A DNA stretch of 64,000 bases, taken from assembly GCA_023384105.1 (NCBI GenBank), contig JAHDXR010000016.1, forward strand, positions 1 to 64,000, written 5' to 3'. Shown piece by piece: positions 1 through 64,000 of this stretch. How positions within the stretch are numbered: the stretch's first letter is position 1; the number at the start of each line of letters is the position of its first letter. The stretch comes from Hyphomonadaceae bacterium (GTDB taxonomy: Bacteria; Pseudomonadota; Alphaproteobacteria; Caulobacterales; Aquidulcibacteraceae). The translations under genes and the position numbers were made by a program. Below the pieces are notes generated by a model. The model ran no database searches and was not told where the DNA came from. It saw only the letters and a list, made by a program, of their open reading frames with translations.

Positions 1-167
1 CAGGCGTCCGCAAAGGACTGACAATCGCGGCTCGACGCATGGATCAATTCTCCGGCTCGGGCGCGGCGCCGCGCGCCAGCGTCCTTGTACGCCGTGATGC
101 CTGTCTGGAAACCCCTTGCGCAAAGACAAGCAGCGTTTTGACGCCGGAGCGCGCGCCGGCGAGCCCG
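1..167. other. left-edge stretch without a recognised gene
   Basis: This is the sequence downstream of the cysA stop codon up to the window edge. I see no frame with a recognisable protein, no clear terminator hairpin with a T-tract and no RNA gene. A long plus-strand open frame begins here but runs antisense through cysA, and its composition is a mirror of that gene. Confidence 0.5.
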
Positions 168-1235
168 CTATGCGGAGCCGGTCCGGCCGACCTCCGCGTC
201 CGGCCACACGCGCACATGGCGCGGGACCAGGCGGATGCGGTCGCGCGGGGAAAGCTTGGCCGCTTCGTCGTGCGAGATGCGCACTTCGAGCGCGCCGCCG
301 CGCTCAAGGGCGCAATCGAGGCGAGCGTCCGGCCCGGCGAGAATCAGGTTGCGCACGCGCGCTGGAAATCCCGGCCCCTCGCCCGCCTCGACCGCAAACT
401 CCTCCGGACGCGCGAAGGCGATGGCGCTGCCCGCACTCGGATGTGCGCCGACGATCGGCGCGCCGTAACCGTCGATGATCGCGATGCCGCCATTGATCGT
501 GCACGGGAACTGGACCGCATCGCCGAGAAAATCGAACACGAAGCTCGACGCCGGTTCGTGATAGAGTTCTTCCGGCGTGCCAACCTGTTCGAGAGCGCCG
601 TCTTTCAGTACGGCCACGCGGTCCGCCAGTTCGAGCGCCTCTTCCTGGTCGTGGGTGACGAAGATGGTGGTGAGGCCGGTGCGCTCGTGCAGTTCGCGCA
701 GCCAGCGCCGCAGCTCCCGGCGCACCTTGGCGTCCAGCGCGCCGAACGGCTCGTCGAGCAGCAGGATTTTGGGCTCGATCGCGAGCGCACGCGCAAGCGC
801 CACGCGCTGGCGTTGGCCGCCGGACAATTGCGCGGGATAGCGCCCGCCCAGCCCGTCGAGCTGCACCATGGCCAGCAACTCGGCGACCTTCGCCTTGATC
901 CGCGCATCGGCGGGCCGTTCGCTTCTAGCCTTGGCGCGCATGCCGAAGGCGATGTTCTGCGCCACAGTCATGTGCTTGAAGAGCGCGTAGTGCTGGAACA
1001 CGAAACCGATGCCGCGCTGACGCACCGGCTTCGCCAGCAGGTCCTCGCCGCGGAACGAAACGCCGCCGCCGTCGGGCGCTTCGAGACCGGCAATGATGCG
1101 CAACAGCGTCGTCTTGCCCGAGCCGGAGGGACCGAGCAGCGCCAGGAACTCCCCATCCTCGGCGAACAGCGAAACGCCTTTCAGCGCCGGGAAGCGCCCG
1201 AACTGCTTTTCGACCTTTGAAATCTCAAGCGACAT
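168..1235 (-). CDS. cysA: sulfate/thiosulfate ABC transporter ATP-binding protein CysA
   Basis: This is the ATPase of the sulfate/thiosulfate importer, and it powers uptake through the CysT-CysW channel at the inner membrane. The 355-residue protein has a Walker A motif GPSGSGKTT at about residues 35-43, the ABC signature LSGGQ at 137-141, Walker B ILLLDEP at 157-163 and the switch His in FVTHD near residue 195. A C-terminal part of about 110 residues fits the TOBE-like regulatory domain of this family. The Q-loop region reads [14 protein letters not shown], typical of CysA. It is the last gene of a minus-strand operon and starts 9 bp after cysW ends. The length matches the family. Distant relatives such as PotA or UgpC are possible, but the cysT-cysW-sbp neighbours settle the substrate class. 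Confidence 0.96.
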
Positions 1236-1244
1236 GAAAACCTC

Positions 1245-2093
1245 TCAGCGGGCGCGCTGCGCCGCCAGTTCGTCGGCGAACTGCGCCTCCAGCAGCGTCT
1301 TCACGGCAAGCGTGACGAGCGCGAACAGCGCCAGCAGCGACGCCACGGCGAACGCCGCGACCGATTGGTACTCATTATAAAGAATCTCGACATGAAGCGG
1401 CATCGTCGCGGTTTCGCCGCGGATCGTGCCGGAGACGACCGCGACCGCGCCAAACTCGCCCATCGCCCGCGCCGTACACAGCAGCACGCCGTACATGAGC
1501 GCCCAGCGGATGTTCGGCAGCGTCACCAGGAAGAACGTCCGCCAGGGGCCGGCGCCGAGCGTCGCGGCGGCGGATTCCTCGTCCGAGCCCTGCGCCTGCA
1601 TCAGCGGAATCAGCTCGCGCGCGACGAACGGCAAAGTCACCAGCGTCGTCGCCAGCACGAGGCCGGTCACCGTGAAGATGACCTGGATGTTGTACTTGTC
1701 GAGCAGCGGTCCGAACCAGCCGTTGGCGCCATAGAGCAGCACGAACACCAGGCCGGAGATCACCGGCGAGATCGAGAACGGTATGTCGATCAGCGTCACG
1801 AGCGCGCTCTTGCCCCAGAACTCGAACTTCGACACCGCCCAGGCGGCGGCGAGGCCGAAAACGGTATTGAGCGGCACGGCGATGGCGGCGACGAGCAGCG
1901 TCAGCCGGATCGCCGAGATTGCATCCGGGTCCTGCAGCGCCTGAAAGTAACCGCCGAAGCCGCGCCGCAGCGCCTCGACGGACACCGTCGCCAGCGGCAG
2001 CAGCAGAACGACGGCGAAGTAAGCGATGCTCAGGAAGATCAGGGCGCCCGCCAGAACCGGCGGATCGCGGCGGGCGATGGAGCGGCGGCTCAC
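1245..2093 (-). CDS. cysW: sulfate ABC transporter permease CysW
   Basis: This is one of the two inner-membrane permease subunits of the sulfate importer. The 282-residue protein is almost entirely hydrophobic helices. It has the cytoplasmic EAA loop that docks to CysA, seen as [22 protein letters not shown] around residue 165. The phrase ARAMGEFGAVAVVSG close to the C-terminal third is characteristic of CysW. The start is a GTG that overlaps the cysT stop codon in a GTGA arrangement, so the two are probably translationally coupled. The only alternative reading is that it is the second CysT-like subunit, but the order (after cysT, before cysA) and sequence favour CysW. Confidence 0.95.
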   Translation of the reverse strand: MSRRSIARRDPPVLAGALIFLSIAYFAVVLLLPLATVSVEALRRGFGGYFQALQDPDAISAIRLTLLVAAIAVPLNTVFGLAAAWAVSKFEFWGKSALVTLIDIPFSISPVISGLVFVLLYGANGWFGPLLDKYNIQVIFTVTGLVLATTLVTLPFVARELIPLMQAQGSDEESAAATLGAGPWRTFFLVTLPNIRWALMYGVLLCTARAMGEFGAVAVVSGTIRGETATMPLHVEILYNEYQSVAAFAVASLLALFALVTLAVKTLLEAQFADELAAQRAR

Positions 2094-2944
2094 GCGCGGC
2101 CCCTGCGCCCCGCCGCGCCCTGCAGCGCGTTGAGGATCAACAGGAAGACGAACGAGACCACCAGCATGACAAGGCCGACGCCGGCGGCGCCCGCATAGTC
2201 GAACTCCTCAAGCCTGATCACGATCAGGAGCGGCGCGATCTCCGAGACGTTCGGAATGTTGCCGGCGATGAAGATCACGGAGCCGTACTCGCCGACCGCG
2301 CGCGCGAACGACAGCGAAAAGCCGGCCAGGAGCGCCGGCAGGAGCGCCGGCGCGACGACGTGAAAGATGGTGCGGATACGCCCGGCGCCCAGCGTCGCCG
2401 CCGCTTCCTCCGCCTCGCTGTCGAAATCCTCCAGCACCGGCTGAATCGAGCGGACGACGAACGGAAAACCGACGAACACCAGCGCGATCATCACGCCAAG
2501 CGGGGTGTAGGCGATCCGCACGCCATAGGGATCGAACAATGAGCCGACCAGGCCGTTCGGCGCGTAGATCGCCGCCAGCGAAATGCCGGCCACGGCCGTC
2601 GGCAAGGCGAACGGCAGGTCGACAAACGCATCGAGCAGGCGCCGGCCCGGAAAGTCGTAGCGCACCAGCACCCAGGCGACGACCGTGCCGAACACGGCGT
2701 TGATGCAGGCGGCGACAAAGGATGCGCCGAAGCTCAGCTTGAACGCATCGATGGTGCGCTCGTTGGTCATCACGCCCCAGAAGTGATCGAAGCCCGCTTC
2801 CCACGGCCGCAGCGTGAGCGCCGTAAGCGGCAACAGCACGAAGAACGAAAGATAGGCGAGCGTGAAACCGAGCGCCGGGCCGAATCCGGGCAGCGCGCTC
2901 GGCTCGGCGAAACGCCAGCCCCGCTTTCTCGCAGCCGCGGTCAT
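2090..2944 (-). CDS. cysT: sulfate ABC transporter permease CysT (CysU)
   Basis: This is the first permease subunit of the sulfate importer and pairs with CysW in the inner membrane. The 284-residue protein has a cytoplasmic N-terminus ([12 protein letters not shown]), about six membrane helices, and an EAA loop read as [21 protein letters not shown] near residue 180. The segment [18 protein letters not shown] is characteristic of CysT/CysU. The start codon overlaps the stop of the upstream sulfate-binding protein gene (ATGA) and the stop overlaps the cysW start, which is strong evidence for one transcript. Length and order match the usual cysTWA block. Confidence 0.95.
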
Positions 2945-3945
2945 TGCCGTCGCCCCGCCATCACTTGATCGAACACGCCGCCGCTGGCGAAGTGCGCGCC
3001 GTGCGCCTCCGCCCAGCCGCCGAACGCCTCATCGACAGTGATCAGCGGAATGTCCGGGAACGCCCCGCGATAACGCGCGAGCGCCGCCGGATCGCTGGGC
3101 CGGTAATAGTGCTGCGCAGCCAGCTCCTGCGCTTGCGGCTCGTAAAGGAAACGCATATAGGCTTCCGCCAGTTCACGGGTCTGGCGTTTATCGACATTGG
3201 CGTCGACCCACGCCACGGCCGGCTCGGCCAGAATGCTCATCGACGGATAGACGATCTGGAAACTGCCCGCGGCCGCTTCGCGCAGCACCAGATGCGCTTC
3301 GTTCTCCCAGGCGATCAGCACGTCGCCGATGCCGCGCTGCACGAACGTTGTGGCCGAACCGCGCGCGCCGGTGTCCAGCACGGCGACGTTGGAGAAGATG
3401 CCGGCCAGCAGCGCGCGCGCCGCCGTCTCGTCTCCGCCGCCGCACAACGCACTGGCCCAGGCCGCCAGATAGTTCCAGCGCGCGCCGCCGGAGGTCTTCG
3501 GATTCGGCGTCACGACGACGACGTCGTTGCGGGCGAGATCGGACCAGTCGGCGATCGCCTTCGGATTTTCCGCACGCACGACGAACACGATCGTGGAGGT
3601 GTAGGGCGCGCTGTTGCGCGGCAGACGCCGGCGCCAGTCGGATGCGATGAGGCCAGCCGCAGCGATCGAGTCGATATCGTACGGCACGGCAAGCGTGACG
3701 ACGTCGGCCTCGAGCCCGTCGATCACCGCGCGCGCCTGACGACCCGAGCCGCCGTGCGACATGCGCACCCTCGGCCGCGCCGCTTCCGCATGCGTCTCGG
3801 CCCAATGCGCGAGGAAGGCGGGATTGATCTCCACGTACAATTCGCGGGTTGGGTCATAAGACACGTTGAGAAGTTCCGCCCCTTGCCGCGACTGGCAGCC
3901 CGCCAAGCCCGCCGCGAACGCACCCATCAGCACGCGCCGCGACAT
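2941..3945 (-). CDS. sulfate-binding protein, predicted lipoprotein (first paralogue)
   Basis: This periplasmic sulfate-binding protein (Sbp/CysP family) delivers sulfate to CysT-CysW. The family hallmark [13 protein letters not shown] follows directly after the signal sequence. [19 protein letters not shown]-type and [26 protein letters not shown]-type segments, which line the sulfate site in this family, are present. I place the start at the ATG at 3945, giving 334 residues beginning [17 protein letters not shown]. This has a lipobox-like LAGC, so the protein is probably anchored to the membrane. An upstream in-frame start at 4008 would add 21 residues that spoil the signal peptide. Its stop overlaps cysT. 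It is a paralogue of the gene directly upstream (4058-5086). Confidence 0.92.
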
Positions 3946-4057
3946 CGAGGTTCCCGTCGGTCGGACCATCATGCCGTGGATAGGGCTGCATAAACCCGAC
4001 CTGGTCAATAGACTAACTATGCGCTTCTACCGGACGATCCGGCCTCAGCCGAATAGC

Positions 4058-5086
4058 TCAGCTTCGTCGTGTGATCTGGTCGAACACACCGCCATCGCCG
4101 AAGTGCGTGCGCTGCGCCTGCGCCCAGCCGCCGAACACGTCGTCGATGGTGAAGAGCGGGATATCGGGGAAGCTCGCGCGGTGGCGGGCGAGAATCTGCT
4201 GGTCACGCGGACGATAGTGGTGGCGCGCCGCGAGATCCTGGCCCGCATCCGAATAGAGACGGCGCAGGTACGCCTCGGCCGCCGCGCGCGTGCCCTTGCG
4301 CTCGACAACGCGATCGACGACGGCGACGGACGGCTCCGCCAGGATCGACACCGAAGGATAGACGATCTCGAAATTGTCCGCGCCGAACTCGGCCAAGGCC
4401 AAGTGCGCCTCGTTCTCCCAGGTGATCAGCACGTCGCCGATGCGCCGCTGCGCGAACGTCGTGGTCGAGCCGCGCGCGCCGGTGTCGAGCACCGGCACGT
4501 TGCGGTAGATGCGCTGCACGAACTGCTGGGCCGTCTGCGCCGTGCCGCCGGTCTGGCGCAGCGCATACCCCCACGCCGCAAGATAGTTCCAGCGCGCGCC
4601 GCCCGACGTCTTCGGGTTCGGCGTGATCACGCTGACGCCCTGACGGGCGAGGTCGCTCCAATCGCGGATGCGCCATGGATTGCCGCGGCGCACGAGGAAA
4701 ATCATCGTCGACGTGTACGGCGCGCTGTTGTTCGGCAAGCGCGACTGCCAATTGCGCGCGATCACGCCGCGCTCGGCGATCGAGTCGATGTCATAAGCCA
4801 AGGCGAGGGTCACGACGTCGGCGCGGATGCCGTCGATCACGGAGCGCGCCTGGCGGCCCGAACCGCCGTGCGATTGTGAAATGCGCACTTGCTGGCCATT
4901 GTGCGTGCGCGCCCATTCCGCGGCGAACAACGGATTGTAGGCCTCATAGAGTTCGCGCGTCGGGTCGTACGACACGTTGAGCAATTCGATCGGACGATTG
5001 GCTTGCGCCTGCGCGCCGGACGCCGCGGCGAACACGCCGAACCCCAGGCCCGCTGCAACCCCGCGCCGCGTAAGATCATGTGACAT
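4058..5086 (-). CDS. sulfate-binding protein, secreted (second paralogue)
   Basis: This is a second periplasmic sulfate-binding protein of 342 residues, with the same [13 protein letters not shown] hallmark and the same order of conserved segments as its downstream neighbour. The N-terminus [16 protein letters not shown] carries a twin-arginine-like motif and ends in ASGAQAQA, so it looks like a freely secreted protein made by signal peptidase I or the Tat route, unlike the lipoprotein-like paralogue. It lies 17 bp downstream of the porin gene and about 110 bp upstream of the other binding protein. Tandem duplication followed by different export routes is the simplest explanation. The two could differ in affinity or in substrate (sulfate, thiosulfate or another oxyanion). 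Confidence 0.92.
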
Positions 5087-5103
5087 GGTGCTCTACTCCG
5101 AAC

Positions 5104-6624
5104 TTAGAACGCGACTTGGGTGCGCAGCGCGACGGCCTGGTAGTCCTGGCCGATCTGCGCGCCCACACCCGGCACGGCGGCGACGATGGCGGCGGCGTCT
5201 TCCGGATCGAGCCGGTCGATCTCGACCCATTGGTAGTCGAGCAGGAAGCGCACCGTGTTGTTGGGATACCAGTTGAGGCCGAGCGTAGTGATGGTCTGCT
5301 CGCCGCCGCGCACGGTGTCGCCGGCGATCGGCGCGGCGCCCAACGCGCCTTCGTGGAAGTTGAGATCGAGCGTCGAATAGCGCGCCGCCAATTCCCACGC
5401 GCCCCAGCGCGCGTCGCCCGGGCTGAAGCTTCTGGCGGGGCGGACGCCCTGGAAGCCGCCGTTTGCGGCGCTCCAACGCCGGCGCTCGCCGGTGAGAGTC
5501 CAGGCGCCCTGCACGTACCAGCCGCCGAACTCCGGATCGACAGCGCCGGCGCCGGTGCGGCTGACGTCGATCTGATAAATCTCGCCTGCGGCGTAGAAAT
5601 TGTTCCAGAACGCGCCCGCTTCGAGGCCGTAGGCGAGCGCGCCGTCGGCGAGCAGATTGCCGGTGTCGACGAAGCGCGTCGTGTCGTTGCGCAGCTCGGG
5701 ACGCTCGCGCAGGCGGATGCGCTGCAGGTCGGCCGTGGACGCATCGGTGTCCGCCGGTTCGAGCACGCCGGCGAGATTGGCGCCGAGGTGAACGCCGTAG
5801 CTCTCGCCGCGCAGCGGCAGCAGCGCGACACGGCCGAGGAAACCGGTCTGTTCGTCGAACTCGCCGCTGTTCGCGACCGTCGCGCCGGTCAGAACGCCGG
5901 ACCAGTACCAGCGGTCGCCATTGGCGAAGACGCCGACGCCGGTGCGGCCGTCGCCGCCGGCGAGACCGCGCACAAGCTCAGCCGCGGCCGGGCGTTCGAG
6001 GAAGAGCGACTCGGTGTTCGATGTCGCGTCTTCCAGGCCCGTCGGAGTGGCCCAGGCGCCGATACGGAAACGCAACGGCGCAGCGTTCTCCCACGGCTTG
6101 TAGCCGGCATATTCGAGATAGGCCTGCGTGATCTGCGAGCCTTCCGTGCCGGTGCCGCCGAGTTCATAGATCAGCGCGTAGTTCCAATCGCGGAACGCCG
6201 TGCCCTCGAAGCCCAGGCGCGCGCGGCGGAAATTGCCGCCGGAGTTGAGATCGCTCGCGGCCGCTGTGTCGCCGCGACGATTGTCCGGCGTCTGGGCGCC
6301 GTCCTGCTCGTAGTGCGCATAGTCGTATTGAACGAGGCCGCGGAGCGCGAAGCGGAAATCGCCATTGGCCGATGCGATCGCCGGCCGCCCGTTCGCCACG
6401 GTGACGACAGGCGCTTCCGACGCCACGCGGCGTACGTCGGCGACGTCCGCCGCCGAGGACGCTTTCAGATCGTTGAGCTGCGCTTCGATGTCCGCCAGAC
6501 GCTGTTCAAGCTCCTGGATGCGGCGCTCGCGCTCGTCCGCGGGCTGCGCGGCTTGCTGCGCCGCCGCGACGCTCGCGAGCGCAAGCCAACTCGCGCCAAT
6601 CGTCGCCAAAGTCTTCAACTTCAT
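5104..6624 (-). CDS. outer-membrane porin of the phosphate-selective porin (OprO/OprP) type
   Basis: This outer-membrane beta-barrel protein probably admits sulfate or other oxyanions, judging by the downstream sulfate ABC genes. The 506-residue product has a signal peptide ending ASVAAAQ, then a short periplasmic coiled coil (heptad-like ERRIQELEQRLADIEAQL) as in OprO/OprP trimers, then alternating beta strands and a C-terminal strand ending in Phe (VALRTQVAF). An in-frame ATG at 6633 directly abuts the GAAGGGG ribosome-binding sequence with no spacing. I therefore prefer the ATG at 6624 (MKLKTLATIG), which has about 9 nt spacing and a cleaner signal peptide. It is first in the minus-strand sulfate operon. 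Confidence 0.85.
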   Translation of the reverse strand: MKLKTLATIGASWLALASVAAAQQAAQPADERERRIQELEQRLADIEAQLNDLKASSAADVADVRRVASEAPVVTVANGRPAIASANGDFRFALRGLVQYDYAHYEQDGAQTPDNRRGDTAAASDLNSGGNFRRARLGFEGTAFRDWNYALIYELGGTGTEGSQITQAYLEYAGYKPWENAAPLRFRIGAWATPTGLEDATSNTESLFLERPAAAELVRGLAGGDGRTGVGVFANGDRWYWSGVLTGATVANSGEFDEQTGFLGRVALLPLRGESYGVHLGANLAGVLEPADTDASTADLQRIRLRERPELRNDTTRFVDTGNLLADGALAYGLEAGAFWNNFYAAGEIYQIDVSRTGAGAVDPEFGGWYVQGAWTLTGERRRWSAANGGFQGVRPARSFSPGDARWGAWELAARYSTLDLNFHEGALGAAPIAGDTVRGGEQTITTLGLNWYPNNTVRFLLDYQWVEIDRLDPEDAAAIVAAVPGVGAQIGQDYQAVALRTQVAF

Positions 6625-6639
6625 CACCGCCATCCCCTT

Positions 6640-6666
6640 CGGCCGCCCCGGAATACGGGGCGGCCG
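6640..6666 (-). promoter_or_regulatory. perfect 11-bp-arm hairpin abutting the porin ribosome-binding site
   Basis: Arms CGGCCGCCCCG and CGGGGCGGCCG surround a 5-nt spacer. In the porin transcript the hairpin ends directly next to the GAAGGGG Shine-Dalgarno sequence (6634-6640). It could stabilise the mRNA or tune translation, or mark a repeat element. No T-tract follows, so a simple terminator is unlikely. Confidence 0.6.
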
Positions 6667-6756
6667 GCTGTTGCTGGCGGTCGCGACGAGGGGTGCTCAA
6701 CGCCAGCCGGTCGGAGCGACGCCATTGCCCCGTAGAACCGTAGGGAAAAGGCATCC

Positions 6757-6812
6757 CATTAACTCAACCGAGTCAATCGAGATTAGCTTATGACCTAGTT
6801 TAGCCGGGCTAA
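6757..6812. promoter_or_regulatory. porin/sulfate operon promoter region with inverted repeats
   Basis: The intergenic stretch between the porin and the rrf2 gene is more AT-rich than its surroundings and holds TTAGCC-G-GGCTAA (6800-6812) and the smaller ACTC-AACC-GAGT (6762-6773). These are candidate operators for the adjacent Rrf2 regulator, or in the first case a short terminator for rrf2. No clear sigma-70 boxes could be fixed by eye. Confidence 0.4.
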
Positions 6813-6832
6813 CTCGGCGGCCGGCGCCGATG

Positions 6833-7318
6833 TCAGGCGGCGGAGGAGGACGAGGACTCCGCGTCCCCGCTCGCCGCCGCGGTCCGCTGCGTTGCGGAAG
6901 CGACATCGGCAAGCGTAGCGCCTTCCAGGATCTGAGCGGTGGCGTCGCGCACGCGGACCAAAGTCTTTCGCAGCGCGCACGCCGCCTCGTCGCGGCAATC
7001 TTCGCAGCGCTGATACGCGGTGCGGCTCGTGCATGGCGTCAGCGCCAGCGGCCCATCGATAGCACGGATAATGTCGGCAAACGTGATCAGATCGGGCGCC
7101 CGCGCGAGCGCGTAGCCGCCCGCCTTGCCGCGATGGCTGACGACCAGGCCGTGCTTGCGCAGTTCGAGCAGGATGTTCTCCAGGAAGCGGCGCGGGATGT
7201 CCTGGCGGGCTGCAATATCGCCGATGAAAAATGGACGCCGCGGGCCCTCGCCCGTCTGCGACGCCAGATCGATCATCGCGCGGAGCGCGTATTTCGCCTT
7301 GCTTGTGAGCATGCCCAT
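6833..7318 (-). CDS. Rrf2-family transcriptional regulator with four-cysteine cluster
   Basis: This 161-residue DNA-binding regulator starts MLTSKAKYALRAMIDLA, the Rrf2 signature start, and has a winged helix-turn-helix. The recognition region is IPRRFLENILLELRKHGLV, followed by the wing SHRGKAGGYAL. Cys96, Cys105, Cys108 and Cys114 form a cluster of the kind that binds an Fe-S centre in IscR, NsrR and RirA. It is encoded just upstream of the sulfate operon on the same strand, separated by about 200 bp of AT-rich DNA. That position suggests control of sulfur supply (the CymR-like role known for some Rrf2 proteins), possibly linking Fe-S status to sulfate uptake. The target is inferred only from position. 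Confidence 0.9.
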   Translation of the reverse strand: MGMLTSKAKYALRAMIDLASQTGEGPRRPFFIGDIAARQDIPRRFLENILLELRKHGLVVSHRGKAGGYALARAPDLITFADIIRAIDGPLALTPCTSRTAYQRCEDCRDEAACALRKTLVRVRDATAQILEGATLADVASATQRTAAASGDAESSSSSAA

Positions 7319-7725
7319 CCGCCGGAGACTCGCCGGCGAACGCCAGCGCTTGCGCAGGTTAAACCCGACAAGCCTGATCGGCTCAAGCGCCCTCCCCAGC
7401 GCAAGGCGACGATCCAGCCAAATTCGCGCGGCGGCCGCCCGTATACGGGCGGCTGAACCATTAGGAAGCGAACGGCGGAGGAGGAGGTGGTGGTGTGGCC
7501 AGTCGTACGAGAACTGGTATCCGCATGCGTTCGCCTGTCAAAATAGGCGAATAGTGGAGAAAACCGTCAGAAACGGCTGCCCCTGAGAGCGTCTCGCCCC
7601 AAATTCCATCGTTCTTTCCGAGCCTTATCCCCCCAAAATAGACCGCCATGTCCACCGAACAGGCCCGAAAATTTCCAGCCTGTTCCAATCCTAGCTTCAG
7701 GGCGCGCGCGTTTGAGAAGGCTGGG
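7319..7725. other. 407-bp intergenic stretch with a 20-bp perfect palindrome
   Basis: I find no supported gene here. The notable structure is the perfect palindrome GCCGCCCGTATACGGGCGGC at 7434-7453, about 115 bp upstream of the rrf2 start. A 75-codon minus-strand open frame (7461-7688) ends in a run of prolines, has no ribosome-binding site I can defend and was not accepted. The stretch separates the sulfate genes from the catabolic block. Confidence 0.6.
7434..7453. promoter_or_regulatory. perfect 20-bp palindrome upstream of rrf2
   Basis: GCCGCCCGTATACGGGCGGC reads the same on both strands. It lies upstream of rrf2 and could be an operator for a dimeric regulator, a repeat end or a cruciform-forming sequence. 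No second copy was seen in the window, although the porin leader hairpin (6640-6666) has a similar GC-rich arm design. Confidence 0.4.
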
Positions 7726-8853
7726 TCAGAAGCCGAAGCTCACGAAGGGCGTCGAACAGGGCGGGCCGGGCGCTATGTGCATCGCCGGCGCATCGCCGAG
7801 CTCCATGATCAGGCAACCCACCGTGAAATTGTCGCGCCTGCTGACGAGGTCCTCGCCATGCCGGCAAATCGGACCATCGTGCGAAGAAAGGATCGACTTG
7901 ATCTCCTCAATATCCGGCGCCTGCTGAAGAGCTTGGAAGCGGCGTTCCAGGCCCGTAAAGCGTGTGTAAGAAGTGCCGAAATAGAAGCGCTCGAGATCGC
8001 TCCGCGAAAGACCGCGCGTCGCCCCACGGAACAGACCCAGGTCGGAGTTCGTGAGCGGATGGTTGGTGTGATAGACACAGCCCTTGGGCGCTCCGGGCTC
8101 AAAGAGCGTTAGGCTGCATGCCGATGCTTCAATGTTGAGCGGCGTTCGCCCAGGGCCCGCAACTGTGTAATTCTGCCCCGATGCATGTTCGATAGCGTGC
8201 AGGAACGTCAAACCGCTTTCGAAGTCGCGCTGCGCCAGGAAACCGCGCACAACAAAATCTTCAGGCAAACCTGTTTTGGAATAATCGAGCTGACTGAGCG
8301 TATTGCACGCCATCGCCAGACCCGCGGAATTCATACCCGCGAGGTTGATCTTGCCGGCGAGCGAGAATTCGAGAACCTCGACCTCGGTCCTCGGGTCCTT
8401 GATGTGCAACAGCAGCTGCAGGCCTTCGCAATAGTCCGGCATATCCATGTTCTGAGCGACAATCGTCGCCAGTTCGCCGTGTGCCGAAACGCCCAGCGAT
8501 GTGCAGCCCGCATGGCTTGGGAGCGCCCGCTTGAATTCGCGCCGGTACCAGGGCTCCTCGTCGCTCAATTGGCGGGCCAGCACGAGGTCGAAATCCTGAT
8601 TTGAAGCCTCTGCAATGCCGCGGACCTCCTCAAGCAGATCGGGCGTCCATCGCTCAATCGCGGGCAGGAAGTCCGTATCGAACAGGAACTTCCGGATGTA
8701 GCTCGCCGGATCGACGCGCAAATCCGCCGCGATCGCCGTGAGCCAGCGATCGAAATGCTCCGCGATCAACTCCCGTAGGGCTTCGCCGTGCGCGCGTCCC
8801 CGGTCGCGACCGCCGCCTTCGAGCACGAGCTTTCTGAATTGGCCAGGCTGCAC
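7726..8853 (-). CDS. C45-family peptidase / acyl-CoA:6-aminopenicillanate acyltransferase-like amidase
   Basis: This 375-residue member of the C45 (AAT-like) Ntn-hydrolase group is made as a precursor that self-cleaves before a nucleophilic Cys. The likely nucleophile is Cys117 in SHAGCTSLGVSAHG, followed by IVAQNMD, the usual context (GCTS... then QNxD). Such enzymes cut or transfer N-acyl groups on amides. The segment VYHTNHPLTN also fits the family. The start is a GTG with GAGG a few bases upstream, and a TetR-type operator lies only about 10 bp upstream (8864-8883). Its role here may be to release an amine or beta-amino acid from an acylated precursor. The family is well supported; the substrate is unknown. 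Confidence 0.82.
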   Translation of the reverse strand: MQPGQFRKLVLEGGGRDRGRAHGEALRELIAEHFDRWLTAIAADLRVDPASYIRKFLFDTDFLPAIERWTPDLLEEVRGIAEASNQDFDLVLARQLSDEEPWYRREFKRALPSHAGCTSLGVSAHGELATIVAQNMDMPDYCEGLQLLLHIKDPRTEVEVLEFSLAGKINLAGMNSAGLAMACNTLSQLDYSKTGLPEDFVVRGFLAQRDFESGLTFLHAIEHASGQNYTVAGPGRTPLNIEASACSLTLFEPGAPKGCVYHTNHPLTNSDLGLFRGATRGLSRSDLERFYFGTSYTRFTGLERRFQALQQAPDIEEIKSILSSHDGPICRHGEDLVSRRDNFTVGCLIMELGDAPAMHIAPGPPCSTPFVSFGF

Positions 8854-8863
8854 GACGTCCTCG

Positions 8864-8883
8864 TTATGACTTATTAGTCATAA
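8864..8883. promoter_or_regulatory. catabolic-block operator A (ATGACY-N4-RGTCAT)
   Basis: TTATGACT-TATT-AGTCATAA is a perfect inverted repeat with 8-bp arms, positioned about 10 bp upstream of the C45 peptidase start on the minus strand. It has the same core and 4-bp spacer as the four other sites in this block and is the presumed binding site of the TetR protein at 24259-24984. Confidence 0.7.
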
Positions 8884-8947
8884 TTTACAGCAATGACGGA
8901 CGATGCAAGCCAATAATCCCATATGATCTTCAAAAATATCCCCTTGT

Positions 8948-8970
8948 TATAATGACCATTGGGTCATAAT
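8948..8970 (+). promoter_or_regulatory. promoter and operator B for the enolase-family operon
   Basis: A consensus -10 TATAAT (8948-8953) overlaps the operator ATGACC-ATTG-GGTCAT (8952-8967). The first ATG of the enolase gene follows three bases after the operator, with no Shine-Dalgarno sequence, so the transcript is nearly leaderless. Repressor binding would cover both the -10 element and the start site. Confidence 0.65.
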
Positions 8971-10113
8971 ATGGCGAAGATGCGGATCGAGTCCATAGAG
9001 GTTTTCGTCGCCGGCCATTGGCCCTTCGTGCATGTCACGACCGAGTGCGGCCTCACTGGCGCCGGCGAGAGCACCTACTTTTCCCACCCCCAGGCCATCT
9101 CGGTCGCGTTCGAGGATTTGAAACCTGACCTCATCGGCCAGGACCCGATGCGCGCGGAGTTTCATTTCCAGCGCCTGTTCAAGCGGCATTGCATCCGCGA
9201 CAGCCTGCTCATGGGCGCTCTGAGCGCTCTCGATCAGGCGCTCTGGGATATCAAAGGCAAGGCGCTGGGCGCACCCGTCTGGCAGTTGCTGGGCGGCAAA
9301 GTGCGGGATCGCATCCGCGCAATTCTGCTTGTCGAAGCGCTGACTGAAACCGAGATGTTCGAGAAGGGCAGAGAGGCCAAACGCGAGGGCTTCACCGCGC
9401 TCAAGATCAAGCCGTTCATAGATAATTGGAACACGCTGCCAGCAGCCCTGGCGACAAAGACTGTCGCTGAACGCGTCCTGGCGTTTCGCGAAGAGCTCGG
9501 CTGGGACATCGATATCGCCGTCGAAGCGCACCGCAATCTGACGCCTGCCTCGGCCGCGGAGTTTGCGCGGGAAATTCTCCCTGCCCGCCCCTATTTCATC
9601 GAAGACCCTGTGGTTCCCTTCAGCGTCGCCTCGAATGTCGCAGTGGCGGAGGCGATCCCGGCAAATGTCGCAGTGGCGGAGCGCAACACCAATATTTGGG
9701 AGTTTCGTGAGTATTCGGACGCGCATGGCGTTTCGATCCTGAGACCGGATGCGGGCTTGGCGGGCGGCTTCACGCAACTGAAGAAGATCGCCGCGATAGC
9801 CGAGTCGCGAAGTCAGCGGATCGTGCCGCACAATTTCACCAGTCCATTCATCACCGCCTGTCACGTGCAATTGGCAGCCTCCACAGTAAACTGGGACGTG
9901 CAGGGCTATGTGCGCGAGAATCGCTCGCCTTGGACCGATGTCACCACAACGATCAACGACATCGAGAACGGCTTCCTCACCATTCCGGACCGGCCAGGGA
10001 TCGGCATGGAGTTGAACCTCGATTATCTGCGAACCGCAGCTTACGAACCGATGGGGTCGAAATTCCATCACGGCGCGATCAGAGGCATGGATGGCGCCGT
10101 CAAACACCTCTGA
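8971..10113 (+). CDS. enolase-superfamily enzyme (mandelate racemase / galactonate dehydratase-like)
   Basis: This 380-residue protein has the two-domain plan of the enolase superfamily. An N-terminal capping domain (residues 1-110, with GALSALDQALWDIKGKALGAPVWQLLGG) precedes a beta-barrel with the KxK-type motif in TALKIKPF. Acidic metal ligands lie in AVEAHRN, YFIEDP and AERNTN, and a C-terminal general-base His in RIVPHNF. This points to the mandelate racemase subgroup, which mostly dehydrates acid sugars or epimerises carboxylates. A TTG at 8959 lies inside the operator, so I chose the ATG at 8971. It is first in a plus-strand operon with an SDR, BKACE and an M20 hydrolase. An exact 18-bp repeat (9634 and 9664) encodes NVAVAE twice. 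Confidence 0.85.
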   Translation: MAKMRIESIEVFVAGHWPFVHVTTECGLTGAGESTYFSHPQAISVAFEDLKPDLIGQDPMRAEFHFQRLFKRHCIRDSLLMGALSALDQALWDIKGKALGAPVWQLLGGKVRDRIRAILLVEALTETEMFEKGREAKREGFTALKIKPFIDNWNTLPAALATKTVAERVLAFREELGWDIDIAVEAHRNLTPASAAEFAREILPARPYFIEDPVVPFSVASNVAVAEAIPANVAVAERNTNIWEFREYSDAHGVSILRPDAGLAGGFTQLKKIAAIAESRSQRIVPHNFTSPFITACHVQLAASTVNWDVQGYVRENRSPWTDVTTTINDIENGFLTIPDRPGIGMELNLDYLRTAAYEPMGSKFHHGAIRGMDGAVKHL

Positions 10114-10885
10114 AGCGGCGGAAACGCCAAGATTGATCGCCGCGCTTCAGAACGGCTTCCAGAACGCCGTAATCGTGGTTGCGGGCGGCATGGGCGGCAT
10201 CGGCAAAGCCGTATGCGATCAAGCCGCGCAATTAGGCGCTTGCGTAATCGCAGCCTCGCGTTCGGGCGCCGAACTCGATAAAGCCGAACTGCCTTCGCGC
10301 GGCCAGATTGCGACAGCCAAGCTTGACGTCACTGAGCCTGCCTCGATCCGAGCCTTTGCCGATTGGCTCAAGACAGAGGCCGGCTGTCTCGACATCCTCG
10401 TCAACAGCGCCGGCCTGACCCGCTCGGTTCCGCTCGGCGAACTCGCGCACCTCGACGACGCGCTCATCGACCTGGTGACTGCAGCCAATCACACAGGCGT
10501 GCTCAGGCTTGTCCGCGACCTCTACCCGCTGCTACGTGCTGGTCATGCTCCTGTCATTGTCAACATATCGTCTGTGGCGGCGCGCACCGGCATTGGCAGC
10601 AACATCGCCTATGTCGGCGCCAAAGCGGCGGTCGACGCGATCAGCGTCTCGTTGGCGAAGGCGCTGGCGCCGTCCATTCGCGTCGTGAGCATAGCCCCAA
10701 GCGCGCTCGAAACCGACTTTGCGAAGGGCCGTCCACAGGACTTTTTCGACAAAACCTTGCGCGCCACGCCGCTCAAGCGGCTTGCCAGCGTCGATGAGGT
10801 TGCTGACGCCGTCCTCTGCGCGGCGCGCCTCCTGCCCATGACCACAGGCGCTGTCATCACCGTTGATGGCGGCCGCAGCCTCTAA
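10091..10885 (+). CDS. short-chain dehydrogenase/reductase
   Basis: This 264-residue SDR has a nucleotide-binding motif VVAGGMGGIGKAV near residue 30, the NSAG segment (LVNSAGL), the catalytic Ser in VNISSVAA and the Tyr-Lys pair in AYVGAKAA. It ends with the usual TGAVITVDGG. It overlaps the enolase gene by 23 bp and is followed closely by a BKACE gene, so it is co-translated in the plus-strand operon. A plausible job is oxidation of a beta-hydroxy acid to the beta-keto acid that BKACE cleaves, which is inference from context. The N-terminal 25 residues may be shorter if a later start is used. Confidence 0.88.
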   Translation: MAPSNTSEAAETPRLIAALQNGFQNAVIVVAGGMGGIGKAVCDQAAQLGACVIAASRSGAELDKAELPSRGQIATAKLDVTEPASIRAFADWLKTEAGCLDILVNSAGLTRSVPLGELAHLDDALIDLVTAANHTGVLRLVRDLYPLLRAGHAPVIVNISSVAARTGIGSNIAYVGAKAAVDAISVSLAKALAPSIRVVSIAPSALETDFAKGRPQDFFDKTLRATPLKRLASVDEVADAVLCAARLLPMTTGAVITVDGGRSL

Positions 10886-10902
10886 GCCTCCCCGGAGAGA
10901 CC

Positions 10903-11787
10903 ATGCGCGACGTCATTCTCACTTGCGCCGTCACCGGCAACATCACCAAGCCCAACCAGACGCCGCACCTGCCCATAACGCCGCTCCAGATCGCACAGTC
11001 ATGCCTTGAGGCCGCCGATGCGGGCGCGGCGATCGTGCACATTCACGTCCGCCATCCGGAGAACGGCCGCCCCTCCATGGAGATCGCGCATTATCGCGAA
11101 GTGGTCGAGCGCATCCGCGAACGCAATGAAGATCTTATTCTCAATCTCACCACCGGCCCGGGCGGGCGCTATGTCCCCGACCCTGAAAATCCCCGGCAGG
11201 CGGCGCCTGGCACCTCGCTGCTGCCCCCGCTCCAGCGGGTGGGCCACATTTCGGAACTCAGGCCGGACATCGCCACGCTCGATCTCAACACCATGAACTC
11301 CGGCGACCAGGTGGTGATGAACACGCCGCGCAACACGCGCATCATGGCCGAAGCCATCCTGGCCTCAGGCGCGAAGCCCGAGATCGAGATTTTCAATCCC
11401 GGCGATCTCGTGTTGGCGCGAGATCATCTCGCGAAACTTCGCTTCCCCGACCCGGTGATGTTCTCGTTCGTCCTCGGCGTGAAGTATGGCTGGCCCGCGC
11501 AATTGGAATCCATCGCCCTCGGCAAAAATCTTCTGCCGCCAGGGGCCGTCTGGAGCGTCTTTGGCGTCGGCCCCCACTCGTTTCCCATGGTCGCGCTCGC
11601 CGCCTTGATGGGCGGGCACGCGCGCGTGGGCCTTGAAGACAATATCTATCTCGAAAAAGGCGTGCTTGCGCGCTCCAACGCCGCCCTCTGCGAGAAGGCC
11701 GCGCGCATCCTGACCGATCTTGGCTTCCGGCTCGCGAGCGCGGCTGACGCGCGCGGCATGCTCGGCCTCAAGACTGTGCGACCGTGA
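10903..11787 (+). CDS. beta-keto acid cleavage enzyme (BKACE, DUF849), first copy
   Basis: Enzymes of this zinc-dependent family condense a beta-keto acid with acetyl-CoA and split it into acetoacetate and a new acyl-CoA. The 294-residue protein shows the metal-binding HIHVRHP (HxH) near residue 46, the glycine-rich NLTTGPG, the SFVLGVKYG strand and the conserved GLEDN near the C-terminal third, all typical of BKACE/Kce. GGAGAG lies just upstream of the ATG. Its stop overlaps the GTG start of the M20 hydrolase. A second BKACE is encoded in the same block (21450-22433) and differs enough to suggest a different substrate side chain. The family is clear; the beta-keto substrate is not. Confidence 0.92.
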   Translation: MRDVILTCAVTGNITKPNQTPHLPITPLQIAQSCLEAADAGAAIVHIHVRHPENGRPSMEIAHYREVVERIRERNEDLILNLTTGPGGRYVPDPENPRQAAPGTSLLPPLQRVGHISELRPDIATLDLNTMNSGDQVVMNTPRNTRIMAEAILASGAKPEIEIFNPGDLVLARDHLAKLRFPDPVMFSFVLGVKYGWPAQLESIALGKNLLPPGAVWSVFGVGPHSFPMVALAALMGGHARVGLEDNIYLEKGVLARSNAALCEKAARILTDLGFRLASAADARGMLGLKTVRP

Positions 11788-12947
11788 GCATCGATAACAT
11801 TTGCGCCGATGCCGTTGCATGGCGACATGACCTTCACCGCCATCCAGAGCTCGCCTTCAAGGAAGAGCGCACATCTGGCTTCGTCGCGGCCAAACTAGAG
11901 TCATTTGGCCTCGATGTGACGCGTGGACTCGCCGGCACTGGCGTTGTCGGCACGTTGCGGCGCGGCGCGAGCCCGCGCGCCATCGCGCTCCGGGCCGACA
12001 TGGACGCGCTTGCGATCGAGGAAACCAACACCTTCGCCCATCGCTCCACGCGTCAGGGCCTCATGCACGCCTGCGGTCATGACGGTCATACCGCCATGCT
12101 GCTTGCGGCAGCGCGCGCCCTCGCGCTTGATTCACAATTTGACGGCGCCGTGCACTTCATCTTTCAACCAGCCGAGGAAAACGAAGGCGGCGGCGAAGTC
12201 ATGATCCGGGAGGGCCTGTTCGAGCGTTTCCCCGTCGATGCCGTCTACGGCATGCACAATGCGCCATGGATACCGCAAGGCGTATTCGCCATCCGAACCG
12301 GCCCGATCATGGCCGCGTTCGATCGATTCTGGATTGAGATCGAGGGTGTCGGCGCGCACGGCGCGCTGCCGCACACGGGCGTCGATCCCATCCCGATCGC
12401 CGCGCAAATCGTCATGGCGCTGCAGACACTTGTGTCCCGCCGCACAAATCCGCTTGAAGCGGCGGTCGTCTCCGTTACGCAGATTCATGCAGGCGATAGC
12501 CTGAACGTCATACCGGACAAAGTGCGTCTTGCCGGCGGCGTACGCACTTTCCTGCCTGAAGCGCAAACTACAATCGAAACAGGCGTGCGCACGATTGCGC
12601 AGAACATCGCCGCAGCGCATGGGGCGAACGCCCAACTCAAATACGAGCGCGGCTATCCCGCGACCATCAATGAAAGTAGAGCGGTTGCTGCGGCGCTGAA
12701 CGCGGCGCGCGCGGTGGTTGGCGATGCAAACGTCATAGCCGACACGTCGCCGATGATGGCCTCGGAGGACTTCGCCTTTATGCTGCGCGCCAAGCGCGGC
12801 AGCTATATGTTCATTGGCGCCGGCGGCGGGGCGAACACCTGCATGGTTCACAATCCCGGATACGACTTCAACGACGCCATCCTGCCGTTGGGCGTGCGCT
12901 ATTGGATCGCGCTCGTGCGTCAGGAACTCGCGCCCGGCTCTCCTTAG
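11784..12947 (+). CDS. M20D-family amidohydrolase (hippurate hydrolase-like)
   Basis: This 387-residue zinc amidohydrolase removes acyl groups from N-acyl amino acids. The catalytic and metal-binding segments are all visible: RADMDAL, MHACGHDGHTAMLL, FIFQPAEENEGGG (the Glu pair), YGMHNAPWIPQG, and near the C-terminus MMASEDFAFM. The GTG start overlaps the BKACE stop (GTGA), so it is the last gene of the plus-strand operon, and its end overlaps by 4 bp the convergent end of the symporter gene. In this context it may deacylate an N-acyl beta-amino acid, which is inference. Confidence 0.93.
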   Translation: MSIDNICADAVAWRHDLHRHPELAFKEERTSGFVAAKLESFGLDVTRGLAGTGVVGTLRRGASPRAIALRADMDALAIEETNTFAHRSTRQGLMHACGHDGHTAMLLAAARALALDSQFDGAVHFIFQPAEENEGGGEVMIREGLFERFPVDAVYGMHNAPWIPQGVFAIRTGPIMAAFDRFWIEIEGVGAHGALPHTGVDPIPIAAQIVMALQTLVSRRTNPLEAAVVSVTQIHAGDSLNVIPDKVRLAGGVRTFLPEAQTTIETGVRTIAQNIAAAHGANAQLKYERGYPATINESRAVAAALNAARAVVGDANVIADTSPMMASEDFAFMLRAKRGSYMFIGAGGGANTCMVHNPGYDFNDAILPLGVRYWIALVRQELAPGSP

Positions 12948-14353
12948 CGCGTCGTCTGGAATCCCACGCTGGGTTCACCGCCCACGATTGCTGGCGCGGA
13001 AGCGCGGCGTGCGAGCCGCGTGCGGATCGCCGCGTGCCGGCGCGCCGTGATCGGGTACCCAAGCATCAAGACGCCAGACACGATAAAGGCGACGGCTGGC
13101 AGCGCAAACGCTGTGAACAGCATGCCATGTACCGCGGACGCTGAATTGCCTGCTGCGCCAGGATCGTAACCGACGATCGACAGCATGTAGAACCCCACCG
13201 CTCCGCCAACGGCGCCGCCAGCAGGCGCTAGAAGCGTCCGCATCGAGAAATAGGTGCCCGCACGCGCCTGACCTGTCTTTAGCGTATCGTAGTCGGCAAT
13301 ATCGTTGAGCAACGCCTGCGGAAACATCATGTTCGGCGTGCCAAGCGCGCTCACAAGCGCGCCAAACGCTATGAGCAAGACGAGATTTGCCTCACCTCCC
13401 GGCGGAAACAGAAGATAGGCCGGCATGAGCACGCCGTTGAGGATCTGGCAGCAGCCATAAACGATGTGTTTTCCCGCCCATCTGGCGAGCAGCGTGCAGA
13501 GCGGCACGGACAAGATCTGCGCTGCGGTCGCGGCCAGGAGAAAGAGCACCACTTTGTCGCCGAAACCGAAATGGTCGGCGAGGATGATTGCAAGCAGCGC
13601 GTAGGAAATCGCCCAGCCGATTTGGCTTACGAAATCAGCGCCGATGAAGCGCCGGAATGGCGCATTGCGCGAGAATACAGTGATCATCTCGCCCAGCCGG
13701 TACTCTTCTCCCTTGACCACCTCGCCCCTTGGCGCGGTCAGCACCGCCAAGCCGACGCATACCGGCATAAGCACAATGCCGGTCCAGCCAAGGATCGCCA
13801 TCGCTTCGCGATTCAATTCCGCGGACTGGAGCACGCCGGCAGCCGCCAGCACTTCGGGCACGGCCAGGAAGACGACGCCGCCGACGAGAAGCGATACAGT
13901 CGCCGCGCCCGCAAGCCGGGAACGCTGGGCGTAATCCGCTGTAATCTCGCCAGACCACGTCCGGTACGGCGTGTCGATCACCGAGTGGGCGATGTAGAAG
14001 GAGACAATCGCTACCGCAAAGTAGAGATTGCCCGCATCCGCCGGCGGCATATAGGCCAACCAGAATGCGACGATGGAGAAAGCCGCCCCGCCAATAAGCC
14101 ACGGTTTACGCGGGCCGAGCCACGAGCGCGTGTTATCGCTCAAGAACCCAATCGGGGGATCGATCACGCCGTTGAAGATGCGCGCGAACAAGACGACCGT
14201 GGCGATGCCTGCGGTCGTAGCTTCGGTGTATTGAGCGTAGAACGCCATCAAGAGCGCGGGGAATGGCGAAATGAGCAGCGCCAGCGGCAAGCCCGGCAAC
14301 GCGTAAGCAAAAAGCTGCGGCCATGGCACCGCTTTGCCCGCCCTATCCTTCAT
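12944..14353 (-). CDS. GPH-family (MelB-like) sodium/proton symporter
   Basis: This inner-membrane transporter of 469 residues has about 12 hydrophobic segments. The motifs FNGVIDPPIGFLSDNTRSWLGPRKPWLIGGA in the first third are the GPH hallmark (the RKPW segment between helices 2 and 3), and QALLNDIADYD is the matching signature of the second half. Members carry sugars, glucuronides or other small organic solutes with Na+ or H+. The start overlaps the stop of the iminopeptidase gene (ATGA), placing it last in the long minus-strand operon. It probably carries the hydrolysed product across the inner membrane. Confidence 0.88.
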   Translation of the reverse strand: MKDRAGKAVPWPQLFAYALPGLPLALLISPFPALLMAFYAQYTEATTAGIATVVLFARIFNGVIDPPIGFLSDNTRSWLGPRKPWLIGGAAFSIVAFWLAYMPPADAGNLYFAVAIVSFYIAHSVIDTPYRTWSGEITADYAQRSRLAGAATVSLLVGGVVFLAVPEVLAAAGVLQSAELNREAMAILGWTGIVLMPVCVGLAVLTAPRGEVVKGEEYRLGEMITVFSRNAPFRRFIGADFVSQIGWAISYALLAIILADHFGFGDKVVLFLLAATAAQILSVPLCTLLARWAGKHIVYGCCQILNGVLMPAYLLFPPGGEANLVLLIAFGALVSALGTPNMMFPQALLNDIADYDTLKTGQARAGTYFSMRTLLAPAGGAVGGAVGFYMLSIVGYDPGAAGNSASAVHGMLFTAFALPAVAFIVSGVLMLGYPITARRHAAIRTRLARRASAPAIVGGEPSVGFQTTR

Positions 14354-15333
14354 GCCCGTCCCTCTTGTTTTTCTATGTCAGAGACAAACACCTGCGCCGC
14401 GCGCGCAACCGCGCGCGCAAACGCCGGCTCCGTCGGATAGTGTCCTGCCGCCGGCACAATCTCGAGACGCGCGTGCGGCAAGCGTTGCTTCAAGTCCCAC
14501 GCATTCGCCGGCGTGGTGCAGCAATCGTAGCGGCCCGTAATGATGCTGACAGGAAGGTTTTCCAGGCGATCCGCGTCACGCAGTAGGGCGTCATCGTCGA
14601 GGAAAAAGTCATTCAAGGCATAGTGCGCGAAGATGCGTCCATAGTCCGGCCCGCGCGCCTGATTAGCTGGCGCAAGCGGCGCATCGAAGTGCATGAAGCC
14701 TTCTTCGTAGAGATAGAGCCTGGTCGCGGCGTCCGCCGCCAGAACCGCGTCATCGCCAAGGATGCGCCTGCAATAAGCGCTGCGCAGGTCGATGCGTTCC
14801 GCTTCCGGCACGAACGCCGCAAACTCGTCCCACAGTTCGGGAAACAGCGAGCGCACGCCCTGAAACCACCACTGCGTGTCCGATCGGCGGCAAAGCCATA
14901 GACTGACAAGGAAAGCGCCAAGGCATTTCTCGGGATGCGCCTGCGCATAGGCAAGCGCCACGGTCGACCCCCACGATCCGCCGCTCACGATCCAACGATC
15001 GATGCCGAGATACAGCCGCAGATGTTCCATATCCGCGATCGTGTGCTGCAACGTGTTGGCGCGAAGCTCGTTGCGCGGTTCCGAACGCCCGCAGCCGCGC
15101 TGATCGAACTGGATAAGGCGCACGCGCCGTCCGTCGGTGAAGCGGCTTACACCGCTCATCAGGGCGCCGCCCGGCCCTCCATGGCATGAAATCATCGGCA
15201 CGCCATCGGCTGCACCCGACTCGCGCCAATAAAGGCGATGTCCATCGCCTACATCAAGCAGACCATCGGCGCGCACCGGCGCTGGCTCACAAAAGAGATC
15301 ATCAGCGCGCCGCATGGGGCCAGCGCCGCTCAT
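14350..15333 (-). CDS. pip: proline iminopeptidase (S33 alpha/beta hydrolase)
   Basis: This cytoplasmic serine peptidase of 327 residues removes N-terminal proline or related residues. The oxyanion-hole segment is HGGPGGAL, the nucleophile elbow is GGSWGS, the acid is in GRYDCCTTP and the His in AGHYPTEP. The YWRESG start of the core and the FDQRGCGRSEP strand are the usual Pip landmarks. It is joined by ATGA overlaps to genes on both sides. Being in this operon suggests it cleaves a peptide-like bond in the imported substrate; relatives are known to act on amides and lactones too. Confidence 0.9.
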   Translation of the reverse strand: MSGAGPMRRADDLFCEPAPVRADGLLDVGDGHRLYWRESGAADGVPMISCHGGPGGALMSGVSRFTDGRRVRLIQFDQRGCGRSEPRNELRANTLQHTIADMEHLRLYLGIDRWIVSGGSWGSTVALAYAQAHPEKCLGAFLVSLWLCRRSDTQWWFQGVRSLFPELWDEFAAFVPEAERIDLRSAYCRRILGDDAVLAADAATRLYLYEEGFMHFDAPLAPANQARGPDYGRIFAHYALNDFFLDDDALLRDADRLENLPVSIITGRYDCCTTPANAWDLKQRLPHARLEIVPAAGHYPTEPAFARAVARAAQVFVSDIEKQEGRA

Positions 15334-15743
15334 GCAGACGCACGCGCCTTGCCAAGCTCGGCCCGAATAAGCGCGTCCTCCGATTCAGCGAGCGCAGCAT
15401 GGGCCTTGGTGGGGCGAATGAACACCGTGAGCTCTTTCACCTTGCCTTGTTCGTTCAGCCGGAAAATATCGAGGCCGTGCACCTGGATCGGGCCGATATT
15501 GCCCTTGAACTCCATGATGGCCTCATCGCCGCATGGCCACGTCCTATCATAGTGGAAATCCTCAACGATCTTAGGGATCGTCTTCAGCACGATCTGCACG
15601 TGCGCCTTGTCCGTAATCGCCTTCAGAAAACGCGGCGTGTTGAGCTCGACTTCGTCGGCCAGGACAGCATCTATGCCGTCATGGTCCTTATGCGCGATGA
15701 TATCGAGAATATGCGTGATCAGTTTCTGCGCTCTGTCGCTCAT
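15330..15743 (-). CDS. SnoaL-like / NTF2-fold protein
   Basis: This 137-residue protein starts MSDRAQKLITHILDIIAHKDHDGID and reads DVLADEVELNTP-like and DIFRLNEQGKVKELTVFIRP segments, which fit the NTF2/SnoaL fold (cone-shaped alpha+beta barrel). The family covers small isomerases, cyclases, hydratases and binding proteins, so no reaction can be named. The ATG overlaps the stop of the upstream serine hydrolase (ATGA) and its stop overlaps the pip start. An open frame continues upstream to 16187, but that part is antisense-like noise inside the hydrolase gene. Confidence 0.8.
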   Translation of the reverse strand: MSDRAQKLITHILDIIAHKDHDGIDAVLADEVELNTPRFLKAITDKAHVQIVLKTIPKIVEDFHYDRTWPCGDEAIMEFKGNIGPIQVHGLDIFRLNEQGKVKELTVFIRPTKAHAALAESEDALIRAELGKARASA

Positions 15744-16909
15744 GATCGACCTCCTGTCGGCTCGACCCAGCAGCGGGCGATCGGCCAGTGCCAGTCGCCA
15801 GGTCCACTCGATTGATTGATCGTACCGCTGATGAAAAAACCTCCGCGCGGCGCATGGAACATCTTGGCGCCGCTCGCACCTGAGTGACCGATCAGCTCGA
15901 CGCCGTTCATCGCGGTACGGAAGACGCCAAGCCCGACGCCAGTCCGCGGCGGCTCTAGATTCGGCGGCGTGGCCCATGACAGCATCGCGGCGAGCGTTCC
16001 TCTCGACTTGAACAGTTCGCCCGCTAACAACGCGCGAAGAAACCTGTTGAGCGACAGTGCGCTCGAAACCACGCCGCCGCCGCCCCAGTCGAACGATAGA
16101 CTGACCCCGCTCTCCAGCAGAGGCAGATCGTCGCTCCAGAACTCGGATTCGGGCGTGCGCTTTGGACCTAAATCCAACGGATCGCATCGGTAAGCGAGAT
16201 AGGTGTCTGCGAGACCAAGCGGCGCGAAGATACGCTCATGCAGCAAGACGCCATAGCTTTGGCCCGTAATCTTCTCCGCCAACAAGGCGAGCAGCATGAA
16301 GCCCGTATCGGAATAATGGAAGCGCGTTCCAGGATCGGACAACGCCGCATCGGCTATTCCTGTCGCCAGAAATAAGTTTATCACGCCCGCACTCGCGTCT
16401 TCCGGCCTTTCTGGCGACCAAGGCCGCCAGAAGCGTGCGGCCTCGCTCTTGCCTGAGCGGATGGCGCCGATCAACGAGCCCGGCGCCGGTCCGCCAAGCG
16501 TGTTGGCGTCATCTTCCATGGCGTCGCGAATGCCGCTTGTGTGGGTCAGCAAATGGCGCAACGTGATCGTATGCGCCAAGCTCACGCCGTCCCGCCGGTG
16601 CAGCCGCGCCATGATATCAGGCGAGAACACGCCAAAGCCGGCATAGGCGGCGTCGATCCCCTTCGCGCCGAACGCGCCCTCCTCCGCGAGCTGCAGCAGC
16701 AAAGTCGCCGTCATCGTCTTGGCGACGCTCGCCAGATGGAACCTATGCGAGACGGTCATCGGCGCATCCGGCCGCGCCAGACCGTGCACGGCCTCAAACA
16801 GCGTTTCTCCCTTCGGATCGCAGACCTGCACGACGGCGTTGCGGATCGACGGCGTCGCTGTCAGCGCCGCCCACGCGCGCCGTGCGCAAGGTGCGCCGCT
16901 CTCAGCCAA
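15740..16909 (-). CDS. beta-lactamase-fold serine hydrolase (class C / EstB type)
   Basis: This predicted serine hydrolase of 389 residues has the penicillin-binding-protein fold. The Ser-x-x-Lys motif is LASVAKTM, the Tyr motif is HYSDTGFM and the third motif is GHSGASG, with DPGTRFHYSDTG and HLLTHTSGI as family landmarks. I place the start at TTG 16909, overlapping the stop of the isomerase gene by 8 bp; the frame stays open far upstream (to 17125) but that part is unlike the family. Relatives hydrolyse esters, beta-lactams, D-amino-acid amides or cyclic amides. In this block an amide, ester or lactam in the imported compound is the likely target. The Tyr motif ends in Asp (YSD), not Asn. 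Confidence 0.83.
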   Translation of the reverse strand: MAESGAPCARRAWAALTATPSIRNAVVQVCDPKGETLFEAVHGLARPDAPMTVSHRFHLASVAKTMTATLLLQLAEEGAFGAKGIDAAYAGFGVFSPDIMARLHRRDGVSLAHTITLRHLLTHTSGIRDAMEDDANTLGGPAPGSLIGAIRSGKSEAARFWRPWSPERPEDASAGVINLFLATGIADAALSDPGTRFHYSDTGFMLLALLAEKITGQSYGVLLHERIFAPLGLADTYLAYRCDPLDLGPKRTPESEFWSDDLPLLESGVSLSFDWGGGGVVSSALSLNRFLRALLAGELFKSRGTLAAMLSWATPPNLEPPRTGVGLGVFRTAMNGVELIGHSGASGAKMFHAPRGGFFISGTINQSSGPGDWHWPIARCWVEPTGGRS

Positions 16910-17684
16910 GGCGCTGCATCCAGTCGAGCGTCTCGAGCGTCGGCGTCCGCGGCATATACTCAGCGCCAAACCATCCTTTATAGCCGGCCCGTTCCAGCCC
17001 ATCGAAAATGCGCGCGAAATCGAGTGTGCCGTCGCCGGGAGGCTGGCGCCCGGGCATATCGGAGAATTGCACGTGTGCGGTGACATCAGCTGTCCGCGCA
17101 AACGCCTCGACTGGATCGGCGCCATTCATCGCGACGTGATAGATGTCGAACTGCAAGCCGAGCCCGCCCGGATAATGCGTTCGGATAAAGTCCGCGCCGG
17201 TATCGATGTCATTGATGAGAGCATCCGGCGTTTCAACTCGGTTCATAGGCTCGATCAACACCCGCCCGCCGACACCGCGGCGCCCGTGTTCGCCCATCGC
17301 ATAGTCGATGTTTGAGCGATAGACCCCGAGGCAGCGCTCACGATCCTCTCCTTGCGGGATACGCGACGGACCGAGGTGGATGAACCGTGCGCCAAGCGCC
17401 ATCGCGGCGCTCAGCGCTTTGTCCATCTCGGCGCGAAATGTCTCTTCGCGTCCGGGAACGCCCGACAAGCCAGACCCGCCGCTCAGATAGTCGCCCATGC
17501 CGACATTGATGAGAACGACGTCCATTTCCGCCGCGCGCGCCGCTCCTCCCATCGCTTGCGGATCGCCTTCAGCGAGCACTTGTATCTCTGCGCCTACAAA
17601 CCCCGCCTTCCGCGCAGCCATGAAGCGGTCAAGCAACGCAAACTCGCGAAACATCATCGAGACGCTGGTCGACCAGATGCGCAT
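16902..17684 (-). CDS. hydroxypyruvate isomerase-like TIM-barrel enzyme
   Basis: This 260-residue protein of the xylose-isomerase-like TIM-barrel superfamily resembles Hyi/OtnI. Segments VLINVGMGD, GARFIHLGPSRIP, VLIEPMNRVETPDALI, GLQFDIYHVAMNG, AHVQFSDMPGRQPPGDGTLDFA and GWFGAEYMP follow the Hyi order, with metal-binding Glu and Asp in LIEPMN, FDIYH and GAEYMP. Hyi interconverts hydroxypyruvate and tartronate semialdehyde. A GarR-like dehydrogenase in the same operon (23327-24262) could then reduce tartronate semialdehyde to glycerate. The start lies 3 bp after the stop of the aminotransferase gene. Another sugar isomerase or epimerase activity is possible. Confidence 0.82.
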   Translation of the reverse strand: MRIWSTSVSMMFREFALLDRFMAARKAGFVGAEIQVLAEGDPQAMGGAARAAEMDVVLINVGMGDYLSGGSGLSGVPGREETFRAEMDKALSAAMALGARFIHLGPSRIPQGEDRERCLGVYRSNIDYAMGEHGRRGVGGRVLIEPMNRVETPDALINDIDTGADFIRTHYPGGLGLQFDIYHVAMNGADPVEAFARTADVTAHVQFSDMPGRQPPGDGTLDFARIFDGLERAGYKGWFGAEYMPRTPTLETLDWMQRLG

Positions 17685-17687
17685 GGT

Positions 17688-19019
17688 TCAGGCCGCCTCG
17701 CATTCGACAAACCGACCGAACGCCGCACGCGCGCGGTTAATCGTCTCGTCAAGATCCTCCGCCGTCATCGCCGTCGAACCGACCATGAGTCCGCGTGTGG
17801 CCATCAATATGCCGGCGTTGAGCATGAGGCGGTGCAGGCCGCGCATGCGCTCCAGGTAATTCGGTCCCGACCTCTGGTGGAATTCGCGGTAGTCGCGGGC
17901 GGGCGCTTGAAAGAACTGGAGGCTCGACATTGAGGCCACGCCGTTGATGCGCATGTCGAGGCCGCAATCGGCCATGACCTCCGTTATGCCCGCGCGAAGA
18001 CGCTCGCCATCGGCCTCAAGCCGCGCGAAGGTCTCCGGCGTGAGCGCGCGCATCGCGGCGACGCCGGCGGCCATGCTCATCGGATTCGCCGTGAACGTTC
18101 CGCTGTGGCTGACCTTCAAAGGACCCGCGAGATTGTCGAAGATCGCCATGAACGAGCGCAAGCCGCCGACCGCGCCAATCGGCATGCCGCCTCCAATGAT
18201 TTTGCCGAGCACGGTTGCGTCAGGGATCACGCCCAAGCGTCCCTGCGCGCCATGGAAGCTCGCTCGCCCGCAAAACACTTCGTCGAAGATGAGCGGCACG
18301 CCGCTGCGCGTGCAGAACTCGCGCAAGGCCTTGAGCCAGCTTTGATCGGCCTCGACAAAGCCCAGGCGCGCCGGAATGGGATCGATGATCACCGCCGCAA
18401 GCGCATCCTTCTCCTCTTCCAGGCGGGCGAGCGAAACCTCGATATTATTGAACGGAATGATGACCGCCTGATCCAAAAGACTTTGCGGCGTGCCGTGCGA
18501 CAAGGGCGGCGCCGCCGGACGTTCCTTGGGCCCCCAATTCCGCTCGTTCGGCAGGAAACTTGCCTCGACCAGATCGTACTGGCCATGATAACCGCCTTCG
18601 GTCTTGGCGATCTTGCTGCGCCCGGTGATTGCGCGCGCCGCCTTCAGAGCAACCATCGCCGCTTCCGTGCCGCTGTTGGCGAAACGCACTTGCTCCACGC
18701 CCCGCCAACGATCGACAATGATTTCGGCGAGCTCGATCTCCTTCTCCTCGGGAAGGATGCAACAGGTCATTCGTTCCGCTTGCCGCTTCAAAGCCTCGAC
18801 AACGGGTTCAAAGCCATAACCGTGAATGTTGGCGGAAAAGTTGTTGACCCAATCGAGATACGAATTGCCGTCGACATCGGTGACACGGCAACCGCGGCCT
18901 TCCCTGGCGTAGATCACATAAGGCGCAAACGTCACCATGTGGCGGGTGTTGGCGCCGGGCATCACCGCACGCGCGCGCTCAAACAGAGTCGCAGATCGCG
19001 ATCGGTCGTCAGGAAACAT
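17688..19019 (-). CDS. class III aminotransferase, beta-amino-acid transaminase / GSAM-like (second copy)
   Basis: This 443-residue PLP enzyme of the glutamate-1-semialdehyde aminomutase branch is recognised by ARAVMPGANTRHMVTFAP, RFANSGTEAAMVALKAAR, GGYHGQYD, LIFDEVFCGR and the PLP lysine in TVLGKIIGGGMPIGAVGG. From memory, the N-terminal MPGANTRH...APYVIYAREG pattern is close to beta-phenylalanine aminotransferases, which act on beta-amino acids. I chose the ATG at 19019; a longer frame reaches 19109 but overlaps the CPBP gene. A paralogue lies three genes upstream in the operon (20113-21450). If the activity is right, it would feed beta-keto acids to BKACE. Confidence 0.87.
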   Translation of the reverse strand: MFPDDRSRSATLFERARAVMPGANTRHMVTFAPYVIYAREGRGCRVTDVDGNSYLDWVNNFSANIHGYGFEPVVEALKRQAERMTCCILPEEKEIELAEIIVDRWRGVEQVRFANSGTEAAMVALKAARAITGRSKIAKTEGGYHGQYDLVEASFLPNERNWGPKERPAAPPLSHGTPQSLLDQAVIIPFNNIEVSLARLEEEKDALAAVIIDPIPARLGFVEADQSWLKALREFCTRSGVPLIFDEVFCGRASFHGAQGRLGVIPDATVLGKIIGGGMPIGAVGGLRSFMAIFDNLAGPLKVSHSGTFTANPMSMAAGVAAMRALTPETFARLEADGERLRAGITEVMADCGLDMRINGVASMSSLQFFQAPARDYREFHQRSGPNYLERMRGLHRLMLNAGILMATRGLMVGSTAMTAEDLDETINRARAAFGRFVECEAA

Positions 19020-19059
19020 GATGAGCGTTACTCCGCGAAGCAAAAGAGGCTGAGGTCCT

Positions 19060-20100
19060 TCAACGCTTGGCCCACAGGTTGGCGGGATCGGTTGAACCGT
19101 CGCCACCATGGATTTCTCGCCGGCGCTTCCAGCCGAGATCTGGACCGGCGACGATGAGCAGCACAGCCGCGGCGGCCACCCAGATGAGCACGTTCGGCGT
19201 GAGGAAGCTGCTGCGCGTCCCTTCCTGGACGACGGCGAGAGAGCTGCCGAAAAGGTTCAGCGCGCCGTGCACCATGATCGCGGGCCAAACGCTGCCGCCC
19301 GTAACGTTGACAAAATAAATCGCCACCATCGACATGGCGCAACACATGGTGAAAAAAACGCCCTGCCCGATCGCGAGATCGATCAGGCCCGTTTGGCCGC
19401 TAAGGAGCCCGGGGATTTCGCGCGGGAAATGCCAAAGCGCCCAGAAGACGCCGAGCGCAAGCGCCGCGGCAAGCGGCGCCCTCAGTTTCTGCACGAGGAT
19501 TGGCCAAGCAAAGCCGCGCCAGCCAAGCTCCTCCAGAAGTCCGCCCTGATTGGCGAGGAAGCCAACCAGCAGCGCGCTTGCCAAGGTGGGCCAACTCGCT
19601 AGGCCGAAGCCGCTACTAACAGCCTCTCGCAAGGCCGCATCGTCGGAAAAGTGCGCCGACGCGACGATTGCGGCGGAGGCGGCGCCAAGCAATCCCGCCA
19701 GCGCGATGTAGATGCGCGCCGTTTCGCGCGCGCTGATGGCGCCGCGCGACAGCTTGTAAGCGCCGAGAAGCGCGACGACGCCGCGTCCACCCCAGCCCAG
19801 CCAGACCGTCACCACCGCCGCGACGGTTGGAGCGAACGGAAAAAACAAAAAAGGCGCCGCATACGGCGCGGCGATATAGGAGAGAATTGACGTGGGCACG
19901 CCGTCCCGGTGCGCGGTGATGATTGGATGCGCTGCGCGCACGTCAGCCTGGGTGCGGTAGAAGGCCTCGACAACGCTGCCAGCGCCGCTCGCCTGCGCGT
20001 TGATCTCAAGCGCAATGAGATAGGTGTAGAGCAGCGCCGGAAACGTGATCGCCAATACATAGAAGCAAGCGAACGGGTGGCGCTGGATGAACTTGGACAT
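19060..20100 (-). CDS. CPBP-family intramembrane metalloprotease-like protein
   Basis: This polytopic membrane protein of 346 residues belongs to the CPBP/Abi family. The motifs are GLLEELGWRGFAWP (EExxxR), FWALWHFPREIPG (FxxxH) and MVHGALNLFGSS (second His). Members are glutamic-type or metallo intramembrane proteases, or have lost activity. It sits between the two aminotransferase genes, 12 bp after one and 40 bp before the other, with all three in one direction. That is unusual company for a CPBP protein and suggests it belongs to the regulon, perhaps as a membrane or sensing component. The C-terminus is basic and cytoplasmic. Confidence 0.85.
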   Translation of the reverse strand: MSKFIQRHPFACFYVLAITFPALLYTYLIALEINAQASGAGSVVEAFYRTQADVRAAHPIITAHRDGVPTSILSYIAAPYAAPFLFFPFAPTVAAVVTVWLGWGGRGVVALLGAYKLSRGAISARETARIYIALAGLLGAASAAIVASAHFSDDAALREAVSSGFGLASWPTLASALLVGFLANQGGLLEELGWRGFAWPILVQKLRAPLAAALALGVFWALWHFPREIPGLLSGQTGLIDLAIGQGVFFTMCCAMSMVAIYFVNVTGGSVWPAIMVHGALNLFGSSLAVVQEGTRSSFLTPNVLIWVAAAAVLLIVAGPDLGWKRRREIHGGDGSTDPANLWAKR

Positions 20101-20112
20101 CCCGTCCTCCGC

Positions 20113-21450
20113 TTAAAGAACCTTGTAACGCTCAAAGGCGCGCCGAACGCCGGCGATCGTAAAGTCGATGTCGTTGTCGGTCATCGGCGTGGAGCCGATA
20201 AAGCCGCCGCGCATCGTGAGCAGCTGCTCGTCGGCGAGGAGGCTTTGAACAACGGGCATGCTCCGACCCAGGTCAGCCGCAAACGCCGCCGCCAGTTCGC
20301 GATAGTTCCGCATGGGTTTCGTGGTCATGACAAGCGCCGACAGCGATCCTTCGCCCAGCACAGTCGCTTCGAGCTTCAGATCCCGCTTGATCCGTTCAAG
20401 GCCATCGCGCAACCGCTCGCCCTTGGCGGCGAGATCGGCGAACGCTTCAGGCGTGAGCAGCGAGAGCGAGGTGAAGCCCATCGCCATGGCGAGCGGGTTT
20501 GCGGTAAAAGTGCCCGAATGTTTGACCTTCGGGTCTCCTGCATCGACCTCGAATACGGACATGAATTCGGCCTTGCCGCCACATCCGCCGACGGGGATTC
20601 CGCCGCCAATGATCTTTCCCATTGTGGTGAGGTCGGGCGTGAGGCCGATCTCACCTTGAAATCCATGATAGCCGGCGCGCAACGCCCAGACCTCGTCGAA
20701 GATGAGCAGGATGCCGAGCCGTTCGGTTTCTTCCCGCAGCATTTCGAGAAACGCCTGACTGGGTTTCACCATGCCCAATTGCAGCCGCTGCGGATCGAGA
20801 ATGACCGCCGCCAACTCGTGCGCATGCTCGCGAAGAAGCGTGCGTGCGGCCTCGATGTCGTTAAGCGGCAGGATAACGACGAGATCGAGCAAGGCTTGGG
20901 GGTGCCCGCCCTGATAGGCGATTGCGTTCGGACGTTTAGGGTCTCCCCAATTCTCCGGCGTCGATTGAAAGCTCGCCTCCAGAAGATCGAATTGACCATG
21001 ATAGCCGCCTTCCATCTTCGCGATCTTCGGTTTGCCGGTGTAAGCGCGCGCCGCCTTGATTGCGATCTGGTTGGCCTCAGTGCCGCTGTTCATGAAGCGC
21101 ACACGCTCAAGCGAGGGAATGCGGGCGCACAGCAGCTCGGCGAGCTTCACTTCCCATTCCGTTGGCAACACCGCCGACATAAGCCGCGCGCCCTGTGTGG
21201 CCAGCATGTCGACCAGTTCGCGCTTGTTGTGGCCGTGGATGAGCGATGAGAAATTGTTGACCCAATCGATCTTCCGGTTGCCCTCGACATCGGTGATCCA
21301 GCAGCCGTCGGCAAAATCGGCGTAGATGGGATGCGGTCTCGCCACCACCAGGTGGCGCGTATAGCCCGACGGCATCACCTTGCGGGCGCGCTCGAATATC
21401 CGCTTCGAAACGGTCTGGTTGTGAGCGGGCGAGTGTGCTGGATCTGGCAT
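20113..21450 (-). CDS. class III aminotransferase, beta-amino-acid transaminase / GSAM-like (first copy)
   Basis: This 445-residue PLP enzyme is paralogous to the one at 17688-19019. It shows ARKVMPSGYTRHLVVARPHPIYA, RFMNSGTEANQIAIKAARAYTG, KMEGGYHGQFDLLEASF, LIFDEVWALRAGYHG and the PLP lysine in TMGKIIGGGIPVGGCGG. Its ATG overlaps the stop of the second BKACE gene (ATGA), a direct coupling of an aminotransferase with a beta-keto acid cleaving enzyme. That coupling is the best evidence that the amino donor is a beta-amino acid whose keto product is passed to BKACE. The keto product is inferred, not shown. Confidence 0.88.
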   Translation of the reverse strand: MPDPAHSPAHNQTVSKRIFERARKVMPSGYTRHLVVARPHPIYADFADGCWITDVEGNRKIDWVNNFSSLIHGHNKRELVDMLATQGARLMSAVLPTEWEVKLAELLCARIPSLERVRFMNSGTEANQIAIKAARAYTGKPKIAKMEGGYHGQFDLLEASFQSTPENWGDPKRPNAIAYQGGHPQALLDLVVILPLNDIEAARTLLREHAHELAAVILDPQRLQLGMVKPSQAFLEMLREETERLGILLIFDEVWALRAGYHGFQGEIGLTPDLTTMGKIIGGGIPVGGCGGKAEFMSVFEVDAGDPKVKHSGTFTANPLAMAMGFTSLSLLTPEAFADLAAKGERLRDGLERIKRDLKLEATVLGEGSLSALVMTTKPMRNYRELAAAFAADLGRSMPVVQSLLADEQLLTMRGGFIGSTPMTDNDIDFTIAGVRRAFERYKVL

Positions 21451-22433
21451 CAGAAGTTCACCTGGTCTTTGCCCTTCGTGCCGAGGATGCGCCTCGCCTC
21501 GTCTGGCGTGGCGACTTCAAGCCCCAATTCCTCGATGATGCGGCGGATGCGGCCTACTTGTTCGGCGCTCGATTTGGCGAGCTGCCCGCGCCCATACCAG
21601 AGGCTGTCCTCAAGCCCGACCCGGACGTTTCCGCCGAGCAGCGCGGCCTGGGTGGTCAAGCGTATCTGTTCTTTGCCCGCGGCCAGCACCGACCAATAGT
21701 AGTTGTCGCCGAACAAATCGTCCGCCGTCTGACGGAAGTGCAGCACATGCTTGGGATCGGACCCGATGCCGCCCAGAAATCCAAACACGGACTGGATGAA
21801 AAAGGGCGGTTTCACGTGTCCCAAATCCCACAGCATCTTCAGCGCATAGAGATGGCCGATATCAAAACACTCGTATTCGAAGACAACGCCGCGTTCCTGC
21901 CCCAGCTCTTTGGCGATGCGCTCCATGCTCGCCCATGTGTTCTGCATCGTCAGGTCTTTGGTGGCGTGGACGAACAGCTTTTCCCAGTCGCTGAGCTTAT
22001 TGATGTCGACGCGGCCGCCCATGATCCAGTTCGCGGCGTTCATGGGGCCCATGTTGAACGACGTGATCTCCGGCGCGAATTGCTTCGGCGCGGCAAGACG
22101 TTCGTCGAGAACGTCCTTCCAGTCGGTCTTTACATCGAAGCCGCCATCGGCTTTGCGCCGGATCGCGGGCTGGCCTGTGGTGATGTTGATGATGACGTCG
22201 GACTGCTGCTTGATGCGCGAGAGGTAAAGTCCATAGACCTCCGGCGTCGTTACGGGGCATCCTGTTTCCGGATCGCGGGCGTGAAGGTGCACGATCGCCG
22301 CGCCAGCTTCGGCCGCCGCAACCGAGTCGGCCACAATCTGATCGGGCGTAATCGGCAGATGCGGCGACATGAACGGCATATGCATAGCGCCCGTCGTCGC
22401 GCTTGTGATGATGACTTTTGGGGACTTCTTCAT
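21450..22433 (-). CDS. beta-keto acid cleavage enzyme (BKACE, DUF849), second copy
   Basis: This second BKACE of 327 residues has the zinc motif HLHARDP, then INITTGQP, SFNMGPMNAANW, EYECFDIGHLYAL, QSVFGFLGGIG and GLEDSLWYG, all in family order. It cleaves a beta-keto acid with acetyl-CoA to give acetoacetate and an acyl-CoA. I chose the ATG at 22433 because a strong GGGAGGAAA precedes it and it overlaps the SDR stop (ATGA); the frame is open to 22511 but those 26 residues do not belong. The sequence around the substrate pocket differs from the plus-strand copy, so the two probably take different beta-keto acids. Confidence 0.92.
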   Translation of the reverse strand: MKKSPKVIITSATTGAMHMPFMSPHLPITPDQIVADSVAAAEAGAAIVHLHARDPETGCPVTTPEVYGLYLSRIKQQSDVIINITTGQPAIRRKADGGFDVKTDWKDVLDERLAAPKQFAPEITSFNMGPMNAANWIMGGRVDINKLSDWEKLFVHATKDLTMQNTWASMERIAKELGQERGVVFEYECFDIGHLYALKMLWDLGHVKPPFFIQSVFGFLGGIGSDPKHVLHFRQTADDLFGDNYYWSVLAAGKEQIRLTTQAALLGGNVRVGLEDSLWYGRGQLAKSSAEQVGRIRRIIEELGLEVATPDEARRILGTKGKDQVNF

Positions 22434-23281
22434 GATTTCCTCCCGAGCGCAGCGGCAAAGGCGTCGGGCGAGAGCGCACCGCCGCCTGTAAGCATCTGTC
22501 CGCCGTCGCAAGAAAAGACGCCGCCAGTGACGTAAGCCGCGGCGGGCGACGCCAGGAACACCGCCATCGCCGCGACATCTTCTTTCGCGCCGTAGCGGCG
22601 CAGCGCCGTTGAACGCTCCACGACGCCTCGCGCTTCAGGCGTCGGCGCGAGCCGCGTCATGCCCTCGGTGCCATCGATCGGCCCCGGCACAATCGCATTC
22701 ACACGAATGCCTGCCGGGCCCCACTCGAGCGCAAGCACCTTCGTCAGCATATCGACGCCGGCCTTTGCGGCGCACACATGAGCTTGACCGGCAAACGGCA
22801 GGCTCGCCTGCGGCGCCGAGATGTTGATCATCGCGCATCCGGGCTTGCGCGCCACATCGAAGGCGGCGCGCAGCACGTTGAAAGTTCCGAGCAGATCGAT
22901 GTCGACGACGGTCTTGAACGCGTTCGCCGACATCAAAGCGGCCGGCGCAACGAAATTTCCCGCAGCGCCCGACACCACAATCGAAAGCGGTCCATGAGCA
23001 ACCGCGGCGTCGCGCGCTGCGGCTGCGGCCGCGTCGAAATCGCGGACGTCGACCGCAAACCCCATGGCTGCTTCGCCAAGATGCTTGAGCGCGGAGGCGA
23101 CATTGTCCGGCTTGCGGCTCATGACCGCCACACGCGCGCCCGCCCGCTGCAGCGCCGCTGCGATCTCGAGATTGATGCCGCTGGTGCCGCCGGCCACGAA
23201 GGCGCTCTGGCCCTGCAGCAGCCCGGGCGCGAAAGTCGCCGCCAGCTCCTTGGGTTGCGTTGCCTCGTGCGCGCCTGCCAT
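22430..23281 (-). CDS. SDR resembling 2,4-dienoyl-CoA reductase
   Basis: This 283-residue short-chain dehydrogenase has the nucleotide motif FVAGGTSGINLEIA. The usual Tyr-x-x-x-Lys is replaced: the segment reads GQAHVCAAKAGVD, with no Tyr four residues before Lys. The same HxxxAK pattern, and the following PGPIDGTEGMTRL, are what I recall of peroxisomal-type 2,4-dienoyl-CoA reductases, which reduce unsaturated acyl-CoAs with NADPH. GGAGGG precedes the ATG. The gene follows operator C and overlaps the BKACE start. It may process the acyl-CoA released by BKACE, so the chain attached to the beta position could be unsaturated. Confidence 0.85.
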   Translation of the reverse strand: MAGAHEATQPKELAATFAPGLLQGQSAFVAGGTSGINLEIAAALQRAGARVAVMSRKPDNVASALKHLGEAAMGFAVDVRDFDAAAAAARDAAVAHGPLSIVVSGAAGNFVAPAALMSANAFKTVVDIDLLGTFNVLRAAFDVARKPGCAMINISAPQASLPFAGQAHVCAAKAGVDMLTKVLALEWGPAGIRVNAIVPGPIDGTEGMTRLAPTPEARGVVERSTALRRYGAKEDVAAMAVFLASPAAAYVTGGVFSCDGGQMLTGGGALSPDAFAAALGRKS

Positions 23282-23326
23282 GAGCCCTCCTCACGGCTGA
23301 AGCCTCACGTTCAGCCCGGATCAATC

Positions 23327-23346
23327 TTATGACCCGTTGGTCATGT
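23327..23346. promoter_or_regulatory. catabolic-block operator C inside the dehydrogenase stop region
   Basis: ATGACC-CGTT-GGTCAT lies at 23329-23344. On the minus strand it encodes the last residues Met-Thr-Asn-Gly-Ser and stop of the upstream dehydrogenase gene while lying 46 bp upstream of the SDR start. It probably serves an internal promoter for the downstream part of the minus-strand operon. Confidence 0.6.
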
Positions 23347-24262
23347 TTGCAAGAGCGTGCGGCTGGTTGGGCGGCGTTTTCCGCGCCTCGGCGAGTTCAA
23401 GATAGAGCGCGCTGTGGTCCAGCGCGGCGCCTCCGGTTTCGCACATGCGCGCGTAGAGATCGCGGGCGAGAGCGCCGAAACGAAGATCGAGCCCAAGCGA
23501 CGCCGCGAGGTCTCTTGCCGTATCGAGGTCTTTCAGCTGCACGTGCGCGTAGGCGCCGGGCTTGAAATTGCGCTCGATCATGCGCCGGCCATGCTGTCGC
23601 CACACGGTCGAATCGGCGAAGCCGCCTTGCAGCGCTCTATGAACGGCCTCCGCGTCGCCGCCGCCTTTCTCCACCAGGAGCAGCGCCTCTGCGACCGCGC
23701 CAATCGTGACTCCCACGATGAGTTGGTTGGCGATCTTGGCAAGCTGCCCCGCCCCGCAGGGGCCGACATGGGTCACGCGCCCCATGGCGGACAGCACCGG
23801 CAAGACACGCGCAAGATCGCCTTCCGCGCCGCCCGCCATGATGGAAAGATTGCCCTCGATAGCGCCGCGCTCTCCGCCCGAAACCGGCGCATCGACGTAA
23901 CCGCAACCGAGCGCCTTCAGGCGCTCGGCATGCCGCTGCGCGGTTTCAACCGGAATTGAACTCATGACCACCACGACAGCGCCGCGCTTCAGGACCGGCG
24001 CAACGCCTTGCGTTCCGTCAGCGCCAAACAAGACCTCGTCGCAGACCGCCCCGGTGCTCAACATGAGAATGACGACATCCGCGTCGGCGACGCAGGCGAA
24101 CGGCGTTGCACAGACGCTAACGCCTTCATTCAACAGCGCTTTGACTTTCTCCGGCGTGCGGTTCCAGGCTCGTATGGCGAACCCGGCGCGTGCGATGTTG
24201 CGCGCCATGGGCGCGCCCATAATGCCCGCGCCCATAAGGGCGACGATGGTTCGCCGGCTCAT
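23327..24262 (-). CDS. 3-hydroxyisobutyrate dehydrogenase / tartronate semialdehyde reductase family
   Basis: This NAD(P)-dependent beta-hydroxyacid dehydrogenase has 311 residues. The Rossmann motif is LMGAGIMGAPMARN at residues 9-22, the substrate loop is DAPVSGGERGAIEGNLSIMAGG and the catalytic lysine lies in GAGQLAKIANQLIVG. Relatives include HIBADH and GarR. A Hyi-like isomerase in the same operon makes tartronate semialdehyde reduction a fair guess, while methylmalonate semialdehyde chemistry (HIBADH) is an equal rival. The ATG overlaps the TetR stop (ATGA). The last six codons double as half of operator C, an unusual use of coding sequence. Confidence 0.9.
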   Translation of the reverse strand: MSRRTIVALMGAGIMGAPMARNIARAGFAIRAWNRTPEKVKALLNEGVSVCATPFACVADADVVILMLSTGAVCDEVLFGADGTQGVAPVLKRGAVVVVMSSIPVETAQRHAERLKALGCGYVDAPVSGGERGAIEGNLSIMAGGAEGDLARVLPVLSAMGRVTHVGPCGAGQLAKIANQLIVGVTIGAVAEALLLVEKGGGDAEAVHRALQGGFADSTVWRQHGRRMIERNFKPGAYAHVQLKDLDTARDLAASLGLDLRFGALARDLYARMCETGGAALDHSALYLELAEARKTPPNQPHALANMTNGS

Positions 24263-24984
24263 CCGCGCTCTGGCGTCAGCGCCGGCAAGAGCATCAGCAC
24301 GTCGGCTGCCTCCGTCGCCGGCGGATCGCGGCCGTAGATCGCACGATAAGTCAAGAGCGCATGCATGCGGGTCAGCGCCTCATCGTCATAGGGTTGCTCG
24401 TGGCCAGTGCCAGTCAACACGCCGAAGCGGTTGAAGAGACTTTGGTCGAGCATGCCGCCGACAGTCCGTACTGTGAACAAGAGGTTTTCCCGGCTCGGCG
24501 CTTGGTCTCCGACCCGCGCCTCGACCGACTCGGCGATGCGCCGCGACACATAGTCATTTCGCTCATGCCAGATTTTGCGCATCTTCGGGTCGATCTCGCC
24601 CATCTGAACGATGCAGCGCAACACGCCGACATTGCTCGCGAACGTGCCTTCGTACCAGGCGACCCAGGCGACGGTCGCGGCGAAGGCGCTGTCGCGCGGA
24701 TCAATGATTGGAACGAACTGCCGCTCGAACGTGACATATTGTTCCGCGAGCTCCTGCAGAAACTCGTCCTTGGTGTCGAAATAGATATAGAAGGTGCCCT
24801 TCGCCAAGCCGGCGCCGGCGCAGATCTCTTCGACATTGAGTTCGCGGTAGCCGACGTCTTCCAAGAGAAGCGCGCCAGCCGCCATCAGCTTGAGTTTGGT
24901 CTTCTCACCGCTGCGAGCCTTGCGAATCTCATTCGCCAGCGCGCCGAGATAGGTGGCGAAGCGTATCCGGGAAATATTGGCCAA
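24259..24984 (-). CDS. TetR-family transcriptional regulator of the catabolic block
   Basis: The N-terminal DNA-binding domain is plain: KLKLMAAGALLLEDVGYRELNVEEICAGAGLAKGTFYIYFDTKDEFLQEL, with the recognition helix in LAKGTFYIYF. The C-terminal ligand domain is not like a named subfamily. I place the start at TTG 24984 (241 residues) because the frame above it is Gly/Ala/Arg-rich and unlike a TetR; it stays open to 25149, overlapping the lactonase stop. The gene lies in the middle of the operon and overlaps the dehydrogenase start. Palindromes with ATGACC arms and a 4-bp spacer, the usual size for TetR dimers, occur at all promoters around it, so it likely represses the whole block and itself until a ligand from the substrate binds. 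Confidence 0.85.
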   Translation of the reverse strand: MANISRIRFATYLGALANEIRKARSGEKTKLKLMAAGALLLEDVGYRELNVEEICAGAGLAKGTFYIYFDTKDEFLQELAEQYVTFERQFVPIIDPRDSAFAATVAWVAWYEGTFASNVGVLRCIVQMGEIDPKMRKIWHERNDYVSRRIAESVEARVGDQAPSRENLLFTVRTVGGMLDQSLFNRFGVLTGTGHEQPYDDEALTRMHALLTYRAIYGRDPPATEAADVLMLLPALTPERG

Positions 24985-25142
24985 GGGCCCTGGTCCTGAC
25001 TCTGCCGCGCCAGGATCGCGGCGCGCACGGTTCAGATAAGGCGAGCCGGCCCTGTTTGTCGATTGACGCGCCCTCGATCCGCCAGCAGCGGACGTTTCAA
25101 TGCCAGCTGCAGCCCCATCCCCTCGGCGCTTGGACACCGGGC

Positions 25143-26114
25143 CTACCACAGCCCCATCCTCGGCGTCGGCCCGAAGTTAAGCGGATATCCCGGCCGCGGC
25201 CAAGCGAAACGTCCCAATCGGCCCGACGCCGACATCGTTACATAGACACTCCTGAGATCCGGCCCTCCAAAGCAAACATTGGTGGTGAAATGATCGTCGA
25301 TCGCGAAGTGGCGCGCCGTCTTGCCGTCAGGCGCGATATCCCAAACCCCGCCGTTGACGAGGCTCGCCACGCACACGTGTCCCTCGATGTCGACCGCCAT
25401 CGAATCGAGCCTATTATATCCAGGCAGCCCCACAAGCAGCCGGCCGCCGTTCGCCGCAGGCGGAAATGATCTGGGCGAGATTTCTCCGGGGCGGTCAAGG
25501 TCAAACGCCCATACGCAGCGCGTGGCGGTCTCCGCCACGTAAAGCGTCTTTTCATCTGGCGCTAATCCGACGCCGTTGGCTGTCGTCATCTCCCTGACGA
25601 CAGCGCGCGCCGCGCCATCCGCGCTCACATAGTAGACCCCGCCCAACCCCTGCCGGCCGTTCAGCCGCTTGCCGTGGTCGGTGAAATAGAAGCCGCCCTG
25701 GCGATCGAATACGAGATCGTTGGGAGATTGCAGGCGCGCGCCCTCGACCGCCTCGCAGATACGCTCCACTTCGCCCGTATGCAGATTGACGCGCTCGATC
25801 CAGCCCGGCGTCTCGCTCTGCCCGATGGCGCGCTTCAAACCCGGTGCGTACTCCTCGTAAATCCAACCGCCGCTGTTGCAGACATAGCACCAGTCACCGT
25901 CTCCCAGCGCCGCGCCGTTCGGCCCGCCGCCCAAGTCAGCGATCACCACGATCTCGCCAGCCGGCGTCACGCGCGACAGCGAACGTCCGCCAATTTCCGC
26001 CACGATGACGTTGCCGTCGTTCATGGCGATCGGGCCCTCGGGAAATCGCAAACCTTCGGCGACGATCTCGATGTCCGGTTTTACGGGATGGAGGATTTCC
26101 ACCTCGCCCTGCAT
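25143..26114 (-). CDS. SMP-30/gluconolactonase-family lactonase
   Basis: This six-bladed beta-propeller of about 323 residues has the family pattern: EGLRFPEGPIAM with the metal-binding Glu, LQSPNDLVFDRQGGFYFTD (Asn and Asp ligands), TANGVGLAPDEKTLYVAET and DSMAVDIEGHVCVASL. These are calcium- or zinc-dependent lactonases. I chose the ATG at 26114 with GGAG about 11 nt upstream; an in-frame GTG at 26126 would put GGA directly against the start. It follows the TonB receptor by about 90 bp and precedes the TetR gene. A lactone ring in the imported compound, or formed by a dehydrogenase, would be opened here. No signal peptide, so cytoplasmic. Confidence 0.88.
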   Translation of the reverse strand: MQGEVEILHPVKPDIEIVAEGLRFPEGPIAMNDGNVIVAEIGGRSLSRVTPAGEIVVIADLGGGPNGAALGDGDWCYVCNSGGWIYEEYAPGLKRAIGQSETPGWIERVNLHTGEVERICEAVEGARLQSPNDLVFDRQGGFYFTDHGKRLNGRQGLGGVYYVSADGAARAVVREMTTANGVGLAPDEKTLYVAETATRCVWAFDLDRPGEISPRSFPPAANGGRLLVGLPGYNRLDSMAVDIEGHVCVASLVNGGVWDIAPDGKTARHFAIDDHFTTNVCFGGPDLRSVYVTMSASGRLGRFAWPRPGYPLNFGPTPRMGLW

Positions 26115-26202
26115 GTGTGCGCACACTCCATTTCAAGCCAAGCGGGGCGAAGCCGGGCAATCCAGCTCCGCCCCTCCCCTCGTTCCGTTCCGAGCCCCTG
26201 GC

Positions 26203-28587
26203 CTAGTCGCCTTGCAGCCGCCACCGCAGATTGACGCCGATCACGCGCGGCGAGCCCTGGAAAAAGAGATCGTCGCCCTTGACCGGATCGCCGCCGGTCG
26301 GATTGCTTGGATTCGTCGTGACAAAGCGCGACAGCGGAATGAATTCGTCAGTGGCGTTGTCGACAAAGAGAAACAAGGACCAGCGCGACGTCTCGACCCC
26401 GCCGCGGAGATCGAGCGTGGTGTACCCGTCGATCCGTTCGCTCGGCGTACCGATGCGCAGGAGGCTCGACAACGCATCGCTGCGATACGCAACGGCGCCG
26501 CGAAGGAAGAGGTCCATGCCCTGCGAGACCGGCGCCCGATAGGTTGCGGAGAGGCTTGCGGTCGTATCCGCGACTTCGGGGATATCCGCTTCCGCTATCG
26601 ATGTTCCGGAGGCAATGACGTCCTCAAGCTTGGTGTCGAGGAAGGTCGCCGCGCCGGCGATGGTCAGATTGTCCGTGGCGCGCCAGTTCAGTTCGAGATC
26701 AAGCCCGATGCTGCGCGCGTCGCCGGCATTGCCGATGATCTCGCCGACGCCGCCCGTCCCCTCGGCGGTGACCACTTGGAGATCCTGCCACTGATTGTAG
26801 AAGAGCGCCGCGTTGAAGTTGAGCCCCATTTCTCGCTGGTAGTATTTGAGGCCCAGCTCGTAGGTTGTCAGCGTTTCCGGATCATAGACGAGATCGTCCG
26901 CGGTCGCCCCCGCAACGAGCGGGTAAAGATCGTTTTGGCCGCCGCTTCGGAACCCGCGGCCAATCGAAAAATACGTGGTCAGGTTATCGCTGGGTTCAAA
27001 CGTAATCGACGCACGCGGATTGAACACGCTCTCGCTGGCTTCCGATGCGAAGTCGGTCGGGAACGGAATGCCGCTGAAAAGACTGGTCGCGGTGGTGAGC
27101 GATTCCCGTTCGTCCTCGAAGTAGCGCGCGCCCAGCAAGAACGTCCACTGGTCGTTGATCTCGTAGGTGCCTTCCGCGAAGACCGCTGTCTGCGTCGTGT
27201 TTGAATCCGAAATGCTGTCGAGATCGCCGAAGCCATCGGGAACGGGATTGGGCGCGAAGAGGAGCCCCAAGAGCCCGCCGGACATGGCGTTCGCGACGGC
27301 GCCCGGCAGCAGCGGCTCCTGCGGCGCGCGTATTCGGAAATAGATGTCCCGATCCCGATAGAACACGCCGGTCGTGAGCTGGAACGGGCCATCGAAATCC
27401 GAAACGAACCGGAACTCCTGATTGAATTCCGTCACACCGATGTCGAATTCCGCCCGCGACCCCTGAAACGTGAAGGCGCCGCCCGTGATCGGGAAACCAA
27501 TCTGGTTGGCGAGCGGAATAATCCCGATTTGATCCTGGATTTGATTGATTTGCCGATCGAAGTAATTCGACGACGACAGGAAACTGCCGAACGACACCTC
27601 TTTCTCAAGTACGAGGCTGTAAACCTCGAACTTATCGTCCATCCGCTCGAGGCTGGTCGAGAACGTGCCGACGCGATCTTCCGTGCCGCGATTGCGGAAC
27701 CTGCGCTCGGAATTCTGCCCCATCGCCGACAGCGTCGCGGTGAAATCGGCGGTCGGCGTCCATCGGACCTGCGCGCGCCCACCGGTAGTTGTTGCGTCGT
27801 TCGCGTTCTCAGTGACGGCGCCCGCTGTAAAAGTGCTAAGCACGTCCGGCACGGCGGGCCCGAGAATCGGATTGGGCGGCGGAAGGAAGCTTGCAGTGAC
27901 GATCGGATCGATGCGGTCGATCCAGCCGCCCTCTTCGGAATGAAAGCCGGTGACTCGAACCGCGAGCCGGTCTTCGATCAGCGGCAGATTGAACATCAGA
28001 TTGATGTTCGAGTTGGCCTCTCCGCCCTCGATCTGGCCATAGCTTGCATCAAGGGCGGCGTCCACGGCGCTTGTATCCGGCGCGTTGGAAATCACGCGGA
28101 TGGTGCCCGCCAAGGAGCCCTCGCCGAATATCGTTCCTTGCGGCCCGCGCAGCACTTCAACGCGCTGCACGTCAAACATCGCCGCCTGAGGGAAGAAGCC
28201 GCCGACCGAGAACGGCGTCTCGTCGATATAGAGGCCGACCGCCGTGCCCGTCGCGCCAAAGATGTTGTTGGTGTTGAGTTCGGCGATGCCGCGCACCGCC
28301 ACCGCGCCTGAACCGGCCTGATTGGCGCGCAACTCGACTCCCGAAATCTGATCGACGATGCTGGCGAAGTCCGTCGCGCCGGCATCCTGCAATTGCTCTT
28401 CGGAAAAAACATTGATCGCGATTGGCACGTCCTGCAGCGCTTGCTCACGCCGCGTCGCCGTCACGATGATCTCATCACCGAGGGCGTCCGCGCCCTCATC
28501 CTGGGCGAGCGCGGGTGTCGCCGTCAGCAGCGGAACCGCCAGGCTCAAGCATGTCGTCAGCAGCTTCCGCTTCGTTCTGTTACCCAT
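26203..28587 (-). CDS. TonB-dependent outer-membrane receptor
   Basis: This TonB-dependent transporter of 794 residues belongs to the group with the start signature DEIIVTATRREQALQDVPIAINVFSEEQL. A signal peptide ends TPALAQ, the TonB box region is EIIVTATR, and the plug domain follows (VDQISGVELRANQAGSGAVAVRGI) with the barrel to the end. A GGGGAGG ribosome-binding site precedes the ATG. It is the first gene of the minus-strand operon and lies behind operator D, so the regulon has its own outer-membrane uptake. Unlike many barrels the last residue is Asp (RWRLQGD), not Phe or Trp, although aromatic and Arg residues lie just before. Ligand unknown; a compound too big for porins is expected. 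Confidence 0.93.
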   Translation of the reverse strand: MGNRTKRKLLTTCLSLAVPLLTATPALAQDEGADALGDEIIVTATRREQALQDVPIAINVFSEEQLQDAGATDFASIVDQISGVELRANQAGSGAVAVRGIAELNTNNIFGATGTAVGLYIDETPFSVGGFFPQAAMFDVQRVEVLRGPQGTIFGEGSLAGTIRVISNAPDTSAVDAALDASYGQIEGGEANSNINLMFNLPLIEDRLAVRVTGFHSEEGGWIDRIDPIVTASFLPPPNPILGPAVPDVLSTFTAGAVTENANDATTTGGRAQVRWTPTADFTATLSAMGQNSERRFRNRGTEDRVGTFSTSLERMDDKFEVYSLVLEKEVSFGSFLSSSNYFDRQINQIQDQIGIIPLANQIGFPITGGAFTFQGSRAEFDIGVTEFNQEFRFVSDFDGPFQLTTGVFYRDRDIYFRIRAPQEPLLPGAVANAMSGGLLGLLFAPNPVPDGFGDLDSISDSNTTQTAVFAEGTYEINDQWTFLLGARYFEDERESLTTATSLFSGIPFPTDFASEASESVFNPRASITFEPSDNLTTYFSIGRGFRSGGQNDLYPLVAGATADDLVYDPETLTTYELGLKYYQREMGLNFNAALFYNQWQDLQVVTAEGTGGVGEIIGNAGDARSIGLDLELNWRATDNLTIAGAATFLDTKLEDVIASGTSIAEADIPEVADTTASLSATYRAPVSQGMDLFLRGAVAYRSDALSSLLRIGTPSERIDGYTTLDLRGGVETSRWSLFLFVDNATDEFIPLSRFVTTNPSNPTGGDPVKGDDLFFQGSPRVIGVNLRWRLQGD

Positions 28588-28675
28588 CGCGACCTCCCCA
28601 ATCCTCGTGGCGCGCCGATTGCGCCTTCGCGCCGAGCATGCCTCTTGCTCTTGGTCTCGGCCCCACGCCCTATTG

Positions 28676-28695
28676 TTATGACCGACGGGTCATTA
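28676..28695. promoter_or_regulatory. catabolic-block operator D, TonB receptor promoter
   Basis: ATGACC-GACG-GGTCAT lies at 28678-28693, about 90 bp upstream of the TonB receptor start. On the minus strand TTGCCA followed 17 bp later by CATAAC could be its -35/-10, with the operator in the spacer. Same design as sites A, B, C and E. Confidence 0.65.
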
Positions 28696-28811
28696 TTTGG
28701 CAAGATTTCTTTTTGAGCGTGCGTGGGTCGCTTTAGACCACGGTTTTATTTTGCTTTTTATCCCCTTTCCCGAGACCTGCGGCGCCGTAATTGCTCTTTC
28801 AATCTGCCATG

Positions 28812-28831
28812 TAGTGACTTTTCGGTCACTA
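28812..28831. promoter_or_regulatory. degenerate third operator in the divergent promoter region
   Basis: TAGTGACT-TTTC-GGTCACTA has the same 4-bp spacer and GAC/GTC core as the block operators, but with GTGAC for ATGAC. It lies between operators D and E in the 374-bp divergent region and could be a weaker auxiliary site. Confidence 0.4.
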
Positions 28832-28912
28832 TTATGATGGTGATGCATGCAGATTTCTTGCTAAATTCTCTTGCTCCGCCGATATTTCGTCTGGCGCAGC
28901 CACACCTTAACC

Positions 28913-28946
28913 GAATATAATATGACCAATGGGTCATATTATATTC
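28913..28946 (+). promoter_or_regulatory. catabolic-block operator E with 15-bp arms and overlapping -10 element
   Basis: The left arm GAATATAATATGACC and right arm GGTCATATTATATTC are perfect inverted repeats around the spacer AATG. A consensus TATAAT (28916-28921) lies in the left arm, facing the AceE-like gene. An ATG at 28929 starts inside the spacer about 7 bp after the -10, so a leaderless start in the same frame is possible. Confidence 0.7.
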
Positions 28947-28961
28947 CCCGAGCAGAGCGCG

Positions 28962-31334
28962 ATGAGCGACGATCAGACATTAGCCGCAACCGCGCCCCAG
29001 ACCGTGAAGGCGATTAATGTCGCCGACGCGCGGCTCCGCTGGCTTTCGGCTTGGCTCATCCATAACGCCAATCACATGCGGGAAAGCCGCGATGGCCTGA
29101 AAGTCGGCGGCCATCAAGCCTCCTGCGCTTCCATGACCACGATCATGGCGACGCTCTATTTCAGCGCCCTGCGCGCGAACGATCGCGTCGCGGTCAAACC
29201 GCACGCGAGCCCGGTCCTGCACGCGATCGAGTATCTGTGCGGGCGCCAGAGCCTCGAACAGCTCGAACGCTTTCGCAGCCTGGGCGGCGCTCAGTCCTAT
29301 CCGTCGCGAACGAAAGACAAGATCGCGGTCGATTTCTCGACCGGCTCTGTTGGCCTCGGGGTCGCAGTGACAGCCTTCGCCTCGCTTACCCAGGACTATC
29401 TGAACGCACACGGCTTGCTGGACCCCCAGCGCGAAGACCGTTTCATCGCGTTGCTGGGCGACGCCGAACTCGACGAAGGCAACATCTACGAGGCGCTCAT
29501 CGAGGCCTACAAGCACGACATCCGCAATACATGGTGGATCGTCGACTACAATCGCCAAAGCCTCGACGCCACCACCGCCGACCGCATGTTCGATCGCTTC
29601 GAGGACATTTTCGAAACCGCCGGATGGCGCGTGCTGACGCTTAAATACGGCAAGCGGCAGAGGGAGGTTTTCGCCAAACCGGGCGGGGAAGAATTACGCG
29701 ACTGGATCGATCGTTGCTCAAACGCCGAGTACGCGGCTCTGACTTACCAGGGCGGTCAAGCCTGGCGGGCGCGGTTGAACGCGGATCTCGGCGAAACCGC
29801 GCGAAGCCTGGTCACGTCTTTCGGCGATGAAGATTTGCACGCGCTCATGACCGGGCTGGGCGGACATTGCGCGGAGACCCTACTCGAAGCCTACGCGCGC
29901 GCCGATGACGACCGCCCGACCTTGTTCACGGCCTACACGATCAAAGGCTATGGCCTGCCCTTCCAGGGCCATAAAGACAATCACGCCGGCCTCATGACGC
30001 CGGCGCAAATCGATGCGCTACGCCAGAACCTTGGCATAAGAACGGGCGATGAATGGGCGCCATTTGCCGGTCTCGATAACGACAGCGCACGCGCGCTCCA
30101 GAATCTGATCGCCGCATCGCCTTTCGCGCGCGCGCAGAAGGCGAAGCTCCAAGCCGATCTTGTCGCGGTTCCGGACGCGAGCGTCTTTCCCTCGCCGCGC
30201 GGCGAGGAGATGTCCACTCAAGCTGGTTTTGGCCGCATCCTGATGGATCTGACCAAAGCGGCGCCGGACTTCGCCGATCGTATCGTAACGACCTCGCCCG
30301 ACGTGACGGTGTCCACCAATCTTGGCGGTTTCGTCAATCTGCGCGGCCTGTTCCGGCGCCGCGAAACGCCGGACGTATTCCGCGACGCCAGGATTCCTTC
30401 AATGCAGAAATGGTCGGGCGACGGCGCCGGCCAGCACATCGAGTTGGGCATAGCCGAAAACAATCTCTTCCTGCTGCTCGCCGCGCTCGGACTTTCGGCC
30501 GATCTCTGGGGCCAGCGTTTGCTGCCAATTGGCGCGCTCTACGATCCCTTTATTTCGCGCGGCCTCGATGCACTCAACTATGCGTGCTATCAGGACGCTC
30601 GCTTCATGCTCGTCGCAACACCGTCGGGGGTGACGCTCGCACCCGAAGGCGGCGCGCACCAGTCCATTTATACGCCCCTCATCGGCATGGCTCAGCCCGG
30701 TCTCGTCTATTTTGAGCCGGCTTATGTCGATGAGCTCGCGCAGATCATGCGTTGGGGCTTCTCGCACATGCAAGCGCCCTCGGGCGGCTCGGTCTATCTG
30801 CGCCTTTCAACGCGCTCGATCGAACAATTGCCGCGCGCACTTTCCGAGGCCCAGGTCGAAGACATGACCGCCGGCGCCTATTGGCTGCGCGAGCCTCAGG
30901 GATCGACGCCGGTGGCGCTGGCTTATGTCGGCGCGATCGCGCCTGAGGTCATGGCCGCTGTGGCTGCGCTCATGGAGCATTATCCCGGACTTGGCGTGTT
31001 GGCGGTGACTTCGCCGGATCGGCTCTACGAGGACTGGCGCTCTTCGGTTGCTGATCGCGCGCCGCGCCGCGTCGCTCATATCGAGCGTCTCTTCAGCAAA
31101 CTGGCGACGGACGCCGGCATTGTCGCCGTGCTCGACGGCCACCCGCTCACGCTGAGCTGGCTCAGCAGCGTGCAGAGAAACCCGGTCGAAGCTTTGGGCG
31201 TGACGCGCTTTGGCGAATCCGGGGACATTCCCGATCTCTATCGCAAGCACGGGCTCGACACGGAGGCGATCGTCGCCGCAGCACACCGCGTCGCGACATG
31301 GTCACAGCCGTATCGGCGCGTCTCGATGCTCTGA
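28962..31334 (+). CDS. AceE-like (homodimeric E1) thiamine-diphosphate enzyme, transketolase superfamily
   Basis: This 790-residue thiamine-diphosphate enzyme has the layout of homodimeric pyruvate dehydrogenase E1. The first half carries GDAELDEGNIYEALIEAYKHDIRNTWWIVDYNRQSLD (the ThDP-Mg site GDxx...N) and YTIKGYGLPFQGHKDNHAGLM; the second half carries HIELGIAENNLFLLLAALGLS with its catalytic Glu, and QDARFMLVATPSGVTLAPEGGAHQS. E. coli AceE has about 887 residues, so this is a shorter form. No E2 or E3 partner is in the window. It lies behind operator E and is divergent from the TonB receptor, so it belongs to the regulon. It may decarboxylate a 2-oxo acid or transfer a ketol. The ATG at 28962 is chosen; leaderless ATG at 28929 is an alternative. 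Confidence 0.85.
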   Translation: MSDDQTLAATAPQTVKAINVADARLRWLSAWLIHNANHMRESRDGLKVGGHQASCASMTTIMATLYFSALRANDRVAVKPHASPVLHAIEYLCGRQSLEQLERFRSLGGAQSYPSRTKDKIAVDFSTGSVGLGVAVTAFASLTQDYLNAHGLLDPQREDRFIALLGDAELDEGNIYEALIEAYKHDIRNTWWIVDYNRQSLDATTADRMFDRFEDIFETAGWRVLTLKYGKRQREVFAKPGGEELRDWIDRCSNAEYAALTYQGGQAWRARLNADLGETARSLVTSFGDEDLHALMTGLGGHCAETLLEAYARADDDRPTLFTAYTIKGYGLPFQGHKDNHAGLMTPAQIDALRQNLGIRTGDEWAPFAGLDNDSARALQNLIAASPFARAQKAKLQADLVAVPDASVFPSPRGEEMSTQAGFGRILMDLTKAAPDFADRIVTTSPDVTVSTNLGGFVNLRGLFRRRETPDVFRDARIPSMQKWSGDGAGQHIELGIAENNLFLLLAALGLSADLWGQRLLPIGALYDPFISRGLDALNYACYQDARFMLVATPSGVTLAPEGGAHQSIYTPLIGMAQPGLVYFEPAYVDELAQIMRWGFSHMQAPSGGSVYLRLSTRSIEQLPRALSEAQVEDMTAGAYWLREPQGSTPVALAYVGAIAPEVMAAVAALMEHYPGLGVLAVTSPDRLYEDWRSSVADRAPRRVAHIERLFSKLATDAGIVAVLDGHPLTLSWLSSVQRNPVEALGVTRFGESGDIPDLYRKHGLDTEAIVAAAHRVATWSQPYRRVSML

Positions 31335-31566
31335 GCAATATGCCCGCGCCACGCCGCAGCCTCATCGACGGCGCGTGCGCCACGGCGGGGAAGCGCAAGA
31401 AATTCTTTGACTTTATCCGGCCAGCCGCCTCCGTCCGAGGCAGGCGCCACCGCTTACCGAGCGGACATGAAGCCGCGCAATGGTCCTGAGCCGAGGGCCA
31501 AGAGCCTCGGAAGAACCGACGATTTCCAGAGGCAAGCGCGGAACGGCCCCGCGTCGGCAGACTGGG

Positions 31567-31643
31567 TGGTGGTGGCGGGTGGACTTGAACCACCTACCTT
31601 GGGGTTATGAATCCCACGCTCTAACCAGATGAGCTACGCCACC
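31567..31643 (-). tRNA. tRNA-Met (CAU)
   Basis: A 77-nt cloverleaf on the minus strand has acceptor arms GGTGGCG/CGCCACC, D-stem GCTC/GAGC, anticodon loop TTCATAA with CAU, T-stem GGTGG/CCACC with TTCAAGT loop, and an encoded CCA end. The base next to the anticodon loop is an A-C mismatch. CAU could also be the lysidine-modified tRNA-Ile, but the body fits elongator tRNA-Met of alphaproteobacteria. It marks the right end of the catabolic block. Confidence 0.88.
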
Positions 31644-31821
31644 GAAGGGCCGGAGAAATACGCGCGCGGGCTCCCCGCCGCAAGGTCCGGCTTCGCAATC
31701 GCGGCCGCGACGCCCCGTCGCGCAATGATTTTTCTTCTACGCCGGGTTTGAACTTGCCTGAAAGGGGTTCTCTCGTCACGATGGGCATAATCATCCCGCA
31801 CCCGGCGCCGGAGAGAAAACC

Positions 31822-32313
31822 TTGTCCGAAGAGCTCGACGCCGTCGACGCCAAAATCCTGGACCTGCTCCAGCGGGACGCCAGCCTCTCCATCGCCGAGA
31901 TCGCCGACCGGGTCGGCCTGTCCTCCTCGCCGGCGTGGCGGCGGATCGAGCGGCTGAAAAAGGCAGGGATCATCGTCCGTCAGGTCACCCTGCTCGACCA
32001 GGAGAAGCTCGGCCTCACGTTCGAGGTGTTCGCGACGGTGAAGCTGCAGCTGCCCTCGCGCGAGAACCTGGAAAAGTTCGAGACCGCCATCGCCGACTGG
32101 CCCGAAGTGGTGGAGTGCGCGACGGTCACCGGCGCCGTCGACTACATGCTCCGCATCGTCACGCGCGACATGCACGCCTACGACGATTTCCTGCGCGACA
32201 AGATGCTGGCGCTGGGGCTCGTCTCGGACGTGCAGTCGCGTATCGTCATGCGCGTGCCGAAGCGGACGACGTCGGCGCCGCTCGAACTGATTTCAAGTCA
32301 TCTCAGCGAGTAG
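31822..32313 (+). CDS. Lrp/AsnC-family transcriptional regulator
   Basis: This 163-residue regulator has an N-terminal helix-turn-helix (LDAVDAKILDLLQRDASLSIAEIADRVGLSSSPAWRRIERLKKAGII) and a C-terminal RAM ligand domain (VVECATVTGAVDYMLRIVTRDMHAYDDFLRDKML). The start is a TTG at 31822 with GGAG about 8 nt upstream; no better ATG is near. Proteins of this type respond to amino acids and often regulate a neighbour, but the next gene is convergent and overlaps its end by 11 bp, so its target is not obvious. Membership in the catabolic regulon is unlikely: the tRNA gene and a region without the operator lie between. Confidence 0.92.
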   Translation: MSEELDAVDAKILDLLQRDASLSIAEIADRVGLSSSPAWRRIERLKKAGIIVRQVTLLDQEKLGLTFEVFATVKLQLPSRENLEKFETAIADWPEVVECATVTGAVDYMLRIVTRDMHAYDDFLRDKMLALGLVSDVQSRIVMRVPKRTTSAPLELISSHLSE

Positions 32314-33181
32314 CGGCCCGCTCGGCGCGGCGCAGCATCTGCTCGGCGCGCGCGCCGACATAGCGCTGCGGATTGGACGCCGGCGACAGGTTCTGTTCGC
32401 GCTCCCAGCGTTCGATCAGGCGCTTGGCGTTGTCGAACGCCTCGATCAGAGTGTCGCCGCCGCGCAGACCGTGATTGAACAGCGCATCGCCGAAGAAGGT
32501 CCATTCGTTTTCCGGCCGGCAGCCGAACGAAGACCGGTCGTGCTGCGCGGCGGTGAGCACGATCGTGTCGTCGGTCGCGAGCGGGCCGATGAACGCGCCG
32601 GAGAAGCAGGCGGAGACGATCACCACGCGGTTGCGGATATTGGCCTGGTTCAGCAGGCTGGCGAGATGCGCGGGCCGCAGGCCGGAGAACATCCGGTTGT
32701 GCTCACGGATCGCGGCCGTGCCGTCGGGGCCGCCATGCGTGGTGATGAAGATCACCACCAGATCCTCGTTCGGATCGATCAGCGCGCCGATCTGGCCGAT
32801 CGCGGCGGCGATGTTGTTCGGCGTCGCCGCGGGATAGGCGCGCGGGGCCATGCCGGCGCCGGCGGAGAGGATGATCGAGCGGCCCTCGGCGCCGAAGTGT
32901 GGGCGCATCAGCGCTTCGGCCTGAGTGGCCTCGCGCTCGAACACGGGATCGCCCCAGAGCGCGGCGGTGATCATGTAGACGTCGAGCTGGCCCGGCCGCT
33001 GCGGCTCAAGACCGGCGAGCGCATCGCCGATCAGTCTAGCCTGGCGCGCCGCTTCGGCCGGCGGCGGCGCCAGTTCGATGACGCCGAGCTGGCCGTTGAA
33101 CGGATCGCGCTGCTGCTGGGCGAACGCCGCCCCCGCCACGGCGACCCAGAACGCAGCAACCAGAACCCAGACCCGGCTCAT
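32303..33181 (-). CDS. secreted C13-family (legumain-like) cysteine peptidase
   Basis: This exported protein of 292 residues has a signal peptide ending AGAAFAQ and a caspase-fold peptidase core. The catalytic His lies in VVIFITTHGGPDG and the catalytic Cys in VVIVSACFSGAFIGPL, followed by a TAAQHDRSSFGC segment. That His-Gly...SACFSG layout is typical of peptidase family C13, which includes legumain and GPI transamidase and also occurs in bacteria. It likely works in the periplasm on a protein substrate, perhaps cleaving after Asn or Asp, which is inference. It overlaps the end of the convergent Lrp gene by 11 bp and has no clear operon partner. Confidence 0.85.
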   Translation of the reverse strand: MSRVWVLVAAFWVAVAGAAFAQQQRDPFNGQLGVIELAPPPAEAARQARLIGDALAGLEPQRPGQLDVYMITAALWGDPVFEREATQAEALMRPHFGAEGRSIILSAGAGMAPRAYPAATPNNIAAAIGQIGALIDPNEDLVVIFITTHGGPDGTAAIREHNRMFSGLRPAHLASLLNQANIRNRVVIVSACFSGAFIGPLATDDTIVLTAAQHDRSSFGCRPENEWTFFGDALFNHGLRGGDTLIEAFDNAKRLIERWEREQNLSPASNPQRYVGARAEQMLRRAERAATR

Positions 33182-33271
33182 CCTCTACTCCTTGGCCGCC
33201 AACATCCCTTCTTGGCTCGCCGCCTGCAAGGCCGATAGCGCGCGGGGCCCCGCTAGGCTAGCACATGGCGC

Positions 33272-34522
33272 ATGGATGAGGGGACCAAAGGCCGGCGCGA
33301 CGGCTTCATCGCGGCGCGCAAGGCGCAGCTGGCCGAAACGATCGCGGCCGACGCCGCCGACGGCGGCGCGCTGCGAGACATGCTGCGCCTCCTGGGCGCG
33401 CTGCTGCACCACGAGGCGCACGAGCGGCTCGAGGCGCTGCGCGCGCTCTACGATCCGCTCGATCCCGACGCGCCGCCGTCGACGCGCGACGTCAGCACGG
33501 CCGCGTTCGAGAGGTTCGAGCAGGCGTTCGCCGAGACGCTGGAGCGGGCCAATTTCCACGAGATCGATCCCGATACGGTGCAGACCCGCCGGGCGACCAA
33601 GCAGCTCACCGGCCTTTCGATCAAGCCGTCGAACGCCGGCATCCGGCGCGTGCGCTTCTTCGCGCGGGGCGTGCAGCCGCAACAGATCGAGCACCGATCC
33701 TGGCTCGGGCTGCGCCGACAGGTCGTGCAGGCCGAAGTGATGAACGACGTGGTCGTGCTGGTCGGCTTCAAGAGCGCGGCCGAGATCGGGCGCGACGATG
33801 CGCGCGCGTTCGCCAGGATGCGGCGCGGCGTGCGCCCTGGCGCTGCGCTGGCGAAGCATTTCCGCAGCGTGGCGACGGCGGAACTGGTGACGCTGCATCC
33901 CGGCGCCAAGCCCAGCATGCGGCCGCGCGACCAGGTGTTTCTCGCCGCGCCCGCAGTGGCGACCGGCGTGCCGGTGCTGCTCAATCTATGGCCGGCGATC
34001 ACCGTGCTGTTCGCGGTGCTGGCGGCCTATTTCGGCGCGCAGGGCGTGATCGAGGAAAACGAGCTGAAGCGCGCGCTGGCGGCGATCTCCGGCCTGGTGG
34101 CCGTCGGCGCTTTCGTGATGCGCCAGCGGCTCAAGTACGAGGCGCAGACGCTGCGCTACCAGAAGCAGCTCGCCGACACGGTCTATTTCCGCAACCTCGC
34201 CAACAATGCCGGCGTGCTCGATCTGCTGGTCGGCGCCGGCGAGGACCAGGACGCAAAGGAAGCGTTTCTCGCCTACGCGGTGCTGCGCCGGGCCGAGCAT
34301 CCGCTGGTGAAGGCGGAAATCGACAATGCGGTAGAGGCCTATCTGAAAGAGCGCTTCGATCTCGACGTCGATTTCGAGATCCACGACGCGCTCGGCAAGA
34401 TCGAGCGGCTGGGCCTGGTGACGCGCGAAGGCGAAGCCTACCGGGCGCTTGAACCGGCGGACGCGCTTGCAAAGCTCGACGCCGCCTGGGACGGCGTGTT
34501 CAATTTTTCGGCGCGGCGGTGA
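33272..34522 (+). CDS. DUF3754 (TMEM143-like) membrane protein
   Basis: This 416-residue protein has a charged N-terminal half (up to about residue 225), then two hydrophobic helices (PVLLNLWPAITVLFAVLAAYFGA and a second after a short loop), then a C-terminal domain containing DTVYFRNLANNAGVLDLLVGAGEDQDAKEAFLAYAVLRRAE. The latter resembles the DUF3754 signature shared with eukaryotic TMEM143, with helical segments to the end. Function is unknown in bacteria. The gene stands alone on the plus strand; the repeat copy R1 begins right after its stop. Confidence in the family is moderate; the gene itself is well supported by length and codon pattern. Confidence 0.75.
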   Translation: MDEGTKGRRDGFIAARKAQLAETIAADAADGGALRDMLRLLGALLHHEAHERLEALRALYDPLDPDAPPSTRDVSTAAFERFEQAFAETLERANFHEIDPDTVQTRRATKQLTGLSIKPSNAGIRRVRFFARGVQPQQIEHRSWLGLRRQVVQAEVMNDVVVLVGFKSAAEIGRDDARAFARMRRGVRPGAALAKHFRSVATAELVTLHPGAKPSMRPRDQVFLAAPAVATGVPVLLNLWPAITVLFAVLAAYFGAQGVIEENELKRALAAISGLVAVGAFVMRQRLKYEAQTLRYQKQLADTVYFRNLANNAGVLDLLVGAGEDQDAKEAFLAYAVLRRAEHPLVKAEIDNAVEAYLKERFDLDVDFEIHDALGKIERLGLVTREGEAYRALEPADALAKLDAAWDGVFNFSARR

Positions 34523-34530
34523 AGCCAAAG

Positions 34531-34614
34531 TACGGACCGCCGGCGGGACGCCGGCAACACCGCTTCGTCCTGCACGCGCTGAGAAGCTGAAATGCTGCGT
34601 GCCGGCGGTCCATA
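34531..34614. repeat. GGACCGCCGGCG palindromic repeat, copy 1
   Basis: The ends TACGGACCGCCGGC and GCCGGCGGTCCATA are inverted repeats around about 56 bp. It begins 9 bp after the DUF3754 stop codon. Other copies lie at 35396, 36608 (half), 38745 (diverged) and 54811. Confidence 0.75.
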
Positions 34615-34703
34615 TTGGCGGCGCGGGCGGTTTGACGCAGCGCTTTTGGCTGCGCTCGCGGGGCTTTGCGAGGCAGTTGCGGGGCGCAGGCTTTGGCGGC
34701 GCG

Positions 34704-35207
34704 TCAGGAACTATCCGTAAGTTCAACCGCGGCGGCGTGACATGCCGCGCTCAGCGCCTGCGCGGGCGGCGCGACGGGCGTCAACGCAGCTATGCGCAGG
34801 CCCTTGCGCAGCAGGCGCTTGAAATGCGCGACGTGGCGCGCGGGATTGGCGAGCGCATCGACAAGCCGCAGTACGCGCGCGCGGATCGAACCGCCGGGTA
34901 AGCGAATGCGCGCGCTCTTGACCAGGAGGTGCGGCGCGCCGCAGCTGACGCGGAAGCCGCGCGGCGCGAAGCGGATGCGGATATTGGGACGGCGGCGCGC
35001 GCCAAGCTCGCTGACGGCCGCGAGAAAGAGCAAGTGCGCGACAAGGCGTTCGCCGCGGCGGATGTACCGGCGCAGACGGCGGCGCCCGCGCGGATGACCG
35101 ACGGAGAACACAAAGCCCGCCAGCCGGCACACGAACAGGACCGCAAACGCCATGAAGCGCTTGAGGTCTCCTTTCGTGATCGTGCGGGGCTTGGGGCGAT
35201 GTTTCAT
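34704..35207 (-). CDS. small basic membrane-associated hypothetical protein
   Basis: I do not recognise this 167-residue protein. It begins MKHRPKPRTITKGDLKRFMAFAVLFVCRLAGFVF, with a basic start and one hydrophobic helix, followed by an Arg-rich stretch (RGRRRLRRYIRRGERLVAHLLFLAAVSELGARRRP) and another moderately hydrophobic half. The Arg-richness could also come from a GC-rich noncoding frame, and no clear ribosome-binding site precedes the ATG. However, the order of a charged start, helix and basic loop looks like a real small membrane protein. It lies between repeat copies 1 and 2, with no close partner. Confidence 0.45.
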   Translation of the reverse strand: MKHRPKPRTITKGDLKRFMAFAVLFVCRLAGFVFSVGHPRGRRRLRRYIRRGERLVAHLLFLAAVSELGARRRPNIRIRFAPRGFRVSCGAPHLLVKSARIRLPGGSIRARVLRLVDALANPARHVAHFKRLLRKGLRIAALTPVAPPAQALSAACHAAAVELTDSS

Positions 35208-35395
35208 GCGCGCCAGTATGCGGCCATGCGCAAGCCGGTCGGATTGATTTTGTGCGAAGCGTTGATTGCAGGGGGCTTCCGGCCGAAGCGGCGTGGATAG
35301 CGCGACATCTATGCACGTTTCCGCGCGTCTGTGTTCGCTGCACGCCGGCGCAAAAATACGCCGCCTTCGACAAGCTCAGGCTGACGCACATATAG

Positions 35396-35497
35396 TATGG
35401 ACCGCCGGCGCCCCCGCCGGCACGCGCCTTATCGACCAAACGCCGACGCTTGTCGGTAGCTGTCGCGCCGTGCCGGCGAGGGCGCCGGCGGTCCGTA
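35396..35497. repeat. GGACCGCCGGCG palindromic repeat, copy 2
   Basis: The ends TATGGACCGCCGGCGCCC and GGGCGCCGGCGGTCCGTA are inverted, with further pairing inside (CGCCGGCACGCG against CGCGCCGTGCCGGCG). It is 102 bp long, the longest copy in the window, and ends directly at the stop codon of the DUF2332 gene. Confidence 0.75.
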
Positions 35498-35498
35498 T

Positions 35499-36554
35499 CT
35501 AAGCTGCTTCGACGCGGCGGACGTGGCCGTCGGTGTAGCCGACGATGCGGCGATGGCCGCCCGGCCAGGCGACGAGATCGAACACCATGCGGCCGCTGTT
35601 GAGTTCGCCGCCGAACAGGCCTTCGGGCTCGAGCCGCACCCAGGCGAGCGGCGCGCTCTCCGTGGCCAACGCTCCGGCGGATTCGATGGCGGCGACGATC
35701 GCTGCGCGGGCCTCGCGCGGCGGATATTGCAGGAACACGGAATGATAGACGATCGTCGCCGCATCGCCGGCGCGCGCGCCGAGCCTGGCCGCGATCCATT
35801 CGGCGGCGTCGGCGCGTTCGACGCGCACATGGTTGGCGCACGCCAGCGCGGCCGCGCCGTCAAAGCGCGCGAGCCGGTCCGGCTGGTCGGCCCAAATGTA
35901 GGACTTGAGCCGCAGCCGCTGCGCGTCGTCGCGGACGTCGAGCGGGTTGAGATCGCAGGCCGCGCGGTTGCGGACCTGGAGCGGCGCGTCGAGCGGCGGC
36001 GGCGGCCCGCTCCAATCGGTATCGATGACGACCGGGCCGTCGCCGCCCCACGACCAGCCGTTCGGACGATACGCGAACTTGTCCCAGTTGAGATTGAGGC
36101 CGGCGCTGGCGCCGAGTTCGAGCATGTCGACCGGCCCGCGCCAATCGCGCGCAAACGCCAGGAAGCAGGCGAGCAATGCAATCGAACGGCGCGTCTCGTT
36201 GGTCTGCGGCGGCGAGCGGATGAAGTCGCGCACCCAGCCGCCGTCGCGCGCGAACATCGCGCGCACGGCGGGCCACACCTCGCTCATGCGCCACGCGGGG
36301 GTCTGCGCGGGATAGAGCGCCGCGAGCGCCGGATCGCGGCCTGCGAGCACCGCGGCGTGCGCGGCGCCGGCGAGACGAAGCGACACCGCGTCGGCGCGGG
36401 GATTGCCGGGCCAGTCGCCGACGAGCGCGGCGGTCGGGCCGCCGGCGATGATGTCCTCGCGCATCCGCTCCACCAGCGCGCCCGTGAACGGCGAGCCGAG
36501 CGCGGTGCAAAAAGCAGCTTGCTCGGCGAAGTGGGCGAGGAGCTTTTCGTTCAT
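35499..36554 (-). CDS. DUF2332 protein
   Basis: This 351-residue protein of the DUF2332 family has an all-helical N-terminal half and a C-terminal half with a nucleotide-fold look: VDMLELGASAGLNLNWDKFAYRPNGWSWGG, DLNPLDVRDDAQRLRLKSYIWADQ, TIVYHSVFLQYP and AWVRLEPEGLFGGELNSGRMVFDLVAWPGG. The LELGASAGLNL segment resembles the glycine loop of Rossmann-fold methyltransferases, so an SAM-related role is possible but unproven. It is flanked on both sides by repeats: copy 2 touches its stop, and the whole gap to the upstream thiolase is repeat. Confidence 0.8.
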   Translation of the reverse strand: MNEKLLAHFAEQAAFCTALGSPFTGALVERMREDIIAGGPTAALVGDWPGNPRADAVSLRLAGAAHAAVLAGRDPALAALYPAQTPAWRMSEVWPAVRAMFARDGGWVRDFIRSPPQTNETRRSIALLACFLAFARDWRGPVDMLELGASAGLNLNWDKFAYRPNGWSWGGDGPVVIDTDWSGPPPPLDAPLQVRNRAACDLNPLDVRDDAQRLRLKSYIWADQPDRLARFDGAAALACANHVRVERADAAEWIAARLGARAGDAATIVYHSVFLQYPPREARAAIVAAIESAGALATESAPLAWVRLEPEGLFGGELNSGRMVFDLVAWPGGHRRIVGYTDGHVRRVEAA

Positions 36555-36562
36555 GCCAAAAC

Positions 36563-36632
36563 CGTCATCCTGGGCGCGCGCTGGGCGCCCCGGGATGACG
36601 AAGCAGGCCGGCGAGGCGCCGGCGGTCCATAT
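36563..36632. repeat. composite repeat: GGATGACG hairpin plus half of the GGACCGCCGGCG repeat
   Basis: The gap between the DUF2332 start and thiolase stop is almost all repeat. CGTCATCCTGGGCGC pairs with GCGCCCCGGGATGACG (36563-36600), and a right half-copy of the GGACCGCCGGCG family follows (36608-36632, ending GCGGTCCATA). Confidence 0.65.
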
Positions 36633-37793
36633 TTAGCGCTCCACCGCGAGCGCGATGCCTTCGCCGCCGCCGATGCAGAGCGAGGCGACGCCGCGCTTGG
36701 CGCCGCGCGCCTCCATCGCCGCCAGCAGCGTCACCAGCACGCGCGCGCCGGAAGCGCCTATCGGGTGGCCCAGCGCGCAGGCGCCGCCATTGACGTTGAT
36801 GATGTCGTGGCCGATGCCGAGCTCCTTCATCGCGATCATCGGCACGATGGCGAAGGCTTCGTTGATCTCCCAGAGATCGACGTCGCCGGTCTTCCAGCCG
36901 GCGCGCGCGAGCGCTTTCTGGATCGCCGGCACCGGCGCGGAGGTGAACTTCGCCGGCTCCTGCGCGTGCGAGCTTTGCGCCACGATGCGGGCGATGATCT
37001 TCCTGCCCTGCTTCTCCGCGTCCGAGCGGCGCATCAGCACCAGCGCCGCCGCGCCGTCGGAGATCGCCGAGGCGTTGGCGGCGGTGACGGTGCCGTCCTG
37101 GGTGAAAGCGGGCTTGAGCGACGGGATCTTGTCGGGACGCGCCTTGCGCGGCAGTTCGTCGGTATCGAGCGCGCCGGTCTTCAGTTCGATCGGCGCGATC
37201 TCGCGCTTGAAGCGGCCTTCGCTGGTGGCGCTTTGCGCGCGCTTCAGCGTCTCGAGCGCGTAAGCGTCCTGCGCCTCGCGCGAGAACTGGTACTCCTTCG
37301 CGGCGGCGTCGGCGTAGACGCCCATGGCTAGGCCCTCATAGGCGTCTTCGAGGCCGTCGAGCGCCATGTGGTCGAACAGCTTGTCGTGGCCGTACTTCTG
37401 GCCGGTGCGGTGCTTCGCCATCAGGAACGGCGCGCGCGTCATGTTCTCCATGCCGCCGGCGATCACCGTGTCGCTCTCTCCCGAGAGCAGCGCCTGACGG
37501 CCTACCGCCACCGCCTGCAGGCCCGAGCCGCACATCTTGTTCAGCGTCACCGCCTGCGTGCCCTTGTCGAGCCCGGCTTTCAGCGCCGCCTGCCGCGCCG
37601 GCGCCTGGCCTTGGCCGGCGGACAGCACATTGCCCATGAAAATGGTGTCGGCGCCGGAAACCCCCGCGTCCTTGACCGCGGCCTTCACCGCAACGGCGCC
37701 CAGTTCCGAGGCGCTCAGGTTCGCGAGTTCGCCCAGCAAACCGCCCATGGGCGTGCGGGCCATGCCGACGATGACGATATCTTCCTGGCTCAT
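36633..37793 (-). CDS. acetyl-CoA C-acetyltransferase (thiolase)
   Basis: This thiolase of 386 residues forms acetoacetyl-CoA from two acetyl-CoA, or runs the reverse. The first catalytic Cys is in LNKMCGSGLQAV (near residue 88), the active-site motif NEAFA appears in DLWEINEAFAIVP, the His is in CALGHPIGASGAR and the second Cys in ASLCIGGGEG. The start is the ATG at 37793 (MSQEDIVIVGMARTPMGG) with GGAAG upstream; the same frame stays open to 38489 only as noise antisense to the hydrolase. It could use the acetoacetate arm of BKACE chemistry only after CoA activation. No regulon operator is present, so it is probably housekeeping. Confidence 0.94.
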   Translation of the reverse strand: MSQEDIVIVGMARTPMGGLLGELANLSASELGAVAVKAAVKDAGVSGADTIFMGNVLSAGQGQAPARQAALKAGLDKGTQAVTLNKMCGSGLQAVAVGRQALLSGESDTVIAGGMENMTRAPFLMAKHRTGQKYGHDKLFDHMALDGLEDAYEGLAMGVYADAAAKEYQFSREAQDAYALETLKRAQSATSEGRFKREIAPIELKTGALDTDELPRKARPDKIPSLKPAFTQDGTVTAANASAISDGAAALVLMRRSDAEKQGRKIIARIVAQSSHAQEPAKFTSAPVPAIQKALARAGWKTGDVDLWEINEAFAIVPMIAMKELGIGHDIINVNGGACALGHPIGASGARVLVTLLAAMEARGAKRGVASLCIGGGEGIALAVER

Positions 37794-37864
37794 TGTGCTG
37801 TCTTCCCTTCCGGAGGCGGGACCATAAGCGTTGACGCGCCATGCGCCAACAGCTTGCCGCCGCT

Positions 37865-38626
37865 TTAGGCTACGAAGCTCACGATGCGATCGATCACGGC
37901 GCGGTCCTGCGCGATCATGCGGTGGCCCAGGCCGTCGCACAGAACGAACTCGGCGTTGGGCCATTGCCGGGCGATGGCTTCGCCGTTTTCCCAGTCGACG
38001 GCGTCGTCGTCCATGGAGTGGATGACGAGCGTTTCGGTCGGGCTGGCCAGCGCGGCGAGATCGAAGCCCGCGCGCTCGGCGCCGATGTCGGCGGCGTAGA
38101 GTTCGCGCGCGCGGCGCACGACCTCCTCCGGCACGCCTTGCTCGCCGGCGCCGTCGAACCAGTGCTTGTTGCGCCCCCGCGGCGCCGCGATCAGCACGGC
38201 GCGGCGCGGCGCGAAGCCGTTCATCAGCGCGAGCCCCGTCGCCGGGCCGCCGAACGAATGGGTGACGACGGCGTCGATCGGGCCGAGTTCGCGCGCGACG
38301 GCTTCGATCGCGGCGGCGGCGCCGGTCGGCTGGCAGGTCTCGCCTTGCGAGTAGCCGTGGCCGGGGAGGTCGAAGGCGACGGAAGCAACGCCGATTTCGC
38401 TCAGCGCATGGATGAGCGGGCTCCAGAGCGAGTTGTCGTCCTGCCAGCCGTGCACGCAAAGCACGGCCGGGCCTTCGCCGAGGCGCCACGCGGCGACCTT
38501 GCCGAGCGGGGTTTCGACTTCGGCGTCCTGCGCGTGGCGCAGCGGCTCCGCCAAGCGCGGGCGCGCGCGGCGGCGCGGCGTCATCGCTTCCGTCAGCAAG
38601 GCGCGGGCTTGTTCGTCGAGACTCAT
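37865..38626 (-). CDS. alpha/beta hydrolase
   Basis: This 253-residue hydrolase has the fold landmarks [15 protein letters not shown] (oxyanion), [11 protein letters not shown], a nucleophile elbow [12 protein letters not shown] with Ser in HSFGG, and a C-terminal acid/His pair ([20 protein letters not shown]). It is an esterase or lipase-like enzyme of unknown substrate. Its start overlaps the mnmA stop by 4 bp (ATGA), so it is co-transcribed with mnmA, a link I cannot explain. The thiolase follows about 70 bp later. Confidence 0.85.
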
Positions 38627-39861
38627 TGCGTCGCCATGATCCAGCCGCCGCCGAGAACGCGCGTGGAGTGCGGGTCGTAGAACACGGCGGCTTGGCCAGG
38701 AGCTACCCCCTCTTCCGGCGCGTCAAGCAAGACGGACCATGCTTGGGCCGCCGGCGTCTCGCCGGCGGGAACGGTGGAGATGAGCGTCGTCTTGCGGGCG
38801 GCGCTCGCCGGCGGGGACGCCGGCGGTTCGAGCAGGAGCTTCGCCGGCGCGGGCGGGCGCGTGGAGCGGACGCGGACGAGAATGTCGCGGCCGTCGAGTT
38901 CGCCTTCCGATGCAACCGGATCGCCGATCCAGTTCACGTCCTTGAGCGCAATGCGGCTGACGCCCAGCGCCTCGCGCGGGCCGACGATGACGCGCTTGTT
39001 CGCCGCGTCGAGCTTCACGACGAAGAGCGGCTCGCCCGCGGCGATGCCCAGGCCCCGGCGCTGGCCGACGGTGAAATTGATGACGCCGTTGTGCCCGCCC
39101 ATGACGCGGCCGTCGATATGCACGATCTCGCCGGGCTCGATCGCGCCGGGGCGCAGCTTCTCGACGACGGCCTGGTATTTGCCGTCCGGCACGAAGCAGA
39201 TGTCCTGGCTGTCCGGCTTGGCGGCGACGCGCAGGCCAAGCTCATCCGCCAGCTCGCGCACCTTGCTCTTGGGCATGCCGCCAAGCGGGAAGCGCAGATA
39301 CGCAAGCTGGTCGCACGTCGTTGCGAACAGGAAGTAGGTCTGATCGCGCGATGCGTCGGCGGCGCGGTGGAGTTCGGGGCCGTGCGGCCCTTCGATGCGC
39401 TGCACATAATGGCCGGTGACGAGACAGTCGGCGGCCAGGTCTTCGGCGACGCGCTTCAGGTCCTTGAACTTCACGGTTTGGTTGCAGCGCACGCACGGGA
39501 TCGGCGTGGCGCCCGCAAGGTAGGTGTCGGCGAAATTCTCCATCACGGCGTGGCGGAAGCGGCTTTCGTAGTCCAGGACGTAGTGCGGGAAGCCGCAAGC
39601 GTCGGCGACGCGGCGGGCGTCGTGGATGTCCTGGCCGGCGCAGCACGCGCCCGGCTTGCTGACGGCGGCGCCGTGATCATAGAGCTGCAGCGTAACGCCG
39701 ACGACGTCATAGCCTTCGCGCTTCAGCATCGCGGCGACGACGGACGAATCCACGCCGCCGGACATGGCGGCGACGACGCGCGTTTGCGCCGGAGGCTTGG
39801 CGAAGCCCAATGAATTGAGGGTGCGCGCGGCCGGCGCCGGCGCGGTAAGCAGGTCGGTCAT
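38623..39861 (-). CDS. mnmA: tRNA 2-thiouridylase MnmA, with an in-frame repeat insertion
   Basis: This enzyme adds sulfur to U34 of tRNA-Lys, -Glu and -Gln. The 412-residue protein has the PP-loop [13 protein letters not shown], the Cys-containing [24 protein letters not shown], the [19 protein letters not shown] domain and the C-terminal GQAAVFYD...VLGGGWI. About 30 residues between LLLEPP and [12 protein letters not shown] (roughly residues 344-375) are Pro/Ala-rich and not part of the family as I recall it. Their DNA (38745-38829) is a diverged copy of the GGACCGCCGGCG palindromic repeat. The insertion keeps the frame and sits in the variable C-terminal region. Its stop overlaps the alpha/beta hydrolase start. 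Confidence 0.93.
38745..38829. repeat. diverged GGACCGCCGGCG repeat inside mnmA
   Basis: GGGCCGCCGGCGTCTCGCCGGC and GCCGGCGGGGACGCCGGCGGTTC match each other as inverted arms and match the intergenic copies, with length about 85 bp like copy 1. Translated in the mnmA frame it gives the Pro/Ala-rich insertion. Confidence 0.65.
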
Positions 39862-39900
39862 CTTGCTCCTCCCCCTGGGGTCAAGGCCCAGGGCGAAGGC

Positions 39901-40824
39901 CTATAGATAGTCGAGCAGGCTGAGCCTTGAAAGCTCGGAGAAGGTCTTGGCCGTCGCTTCGTACTGCAGCAGCAGCGAGGCGAGCTTCACCGAAACCTCG
40001 GCGACGTCGGCGTCGGCCTGATCGCCGATCTCCTTGAGCAGCAGATTCGAGCGTTCCTGGAGCCGCACCTGTTCCGTGGCGAAGCGCTTCTGCAGCTGGC
40101 CGGCGCGGCCCTCTTCGTTGGTGAACTTGGTGGCTTCGGCGTCGAGCCGGTCGGCGAAGTTCTGCAGCGCAGCGAGCTGCGTGCCGGTGATGGGTTGGCC
40201 GATGGTTCCGCCATTGGCGTCCAGGAACACTTTCAGGTCCGAGAGCGTCTGCAGCAGCCCCTGCGACATCTCCGACGCCTTCGCCGACAGCACGATCGGC
40301 TCGCCGACGCCGAGGTCGAGGACTTGGTGACGCGCAGCCTCATCGAAGATGTCCTGAGGTCCCGCCGCGGCGACCAGTTCGGCCAGCGTGTTGATCTTGA
40401 TCGGCCCCGCGCCCTGGCGCTCGCCCGCGAACAGCGGCTGGCCGTTCCAGGTCTCGTTCAGCGCCGAGACGATGCTCTTGAACGACAGCTCAAGCTCGGT
40501 CGTGACGCCGCGGCCGTCATTGGCGGCGATGGCTTCGCGGATCGATTGCGCCAGCATTTGCGCGCCGTCGGAGACTTGCCCCAGCGCGGCGCCCTGCACG
40601 CCAAAACGCGCCTGCAGCTGCGTGATCACCGAAACGCGCGAATCGGCGTTGGTCTTCATGCTCCGCGCATTGAGCAAGCGGCTGGCCGCGCCGCCGAAGC
40701 CCATCAGATCCGTGTGCTTGTCGCCGGACGCGACCTGGCGCTGCAAGTCCGACAATTCGCTGGTGATGCGGCGAATGTCGAGCTGCGCCTGAGTGGTGAA
40801 GCGGAAGGTCAGTGCGCCGCTCAT
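39901..40824 (-). CDS. flgL: flagellar hook-filament junction protein FlgL
   Basis: This junction protein joins the flagellar hook to the filament on the outside of the cell. The 307-residue product has the flagellin-like plan: an N-terminal helix (FRFTTQAQLDIRRITSELSDLQRQVASGDKHTDLMGF), a long helical and variable middle, and a C-terminal helix (SVKLASLLLQYEATAKTFSELSRLSLLDYL) that makes the coiled coil of the D0 domain. It follows flgK by 12 bp on the minus strand, the usual pairing. The long 307-residue size and flagellin-type ends could suggest flagellin, but flgK as neighbour and the shorter D0 argue for FlgL. Confidence 0.88.
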   Translation of the reverse strand: MSGALTFRFTTQAQLDIRRITSELSDLQRQVASGDKHTDLMGFGGAASRLLNARSMKTNADSRVSVITQLQARFGVQGAALGQVSDGAQMLAQSIREAIAANDGRGVTTELELSFKSIVSALNETWNGQPLFAGERQGAGPIKINTLAELVAAAGPQDIFDEAARHQVLDLGVGEPIVLSAKASEMSQGLLQTLSDLKVFLDANGGTIGQPITGTQLAALQNFADRLDAEATKFTNEEGRAGQLQKRFATEQVRLQERSNLLLKEIGDQADADVAEVSVKLASLLLQYEATAKTFSELSRLSLLDYL

Positions 40825-40836
40825 AGCGTTCTCCTA

Positions 40837-42990
40837 TCAGCGGTATCCGAGTGAAAGCAGCACATCGAGCATTTCGGTCGCGGCCTGGATCACGCGGGCC
40901 GAAGCCGCGTACGCATTCTGGTACACGGTCATCTTCATCAGCTCGTCATCGAGGCTCACGCCTTCGACCTGCGCGCGCCTGTCGGCGGCGGCGGTGGCGA
41001 CGCTCTCGGCGCCCTTCGCGGCGCGCGCCGCGTCGCTGGCGAGGCGCCCCGCCTCGCCGCCGAGGCGCGAAACGTAGATCATCAGCGTCGTCGATTGCGC
41101 GCCCAGCATGCCGGCGCTCTCGAAGCTGCGCACGCTGTCGCGCGCCGCCACCAGCGCCGAAGCGCCGCGATTGTCGCCGGCTTCGACGGCGCGCTGCCCC
41201 AGCGCCGCGCTGAGATCGGGCCTGCCGACGGCAAGCCGCGACGCATCGGCGCCGATCAGGCGCTCGACGCCGACTTCGAGCGCGCGCCCGGCGGTGGAGG
41301 CTTGCGAGAGCCCGTTGAGCGCGGTGAAAGACACGCCGGTGCCGCCGCGCTTCGTGGAATCGGCGACAAGCTCGACCGCATAGGGCGGCGTCGCCGCGAA
41401 CGTGATGCGGCCGGTGGCGGCGTCGAGCGTAAACTGGCCGTACTCGCCCATGCCCGCGCCCGACGCGTTGAGCGCAGTGAGGAGATCGTTCCAAGTCGAC
41501 CCCGGCGCGGCGAGCGCGCCGCTGATCGCGATCGTGCGCTGGCCGACGAGACGGCCGGCGGAATCGCGCACCTGATAGATAACCTCGCCGCCGGACGCCA
41601 AGCCGTGCGCGTCTGCGCCGCTGAGGCCGGTCTCGAAGAACATCGGCGTCGCGCGCGAAACCAGGTCGTTCAGGCCGAAGAAGTGCGAGAAGCCGCGTCC
41701 GGCGCGGTCGGCCGGATCGTTGGCGTCCTGCTGGACGACGAGGCCGCCGCTATTGCTCATGTTCAGCGACAGCACGCCGTCGCTGAAGCTGGCGCCGCCC
41801 GAGGGCGTGGCGGCGCCGAGCGCGGCGTTGAGCGCGGCGGCGAAGGCGTCGATCGTGCCGGCGGCGAAGCTGTAGACGGCGGCCGGCGCCTCGGCGGTGA
41901 TGGTCATGGCGTCGAAGTCGATGCTGAGCCGTTCGCGCAGATTGCCGCTGACGTCGACGAGGCCGATCGTGGCGGCGCCGGTGAAGCCGATCGCATCCGT
42001 GCCGAGCAGGCCGGTCTGGCGGCCGACCATCTGCGACACCGCCGGCGACGACGCGTTCTCGTTGTGCACTTCGTTGAGCGCATCGCCGAGCGCAGCGGCG
42101 AAGCCGCCCAGAGCTTCCGCGAGACCGGGAAGGTCCTTGTCGCGGACGTCCAGCAGGCCCTTGATCTCGCCGCCCAGCAGCATCGGCTCGAGATTGGTCC
42201 CCCCGCCCAGGTGCTCGTTCACCTTGATGACGCCGTGAGTCGAGAACGGATTGGAGTTCGGCTCATAGCTGAGCTTTACGGCGGCGTGGCCGACCAGCAG
42301 CGCGCCGCCGCTGGTGCGCACATGCACGCCGCCATAGTCCTGTGGCGTGACGCGCACGTCGAGCAGCATCGAAAGCCGGTCGACCAGGCCGGCCTGCACG
42401 TTCTCGGCGCCGGTGGAGTCCGCGCCCGTGCTGCGGTTGAGACGGATCTCCTCGTTCAAGTCGGCGATGCGGTCGATCAGGCCCTGCGCTTCGTTGACGG
42501 CGTCGGCGATGCGCTGATCGGCTTCGGCGACGAGATCCTGGATCGATTGGCCGACGCGCTGCACTTCCGTGTACATCGCCTCGAGCGCGCTCACGGCGTC
42601 GCCGCGGCGCAGCGCGGACGCCGGATCGACGCCGAGTTCGGTGACCGCCGACCAGAAGTCGTCGAGCATGGCGAACATCGAGGTCGTGCTCGCCGGATCG
42701 CCGAAGCTGACTTGAGCGCGCGCGAGAATGTCGGCGCGGGCCGCGGTGGCGCCGCGCGCGCCTTCGGCGATGAAGCTCGCGGTGGCGAGAAAGCGGTCGG
42801 CGGCGCGCTGGACCGACTCGACCTTGACGCCGGCGCCGGCGCCGAGGTGCGTCAGCGGCGAGAGCGTGACTTCGGTGCGGACGTAGCCGGGCGTGTTAGC
42901 GTTGGCGATGTTCTGCGAGACGACGCCGATGCTGGTCTGCGCGGCGCGCAGGCCGGTGAGGCCGGAAAGCAGGACGCTGGAAATGCTCAT
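40837..42990 (-). CDS. flgK: flagellar hook-associated protein FlgK
   Basis: This first hook-associated protein has 717 residues. Its N-terminus, MSISSVLLSGLTGLRAAQTSIGVVSQNIANANTPGYVRTEV, carries the ANxNTPGY signature of axial proteins, and its C-terminus, SLDDELMKMTVYQNAYAASARVIQAATEMLDVLLSLGYR, makes the coiled coil of the rod-like core. The middle has variable beta-rich domains. It reads toward flgL and is divergent from fliK. A sigma-54 type promoter on the minus strand at 43158-43173 would give a leader of about 155 nt with a strong hairpin (43117-43136). Confidence 0.94.
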   Translation of the reverse strand: MSISSVLLSGLTGLRAAQTSIGVVSQNIANANTPGYVRTEVTLSPLTHLGAGAGVKVESVQRAADRFLATASFIAEGARGATAARADILARAQVSFGDPASTTSMFAMLDDFWSAVTELGVDPASALRRGDAVSALEAMYTEVQRVGQSIQDLVAEADQRIADAVNEAQGLIDRIADLNEEIRLNRSTGADSTGAENVQAGLVDRLSMLLDVRVTPQDYGGVHVRTSGGALLVGHAAVKLSYEPNSNPFSTHGVIKVNEHLGGGTNLEPMLLGGEIKGLLDVRDKDLPGLAEALGGFAAALGDALNEVHNENASSPAVSQMVGRQTGLLGTDAIGFTGAATIGLVDVSGNLRERLSIDFDAMTITAEAPAAVYSFAAGTIDAFAAALNAALGAATPSGGASFSDGVLSLNMSNSGGLVVQQDANDPADRAGRGFSHFFGLNDLVSRATPMFFETGLSGADAHGLASGGEVIYQVRDSAGRLVGQRTIAISGALAAPGSTWNDLLTALNASGAGMGEYGQFTLDAATGRITFAATPPYAVELVADSTKRGGTGVSFTALNGLSQASTAGRALEVGVERLIGADASRLAVGRPDLSAALGQRAVEAGDNRGASALVAARDSVRSFESAGMLGAQSTTLMIYVSRLGGEAGRLASDAARAAKGAESVATAAADRRAQVEGVSLDDELMKMTVYQNAYAASARVIQAATEMLDVLLSLGYR

Positions 42991-43018
42991 GCGCGCGCAC
43001 CCGGCAAAAGGCGCCTAG

Positions 43019-43044
43019 CGGCAGGCGGAATCTGCCGCCTGCCG
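43019..43044. promoter_or_regulatory. inverted repeat in the flgK leader, candidate FlbD enhancer site
   Basis: CGGCAGGCGG and CCGCCTGCCG flank AATCTG. Together with the similar repeat at 43183-43203 it may be an enhancer (ftr-like) for the sigma-54 promoters in this region. I do not recall the ftr consensus precisely, so this is tentative. Confidence 0.4.
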
Positions 43045-43157
43045 GGCGCCTCCCCCTGGCCCGTTTTCGCGCCTGTAAATACCTGAAGCAAAACGCTTTT
43101 CTCCCGCAGGACAGGGGCGCCGCGCAAACGCGGCGCAGAGGCCTTCGGCAGACGCCT

Positions 43158-43173
43158 CGCAAGTGCGGGGCCA
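43158..43173 (-). promoter_or_regulatory. sigma-54 promoter for flgK-flgL
   Basis: On the minus strand TGGCCCC-GCAC-TTGCG matches the sigma-54 consensus (TGGCnCG-N4-TTGC) with the right spacing; only one base of the -24 box differs. Late flagellar genes of Caulobacter use this promoter type with FlbD. Confidence 0.7.
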
Positions 43174-43182
43174 GGGTTAAGA

Positions 43183-43203
43183 GCCCGGCAGAAGCTGCCG
43201 GGC
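43183..43203. promoter_or_regulatory. perfect inverted repeat between the two sigma-54 promoters
   Basis: GCCCGGCAG-AAG-CTGCCGGGC lies 10 bp behind the flgK promoter and about 80 bp upstream of the fliK promoter. Its position between divergent sigma-54 promoters suggests an FlbD enhancer-type site. Confidence 0.45.
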
Positions 43204-43284
43204 GGCGGCGCCTCTTGCCTGGTTGCGCCTCCAGGACGTTCGTTCATGGCTTTGATTTTAGAGGCTTTTACATGGTTAGCGGCG

Positions 43285-43300
43285 TGGCCCGGCGTTTGCT
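43285..43300 (+). promoter_or_regulatory. sigma-54 promoter for fliK-flgD-flgE
   Basis: TGGCCCG-GCGT-TTGCT is a complete sigma-54 consensus with correct spacing. Transcription would start near 43311, about 30 bp upstream of the fliK ATG. Confidence 0.75.
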
Positions 43301-43339
43301 CTGAGACTCAAGCCGCCGTGCGTGCGGCTTGGGGGAGCC

Positions 43340-44740
43340 ATGGATTTCGCGGCCAACGCCGTCATCGATGCGACCGCGCCGCCGCCGGCGCGTGCGGCGC
43401 CGCGCGCAGCCGAACCCCAGTCCGGGCCGAGCTTCGAGGAGCACCTCGACGCGGCGGCGGGGTCGGACGCTCCCCCGCCGGCCGCGGAACACGCGGACGC
43501 TACGGAGACGCCGGAGCAGACGTCCGAGGCCGCGCCCGCCGATGCAGCGCAGCCTGCACCGCTGCCGCCGACGCAAGCGGTCGCCCCGGCGCTGCTGCAG
43601 CTGATCGATACGCACGCCGCGCCGCCGCCGGAGGCGCCGCCCGTGCAGACCGCCGACGCCGCGGAGACGCCCGCGCTGCAGCCGAGCGCGCCGCAGCCGG
43701 TTTCGCCCGATGCGCGGCCGCCCGCCGCACAGCCCGACCTGAGCGCCGACACGCACGCCCAGACCGATGCGCCGCCGCAGGCGGATACGCCGCCTCAGGC
43801 CAACGGCGCGGCAGCGCCGCCCCCGCACACGGCCAAGGCCGATACAAGCGGCGCCGCGCCCACGGACGCGCCCGCGCCGGCGCCGGAGCAGCAGCCCGCG
43901 CCGCAGGCGCCTGCCGAGACGCCCGCGCAAGCCGCGCCGGCTCGAAGCGCTCCATCGGCGCCCGCCGACACAGCAGCGCAGGCCGTCGCCGCGCCGGCGC
44001 CGCAGCCTGTCTCGCAGACTGGCAAGTCCGCCGAACAGAACGACGCCAAGCCGGAAGGGACCGGCGCGAAAGCGATCGAGCGCGGAGATGCGCCGAAGCC
44101 GCAGGAACGACCCGCCCCAACGCCGCAACCGCAGGCGCGCGGGGACGCCGATGCGCCGGCGCGCCCGCAGCACGCGAAGCCGCAGGCGCAACCGGTCGGC
44201 GTCGCGGCAGCCGCGCCTGACGCGCCGGCGCCCGCCCAGCCTGCGCCAATTCAGGCGCCGCTCACACCCGTCAGCGTCGGCCCGATGCAGGCCCAGCACG
44301 CGGCGGCGGATCACCAGGCGGCGCAAGCCTTGCCCGCCGCCGCGCAAGTGGCGCGCGAGATCGTGCGCCGGTTCAACGGCGAGACCACGCGTTTCGAAGT
44401 TCGGCTCGATCCGCCGGAACTCGGCCGCATCGAAGTCCGGCTCGAAGTCTCACGCGATCATCGCGTGACCGCGATGGTCGCGGCGGATTCCCCGCAGGCC
44501 TTGTCGGAATTGGCGCGGCATGCGCGCGAACTGACGCAGACGCTGCAATCGGCAGGGCTCGAACTCAGCGATCAGGGGCTGTCGTTCGACCTGAAACAGA
44601 GCCGGGACGAAACGCGGAACGAGGACGGCGGCGGCGGCCGCCCCGCCTTGGCGAGCGATGAACTTGAAACCGCCGCGCCGCTGGCGCGGCCCATCGGCCT
44701 CGAACGTTGGCGCGGCGTCCGCGTCGATGTGACGGTCTGA
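43340..44740 (+). CDS. fliK: flagellar hook-length control protein FliK
   Basis: This secreted ruler protein sets hook length and then switches the export gate. The 466-residue product has a long Pro/Ala/Gln-rich disordered N-terminal part (residues 1-330), as is typical of FliK, and a compact C-terminal domain with VAREIVRRFNGETTRFEVRLDPPELGRIEVRLEVSRDHRVTAMVAADSPQALSELARHARELTQTLQSAGL, the Flg_hook motif with LDPPELGRIEV. The start is the ATG at 43340, which is preceded by GGGGGAG; an in-frame GTG at 43322 is upstream of it. It is first in the fliK-flgD-flgE set and lies behind the sigma-54 promoter. Confidence 0.9.
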   Translation: MDFAANAVIDATAPPPARAAPRAAEPQSGPSFEEHLDAAAGSDAPPPAAEHADATETPEQTSEAAPADAAQPAPLPPTQAVAPALLQLIDTHAAPPPEAPPVQTADAAETPALQPSAPQPVSPDARPPAAQPDLSADTHAQTDAPPQADTPPQANGAAAPPPHTAKADTSGAAPTDAPAPAPEQQPAPQAPAETPAQAAPARSAPSAPADTAAQAVAAPAPQPVSQTGKSAEQNDAKPEGTGAKAIERGDAPKPQERPAPTPQPQARGDADAPARPQHAKPQAQPVGVAAAAPDAPAPAQPAPIQAPLTPVSVGPMQAQHAAADHQAAQALPAAAQVAREIVRRFNGETTRFEVRLDPPELGRIEVRLEVSRDHRVTAMVAADSPQALSELARHARELTQTLQSAGLELSDQGLSFDLKQSRDETRNEDGGGGRPALASDELETAAPLARPIGLERWRGVRVDVTV

Positions 44741-44750
44741 GGAGCGGACG

Positions 44751-45440
44751 ATGACCTACGACGCCATCAATGCGTATAACAGCGTCGGCGCCTCAACCTC
44801 GACGTCGACGCAAACCAACTCCAGCCGGGCGACCCTAGCCCAGAATTACGACACGTTCCTCGTGTTGCTGACGGCGCAGCTGCAGAACCAGGACCCGCTG
44901 GCGCCGATGGATTCGACGCAGTTCACGCAGCAGCTGGTGCAGTTCAGCCAGGTCGAACAGCAGATCCGCACCAACGAGCAGCTGGAAAACCTCGTCGGCC
45001 AATACCAGGCCGCAAGCGCCGGCGCAGCCCTCTCCTATCTCGGCAGGGATGCGATCATCGCCGCGAACGAGACCTATCTCGCCGGCGGCGTGGCGAACTG
45101 GGCCTACAATCTGCCGGAGAACGCAACCTCGTTCACCGTGCATGTGCGCGACGCCAGCGGCAAGATCGTCTACACCTCGACGACGGAAGCCAGCTCAGCC
45201 GGCGAGCACCTGTTCAGCTGGGACGGCGCGACCAACAACAACACGACCGCGCCGAACGGCGTCTACACGCTGACATTCGAAGCCAAGAACGCGGCCGGCG
45301 CTGCGATCCGGCCAACCGTCAACGTGCGCGAGACCATCATGGGCGTCGATTTCTCCAGCGGCGCGCCGGTGGTGATCACGCCCTCGGGCACGCGCTCGAT
45401 CGATCAGATCAGATCGGTGCTGAACAACAGCAACGGCTGA
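44751..45440 (+). CDS. flgD: flagellar hook assembly (scaffold) protein FlgD
   Basis: This cap protein helps FlgE polymerise into the hook and is later shed. The 229-residue product has the N-terminal FLVLLTAQLQNQDPLAPMDSTQFTQQLVQFSQVEQQIRTNEQL (the QLQNQDPLxPMDS...Q signature), then a beta-rich part with WDGATNNNTTAPNGVYTLTFEA, which resembles the FlgD Ig-like and Tudor-like core. It follows fliK by 10 bp, and is followed by flgE after about 110 bp of noncoding DNA. Confidence 0.93.
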   Translation: MTYDAINAYNSVGASTSTSTQTNSSRATLAQNYDTFLVLLTAQLQNQDPLAPMDSTQFTQQLVQFSQVEQQIRTNEQLENLVGQYQAASAGAALSYLGRDAIIAANETYLAGGVANWAYNLPENATSFTVHVRDASGKIVYTSTTEASSAGEHLFSWDGATNNNTTAPNGVYTLTFEAKNAAGAAIRPTVNVRETIMGVDFSSGAPVVITPSGTRSIDQIRSVLNNSNG

Positions 45441-45552
45441 TCGAGCAATTTCGCGCCGGCCGAACGCCGGCGCGCGCGATGCGCAGAAGCGCTCCATCAT
45501 CGGACCAACCGCGGCGCGGATCGAGGACGCGCGCCGCACGGGAGCAGGACTT

Positions 45553-46854
45553 ATGTCTATCTATACCGCTCTGCGCGCGGGCGTTTCGGGCCTCACGGCC
45601 AATTCGAGCGCACTCGCCGCCATTTCCGACAACATCGTCAACGTGAACACGGTCGGCTATAAGCGTTCGACGGTCGATTTCAGCGCGCTCGTCAACGCGC
45701 AGAACTCGGACACCACCTACAACGCCGGCGGCGTGCTGCCGCTGACGCGCCAGCAGATTTCTCTGCAAGGCTCGCTCGAACAATCGCGCTCGACCACGGA
45801 CCTCGCGATCTCGGGCGACGGCTTCTTCATCGTCTCGCCGAACAGCAACCAGCTTTCGAACGGCGGCTCGGTGCTGTTCACGCGCGCAGGTTCGTTCACG
45901 ATCGACGCCCACGGCTACATGGTCAACGCGCAGGGGCTCTATCTGCAAGCCTGGCCAGTGAACAGCGACGGCTCGGTGATCTCCTCGCCGACCTCGCTGT
46001 CGGCGATCGAGCCGGTCAACATTTCCGGCGTCGGCGGGCTGGCCGAGGCGTCGGCGAACGTCGACATCAACGCCAATCTGAACTCCGATCAAGCCGCGTA
46101 TACGGGCGCCTATACCGCCGGCGATCTGGCGCTCGGCAACGTCAGCGCGCATTTCGAGAGCTCGCTCGAAGTCTATGACTCGCTCGGCGCGCCGCGCACG
46201 ATCTCGTTCGGCTTTCTGAAGACGGGTCCGAACGAGTGGCAGGTCGAGGTCTACGCCCGCCCCGACACCAACATCACCGGCGGCGCCGCCACCGGCGGCC
46301 TGCTGGCGACGGGCGAGGTGCTCTACAACACCGACGGCACGGTGCAATCCGTGGACACCGGCCTGCAAAATTTCACGATCGATTGGGCCGTCTCGACCGG
46401 CGCGGCGCAGCAAGATCTCAATCTCGACCTCCGCGGCGTGGCGCAGAACGCCAAGAGCTTCGGCGTCACCTCGGTGACCGTGGACGGCGTGCCGCCGGGC
46501 GATCTGGTCGGCCTCATCCTCGAGGGCGACGGCTTCCTGACGGCGCAATTCTCGAACGGGCGCGCACGCGCGCTGTATCAGATTCCGCTGGCGACGTTCG
46601 TGAACCCCAACGGCCTCGCGCCCGACCAGGGCGGCGCGTTCCGCACCACGCTGGAATCCGGCCTCTACAACATCAACGCGGCGAACGCGGGCGGCGCCGG
46701 CCGCGTCGTCTCCGGCGCGCTGGAAGCGTCGAACGTCGATCTCGCGCAGGAATTCACCAACCTGATCACGACGCAGCGCGCCTACTCGGCCGCCTCGCGC
46801 ATCATCACCACCGCCGACCAAATGCTCGAAGAGCTTTTGATGGTGAAACGCTAG
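45553..46854 (+). CDS. flgE: flagellar hook protein FlgE
   Basis: This is the structural subunit of the hook. The 433-residue protein has the N-terminal SIYTALRAGVSGLTANSSALAAISDNIVNVNTVGYKRSTVDFSALVN with the NxNTVGYK motif and the C-terminal NLITTQRAYSAASRIITTADQMLEELLMVKR helix. The middle is beta-rich, with a flagellar Fla-basal region LTTGDGFFIV-like (ISGDGFFIVSP). It is the third gene of the fliK operon and is followed by sciP. Confidence 0.95.
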   Translation: MSIYTALRAGVSGLTANSSALAAISDNIVNVNTVGYKRSTVDFSALVNAQNSDTTYNAGGVLPLTRQQISLQGSLEQSRSTTDLAISGDGFFIVSPNSNQLSNGGSVLFTRAGSFTIDAHGYMVNAQGLYLQAWPVNSDGSVISSPTSLSAIEPVNISGVGGLAEASANVDINANLNSDQAAYTGAYTAGDLALGNVSAHFESSLEVYDSLGAPRTISFGFLKTGPNEWQVEVYARPDTNITGGAATGGLLATGEVLYNTDGTVQSVDTGLQNFTIDWAVSTGAAQQDLNLDLRGVAQNAKSFGVTSVTVDGVPPGDLVGLILEGDGFLTAQFSNGRARALYQIPLATFVNPNGLAPDQGGAFRTTLESGLYNINAANAGGAGRVVSGALEASNVDLAQEFTNLITTQRAYSAASRIITTADQMLEELLMVKR

Positions 46855-46914
46855 GCGAAGGGGTTTGAGGTAAGAAACGAGTAAGAGGTTCCGTGTTCTA
46901 ATTCGGTACAAGCG

Positions 46915-46930
46915 CCTAATCAGGATTAAC
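46915..46930 (+). promoter_or_regulatory. CtrA-like half-site upstream of sciP
   Basis: CTAATCAGGATTAAC carries one TTAAC half-site about 70 bp upstream of the sciP start. The left half is CTAA at a spacing one base short of the TTAA-N7-TTAAC consensus. A similar CTAAT-N5-TTAAC lies upstream of fliF. Confidence 0.3.
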
Positions 46931-47000
46931 TTCCGCTCTTAGTCGTTTCTTTAGCGGCTCAATGTATATTGGCCGCTCAAAGAACGAGGAGAAAGGCGCT

Positions 47001-47282
47001 ATGCAGAAGCAACGCCGCTATGATGGGGTGGTGATGGGTCCCGACGGGAATCCACTCACTTTGGACGATCTGCCGCCGCCCGGCACGACCCGCTGGGTCA
47101 TCCGGCGCAAGGCTGAAGTTGTCGCGGCTGTCCGCGGCGGCTTGCTGACGCTCGAAGACGCGTGCGCGCGCTATGGGCTCTCGGAAGAAGAGTTCGAAGG
47201 CTGGCGCAAGGCGATCGAGAAGCACGGCCTTCCCGGTCTGCGCACCACGCGCATCCAGCACTATCGCGGCGCCGGCATGTAA
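47001..47282 (+). CDS. sciP: CtrA inhibitor SciP (DUF1153)
   Basis: In Caulobacter SciP is a small DNA-associated protein that prevents CtrA-activated promoters from recruiting RNA polymerase in G1 cells. The 93-residue product has the family core NPLTLDDLPPPGTTRWVIRRKAEVVAAVRGGLLTLEDACARYGLSEEEFEGWRKAIEKHGLPGLRTTRIQHYR, including the helix-turn-helix from RWVIRRKAEVVAAVRGGLL to LSEEEFEGW. The start is the ATG at 47001 with GAGGAGAAAG before it; an upstream ATG at 46962 adds 13 unconserved residues. The position between flgE and fliF is as I recall in Caulobacter. A GC-rich terminator follows. Confidence 0.93.
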   Translation: MQKQRRYDGVVMGPDGNPLTLDDLPPPGTTRWVIRRKAEVVAAVRGGLLTLEDACARYGLSEEEFEGWRKAIEKHGLPGLRTTRIQHYRGAGM

Positions 47283-47332
47283 CCGGCCAACGCGCCGAGC
47301 TCGCTCGGCGCTCCCCAGTGCGGAACCAGCTC

Positions 47333-47360
47333 AAAGCCCCCGTCTCGCGGCGGGGGCTTT
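47333..47360 (+). terminator. rho-independent terminator after sciP
   Basis: AAAGCCCCCG and CGGGGGCTTT are perfect 10-bp arms around an 8-nt loop, and the right arm ends in TTTT. It lies about 50 bp after the sciP stop. Confidence 0.8.
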
Positions 47361-47370
47361 TGCACGTCCG

Positions 47371-47549
47371 GCCTGTGGGTCCCGGCTCCGCGGGCCGGGA
47401 CGCTGTCAGTCTTGCTGCGCATGGTTCCGGCATGTGGGTCCCGGCTCTGCGGGCGGGGACGCTATTAGTCTTGCTGCGTATGGCTCCGGCATGTGGGTCC
47501 CGGCTCTGCGGCCGGGACGCTATTAGCCATGCTGCGCATGGCTAATAGC
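47371..47549. repeat. three tandem copies of a 59-60-bp repeat upstream of fliF
   Basis: Three units begin near 47371, 47431 and 47490. Each reads TGTGGGTCCCGGCTCYGCGG...GGGACGCTRTYAGYC...TGCTGCGYATGG, with the later two nearly identical. The last unit runs into the CtrA-like half-site. They fill the space between the sciP terminator and the fliF promoter. Confidence 0.8.
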
Positions 47550-47551
47550 GC

Positions 47552-47559
47552 TTAACCAT
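47552..47559 (+). promoter_or_regulatory. CtrA half-site TTAACCAT upstream of fliF
   Basis: GCGCTTAACCATTG contains the TTAACCAT half-site about 90-100 bp upstream of the fliF start. The left TTAA half is replaced by CTAA one base off the usual spacing. In Caulobacter the fliF operon is activated by CtrA. Confidence 0.45.
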
Positions 47560-47649
47560 TGTTTCACGTCCGACCGGGCAATTTCTGCCGACCGGCGAGA
47601 ATTGCCCAGCTGATTCTGGGCGCTCGCTCGCGTTGTGCAGAGGCTGGGC

Positions 47650-49251
47650 GTGAACGGTTTCGCCGATCTATTGCTGAAAGCAGGCCCCACGCGGCTGTTC
47701 GCGGCGCTGGGGATCACGGCCGTGGCGGCCGCCCTGCTGTTCACGCTCGTGCTGCGCATGGGCGGGGAAGAGAAATCGCTGCTGTTCGCCGGCGTCGACA
47801 TGCGCGAGGCCAGCGCAATCACCCAGCGCCTCGACCAGGCCGATATCCCCTACGAGCTGCGCGGCGACGGCAGTTCCATCTTCGTCGCCCGCTCGCGGGT
47901 GCTGGAAGCGCGCATGATGCTGTCGGCCGACGGCCTGCCCTCGCGCGGGTCGATCGGCTACGAAATCTTCGACGAGCCCGACGCGCTCGGACAGACCCAG
48001 TTCCAGCAGAACATCAATCGCCTGCGCGCGCTCGAGGGCGAACTGGCGCGCACCATCGGCTCGCTCGACGGCATCGTCTCGGCCCGCGTGCACCTGGTGC
48101 TGCCGGAGCGGCAGCTGTTCGCGCGCGAAACCGAGCAGCCGTCCGCCTCGATCGTGCTGCGGCTGCGGCGCGACGAGCTGACGCCGGGCCAGGTCCGCGC
48201 CATCCGCAACCTCGTCGCCAGCGCAACGCCGGGGCTGACCACCGGCCGGGTCACCATCATCGACGAAACCGGGCGCCTGCTCGCGGCGGCGCAGAACGAG
48301 GAAGGCGCGGTCGCCGAAGGCATCGACGCGCGGCAAACGGCGATGGAGGAACGCATCCGCCGCACCGTCACCGACATCGTCGAGGGCATCGTCGGCCAGG
48401 GCAATGCGCGCGTGCAGGTGACGGCCGAGATGGACTTCAGCCGCATCAGCGAAACCTCGGAGCGGTTCGATCCCGAGGGCCGCGTCGTGCGCTCGACGTC
48501 GACGACAGAGGAAACCGCCGCCAGCAACGAAGGCGCGCGCGGCGCGACGACGGGCGCCAACGTGCCCGACCCGAACGGCGGCAATGGCGGCGGCGCGCAG
48601 AACAACAACAATTCGAGCCAGGAAACCGTCAATTACGAGATCTCGCGCACCACCCGCACCGAGGTGAGCGAAGGCGGCCGCATCCGCCGCCTTTCGGTCG
48701 CGGTCGCCGTCGACGGTGTGACCACGCCCGGCGCCGATGGCGCCGAGCCCGCCTATGCGCCGCGCAGCGCGGAAGATATGCAGCGGCTGACGGCGCTGGT
48801 GCGTTCGGCGGTCGGCTTCAGCGCCGAGCGCGGCGACACCGTCGAAGTGGTCAACACCCAGTTCGCGCGCGCGGCCCCGCCGGGCGCGGCCGCCGAAGAG
48901 TCCGGCATGCTCGGCTTCCTCGGCGACCTCGACACGATGCGCATCATCGAGATCGTCGCCGCGTTGATCGCGTCCCTGGCCTTCGTGTTCTTCGTGCTGC
49001 GGCCGCTGATCAGCAGCCTGGTGCGCGGCGGAAACGGCGCCGCCAACCCCATGCCGGAAACGCCGGCGCTGCCGGCCCCGACCGGCGCAGCCGCCCTGCC
49101 CGCGCCGGAAGAACCGGAAGCCGTCATCGACATTGCGCAGATCCAGGGGCGCGTGCGCGCCTCGTCCGTGAAGAAGGTCGCGGAAGTCGTCGACAAGCAC
49201 CCCGACGAGTCCGTCCAGCTGATCCGCGGTTGGCTGAATAACGCGATGTGA
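47650..49251 (+). CDS. fliF: flagellar MS-ring protein FliF
   Basis: This protein forms the inner-membrane MS-ring that anchors the motor. The 533-residue product starts [22 protein letters not shown], has a first membrane helix (residues 15-40), a large periplasmic ring-building part ([74 protein letters not shown]) and a second helix ([19 protein letters not shown]), with a cytoplasmic tail ([23 protein letters not shown]) that binds FliG. The GTG at 47650 with AGAGG upstream is preferred to the in-frame GTG at 47635. fliG starts 4 bp after its stop. Confidence 0.95.
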
Positions 49252-49255
49252 CGCC

Positions 49256-50323
49256 ATGAACGCTGTCGCCAAACCCCAGTCCACAAGCGTCGCAACGGCG
49301 GCGCCGGAGCCCGCCCAGCGGGTGGACACGTCCAAGTATAGCGGCGTCGAGAAGTCGGCGATCATCCTGATGTGCCTCGGCGAAGAGGCGAAGAAGATCT
49401 GGGAGCTGCTGGACGAGGAAGAGATCAAGGAAATCTCCCAGGCGATGTCCTCGCTCGGCCTGGTGCCGGCGGCGACCGTCGAAGCGCTGGTGATCGAGTT
49501 CGTCACCAAGCTCTCCGGCTCCGGCGGCGTGATGGGCTCCTACGAGCAGACGCAGCGCATGCTCTCGGCCTTCCTGCCGAAGGAAAAGGTCGATGCGCTG
49601 ATGGAGGAAATTCGCGGTCCCGCAGGCCGCAACATCTGGGACAAGCTCGCCAACGTGAACGAAGCGGTGCTGGCGAGCTATCTGAAGAACGAATATCCGC
49701 AGACTGTCGCCGTCGTGCTGGCCAAGGTGCGGCCCGACCACGCCGCCAAGGTGCTGGCCGAGCTGCCGGAGGATTTCGCCTCCGAGTGCGTGATGCGCAT
49801 GCTGGCGATGGAGCCGGTGCAGCGCGAAATCCTCGAAAAGATCGAGATGACGCTGCGCACCGAGTTCATGTCGAACCTCGCCCGCACCTCCAAGCGCGAC
49901 AGCCACGAGCTGATGGCCGAGATCTTCAACAATTTCGATCGCCAGACCGAAGCCCGCTTCGTCACCGCGCTGGAAGAAAAGAACCGCGAAAGCGCCGACC
50001 GCATCCGCGCGCTGATGTTCGTGTTCGAAGACCTCGGCGGGCTCGATTCGAGCGGCGTGCAGACGCTGCTGCGCTCGGTGGACAAGGGCGACTTGGCGCT
50101 GGCGCTAAAAGGCGCCTCGGATTCGCTGCGCAGCCTGTTCTTCTCGAACATGTCCGAGCGCGGCGGCAAGATCCTCAAGGAGGACATGGCGGCGATGGGA
50201 CCGGTGCGGCTCAAGGATGTCGATGCGGCGCAGACGCGGATGGTGGCGCTGGCCAAGGAACTCGCCGCCCGCGGCGAGATCGTGCTTTCCGACGGCAAAG
50301 CCGACGATGAGCTGATCTACTGA
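49256..50323 (+). CDS. fliG: flagellar motor switch protein FliG
   Basis: This part of the switch complex transmits torque. The 355-residue protein shows the N-terminal domain that binds FliF, a central part with [68 protein letters not shown], and the C-terminal torque domain with [77 protein letters not shown], including the charged residues of the torque helix. It overlaps the fliH start by 1 bp (TGATG). Confidence 0.96.
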
Positions 50324-50931
50324 TGTCCAACGTCCGCCGATACGCCTTCGACACCGAATTCGCGCCCGACGGCGCAATCGTCAGCGCCGCGCCGAGGCCG
50401 CTGACGCCGGAGGAAGTCGAGGCCGAGCGCCAGGCGGCCTATCGGAAGGGCGCGCAGGACGCGCTCGCCCAAGCCGAACGCGATACGGCGGCGGCGCTGC
50501 AGGCCCTGGCCGACGCGGCGTCCGCCGTGGTCACGCGGCTCGACGCCGAGAGCAAGTCGATGCGCGAGGAAGCGGCGCGCGTGGCGATGGCGGCGGCGCG
50601 CAAGATCGCGGGCGCCGCGCTCGACGCCTACGGGCAGGAGCGCGCCGCGGCCGCGGTCGAGGCGGCGATGGACGCGCTGCGGCATCAGCCGCGCCTGGTG
50701 GTGCGGATCTCGTCCGAAGCCGCCGAGACGCTGAAGCCGCGCATCGAGGAGATGGTGGCGACCCACGCCTATGCCGGCGCCGTGCTGGTGCGCCCGCAGC
50801 CGGGCTTCGCCAAGGGCGATGTCGTGATCGACTGGTCCGACGGCGTGATCTCGATGAAACCCGACGACGCCGCAGCCCGCATCGAAACGCTGATTGAAGC
50901 GGCCCTCGCCGCGCCTGCGACGCAAAGCTGA
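50323..50931 (+). CDS. fliH: flagellar export regulator FliH (FlbE in Caulobacter)
   Basis: This protein regulates the FliI ATPase and links it to the switch complex. The 202-residue product has an alanine/glutamate-rich helical N-terminal half (AAYRKGAQDALAQAERDTAAALQALADAASAVVTRL), typical of FliH coiled coils, and a C-terminal FliH domain with LVVRISSEAAETLKPRIEEM and GDVVIDWSDGVISMKPDDAAARIETLIEAAL. The position between fliG and fliN is that of Caulobacter flbE, the fliH counterpart. FliI and FliJ are encoded about 6 kb away on the other strand. Confidence 0.88.
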   Translation: MSNVRRYAFDTEFAPDGAIVSAAPRPLTPEEVEAERQAAYRKGAQDALAQAERDTAAALQALADAASAVVTRLDAESKSMREEAARVAMAAARKIAGAALDAYGQERAAAAVEAAMDALRHQPRLVVRISSEAAETLKPRIEEMVATHAYAGAVLVRPQPGFAKGDVVIDWSDGVISMKPDDAAARIETLIEAALAAPATQS

Positions 50932-50942
50932 CGAGGCAAGAC

Positions 50943-51269
50943 ATGTCCGACCTGAAGCTCGATGAATTCTCCCCCACGCCCAGCGACGGCGGCGCATCGG
51001 CCGACGGCAGCGAGCGCAGCGCCGCCGATCTCGCCGCCGTCTTCGACGTGCCGGTCAACATCCAAGCGGTGCTGGGGCGGGCGAACATGGAAGTGGCGTC
51101 GCTGCTGCGGCTTTCGCGCGGCTCGGTGATCGAACTCGACCGCAAGGTCGGCGAAGCGATCGACATCTATGTCAACAACCGCCTCGTCGCGCGCGGCGAA
51201 GTCGTCGTGGTCGACGAACGTCTCGGCGTGACCATGACGGAAATCATCAAGGACGGGGACGCCGCCTGA
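50943..51269 (+). CDS. fliN: flagellar motor switch protein FliN
   Basis: This C-ring subunit of 108 residues has a disordered N-terminal start and the SpoA core DVPVNIQAVLGRANMEVASLLRLSRGSVIELDRKVGEAIDIYVNNRLVARGEVVVVDERLGVTMTEIIK, a typical FliN. It follows fliH by 11 bp and is followed closely by flbD. Confidence 0.95.
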   Translation: MSDLKLDEFSPTPSDGGASADGSERSAADLAAVFDVPVNIQAVLGRANMEVASLLRLSRGSVIELDRKVGEAIDIYVNNRLVARGEVVVVDERLGVTMTEIIKDGDAA

Positions 51270-51290
51270 GGCGGCGTGAGGAGTACGGAT

Positions 51291-52640
51291 ATGCGTTTGC
51301 TGATCGTCGGCCCGCTCGGAGGACAGATCTCCGCCGCCACGAAGATCGCGATGGAGCACGGCGCCAAGGTCGCGCACGTGGACACGATCGAACAGGCGAC
51401 GACGGCCCTGCGCGTGCGCGGCGCCGATCTGCTGATGGTCGACGCCCGGCTCGACATCGCCGCGCTGATCGCCGCCAACGAAGCCGAGCATATCGTCGTG
51501 CCGGTGGTCGCGGCCGGCGTCGGCATCGATCCGGCGCTGGCGGCGCGCGCGATCCGTCAGGGCGCGCGCGAATACATTTCGCTGCCGCCCGATCCGGAGC
51601 TGATCGCCGCCGTTCTCGCCGCCGTGTGCGACGACGAGCGGCCGATGATCGCCGAGGACGCGGCGATGAAGCAGGTGATCCAGCTCGCCGACCAGATCGC
51701 GGCGTCCGACGCCTCGATCATGATCACCGGCGAAAGCGGCGTCGGCAAGGAAGTGCTGGCGCGCTACGTGCACAAGAAGTCGAAGCGCAGGGACAAGCCG
51801 TTCATCGCCGTGAACTGCGCGGCGATTCCGGAGAACCTGCTCGAAAGCGAGCTGTTCGGCCACGAGAAAGGCGCCTTCACCGGCGCCGTGGCGCGCCGCA
51901 TCGGCAAGTTCGAGGAAGCCGACGGCGGCACGCTGCTGCTCGACGAAATCTCGGAAATGGACCTTCGGCTGCAATCGAAGCTGCTGCGCGCGCTGCAGGA
52001 GCGCGTGATCGACCGCGTCGGCGGTTCGAAGCCGGTGCCGGTGAACATTCGCGTGCTGGCGACGTCGAACCGCGATCTGTCTCAGATGGTGCGCGCCGGC
52101 GAGTTCCGCGAGGATCTGCTCTATCGCCTCAACGTGGTGAACCTGCGCATCCCGCCGCTGCGCGAGCGCAAGGACGACCTCGCCGCGCTGTCGGCGTTCT
52201 TCATCGACAAGTATGCGCGCGCCAACGGCCGCCCCGCCCGCCGGCTTTCGCCGGGAGGATTGGCGCAGGTCATGGCGCACGCCTGGCCCGGCAACGTGCG
52301 CGAACTCGAGAATGCGATGCACCGGGCCGTGCTCCTGGCCAATGGCGAGGACGTCGGCGCCGAAGCGATCCGCGCGCCGGACGGCGCCCCGGTCGGCAAG
52401 CGCGACTCCACCGGCGATGCGATCGAAGCGGCGCAGGCCGCCGCGCGCAATCTCGTCGGCCGCACCGTGGCGGAGGTGGAGCAGGATCTGATCCTGGAGA
52501 CGCTGACGCACTGCCTCGGCAACCGCACCCACGCGGCGCACATCCTCGGCATTTCGATCCGCACGTTGCGCAACAAGCTGAAGCAGTACTCCGACGACGG
52601 CGCGAAAATCCCGCCGCCGCCGACCGGACAAGCGGCGTGA
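51291..52640 (+). CDS. flbD: sigma-54-dependent flagellar regulator FlbD
   Basis: This enhancer-binding protein turns on late flagellar genes and represses the early fliF operon. The 449-residue protein has an N-terminal receiver-like domain (residues 1-115), a central AAA+ domain with Walker A GESGVGKE, the sigma-54 loop GAFTGA, Walker B GTLLLDEI and the PxxLRERKDD region, and a C-terminal Fis-type helix-turn-helix (HCLGNRTHAAHILGISIRTLRNKLKQY). The receiver lacks the acidic pocket (it starts LLIVGPLGG), so it is unlikely to be phosphorylated in the usual way, which agrees with Caulobacter FlbD being controlled by FliX. The ATG at 51291 is used because GAGGAG precedes it. Confidence 0.95.
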   Translation: MRLLIVGPLGGQISAATKIAMEHGAKVAHVDTIEQATTALRVRGADLLMVDARLDIAALIAANEAEHIVVPVVAAGVGIDPALAARAIRQGAREYISLPPDPELIAAVLAAVCDDERPMIAEDAAMKQVIQLADQIAASDASIMITGESGVGKEVLARYVHKKSKRRDKPFIAVNCAAIPENLLESELFGHEKGAFTGAVARRIGKFEEADGGTLLLDEISEMDLRLQSKLLRALQERVIDRVGGSKPVPVNIRVLATSNRDLSQMVRAGEFREDLLYRLNVVNLRIPPLRERKDDLAALSAFFIDKYARANGRPARRLSPGGLAQVMAHAWPGNVRELENAMHRAVLLANGEDVGAEAIRAPDGAPVGKRDSTGDAIEAAQAAARNLVGRTVAEVEQDLILETLTHCLGNRTHAAHILGISIRTLRNKLKQYSDDGAKIPPPPTGQAA

Positions 52641-52660
52641 CGGCGATGCACGGCCCATGT

Positions 52661-52714
52661 GCTCCCCCGCTTGCGGGAGAGCTGTCGAGCGCGCAGCGCG
52701 AGACTGAGGGGGCG
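52661..52714. repeat. interspersed CTCCCCCGCTTGCGGGAG-type repeat
   Basis: The 79-bp gap between flbD and flhA holds GCTCCCCCGCTTGCGGGAGAGC... and ...GAGGGGGCGC, with internal small inverted repeats (GCGCGCAGCGCG). This type of sequence is widespread between alphaproteobacterial genes, as I recall, but only one copy is seen here. Confidence 0.5.
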
Positions 52715-52719
52715 CGCGC

Positions 52720-54810
52720 ATGACCGACGCAGCACAGCCGCAGGGCAGCGCCCTTTCGTTCGACGTGTTGCGCGGCTTCGTCATGCGCGGCGAGATCGCG
52801 CTGGCGGCCGGCGTGCTCGGCATCCTGGCGATCATGCTGGTGCCGCTGCCGCCGGCGCTGCTCGACTTCCTGCTGGCGATCTCGATCGTCTCCTCGATCC
52901 TGGTGCTGATGACGGCGCTGATGATCAAGAAGCCGCTCGAGTTCACCGCCTTTCCGTCCGTGCTGCTGCTGACCACGCTGCTCAGGCTGGCGCTCAACAT
53001 CGCCTCGACGCGCCTCATTCTCGCCAACGGCCAGAACGGCGAGCACGCGGCCGGCGAAGTCATCGCCGCGTTCGCGCGGTTCGTGATGGGCGGCGAGTTC
53101 GTGATCGGCGTGATCGTGTTCGCGATCCTGGTGATCGTGAACTTCGTCGTCATCACCCGCGGCTCGACCCGGATCGCCGAAGTCGCCGCGCGCTTCACCC
53201 TGGACGCCATGCCCGGCAAGCAGATGGCCATCGACGCCGATCTCTCCGCCGGCCTCATCAACGAAACGCAGGCGCGCGACCGCCGTAAAGCGCTCGAAGA
53301 CGAAAGCGCCTTCTTCGGGGCCATGGACGGCGCCTCGAAGTTCGTGCGCGGCGACGCCATCGCCGGCCTGCTGATCGTCTTCATCAACATCATCGGCGGC
53401 ATCATCATCGGCGTCGCCTCGCACGGCATGGATTTCTCGGAAGCCGGCCGCACCTACACCCTGCTCACCGTCGGCGACGGCCTGGTGACGCAGATTCCGG
53501 CGCTGATCATCTCGGTCGCCGCCGGCTTGCTGGTGACGAAAGCGGGCATCGACGGCGCGGCGGACAAGGCGCTGGCGAAACAGCTCGCCTCCTATCCCGT
53601 TGCGCTCGGCGTCGTGGCCGCCTGCGCGCTTGGCGTCGCGGTGCTGCCGGGCATGCCGAAGATTCCGTTCCTGGTGCTGGCGGGCGCGGCGGGCCTCCTG
53701 GCGTGGCGCCTGCGCGAAGCCAACCGGATGGCGGCGGAGACGGCCGCGGCCGAGCCCGCGCCGGCCGCGCCGGTGGAGGAAACGCCCGCCGCCTCGCTGG
53801 CGATGGACGACATCCGCATCGAACTCGGCTTTGCGCTGCTGCCGCTGATCAACGACGTGCAGGGCCGCCGGCTCACCGACCAGATCAAGGCGCTGCGCAA
53901 GACGCTGGCGCAGGACTACGGCTTCGTGATGCCGAGCGTGCGCATCCTCGACAACGTGCAGATGGGCGCCGACCAGTACGCCATCCGCATCCGCGAGATG
54001 GACGCAGGCGACGGCAAGCTGAAAATGGGCGCGCTGCTGGCGATGGACCCGACCGGCGCCGGCATCGCCATTCCGGGCGAGGCGGTGAAGGAGCCGGCGT
54101 TCGGGCTCGACGCCAAATGGATCGACGAGCGCGCGAGGGAGGAAGCGAGCTTCCGCGGCTATACGGTTGTCGATCCCGCCACCGTGCTCGCCACCCACCT
54201 CACCGAGGTGATCAAGGAGCACATGAGCGAACTGTTGACGTTCGCCGAGGTGAAGAAGCTGATCAAGGACCTGCCGAAGGACACCCAGACGCTGCTGGAC
54301 GATGCCGCGCCGGCGCATATCTCCTGGAGCGGCGTGCAGCGCATCCTGCAAAATCTGCTCAAGGAACGCGTCTCGATCCGCGATCTCGGCGCCATCGTCG
54401 AAGCCGTCGCCGAAGCGGCGCCGGCGATGCACGATCTGGTGCTGATCACCGAGCACGTGCGCGCGCGCCTGGCCCGCCAGATCTGCCACCAGCACCGCAA
54501 CCCCGACGGCTCGCTGCCGATCATCACGCTCTCGCCGCCGTGGGAACAGGCGTTCGCGGAAGCGGTCATCGGCGAAGGCCAGAACCGCCAGCTGGCGCTC
54601 GCGCCGTCGAAGCTGCACGAATTCGTCGCCGATGTGCGCGGCGCGTTCGAGCGCGCGGCGCAGGCGGGCGAAACGCCGGTGCTGCTCACCTCCCCCGGCA
54701 TCCGCCCGTTCGTGCGCTCGCTGATCGAGCGCTTCCGCCCGTCGACGGTGGTGATGGGCCAAGGCGAAGTGCACGCCAAGGTGCGGCTCAAGGCGATGGG
54801 GCAGGTTTAA
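52720..54810 (+). CDS. flhA: flagellar export-gate protein FlhA
   Basis: This inner-membrane protein forms the export gate of the flagellar secretion apparatus. The 696-residue product has about eight membrane helices in residues 25-310, the FHIPEP-type signatures VLLLTTLLRLALNIASTRLIL and TPGKQMAIDADLSAGLINE-like (MPGKQMAIDADLSAGLINETQARDRRK) and a large cytoplasmic domain (DIRIELGFALLPLINDVQG... and ITLSPPWEQAF). It lies directly after flbD in the plus-strand operon, with a repeat in the gap, and a repeat copy begins at its stop codon. Confidence 0.96.
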   Translation: MTDAAQPQGSALSFDVLRGFVMRGEIALAAGVLGILAIMLVPLPPALLDFLLAISIVSSILVLMTALMIKKPLEFTAFPSVLLLTTLLRLALNIASTRLILANGQNGEHAAGEVIAAFARFVMGGEFVIGVIVFAILVIVNFVVITRGSTRIAEVAARFTLDAMPGKQMAIDADLSAGLINETQARDRRKALEDESAFFGAMDGASKFVRGDAIAGLLIVFINIIGGIIIGVASHGMDFSEAGRTYTLLTVGDGLVTQIPALIISVAAGLLVTKAGIDGAADKALAKQLASYPVALGVVAACALGVAVLPGMPKIPFLVLAGAAGLLAWRLREANRMAAETAAAEPAPAAPVEETPAASLAMDDIRIELGFALLPLINDVQGRRLTDQIKALRKTLAQDYGFVMPSVRILDNVQMGADQYAIRIREMDAGDGKLKMGALLAMDPTGAGIAIPGEAVKEPAFGLDAKWIDERAREEASFRGYTVVDPATVLATHLTEVIKEHMSELLTFAEVKKLIKDLPKDTQTLLDDAAPAHISWSGVQRILQNLLKERVSIRDLGAIVEAVAEAAPAMHDLVLITEHVRARLARQICHQHRNPDGSLPIITLSPPWEQAFAEAVIGEGQNRQLALAPSKLHEFVADVRGAFERAAQAGETPVLLTSPGIRPFVRSLIERFRPSTVVMGQGEVHAKVRLKAMGQV

Positions 54811-54887
54811 TATGGACCGCCGGCGTCCCGGCACGCGCCGTGTTCTGAAATCTTGAGCGCAGTCCGGCGGGACGCCGGCGGTCCATA
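54811..54887. repeat. GGACCGCCGGCG palindromic repeat, copy after flhA
   Basis: TATGGACCGCCGGCGTCCCG and CGGGACGCCGGCGGTCCATA are inverted around about 37 bp, starting directly after the flhA stop codon. It may end the flhA transcript, leaving flhG to its own CtrA-type promoter. Confidence 0.8.
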
Positions 54888-54910
54888 GAACGCGCCATAA
54901 AATTTCGTCA

Positions 54911-54929
54911 TTGAGCGCGCGTTAACCAT
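54911..54929 (+). promoter_or_regulatory. CtrA-binding site upstream of the FlhG-like gene
   Basis: TTGA-GCGCGCG-TTAACCAT matches the CtrA consensus TTAA-N7-TTAAC at nine of ten key bases. It lies about 55 bp upstream of the ATG, a good place for CtrA activation. Confidence 0.7.
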
Positions 54930-54983
54930 AACAGGGCGCCGCCGCTAACCCATCCGCAATTCCTGCCTGTGCATATCTGCGGC

Positions 54984-55787
54984 ATGGGCGCCAACGCCGC
55001 CACCTCCGAAAGCCAGCTGCCGCGCACGCGCGCCGCGCCGATCTTCGCCGTCGCCTCGGGCAAGGGCGGCGTCGGCAAGACCTGGATTTCGACCATGCTG
55101 TCGATCGCGTTCGGCCGCGCCGGCCAACGCGCGCTGCTGGTCGACTGCGACCTGGGGCTGGCGAACGTCGACGTGCAGCTGGGCGTGCGCCCGCAAGCCG
55201 ACGTGCACTCGGTCGTGCGCGGCTTCCTCGAACTCGACGCGGCGGTGACGCCGGTGATGGGCGGGCCGGGCCGCAATGGCGGCTTCGACTTGATCGCCGG
55301 GCACTCGGGCTCGGGCGCGCTGGGCGCGGTGAAGCTTGAGGAAGTGGCCCGCATCGCCAACGGCCTCACCAAACTCACGCCGCACTATGATCGTGTGATC
55401 CTCGATCTCGCCGCCGGCATAGATCCGACCGTGCTGCGCTTCGCGCGCGCGGCCGACAAGCTGATCCTGGTGACGACCGAAGAACCCACCGCCCTCACCG
55501 ACGCCTACGCGATGGTGAAGCTTCTGCGCCTGCAGGGCTCGCAAGTCGCGCCATGGGTGATCGTCAACATGGCCGAGAACCGCGTCAAAGGCCGGCGCGT
55601 GTTCGACCAGTTCGCGATGGCCTGCAACGAATATCTCGGTTTCAAGCCCAAGTTCGCCGGCGCCGTCTGCCGCGACCCGCGCGTGCCGGACTCGATCCGC
55701 GCCCAGATGCCGCTGCCGATGCGCCATCCGCAATCGCAGGCGTATGAAGACGTGATCCGGATCGTCGAGACGCTGAATGCGAATTGA
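54984..55787 (+). CDS. flhG: FlhG/FleN-like MinD-family ATPase
   Basis: This ParA/MinD-type ATPase of 267 residues has the deviant Walker A ASGKGGVGKTWIS, switch motif LLVDCDLGLANVDVQLGV and the following FDLIAGHSGSGALG, typical of FlhG/FleN, which sets flagellar number or position. It ends with IRIVETLNAN. The last helix of FlhG that would bind membranes (present in many homologues) is not evident. The ATG at 54984 is used (an in-frame GTG lies at 54969). No flhF lies nearby, although flhF-flhG pairs are common elsewhere. A CtrA-type site upstream links it to the cell cycle. Confidence 0.8.
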   Translation: MGANAATSESQLPRTRAAPIFAVASGKGGVGKTWISTMLSIAFGRAGQRALLVDCDLGLANVDVQLGVRPQADVHSVVRGFLELDAAVTPVMGGPGRNGGFDLIAGHSGSGALGAVKLEEVARIANGLTKLTPHYDRVILDLAAGIDPTVLRFARAADKLILVTTEEPTALTDAYAMVKLLRLQGSQVAPWVIVNMAENRVKGRRVFDQFAMACNEYLGFKPKFAGAVCRDPRVPDSIRAQMPLPMRHPQSQAYEDVIRIVETLNAN

Positions 55788-55824
55788 GGCAGTAGTCAGA
55801 TAGCCAGTAGGAAGCCCGCACTGA

Positions 55825-56253
55825 CTATTGCCTGCTGACCGCTGACGCGCGCGCCGCGCGCATGGTCGCGAACTCATCCAGTTCGGCGTTCTCGTGCTTC
55901 TCGCGCTTGGCCTTTTCGCGCTGCTCTTCCAGCTCGATCAGCCGCTCGAACTTGCGCGCTTCGACGTGCGCTTCCGCGATCAGGCCGCGCAGGCGCTCGA
56001 TCTCCTGGCCGATCAGCGCGCGCTCGGCTTCGAGCGCCTTGCGCACCTGGATCGCGGCGACGGCGTAGCCGCCATAGGCGCGCCCGGACTCATAGTCGCG
56101 CTGCGCCAGCGCCTGTTCGGCGCGGACGGTCTGCTCATGGCCGGCGATGCGCTGAGCGATCTCGGCTTCGCGCGCGATCTGCTCGGAGAGCGCGCGGCGC
56201 AAGGTTTCGAGGTCGCGCTGGGCGAGCTTCAGGAGCGTGCGGAAGGCTTTCAT
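55825..56253 (-). CDS. fliJ: flagellar export chaperone FliJ
   Basis: This small coiled-coil protein works with the FliI ATPase in flagellar export. The 142-residue protein is one long helical stretch, starting [43 protein letters not shown] and running to [29 protein letters not shown], rich in Glu, Arg, Ala and Leu in heptads. It overlaps the fliI stop (ATGA), the usual fliI-fliJ pair. The frame is open upstream to 56481 only as noise inside fliI. Confidence 0.85.
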
Positions 56254-57569
56254 TGCAGCGCCTCGGCGAGCATGGCGAAGCCGTCCTTGATCGGCGTGCG
56301 GTCGTCGCGGGATTGCGTCAGGAATGCTTCCAGAGCCGGGCGCACGCGCACCGCTTCGTCGACTTGAGCGTCCGCGCCGGGCTTGTAGGCGCCGATGCGG
56401 ATCAGTTCTTCCATTTCGTGATAGAGGCTGAGCGCCTCGCGGGCCTTGCCGACCAGCGCATTCTCTTCGGCCGTGTGGCACATCGGCATGAGGCGCGAGA
56501 TCGACTTCAGCACATTGATCGCCGGATAGCGGCCGCGCTCGGCGATGGCGCGCTCCATGACGATATGGCCGTCGAGAATGCCGCGCACGGCGTCGGCGAT
56601 CGGCTCGTTATGATCGTCGCCGTCGACCAGCACCGTGAACAGCGCCGTGATCGACCCGGGCCGCCCCTCGTGACCGGGGCCCGCGCGTTCGAGCAGTTTC
56701 GGCAGCTCGGCGAACACGGAGGGCGTGTAGCCCTTCGTCGTCGGCGGCTCGCCGACGGAAAGACCGATCTCGCGCTGCGCCATGGCAAAGCGCGTGACCG
56801 AATCGACCAGCAGCAGCACGTCGAGGCCTTCGTCGCGGAAGTGCTCGGCCACGGCGCAGGCCATGTGCGGCGCGAGCCGCCGGCGCGCGGCGCCTTCGTC
56901 CGAGGTGGCGACGACGACGACGGAGCGCCTGCGCCCCTCCTCGCCCAGCGTGTCCTCGATGAACTCCTTTACCTCGCGGCCGCGCTCGCCCACCAGGCCG
57001 ATCACGATCACGTCCGCCTGCGCCCCGCGCGCCAGCATCGACATCAGCACCGACTTGCCGACGCCGGAGCCGGCGAACACGCCCATGCGCTGGCCGCGAC
57101 AGATCGCGGCGAACGCATTGATCGCCCTCACGCCGACGTCGAGCCGCCCGCCGACGCGCGCGCGATCGTGCGCCGAAGGCGGCGCGGCGCGCACCAGGCG
57201 CGGCTTCAACCCCTGCGCCAGCGGGCCCTGCCCGTCGACCGGATGGCCGAAGCAGTCGACGACGCGGCCGAGCCAGGCGTGCGACGGCCGCGCCAGCGGC
57301 GCCTCGCCCTCCAGTTCGACGCGGGCGCCGGGGCGGATGGCTTCGATGGAATCGTACGGCGCAAGCAAGGCGCGGTCGCCGCGGAAGCCGACAATCTCGC
57401 CGCGCGCCGGGCGCACGCCATGCACCATCGCGCGCGCGCCGAGCGCCAGCGCGTCGATCGGCCCGCTCACCTCGACCAGCGCGCCGGACAAACCGGTCAC
57501 GCGGCCTTCGAAGCGGCGCGGATCGAGCGCATCGATCTCGTTAGCGAGTCTTGAAAGAAGTGAGGGCAT
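56250..57569 (-). CDS. fliI: flagellum-specific ATPase FliI
   Basis: This ATPase energises flagellar export at the inner face of the membrane. The 439-residue protein has Walker [17 protein letters not shown], Walker [21 protein letters not shown], and the [27 protein letters not shown] segment, the standard T3SS-ATPase pattern. The ATG at 57569 ([11 protein letters not shown]) is preferred; an in-frame ATG at 57599 would add 10 basic residues ([10 protein letters not shown]). It points away from ctrA. The 290-bp gap upstream carries promoters for both. Confidence 0.95.
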
Positions 57570-57599
57570 CCGCTTCGCGTGCGTCCTCCACAACTTCAT

Positions 57600-57889
57600 C
57601 AGCCGGTATGGTGAACGAAAACCTAACGCCGGGCATTGGTTTACACGGCTCGTTCAGTCGCCGATTCAAAATCAACCGGTTGCGATGAGGTTTTCTTCGG
57701 CATCTAGCGCTTGCCGCCCGAGTCGAACTCTGATTCACACGTCTTAACGGAGCTGATGAGGGCGGGCCAAAGCAACGAAAGTCCGGGGTAACGCTAGTAT
57801 TTCGTTATCGCGTTAAGACTTCTTACAGAATTCATACCGATTCTGTGGATTAACGTTGCCGAGGCCTTGCGTCGGTCGGGGAGCATTCA
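57600..57889. promoter_or_regulatory. divergent fliI/ctrA control region with GANTC sites
   Basis: This region is clearly less GC-rich than the genes. It holds GANTC (CcrM) sites at 57663-57667, 57720-57724, 57732-57736 and 57839-57843 and TTAAC half-sites at 57744-57748 and 57850-57854. In Caulobacter a GANTC site in ctrA P1 couples its transcription to replication; the two half-sites fit autoregulation. No perfect TTAA-N7-TTAAC is present. Confidence 0.6.
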
Positions 57890-58612
57890 ATGCGAGTCTT
57901 GTTGATCGAAGACGATAGCGCCACGGCGCAGGGCATCGAACTGATGCTCAAATCCGAGGGGTTCAATATCTACTCGACCGACCTGGGCGAGGAAGGCATC
58001 GACCTCGGCAAGCTCTACGATTACGACATTATCGTCTTGGACCTGACGCTGCCCGACATGCACGGCTACGACGTGCTGAAGCAGCTGCGCGTGGCGCGGG
58101 TGAACACCCCGATCCTGATCCTCTCGGGCACCGCCGACATCGACACCAAGGTCCGCGGCCTCGGCTACGGCGCCGACGATTACATGACCAAGCCCTTCAA
58201 CAAGGACGAACTGATCGCGCGGATCAACGCGATCGTCCGCCGCTCCAAGGGCCACGCTCATTCCGTCATCAAAACGGGCGACGTCGTCGTCAATCTGGAT
58301 GCGAAGACGGTCGAGGTGTCCGGCCAGCGCGTCCACCTGACGGGCAAGGAATACCAGATGCTGGAGCTGCTCTCGCTCCGCAAAGGCACGACGCTGACCA
58401 AGGAGATGTTCCTCAACCATCTCTATGGCGGCATGGACGAGCCGGAACTGAAGATCATCGACGTCTTCATCTGCAAGCTGCGCAAGAAGCTGGCGGCCGC
58501 GACCGGCGGCGAGCACTACATCGAGACGGTGTGGGGCCGCGGCTACGTACTGCGCGATCCGCAGGAAGCCGGCGCGACGGCGACGCCGACATCGGGCGTC
58601 GCGGCGGCCTGA
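57890..58612 (+). CDS. ctrA: cell-cycle response regulator CtrA
   Basis: This master regulator of the Caulobacter cell cycle activates flagellar, pilus and division genes and silences the origin. The 240-residue protein has a receiver with the acidic pair at IEDDS, the phosphorylation site Asp51 in [15 protein letters not shown], and the conserved Thr and Lys in [15 protein letters not shown] and [10 protein letters not shown]. The winged-helix output has [30 protein letters not shown] and WGRGYVL. It ends in GVAAA, which resembles the C-terminal degron that ClpXP needs in Caulobacter. The protein is close to Caulobacter CtrA over its length. It lies opposite fliI. Confidence 0.97.
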
Positions 58613-58637
58613 ACCGAAACTGTATATCGTGATTTAG

Positions 58638-58666
58638 AGGGCGGGTCGCTGCAAGCGGCCCGCCCT
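58638..58666 (+). terminator. GC-rich hairpin terminator after ctrA
   Basis: AGGGCGGGTCGC and GCGGCCCGCCCT form a 12-bp stem (one T-G wobble) around a 5-nt loop, 26 bp after the ctrA stop. Few Ts follow, so termination may be weak. Confidence 0.6.
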
Positions 58667-58716
58667 TGGCGTATTGTCGCGCTGCATGTTCGAGCGAACG
58701 GAGGCGCGTAACACAC

Positions 58717-60216
58717 ATGATCGGCCGGCGCGAACTCCTGCTGGGCGGCGCGAGCGCGCTTGCAGGCTGCGTCGCGCGCATTCCCACCGCCGGCGGCGAC
58801 GCGGACCTGCGCGCCGTGGCCGCCCGGCTGGCGCGGGCGGCGCCTGCGGACCGCGCTGGCGCGCTTCGGCGCATCGACGCGGCGCGGCTGTCGCCCGAGG
58901 GCCGCATCCTCCATGCCGCCCTGCTTCCCGGCGCGGAAGCGGATGCGGCGCTGTCGCGGTTCGCCTGGGGTGCGGACGGGCGGCCCTACGCCGTCACGCA
59001 TCGCGCAGGCGCCTATCGCGCCGCCGCGCGTGGAGAAGAAGCAGCGCGGGCGGTCGAGGCCGACACCGAGAGGCTGCGCGCCGACGCGGCGCGCGGCGTC
59101 ATCGCGCCGGATTTCCTGATCGATGAAACCATCGCCGCCGTCGAAGCGGCGATACGCACGGCGGCGGACGACCCACCGCTGACCCAGGCGCTTCGGCGCC
59201 AGTTCGACGCATTGCGCGAGCTGCGCGCGCGGGCGAGCGGCGAAGCCGGAACCTGGCGCTTGCCGGACGGCGAGGCGTGGTATGCGCAGGCGCTACAGCT
59301 GCAGCTCGGCGCGCAGGCGGATCCGCGCGAGGCGCACGCGCAGGCGCTGCGGCGCTGCCGCGACCTGCAGGCTGAAGCCGATGCGCTGTTGCGCGCACAG
59401 GGGCTGACGCAGGGCGATGTGGCGGCGCGGCTGCGCGCGCTGGCGCGGGACGAACGGCATCTGTTTGCGGACAGCGCCGAAGGCAAGGCCGCAGCCGTCG
59501 CCTTCATGAACGATCGGCTCGCCCGAATGCGGCCGCTGCTCGCCGGCGCGATCGACGGCGCCGACGATGCGCCCGCGCGGGTCGTGCTGCTGCCCGCGGC
59601 GCAAGAGGCCGACGGCGCGGGCGGGCGCCGGCAAGGCTCCGACTATCTCGTCGACTTGGGCGCGATCCGCAGGCGTTCGCGCTGGACGCTGCCGAGCGTC
59701 GTTTTTCACGAGCTGATCCCCGGCCACGTTCTGCAAGCTCATTATCAAGGCGACGCTATCCTACCGGCGCTGCAGCTCCGCTATGCCGCCGGGTATAGCG
59801 AAGGCTGGGCCACGTACGCCGAACAGCTGGCGGACGAAGCCGGCGCCTACGCCGACGATCCGCTCGGCCGCATCGGCTATGTGCAGTGGACGCTGTTCCG
59901 TCTCGCGCGCGTCGTCGCCGACACCGGCCTGCACGCGATGCGCTGGAGCCGCGCGCGCGCCGTCGAGGAAATGCGCACGCTGCAGGGCGACAGCATCGCC
60001 TTCGTCCGCATCGAGGACGATGTCGCGCGCATGGCTGCTCAGCCGGGCGCCTACGCCGCGCAAGGTCTTGCGGCCATGCACATCGCCGAGCTGCGCGAGC
60101 GCATGCGCCGCTCAGTCCGCGGCTTCGACCTTCCTCGCTTCCACGCCGCCGTGCTGCGCCGCGGCCCCCTCGCCCCGCCCGGACTGGATCAGGCCGCAGG
60201 CGCCGCCTTCACCTGA
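58717..60216 (+). CDS. DUF885-family predicted secreted metallopeptidase
   Basis: This 499-residue protein of the DUF885 family has an N-terminal RR-type lipoprotein-like signal (MIGRRELLLGGASALAGC), then a helical domain, and the motif HELIPGH (in VVFHELIPGHVLQAHYQGDA) with EGWATYAEQLADE and FRLARVVADTGLHAMRWSR following. The HExxxGH and EGW motifs suggest a metal-dependent peptidase. GGAGG lies 12 nt upstream of the ATG at 58717; the frame is open to 58666. The lipobox-like LAGC suggests a periplasmic lipoprotein. It stands convergent to a TonB receptor. Function unproven. Confidence 0.82.
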   Translation: MIGRRELLLGGASALAGCVARIPTAGGDADLRAVAARLARAAPADRAGALRRIDAARLSPEGRILHAALLPGAEADAALSRFAWGADGRPYAVTHRAGAYRAAARGEEAARAVEADTERLRADAARGVIAPDFLIDETIAAVEAAIRTAADDPPLTQALRRQFDALRELRARASGEAGTWRLPDGEAWYAQALQLQLGAQADPREAHAQALRRCRDLQAEADALLRAQGLTQGDVAARLRALARDERHLFADSAEGKAAAVAFMNDRLARMRPLLAGAIDGADDAPARVVLLPAAQEADGAGGRRQGSDYLVDLGAIRRRSRWTLPSVVFHELIPGHVLQAHYQGDAILPALQLRYAAGYSEGWATYAEQLADEAGAYADDPLGRIGYVQWTLFRLARVVADTGLHAMRWSRARAVEEMRTLQGDSIAFVRIEDDVARMAAQPGAYAAQGLAAMHIAELRERMRRSVRGFDLPRFHAAVLRRGPLAPPGLDQAAGAAFT

Positions 60217-60221
60217 AAGAA

Positions 60222-60249
60222 GCGGGCGCCGGCCGAAGCCGACGCCCGC
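60222..60249. terminator. hairpin between convergent genes
   Basis: GCGGGCGCCGGC and GCCGACGCCCGC form a 12-bp stem (one mismatch) with a CGAA loop, 6 bp after the DUF885 stop. It may terminate both transcripts. Confidence 0.55.
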
Positions 60250-60271
60250 GTTCGCGAGGCGTAGAGGATGC

Positions 60272-63052
60272 TCAGTACGTGTAGCGGACGCCGAAGAAGT
60301 ATGAGCGGCCGTACTGGTGGTAGAACGACAGCCGGTCGTCGGGGGTCAGATAGTCGTAGCGCGCTTCGTCGGTCAGATTGATGCCTTCGAGCGTCAGCGC
60401 GAAGTTGTCGTTGATGTTCCAGCGCGCCGAGGCGTCGATGTTGAAGCTGCTTGCGGTTTCCTCCGTGGCGTTGCCGTCGCGGCCGGGCAGGTTGGTCGGG
60501 AAGCTGCTGCGATAGGCGCCCGAGACGCGCGCGCTGAAGCGATCGTCTTCGTAGTAGACTGTCAGATTGTAAGACTCATCCGACTGGTTGGTGAGCTGAC
60601 CCGAATAGGTCACCGCGCCCGATGCGTTCAGATAGTCGATGTCGGAATAGACGCGCGTGTAATTGCCGAGGAAGCCGGTGTTCGCCAGCAGACCCGGCAG
60701 GAACGTGAACGGCAGCTGCAGCGAGATCTCGTAACCCGAGACGGGGCCGCCGGGCGTATTGCGCGGCACGTTGAAGCCCCAATAGAAGTTCGGGTCGTCG
60801 ATCACGTCGCAGGTCAGCGGATATTGCGCGCCGCACGCGGCGATGCCGACGCTGTCCGGCAGGCCGAACGGATTGCCGGTGAACGGCGCGGTCTCGCGCA
60901 CGGTCTGCACGAAGCTGTCGATCTCGCGGTGGAACAGCGCCACCGAGAACAGACCGCCCTCGGCGAAGTACCACTCGGCCGCGAGATCGTAGGCGTTCGC
61001 CCGGATCGGATCGAGATTCGGGTTGCCGGCGGTGATCGTGCGGTTGGAGCCGGAGACGGATACGGACGGGTTCGGGTTCAGCGAACCGAGACCCGGACGC
61101 GACATCACCTTGGCCGCGGCGAAGCGGAACAGGATGTCCTCGGCCGGCTCGAACACCAAGTTCAGGGCGGGCAAAAAGTCCTCGTAATCGCGGCTCACCG
61201 TCGTCGTCGTGTCGACGCCGCCGATGATCGAGCGGCCGCTCGAGGTCTGGTCGGTCTGCACCCAGCGTGCGCCGAGATTGCCGCGGAAACCGACATCGCC
61301 AAGGCGCGTGTCCCAATCCACCTGGCCATAGACGCCAAGCGTCTCTTCCTCGACCGAGCGGTTGTTGGCCAGCTGCGGCGTCGGCGACAATGGGAACACG
61401 GTCTCGTCGTAGAGATTCCACGCCGCGGCCGCAGCGCCGATATCCGGAATGAGCCAGGTCACGCCGTTATAGGTGATCAGCTGGCTGTAGTCCGCGACCG
61501 GCGTCGCCGCGGCGAAACCGGGAATTGTCGCCTCGATATTGGCCGTGCTGTTCGGCACGCCGTTCCAGCGCCGGCGCTCGGTCGTCTCGAACTCGTACGA
61601 ACGATAGTTGAGGCCGCCGCTCAGCGTGAACACCTCGTTCAGCTCGAACGTCAGATCACCCTGCGCCGTCGTATAGGCGTTGTAGGTCGATTGCGGACGC
61701 AGGCGGATTTCCTCGAGCCCCCATGTCGCCGGATCGGTCAGGTCGACGCCGAAGCCGAAGGTCGGCGACGTGCCGTTGCCGCGGAAATCGTAGGAATAGC
61801 CGTCGACAAAGCCGGTCGGCCCGCCCGCGCGGAACAGCAGCGTGGTCTGGATCGGGTTGACGTGATCGGACTCCGCCCAGCCCACCAGGCCGCGGAAGCT
61901 CAAGCGATCGTTGAAGTCGTGATCGGCTTCGAGCGTGATCTGGGTGAACTCGGTCTGCAGTTCGTCGTGGCGCAGCTCGCTGCGCAGAACCACGTCGTCC
62001 AATTCGGCGTAAACGATCGAATTGCCTTCGATCTCCGCGTCGATCACGTCGATGCCGCCGACGCCGACCGTCAAGTTGGATTGCAGGAAGGTTTCGCGGC
62101 GCGAGCCTTCGAAATTGGAGTAGAGCCCGCTGAGCGTGAAGGTCGTATCCCGCGACGGCGACCATTGCAGCGCGCCGGTGAGGCCGAGACGCTCCTGCTC
62201 GTGCTCGTACACGTCAAAGCGCGGCAGGCGCGGGCGGAAGGCGGCGTTGAGCGTCGCGGTCGGAATCGAGCTGGAGTTGTTGGCGTCGTTGAGGCCGCCG
62301 AACGCGGCCCAGCGAACCGTGCTCGCCCCCTCCTCGCGTGCTTCGCGGCTCGAATAGGCCGCGGAGAACAGCGCGCCGAAGCGGCCGCCGCCGCTCAGGT
62401 CCCAGCGGTTGCTGATCAGGAACGCCGCCCGCGGATCGGTGCTCTCGGAGAGATCGTTGTACTGCGCCTGGCCGGTCGCGGCCATGGTGAAGCCGGCATA
62501 GTCGAACGGCAGCGACGTGCGCAGGTCGACGGTGGCGCCGAGCGAGCCTTCTTCGATCTCGGCCGAGGCGCTCTTGCGCACGGTGATGCTGTTGAACAGC
62601 TCGGAGGCGAAAATGTTGAAGTCGAACGCACGGTCGCGATTGTTGCCGCCGGCCGCGTCGGTCGCGCCCGTCGTGGTCAGCGTCTCCATGCCGTTGATGC
62701 GGACGCGGGTGAATTGCGGGCCGAGACCGCGCACGGTGATCTGGCGGCCTTCGCCGGCGTCGCGGGCGATGGCGACGCCCGGAATGCGCTGGATCGACTC
62801 GGAAAGGTTGGAGTCCGGAAAATCGGCGATGTCTTCGGCCACGATCGCATCGACCATGCCGGTCTCGGCGCGCTTCACCTCGATGGCGGCCCGAATGCTG
62901 CCGCGGAAGCCGGTGACGACGATTTCCTCGCCGGCGTCATCGGCGTCCTGAGCATGGGCGACCCCGCCTACGCCAAAGCCAACCGCCATGGCGAGCGCCG
63001 CCAACGAAGCGCCGCCAAAGCCCCAACGAGTCTTGCTAGACTTTTCCGCCAT
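60272..63052 (-). CDS. TonB-dependent receptor (Caulobacter-type, large)
   Basis: This TonB-dependent transporter has 926 residues. The signal peptide ends VGGVAHAQ, followed by EEIVVTGFRGSIRAAIEVKRAETGMVDAIVAEDIADFPDSNLSESIQRIPGVAI, the opening of the large Caulobacterales/Sphingomonad receptor group often tied to carbohydrate use. The plug and barrel end in the aromatic RSYFFGVRYTY. I chose the ATG at 63052, since GGGGAGGG lies about 7 nt upstream; the frame is open to 63154. Upstream of it are ACCGGTGTC repeats (63153, 63209). The downstream-facing neighbour on the right is an amidohydrolase. Ligand unknown, likely a glycan or peptide. Confidence 0.93.
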   Translation of the reverse strand: MAEKSSKTRWGFGGASLAALAMAVGFGVGGVAHAQDADDAGEEIVVTGFRGSIRAAIEVKRAETGMVDAIVAEDIADFPDSNLSESIQRIPGVAIARDAGEGRQITVRGLGPQFTRVRINGMETLTTTGATDAAGGNNRDRAFDFNIFASELFNSITVRKSASAEIEEGSLGATVDLRTSLPFDYAGFTMAATGQAQYNDLSESTDPRAAFLISNRWDLSGGGRFGALFSAAYSSREAREEGASTVRWAAFGGLNDANNSSSIPTATLNAAFRPRLPRFDVYEHEQERLGLTGALQWSPSRDTTFTLSGLYSNFEGSRRETFLQSNLTVGVGGIDVIDAEIEGNSIVYAELDDVVLRSELRHDELQTEFTQITLEADHDFNDRLSFRGLVGWAESDHVNPIQTTLLFRAGGPTGFVDGYSYDFRGNGTSPTFGFGVDLTDPATWGLEEIRLRPQSTYNAYTTAQGDLTFELNEVFTLSGGLNYRSYEFETTERRRWNGVPNSTANIEATIPGFAAATPVADYSQLITYNGVTWLIPDIGAAAAAWNLYDETVFPLSPTPQLANNRSVEEETLGVYGQVDWDTRLGDVGFRGNLGARWVQTDQTSSGRSIIGGVDTTTTVSRDYEDFLPALNLVFEPAEDILFRFAAAKVMSRPGLGSLNPNPSVSVSGSNRTITAGNPNLDPIRANAYDLAAEWYFAEGGLFSVALFHREIDSFVQTVRETAPFTGNPFGLPDSVGIAACGAQYPLTCDVIDDPNFYWGFNVPRNTPGGPVSGYEISLQLPFTFLPGLLANTGFLGNYTRVYSDIDYLNASGAVTYSGQLTNQSDESYNLTVYYEDDRFSARVSGAYRSSFPTNLPGRDGNATEETASSFNIDASARWNINDNFALTLEGINLTDEARYDYLTPDDRLSFYHQYGRSYFFGVRYTY

Positions 63053-63152
63053 CACGAGTCCCTCCCCGGGAGGCCGGACCGGACCGCGGATAGCCCCGAG
63101 CCCGTCAAGCCTTCGTTTCATCCCTATGACACCGCTATCTTCGGTCTTTGCC

Positions 63153-63217
63153 ACCGGTGTCTATTTATCGATAACCCGAGCCCAGACCGGATTGCAAGGC
63201 AAAAAGCTACCGGTGTC
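63153..63217. promoter_or_regulatory. TonB receptor promoter region with ACCGGTGTC repeats
   Basis: ACCGGTGTC occurs at 63153-63161 and again at 63209-63217, 56 bp apart, with the palindrome TTATCGATAA (63165-63174) between. ACCGGT-centred operators are typical of LacI-type regulators of sugar receptors. TTGCAA is a possible -35 (63193-63198, minus strand). Confidence 0.45.
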
Positions 63218-63264
63218 GGAGCCTCTTTTTGACTTGTGCGCCTCCATTGCCCCGCGGCGCCCGG

Positions 63265-64000
63265 TCAGAGCCCCAAATACGTGACGCGGCCGTCACAGAC
63301 GGTCAGCACCGCCTGGGCCCCGGGAATGGCGGCGGGGTCCGCTGCCATGAGGTCCGCCGAGAAAGCGCTCAGGTCCGCCCGCAGTCCCGGCGCGATCGCT
63401 CCGCGCCCGGCCTCGGCGAACGTGGCGTAGGCCCCGCCCCGCGTGAGCATCGCCAGCGCCTCGGCCCGGCTGACCGCCTGCTCCAGGCCCCAGTTCTCGG
63501 CGGCGAAGCCGGAGAGATCATGCCGGTGGCATGCGGCATAGAACTCGATCAGCGGGTCGCCTTTCTCCACCGGCGCGTCGCTGCCGGCGGCGAGGCTCGC
63601 GCCGCTGTCGAGCAGCGCGCGCCAGGCATAGGCGCCGGCGAGACGGTCGGGGCCGAGCCGAGCCGGCGCGAAGTGGAGATCGCTGATCGCGTGCGAGGGC
63701 TGCATCGACGCGATCACGCCTTGTGCGGCGAAGCGCGGGATGTCCTCGGGCGCGATCACCTGGGCGTGCTCGATGCGCCAGCGCGCGGCGCGCAACGCGG
63801 CGGGATCGTCGGCGAATGCATCGCGATAGGCGTCGAGCACCAGGCGGTTGGCGCGGTCGCCGATGGCGTGGGTGGCGATCTGCACGCGCGCGGCGCGGGC
63901 GCGCGCCAGGAACGCGCGCAGCTGATCGAGCGGCGTCACCAGCAGCCCCCCGGTCGGCGCGTCGCTGTAGGGCGCCAGCAGCGCCGCGCCGCGCGAACCC
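63265..64000 (-). CDS. amidohydrolase of the YtcJ type, 5' end missing at window edge
   Basis: This is the C-terminal portion of a metal-dependent amidohydrolase whose start lies beyond the right edge. The frame is open to the edge and reads GSRGAALLAPYSDAPTGGLLV, then VQIATHAIGDRANRLVLDAYRDAF with the metal-binding His, RIEHAQVIAPEDIPRFAAQGVIASMQPSHA, LAAGSDAPVEKGDPL (catalytic Asp) and the C-terminal strand ending VTYLGL. This is the YtcJ/exoenzyme regulatory AepA-like group. About 244 residues are seen of a family of 530-570. Its stop lies about 210 bp from the TonB receptor start, on the same strand, so it may be in the same operon. Confidence 0.9.
   Translation of the reverse strand, partial: GSRGAALLAPYSDAPTGGLLVTPLDQLRAFLARARAARVQIATHAIGDRANRLVLDAYRDAFADDPAALRAARWRIEHAQVIAPEDIPRFAAQGVIASMQPSHAISDLHFAPARLGPDRLAGAYAWRALLDSGASLAAGSDAPVEKGDPLIEFYAACHRHDLSGFAAENWGLEQAVSRAEALAMLTRGGAYATFAEAGRGAIAPGLRADLSAFSADLMAADPAAIPGAQAVLTVCDGRVTYLGL

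Follow-up and report, generated by a model that had tools for sequence, protein, structure and literature searches.

A locus-restricted palindrome and its probable TetR-family repressor in a catabolic gene block of a Hyphomonadaceae bacterium

Gene content and borders of the block

The window (the whole stretch of 64,000 nucleotides that was analysed) contains a 23-kb block of 20 genes that fall into five units, each led by a copy of a palindromic candidate operator (Table 1). The MnmA protein of the host places it among the Alphaproteobacteria. Two of the encoded proteins are BKACE enzymes (PF05853, 303.4 and 312.2 bits; cut-off 24.8), and one of these, BKACE2, comes nearer the 3,5-dioxohexanoate model, with 414.6 bits, below the cut-off of 430. 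The two aminotransferases, AT1 and AT2, fall below the curated hemL cut-off (301.5 and 276.9 versus 527.3 bits); the best PDB match of both is 6K8H (StoTA), and glutamate-1-semialdehyde aminomutases also match them, somewhat lower. The isomerase-like enzyme and the dehydrogenase of unit 4 are likewise below the equivalog cut-offs of hydroxypyruvate isomerase (188.7 versus 353.45) and tartronate-semialdehyde reductase (260.8 versus 340.75), respectively. None of the 20 block proteins scanned was recognised as an aminomutase. The CPBP protease matches generic CPBP models only, and a microcystin-type (mlr) reading of the block was considered and set aside. A congener that lacks the block's TetR has a 75% identical counterpart of the aceE-like gene, which there belongs to another island located at the same tRNA.

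Table 1. Features of the block, with the putative operators and the bordering tRNA gene
Feature	Position	Strand	Sequence	Description
Unit 1	7726..8853	-		C45 family acyltransferase/hydrolase (NF040521, 156 bits, above its cut-off)
Operator 1	8866..8881		ATGACTTATTAGTCAT	13-28 bp upstream of C45 hydrolase start (8853, - strand)
Operator 2	8952..8967		ATGACCATTGGGTCAT	just 5' of MR/MLE enzyme (start 8971 or 8980, + strand)
Unit 2	8971..12947	+		MR/MLE sugar-acid-dehydratase-like enzyme, SDR1, BKACE1, M20 amidohydrolase
Unit 3	12944..23281	-		in transcription order SDR2, BKACE2, AT2, CPBP protease, AT1; then hydroxypyruvate-isomerase-like, beta-lactamase-fold hydrolase, SnoaL-like, prolyl-aminopeptidase-like, GPH symporter
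Isomerase-like enzyme	16902..17684	-		hydroxypyruvate-isomerase-like TIM barrel
AT2	20113..21450	-		class III aminotransferase
Unit 4	23327..28587	-		TonB receptor, SMP-30/gluconolactonase-like, TetR, 3-hydroxyisobutyrate/tartronate-semialdehyde-reductase-like dehydrogenase
Operator 3	23329..23344		ATGACCCGTTGGTCAT	48-63 bp upstream of SDR2 (start 23281, - strand)
TetR	24259..24984	-		TetR-family regulator, likely start TTG at 24984; proposed operator binder
Operator 4	28678..28693		ATGACCGACGGGTCAT	91-106 bp upstream of TonB receptor (start 28587, - strand)
Degenerate site	28814..28829		GTGACTTTTCGGTCAC	between operators 4 and 6; core TGACY-N4-RGTCA complete
Operator 6	28922..28937		ATGACCAATGGGTCAT	25-40 bp upstream of aceE-like gene (start 28962, + strand)
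Unit 5	28962..31334	+		aceE-like, 790-aa thiamine-diphosphate enzyme, related to pyruvate dehydrogenase E1
tRNA-Met (CAT)	31567..31643	-		right edge of lower-GC segment

The GC content is 0.59-0.66 at 8-32 kb, versus 0.65-0.72 outside. Congeners become similar to the window from the 3' end of the tRNA-Met gene onwards: the match begins exactly at 31567 in 7 of the 11 regions fetched and 3-7 bases before it in another three; it was not seen in the remaining one. The only copy of the tRNA end that could form a direct repeat is a 12-bp match at 12959, and no integrase family was found among the 40 ORFs scanned between 1 and 45 kb of the window. The left flank has matches in only 15 of 30 genus genomes (E<=1e-40), and an empty-site test saw no left-flank match to the left of tRNA-Met in the 11 congener regions. 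With its own regulator and sites, the block resembles an acquired island lying next to tRNA-Met.

Distribution of the palindrome

A first-pass annotation of this DNA had reported five perfect inverted repeats, ATGACY-N4-RGTCAT, and all five are exact. The strict pattern did not occur in 100 dinucleotide shuffles of the window. The annotation had noticed no further copies in the window, and this extends to the genome as a whole (3.67 Mb in 28 contigs, 99.8% complete), where the strict count is five, every copy lies within the block, and the reversed control gives 0. The relaxed core TGACY-N4-RGTCA (TGACYNNNNRGTCA) occurs eight times genome-wide (control 2), six times in the block and twice outside it. 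A motif scan, proposed as a check for random genomic frequency, finds the pattern concentrated in the block (5/5 strict, 6/8 relaxed copies).

The annotation had also placed each repeat just upstream of a gene or operon start, and the operators do precede their unit starts by 4-106 bp in all five cases, and operator 3 falls entirely within the dehydrogenase ORF that comes before, among its final codons and stop. Operators 2 and 6 (at 8952 and 28922) are at the edge of mechanically extended ORFs but 5' of the starts judged more likely (8971 or 8980 for the one, 28962 for the other). Operator 6 is embedded in a longer palindrome. Scans for consensus promoters gave matches at chance level. The degenerate sixth repeat of the annotation fared less uniformly: a window scan allowing up to two mismatches gave one extra site, at 28814-28829, and this search by itself lends it no support, since 3.3 chance matches are expected at that tolerance, but its core, TGACT-N4-GGTCA, is unbroken.

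Of 60 genomes sampled from the family, 22 contain a strict match, the window's own genome among them; the others carry 0-2 matches each, and so do the reversed controls. One strict site in a congener (G032) adjoins its aceE-like gene; it falls within a hydrolase ORF and was regarded as a chance match. A wider regulon within the genome is not supported, as only two relaxed sites lie outside the block. One of these (C15:13830, TGACCGATCGGTCA) precedes a paaA gene (PF05138; phenylacetate) and is kept in congeners without the block's TetR, with a second TetR gene, assigned by Pfam, about 4 kb away; the other is at C4:40508.

The TetR protein and its orthologues

The regulator has an N-terminal helix-turn-helix (PF00440, 42.7 bits; cut-off 24). 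An AlphaFold model built from a two-row alignment is all helices (mean pLDDT 81.2 for the best of five, 40.7-78.4 for the others), in keeping with the family's all-helical build with a C-terminal ligand domain, and among the best 50 of its 942 structural matches the top folds are TetR proteins at TM 0.5-0.65, with EthR the best at 0.65. The best NCBIfam model is AcuR, at 36.6 bits versus a cut-off of 247. The annotation's statement that this is the only TetR gene in the block, and that it lies inside a controlled operon, agrees with our scan, in which one TetR gene was recognised among the 20 proteins, inside operator-led unit 4. No site was found in the 158-bp gap before the likely start of tetR in the window, and the gene sits behind the operator-led TonB-receptor unit.

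Orthologues of this TetR were found only in three related Gemmatimonadota genomes, at 45-48% identity. The family scan (60 genomes, E<=1e-15) returned matches in three genomes, its own and two at 29 and 35% identity; the order scan (398 genomes, 1e-22) and the phylum scan (398 genomes) returned its own alone, and the class scan (385 genomes, 1e-25) its own and one weak match. The Gemmatimonadota scan (395 genomes) gave five genomes with a match, namely three with the orthologues and two with weak matches only. These samples overlap. A scan of species genomes gave one relative, and a plasmid scan gave four records at 27-32% identity. Membership of a common TetR family was considered, and no such family was found in the genome samples scanned.

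All three orthologous loci have two tandem TGACC-N4-GGTCA sites directly before tetR and one further site after it, before the next gene, and the spacing is always 4. The expectation that the motif clusters with TetR orthologues is thus borne out in 3/3 loci, versus 0/8 of the more distant TetR loci (L057-L064). The window TetR and the orthologues also share AKGTFY[IV]YF at the recognition helix. The TetRs of the three loci are 81-93% identical to one another, so that the loci come close to a single observation. In two of them (L055 and L056) the genes next to tetR are orthologues of AT2 (62-64% identity, adjoining tetR) and, in third place, of the isomerase-like enzyme (50-51%), with a dehydrogenase unlike the block's; in L031 the neighbours are an MFS protein, a BKACE enzyme and a beta-lactamase-fold enzyme. 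The L031 genome holds 18 copies of the TGACCNNNNGGTCA pattern (control 0), and because of this number the pattern is not special to the tetR locus there. One other site pair there (G778) lies on either side of the start of a second TetR gene, also TetR by Pfam.

Proposed regulon and alternatives

Based on sequence comparison, the palindromes are very probably the operators of the block's TetR, which would repress all five units and its own gene. Their restriction to the block, together with the occurrence of the same regulator and palindromes in distant bacteria, very probably reflects one repressor and one imported gene set. A TetR dimer would occupy each site, overlapping the promoter or next to it, and keep the five units silent until released by a small molecule from the pathway, which would open uptake, hydrolysis, transamination and cleavage together. 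Since one of the controlled units contains tetR itself, the circuit would be autoregulated. The evidence for this last claim of the annotation is indirect, consisting of the position of tetR in an operator-led unit and the two sites before tetR in the orthologous loci. Its central claim, one operator confined to the block and most probably bound by the block's TetR, is favoured by the orthologous loci (3/3 versus 0/8). Points against it are the absence of a site in the gap before the window tetR, the chance-level promoter scans, the closeness of the three orthologous loci to one another and the 18 pattern copies in the L031 genome.

That the palindromes arose by chance, or derive from a repeat element, is practically excluded. 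Relatives do carry single strict sites (0-2 per genome), but none was expected in the window and none appeared in the genome's reversed control, and the spacers and flanks vary between copies; the shuffles, the genome control and the three orthologous loci all contradict such an origin. One might instead suppose that the sites serve a regulator encoded elsewhere, for example a TetR protein with a TGACC-type operator, the block's TetR being a bystander. Related half-sites are indeed used by other TetRs (the paaA site and the G778 pair). This explanation is nevertheless very unlikely, given that no strict copy occurs in the genome outside the block and that the sites recur at orthologues of the block's TetR in distant bacteria. 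TetR proteins are mostly repressors, and it is decidedly unlikely that this one is an activator, or both activator and repressor: operator 4 and the 28814 site are at least 91 bp upstream of the nearest gene starts, as might suit activation, but three other sites lie 4-40 bp from a start.

The operator and its TetR could also be correctly matched while the block is a mosaic of several pathways under one switch, and the probability of this is substantial, if somewhat short of even. Such a mosaic would join hydrolases to one part for beta-amino or amino-hydroxy acids and another for sugar acids. In its favour, the neighbours of tetR differ between L055/L056 and L031, and the close relative of the aceE-like gene is in another island. 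A mosaic is harder to reconcile with the tight packing into five units under shared control, and with a chemistry that they could plausibly have in common, in which BKACE cleavage follows transamination. If there is one substrate, our best guess is a beta-amino-acid-type compound. A more specific and rather unlikely version has a TetR regulon moving horizontally among Alphaproteobacteria and Gemmatimonadota and dismantling an isoserine-type (3-amino-2-hydroxy) or other beta-amino-acid conjugate, for example the side chain of a natural peptide. The order would be outer-membrane uptake, hydrolysis, beta-transamination and BKACE cleavage, plus a tartronate-semialdehyde/hydroxypyruvate branch. A literature search found no pathway of such make-up.

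The proposed regulon supplies a regulator and an operator whose sequence is clear and open to testing, along with a self-contained set of 20 genes. Shared control joins two HemL-like transaminase-type and two BKACE enzymes, which narrows the search for a substrate, and the core conserved beside tetR elsewhere (AT2 and the isomerase-like enzyme) is a starting point for it. Once the inducer is identified, the TetR-operator pair could become a biosensor part.

Relation to known systems

The block is very probably a locus-restricted TetR catabolic regulon, and its regulatory logic is ordinary and of a known kind. The TetR-family local repressors RutR and PaaR share with it the TetR helix-turn-helix, a regulator gene among the controlled units, and a 16-bp palindrome with a 4-bp spacer before those units. 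The RutR operator is reportedly of the type TTGACC-N4-GGTCAA. A local repressor usually has one or two sites, whereas the block has five to six at one locus. RutR is reported to bind a palindrome of about 16 bp (PMC10891134). No entry named RutR was among the 39 PDB sequence matches or the best 50 of the 942 structural matches.

Several catabolic systems resemble parts of the block. In the Pseudomonas simiae cluster for deoxyribonate oxidation, an SDR, a BKACE enzyme, a lactonase and MFS transporters occur together; the available portion of that report mentions no aminotransferases, peptidases or TonB receptor, and the block has all three (PMC6365646). Lysine fermentation pairs a BKACE enzyme (Kce) with a HemL-like aminotransferase (Kat), as the block does (PMC3149608). 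The two systems differ in that Kat uses CoA esters, that the block has no recognised aminomutase, and that its BKACE2 is nearer the 3,5-dioxohexanoate model. The HemL-like beta-amino-acid transaminase StoTA of Sphaerobacter thermophilus (6K8H) has an arginine, Arg36, that is the suggested binder of the substrate carboxylate (PMC10589169). Arg32 of AT2 aligns with it, and AT2 thus carries, putatively, the conserved carboxylate-binding arginine of StoTA-type beta-transaminases.

A probable operator confined to the catabolic block

The first-pass annotation placed five copies of a single palindrome, ATGACYNNNNRGTCAT, in the catabolic block, and all five proved to be exact matches (see table), with none expected in shuffled sequence. 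Tolerating two mismatches to the strict pattern adds only the degenerate site to those in the window. The suggested scan of the whole genome (3.67 Mb) finds the strict pattern at the same five sites and nowhere else, and its reversed control gives no match. The core TGACYNNNNRGTCA has eight sites genome-wide (control, two), six of them within the block; the corresponding probability under uniform placement, about 2e-12, is indicative only, because the block edges were chosen with the sites known. Strict matches occur in 22 of 60 family genomes, at 0-2 per genome apart from the window's own. A literature search on five written forms of the operator, which other spellings would escape, found no match.

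Pfam and NCBIfam scans assign 20 genes to the block, and gene packing suggests five units, with units 2 and 3 convergent and meeting at 12944-12947. The claim that the palindrome marks every promoter of the block fits the five unit starts, each preceded by a site at a distance of 4-106 bp; operator 3 falls inside the 3' end of the preceding ORF. The gap preceding tetR in the window lacks an operator site, and autoregulation there would therefore go via the TonB unit. The aceE-like product (790 aa) resembles pyruvate dehydrogenase E1, and no E2 or E3 was recognised among the block genes. Outside the block, the ten best matches of the MnmA protein (38623-39861) in a plasmid collection are all alphaproteobacterial, the top one at 61% identity, and the host is accordingly taken to be an alphaproteobacterium.

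Features of the window
Feature	Position	Strand	Content
Block	7726-31334		20 genes
Unit 1		-	C45 hydrolase
Unit 2		+	MR/MLE enzyme, SDR1, BKACE1, M20
Unit 3		-	SDR2, BKACE2, AT2, CPBP protease, AT1, hydroxypyruvate-isomerase-like, beta-lactamase-fold, SnoaL-like, prolyl-aminopeptidase-like, GPH symporter
Unit 4		-	TonB receptor, SMP-30, TetR, dehydrogenase
Unit 5		+	aceE-like
tetR	24259-24984	-	
aceE-like gene	28962-31334	+	
Operator 1	8866-8881		strict
Operator 2	8952-8967		strict
Operator 3	23329-23344		strict
Operator 4	28678-28693		strict
Degenerate site	28814-28829		
Operator 6	28922-28937		strict
tRNA-Met(CAT)	31567-31643		
MnmA gene	38623-39861		

Probable assignment of the operator to TetR

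The block TetR is rare, with at most 35% identity to anything in the other 59 family genomes, and samples of the order, class and phylum returned the window's own gene alone or with one weak match. A species-genome scan found one relative, in a Gemmatimonadetes MAG (L031, VGVQ01000004.1; 48% identical over the best segment), and the 395 genomes searched in that phylum yielded two further orthologues, L055 and L056. At the recognition helix, AKGTFY[IV]YF is common to the block TetR and its orthologues. All three loci carry a tandem pair of TGACC-N4-GGTCA sites (23 bp apart) upstream of tetR, and a third directly after tetR, ahead of the next gene. L055 and L056 have no others; L031 has a fourth, within a hydrolase ORF (4 sites in 20.6 kb vs 0.1 expected). 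The proposed clustering of motif matches with TetR orthologues is seen at 3/3 orthologous loci. Among TetR loci of more remote kinship (L057-L064; 9.4-20 kb of sequence for each) it is seen at 0/8, although at L060 the shorter form GACC-N4-GGTC occurs some 470 bp upstream. Snowprint describes footprinting of a like kind (PMC10858194).

Two results weaken this assignment. With 81-93% identity among themselves, the three orthologues come close to a single lineage. TGACC palindromes are also common in the genome of L031, since TGACCNNNNGGTCA occurs 18 times in 3.9 Mb vs none for the reversed controls; even at that density, three sites inside 0.9 kb at its tetR have a probability of about 5e-9. 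Elsewhere in this Gemmatimonadota MAG (L066, G778:C1, 5686-5806), an unrelated TetR gene has two TGACC-N4-GGTCA sites, one on either side of its start.

A related site, TGACCGATCGGTCA, lies upstream of paaA at C15:13830-13843 in the window's own genome, and this site occurs in 12/60 family genomes (11/30 of the genus), with a paaA-like start downstream at 10/12 loci. The family TetR search found no match to the block TetR in the 11 other genomes having the site. A different TetR gene, which its context suggests may be PaaR, lies about 4 kb away, and the paaA site is likely the operator of this second TetR, with a related half-site. The other core site outside the block is at C4:40508.

The palindrome as operator, with the block TetR as its predicted binder, is well supported. 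Of the originally proposed single regulon under TetR autoregulation, the operator and its assignment to TetR are the well-supported parts (five sites genome-wide, 3/3 orthologous loci); repression, autoregulation and an inducer are presumed. This would be a TetR-operator regulon of an already known type, not new regulatory logic.

Shared genes and possible substrate

Downstream of tetR, L055 and L056 encode a class III aminotransferase (62-64% identical to AT2), a xylose-isomerase-like TIM barrel (50-51% identical to the window's isomerase-like enzyme) and an isocitrate/isopropylmalate-type dehydrogenase, followed in L055 by a TonB receptor. Regulator, site and aminotransferase/isomerase pair therefore travel together at 2/3 loci. 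The genes downstream in L031 code for an MFS transporter, for a BKACE that shares 28-33% identity with the two of the window, and for a beta-lactamase-fold hydrolase of only marginal similarity to the window's; some 7 kb off there is a stretch resembling an aminotransferase (39-40% identical).

AT1 and AT2, the block's two aminotransferases, both best match the Sphaerobacter thermophilus beta-amino-acid transaminase (6k8h), whose Arg36, suggested as carboxylate-binding in PMC10589169, aligns with AT2 Arg32. Two further papers give precedents for a HemL-like transaminase paired with Kce (PMC3149608) and for BKACE together with SDR, lactonase and MFS (PMC6365646). The window's isomerase-like and reductase-like enzymes score under their curated cut-offs. 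A beta-amino or 3-amino-2-hydroxy acid freed from a conjugate may be the substrate, which would fit many block genes; that all 20 serve a single compound is conjectural.

A putative island at tRNA-Met

GC content is 0.59-0.66 at 8-32 kb vs 0.65-0.72 outside. The right flank is matched in 30/30 genus genomes, and many alignments begin at 31567, the tRNA 3' end; of the 11 regions retrieved, seven have the match beginning at that base and three have it 3-7 bases earlier, and in one no match was seen. The GC of these regions (0.52-0.66) suggests that the flank of tRNA-Met is a variable hotspot across the genus. The block (8000-31643) is a lower-GC segment up to the 3' end of a tRNA-Met common to congeners, whose other side is variable in the genus. 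No att repeat longer than 12 bp was found, and no integrase among the scanned ORFs.

At the same tRNA-Met, the congener G032 has a different island (L101, G032:C1:2468601-2485000). Its aceE-like gene shares 75% identity with that of the window, and it also encodes an S58 (DmpA-type) peptidase, an M55 D-aminopeptidase, an aminotransferase and a CoA ligase. The block TetR has no close relative in G032. Positions 35396-35498 hold a dispersed repeat (about 105 bp) that has many copies, matching on both strands, in the window's own genome and in congeners.
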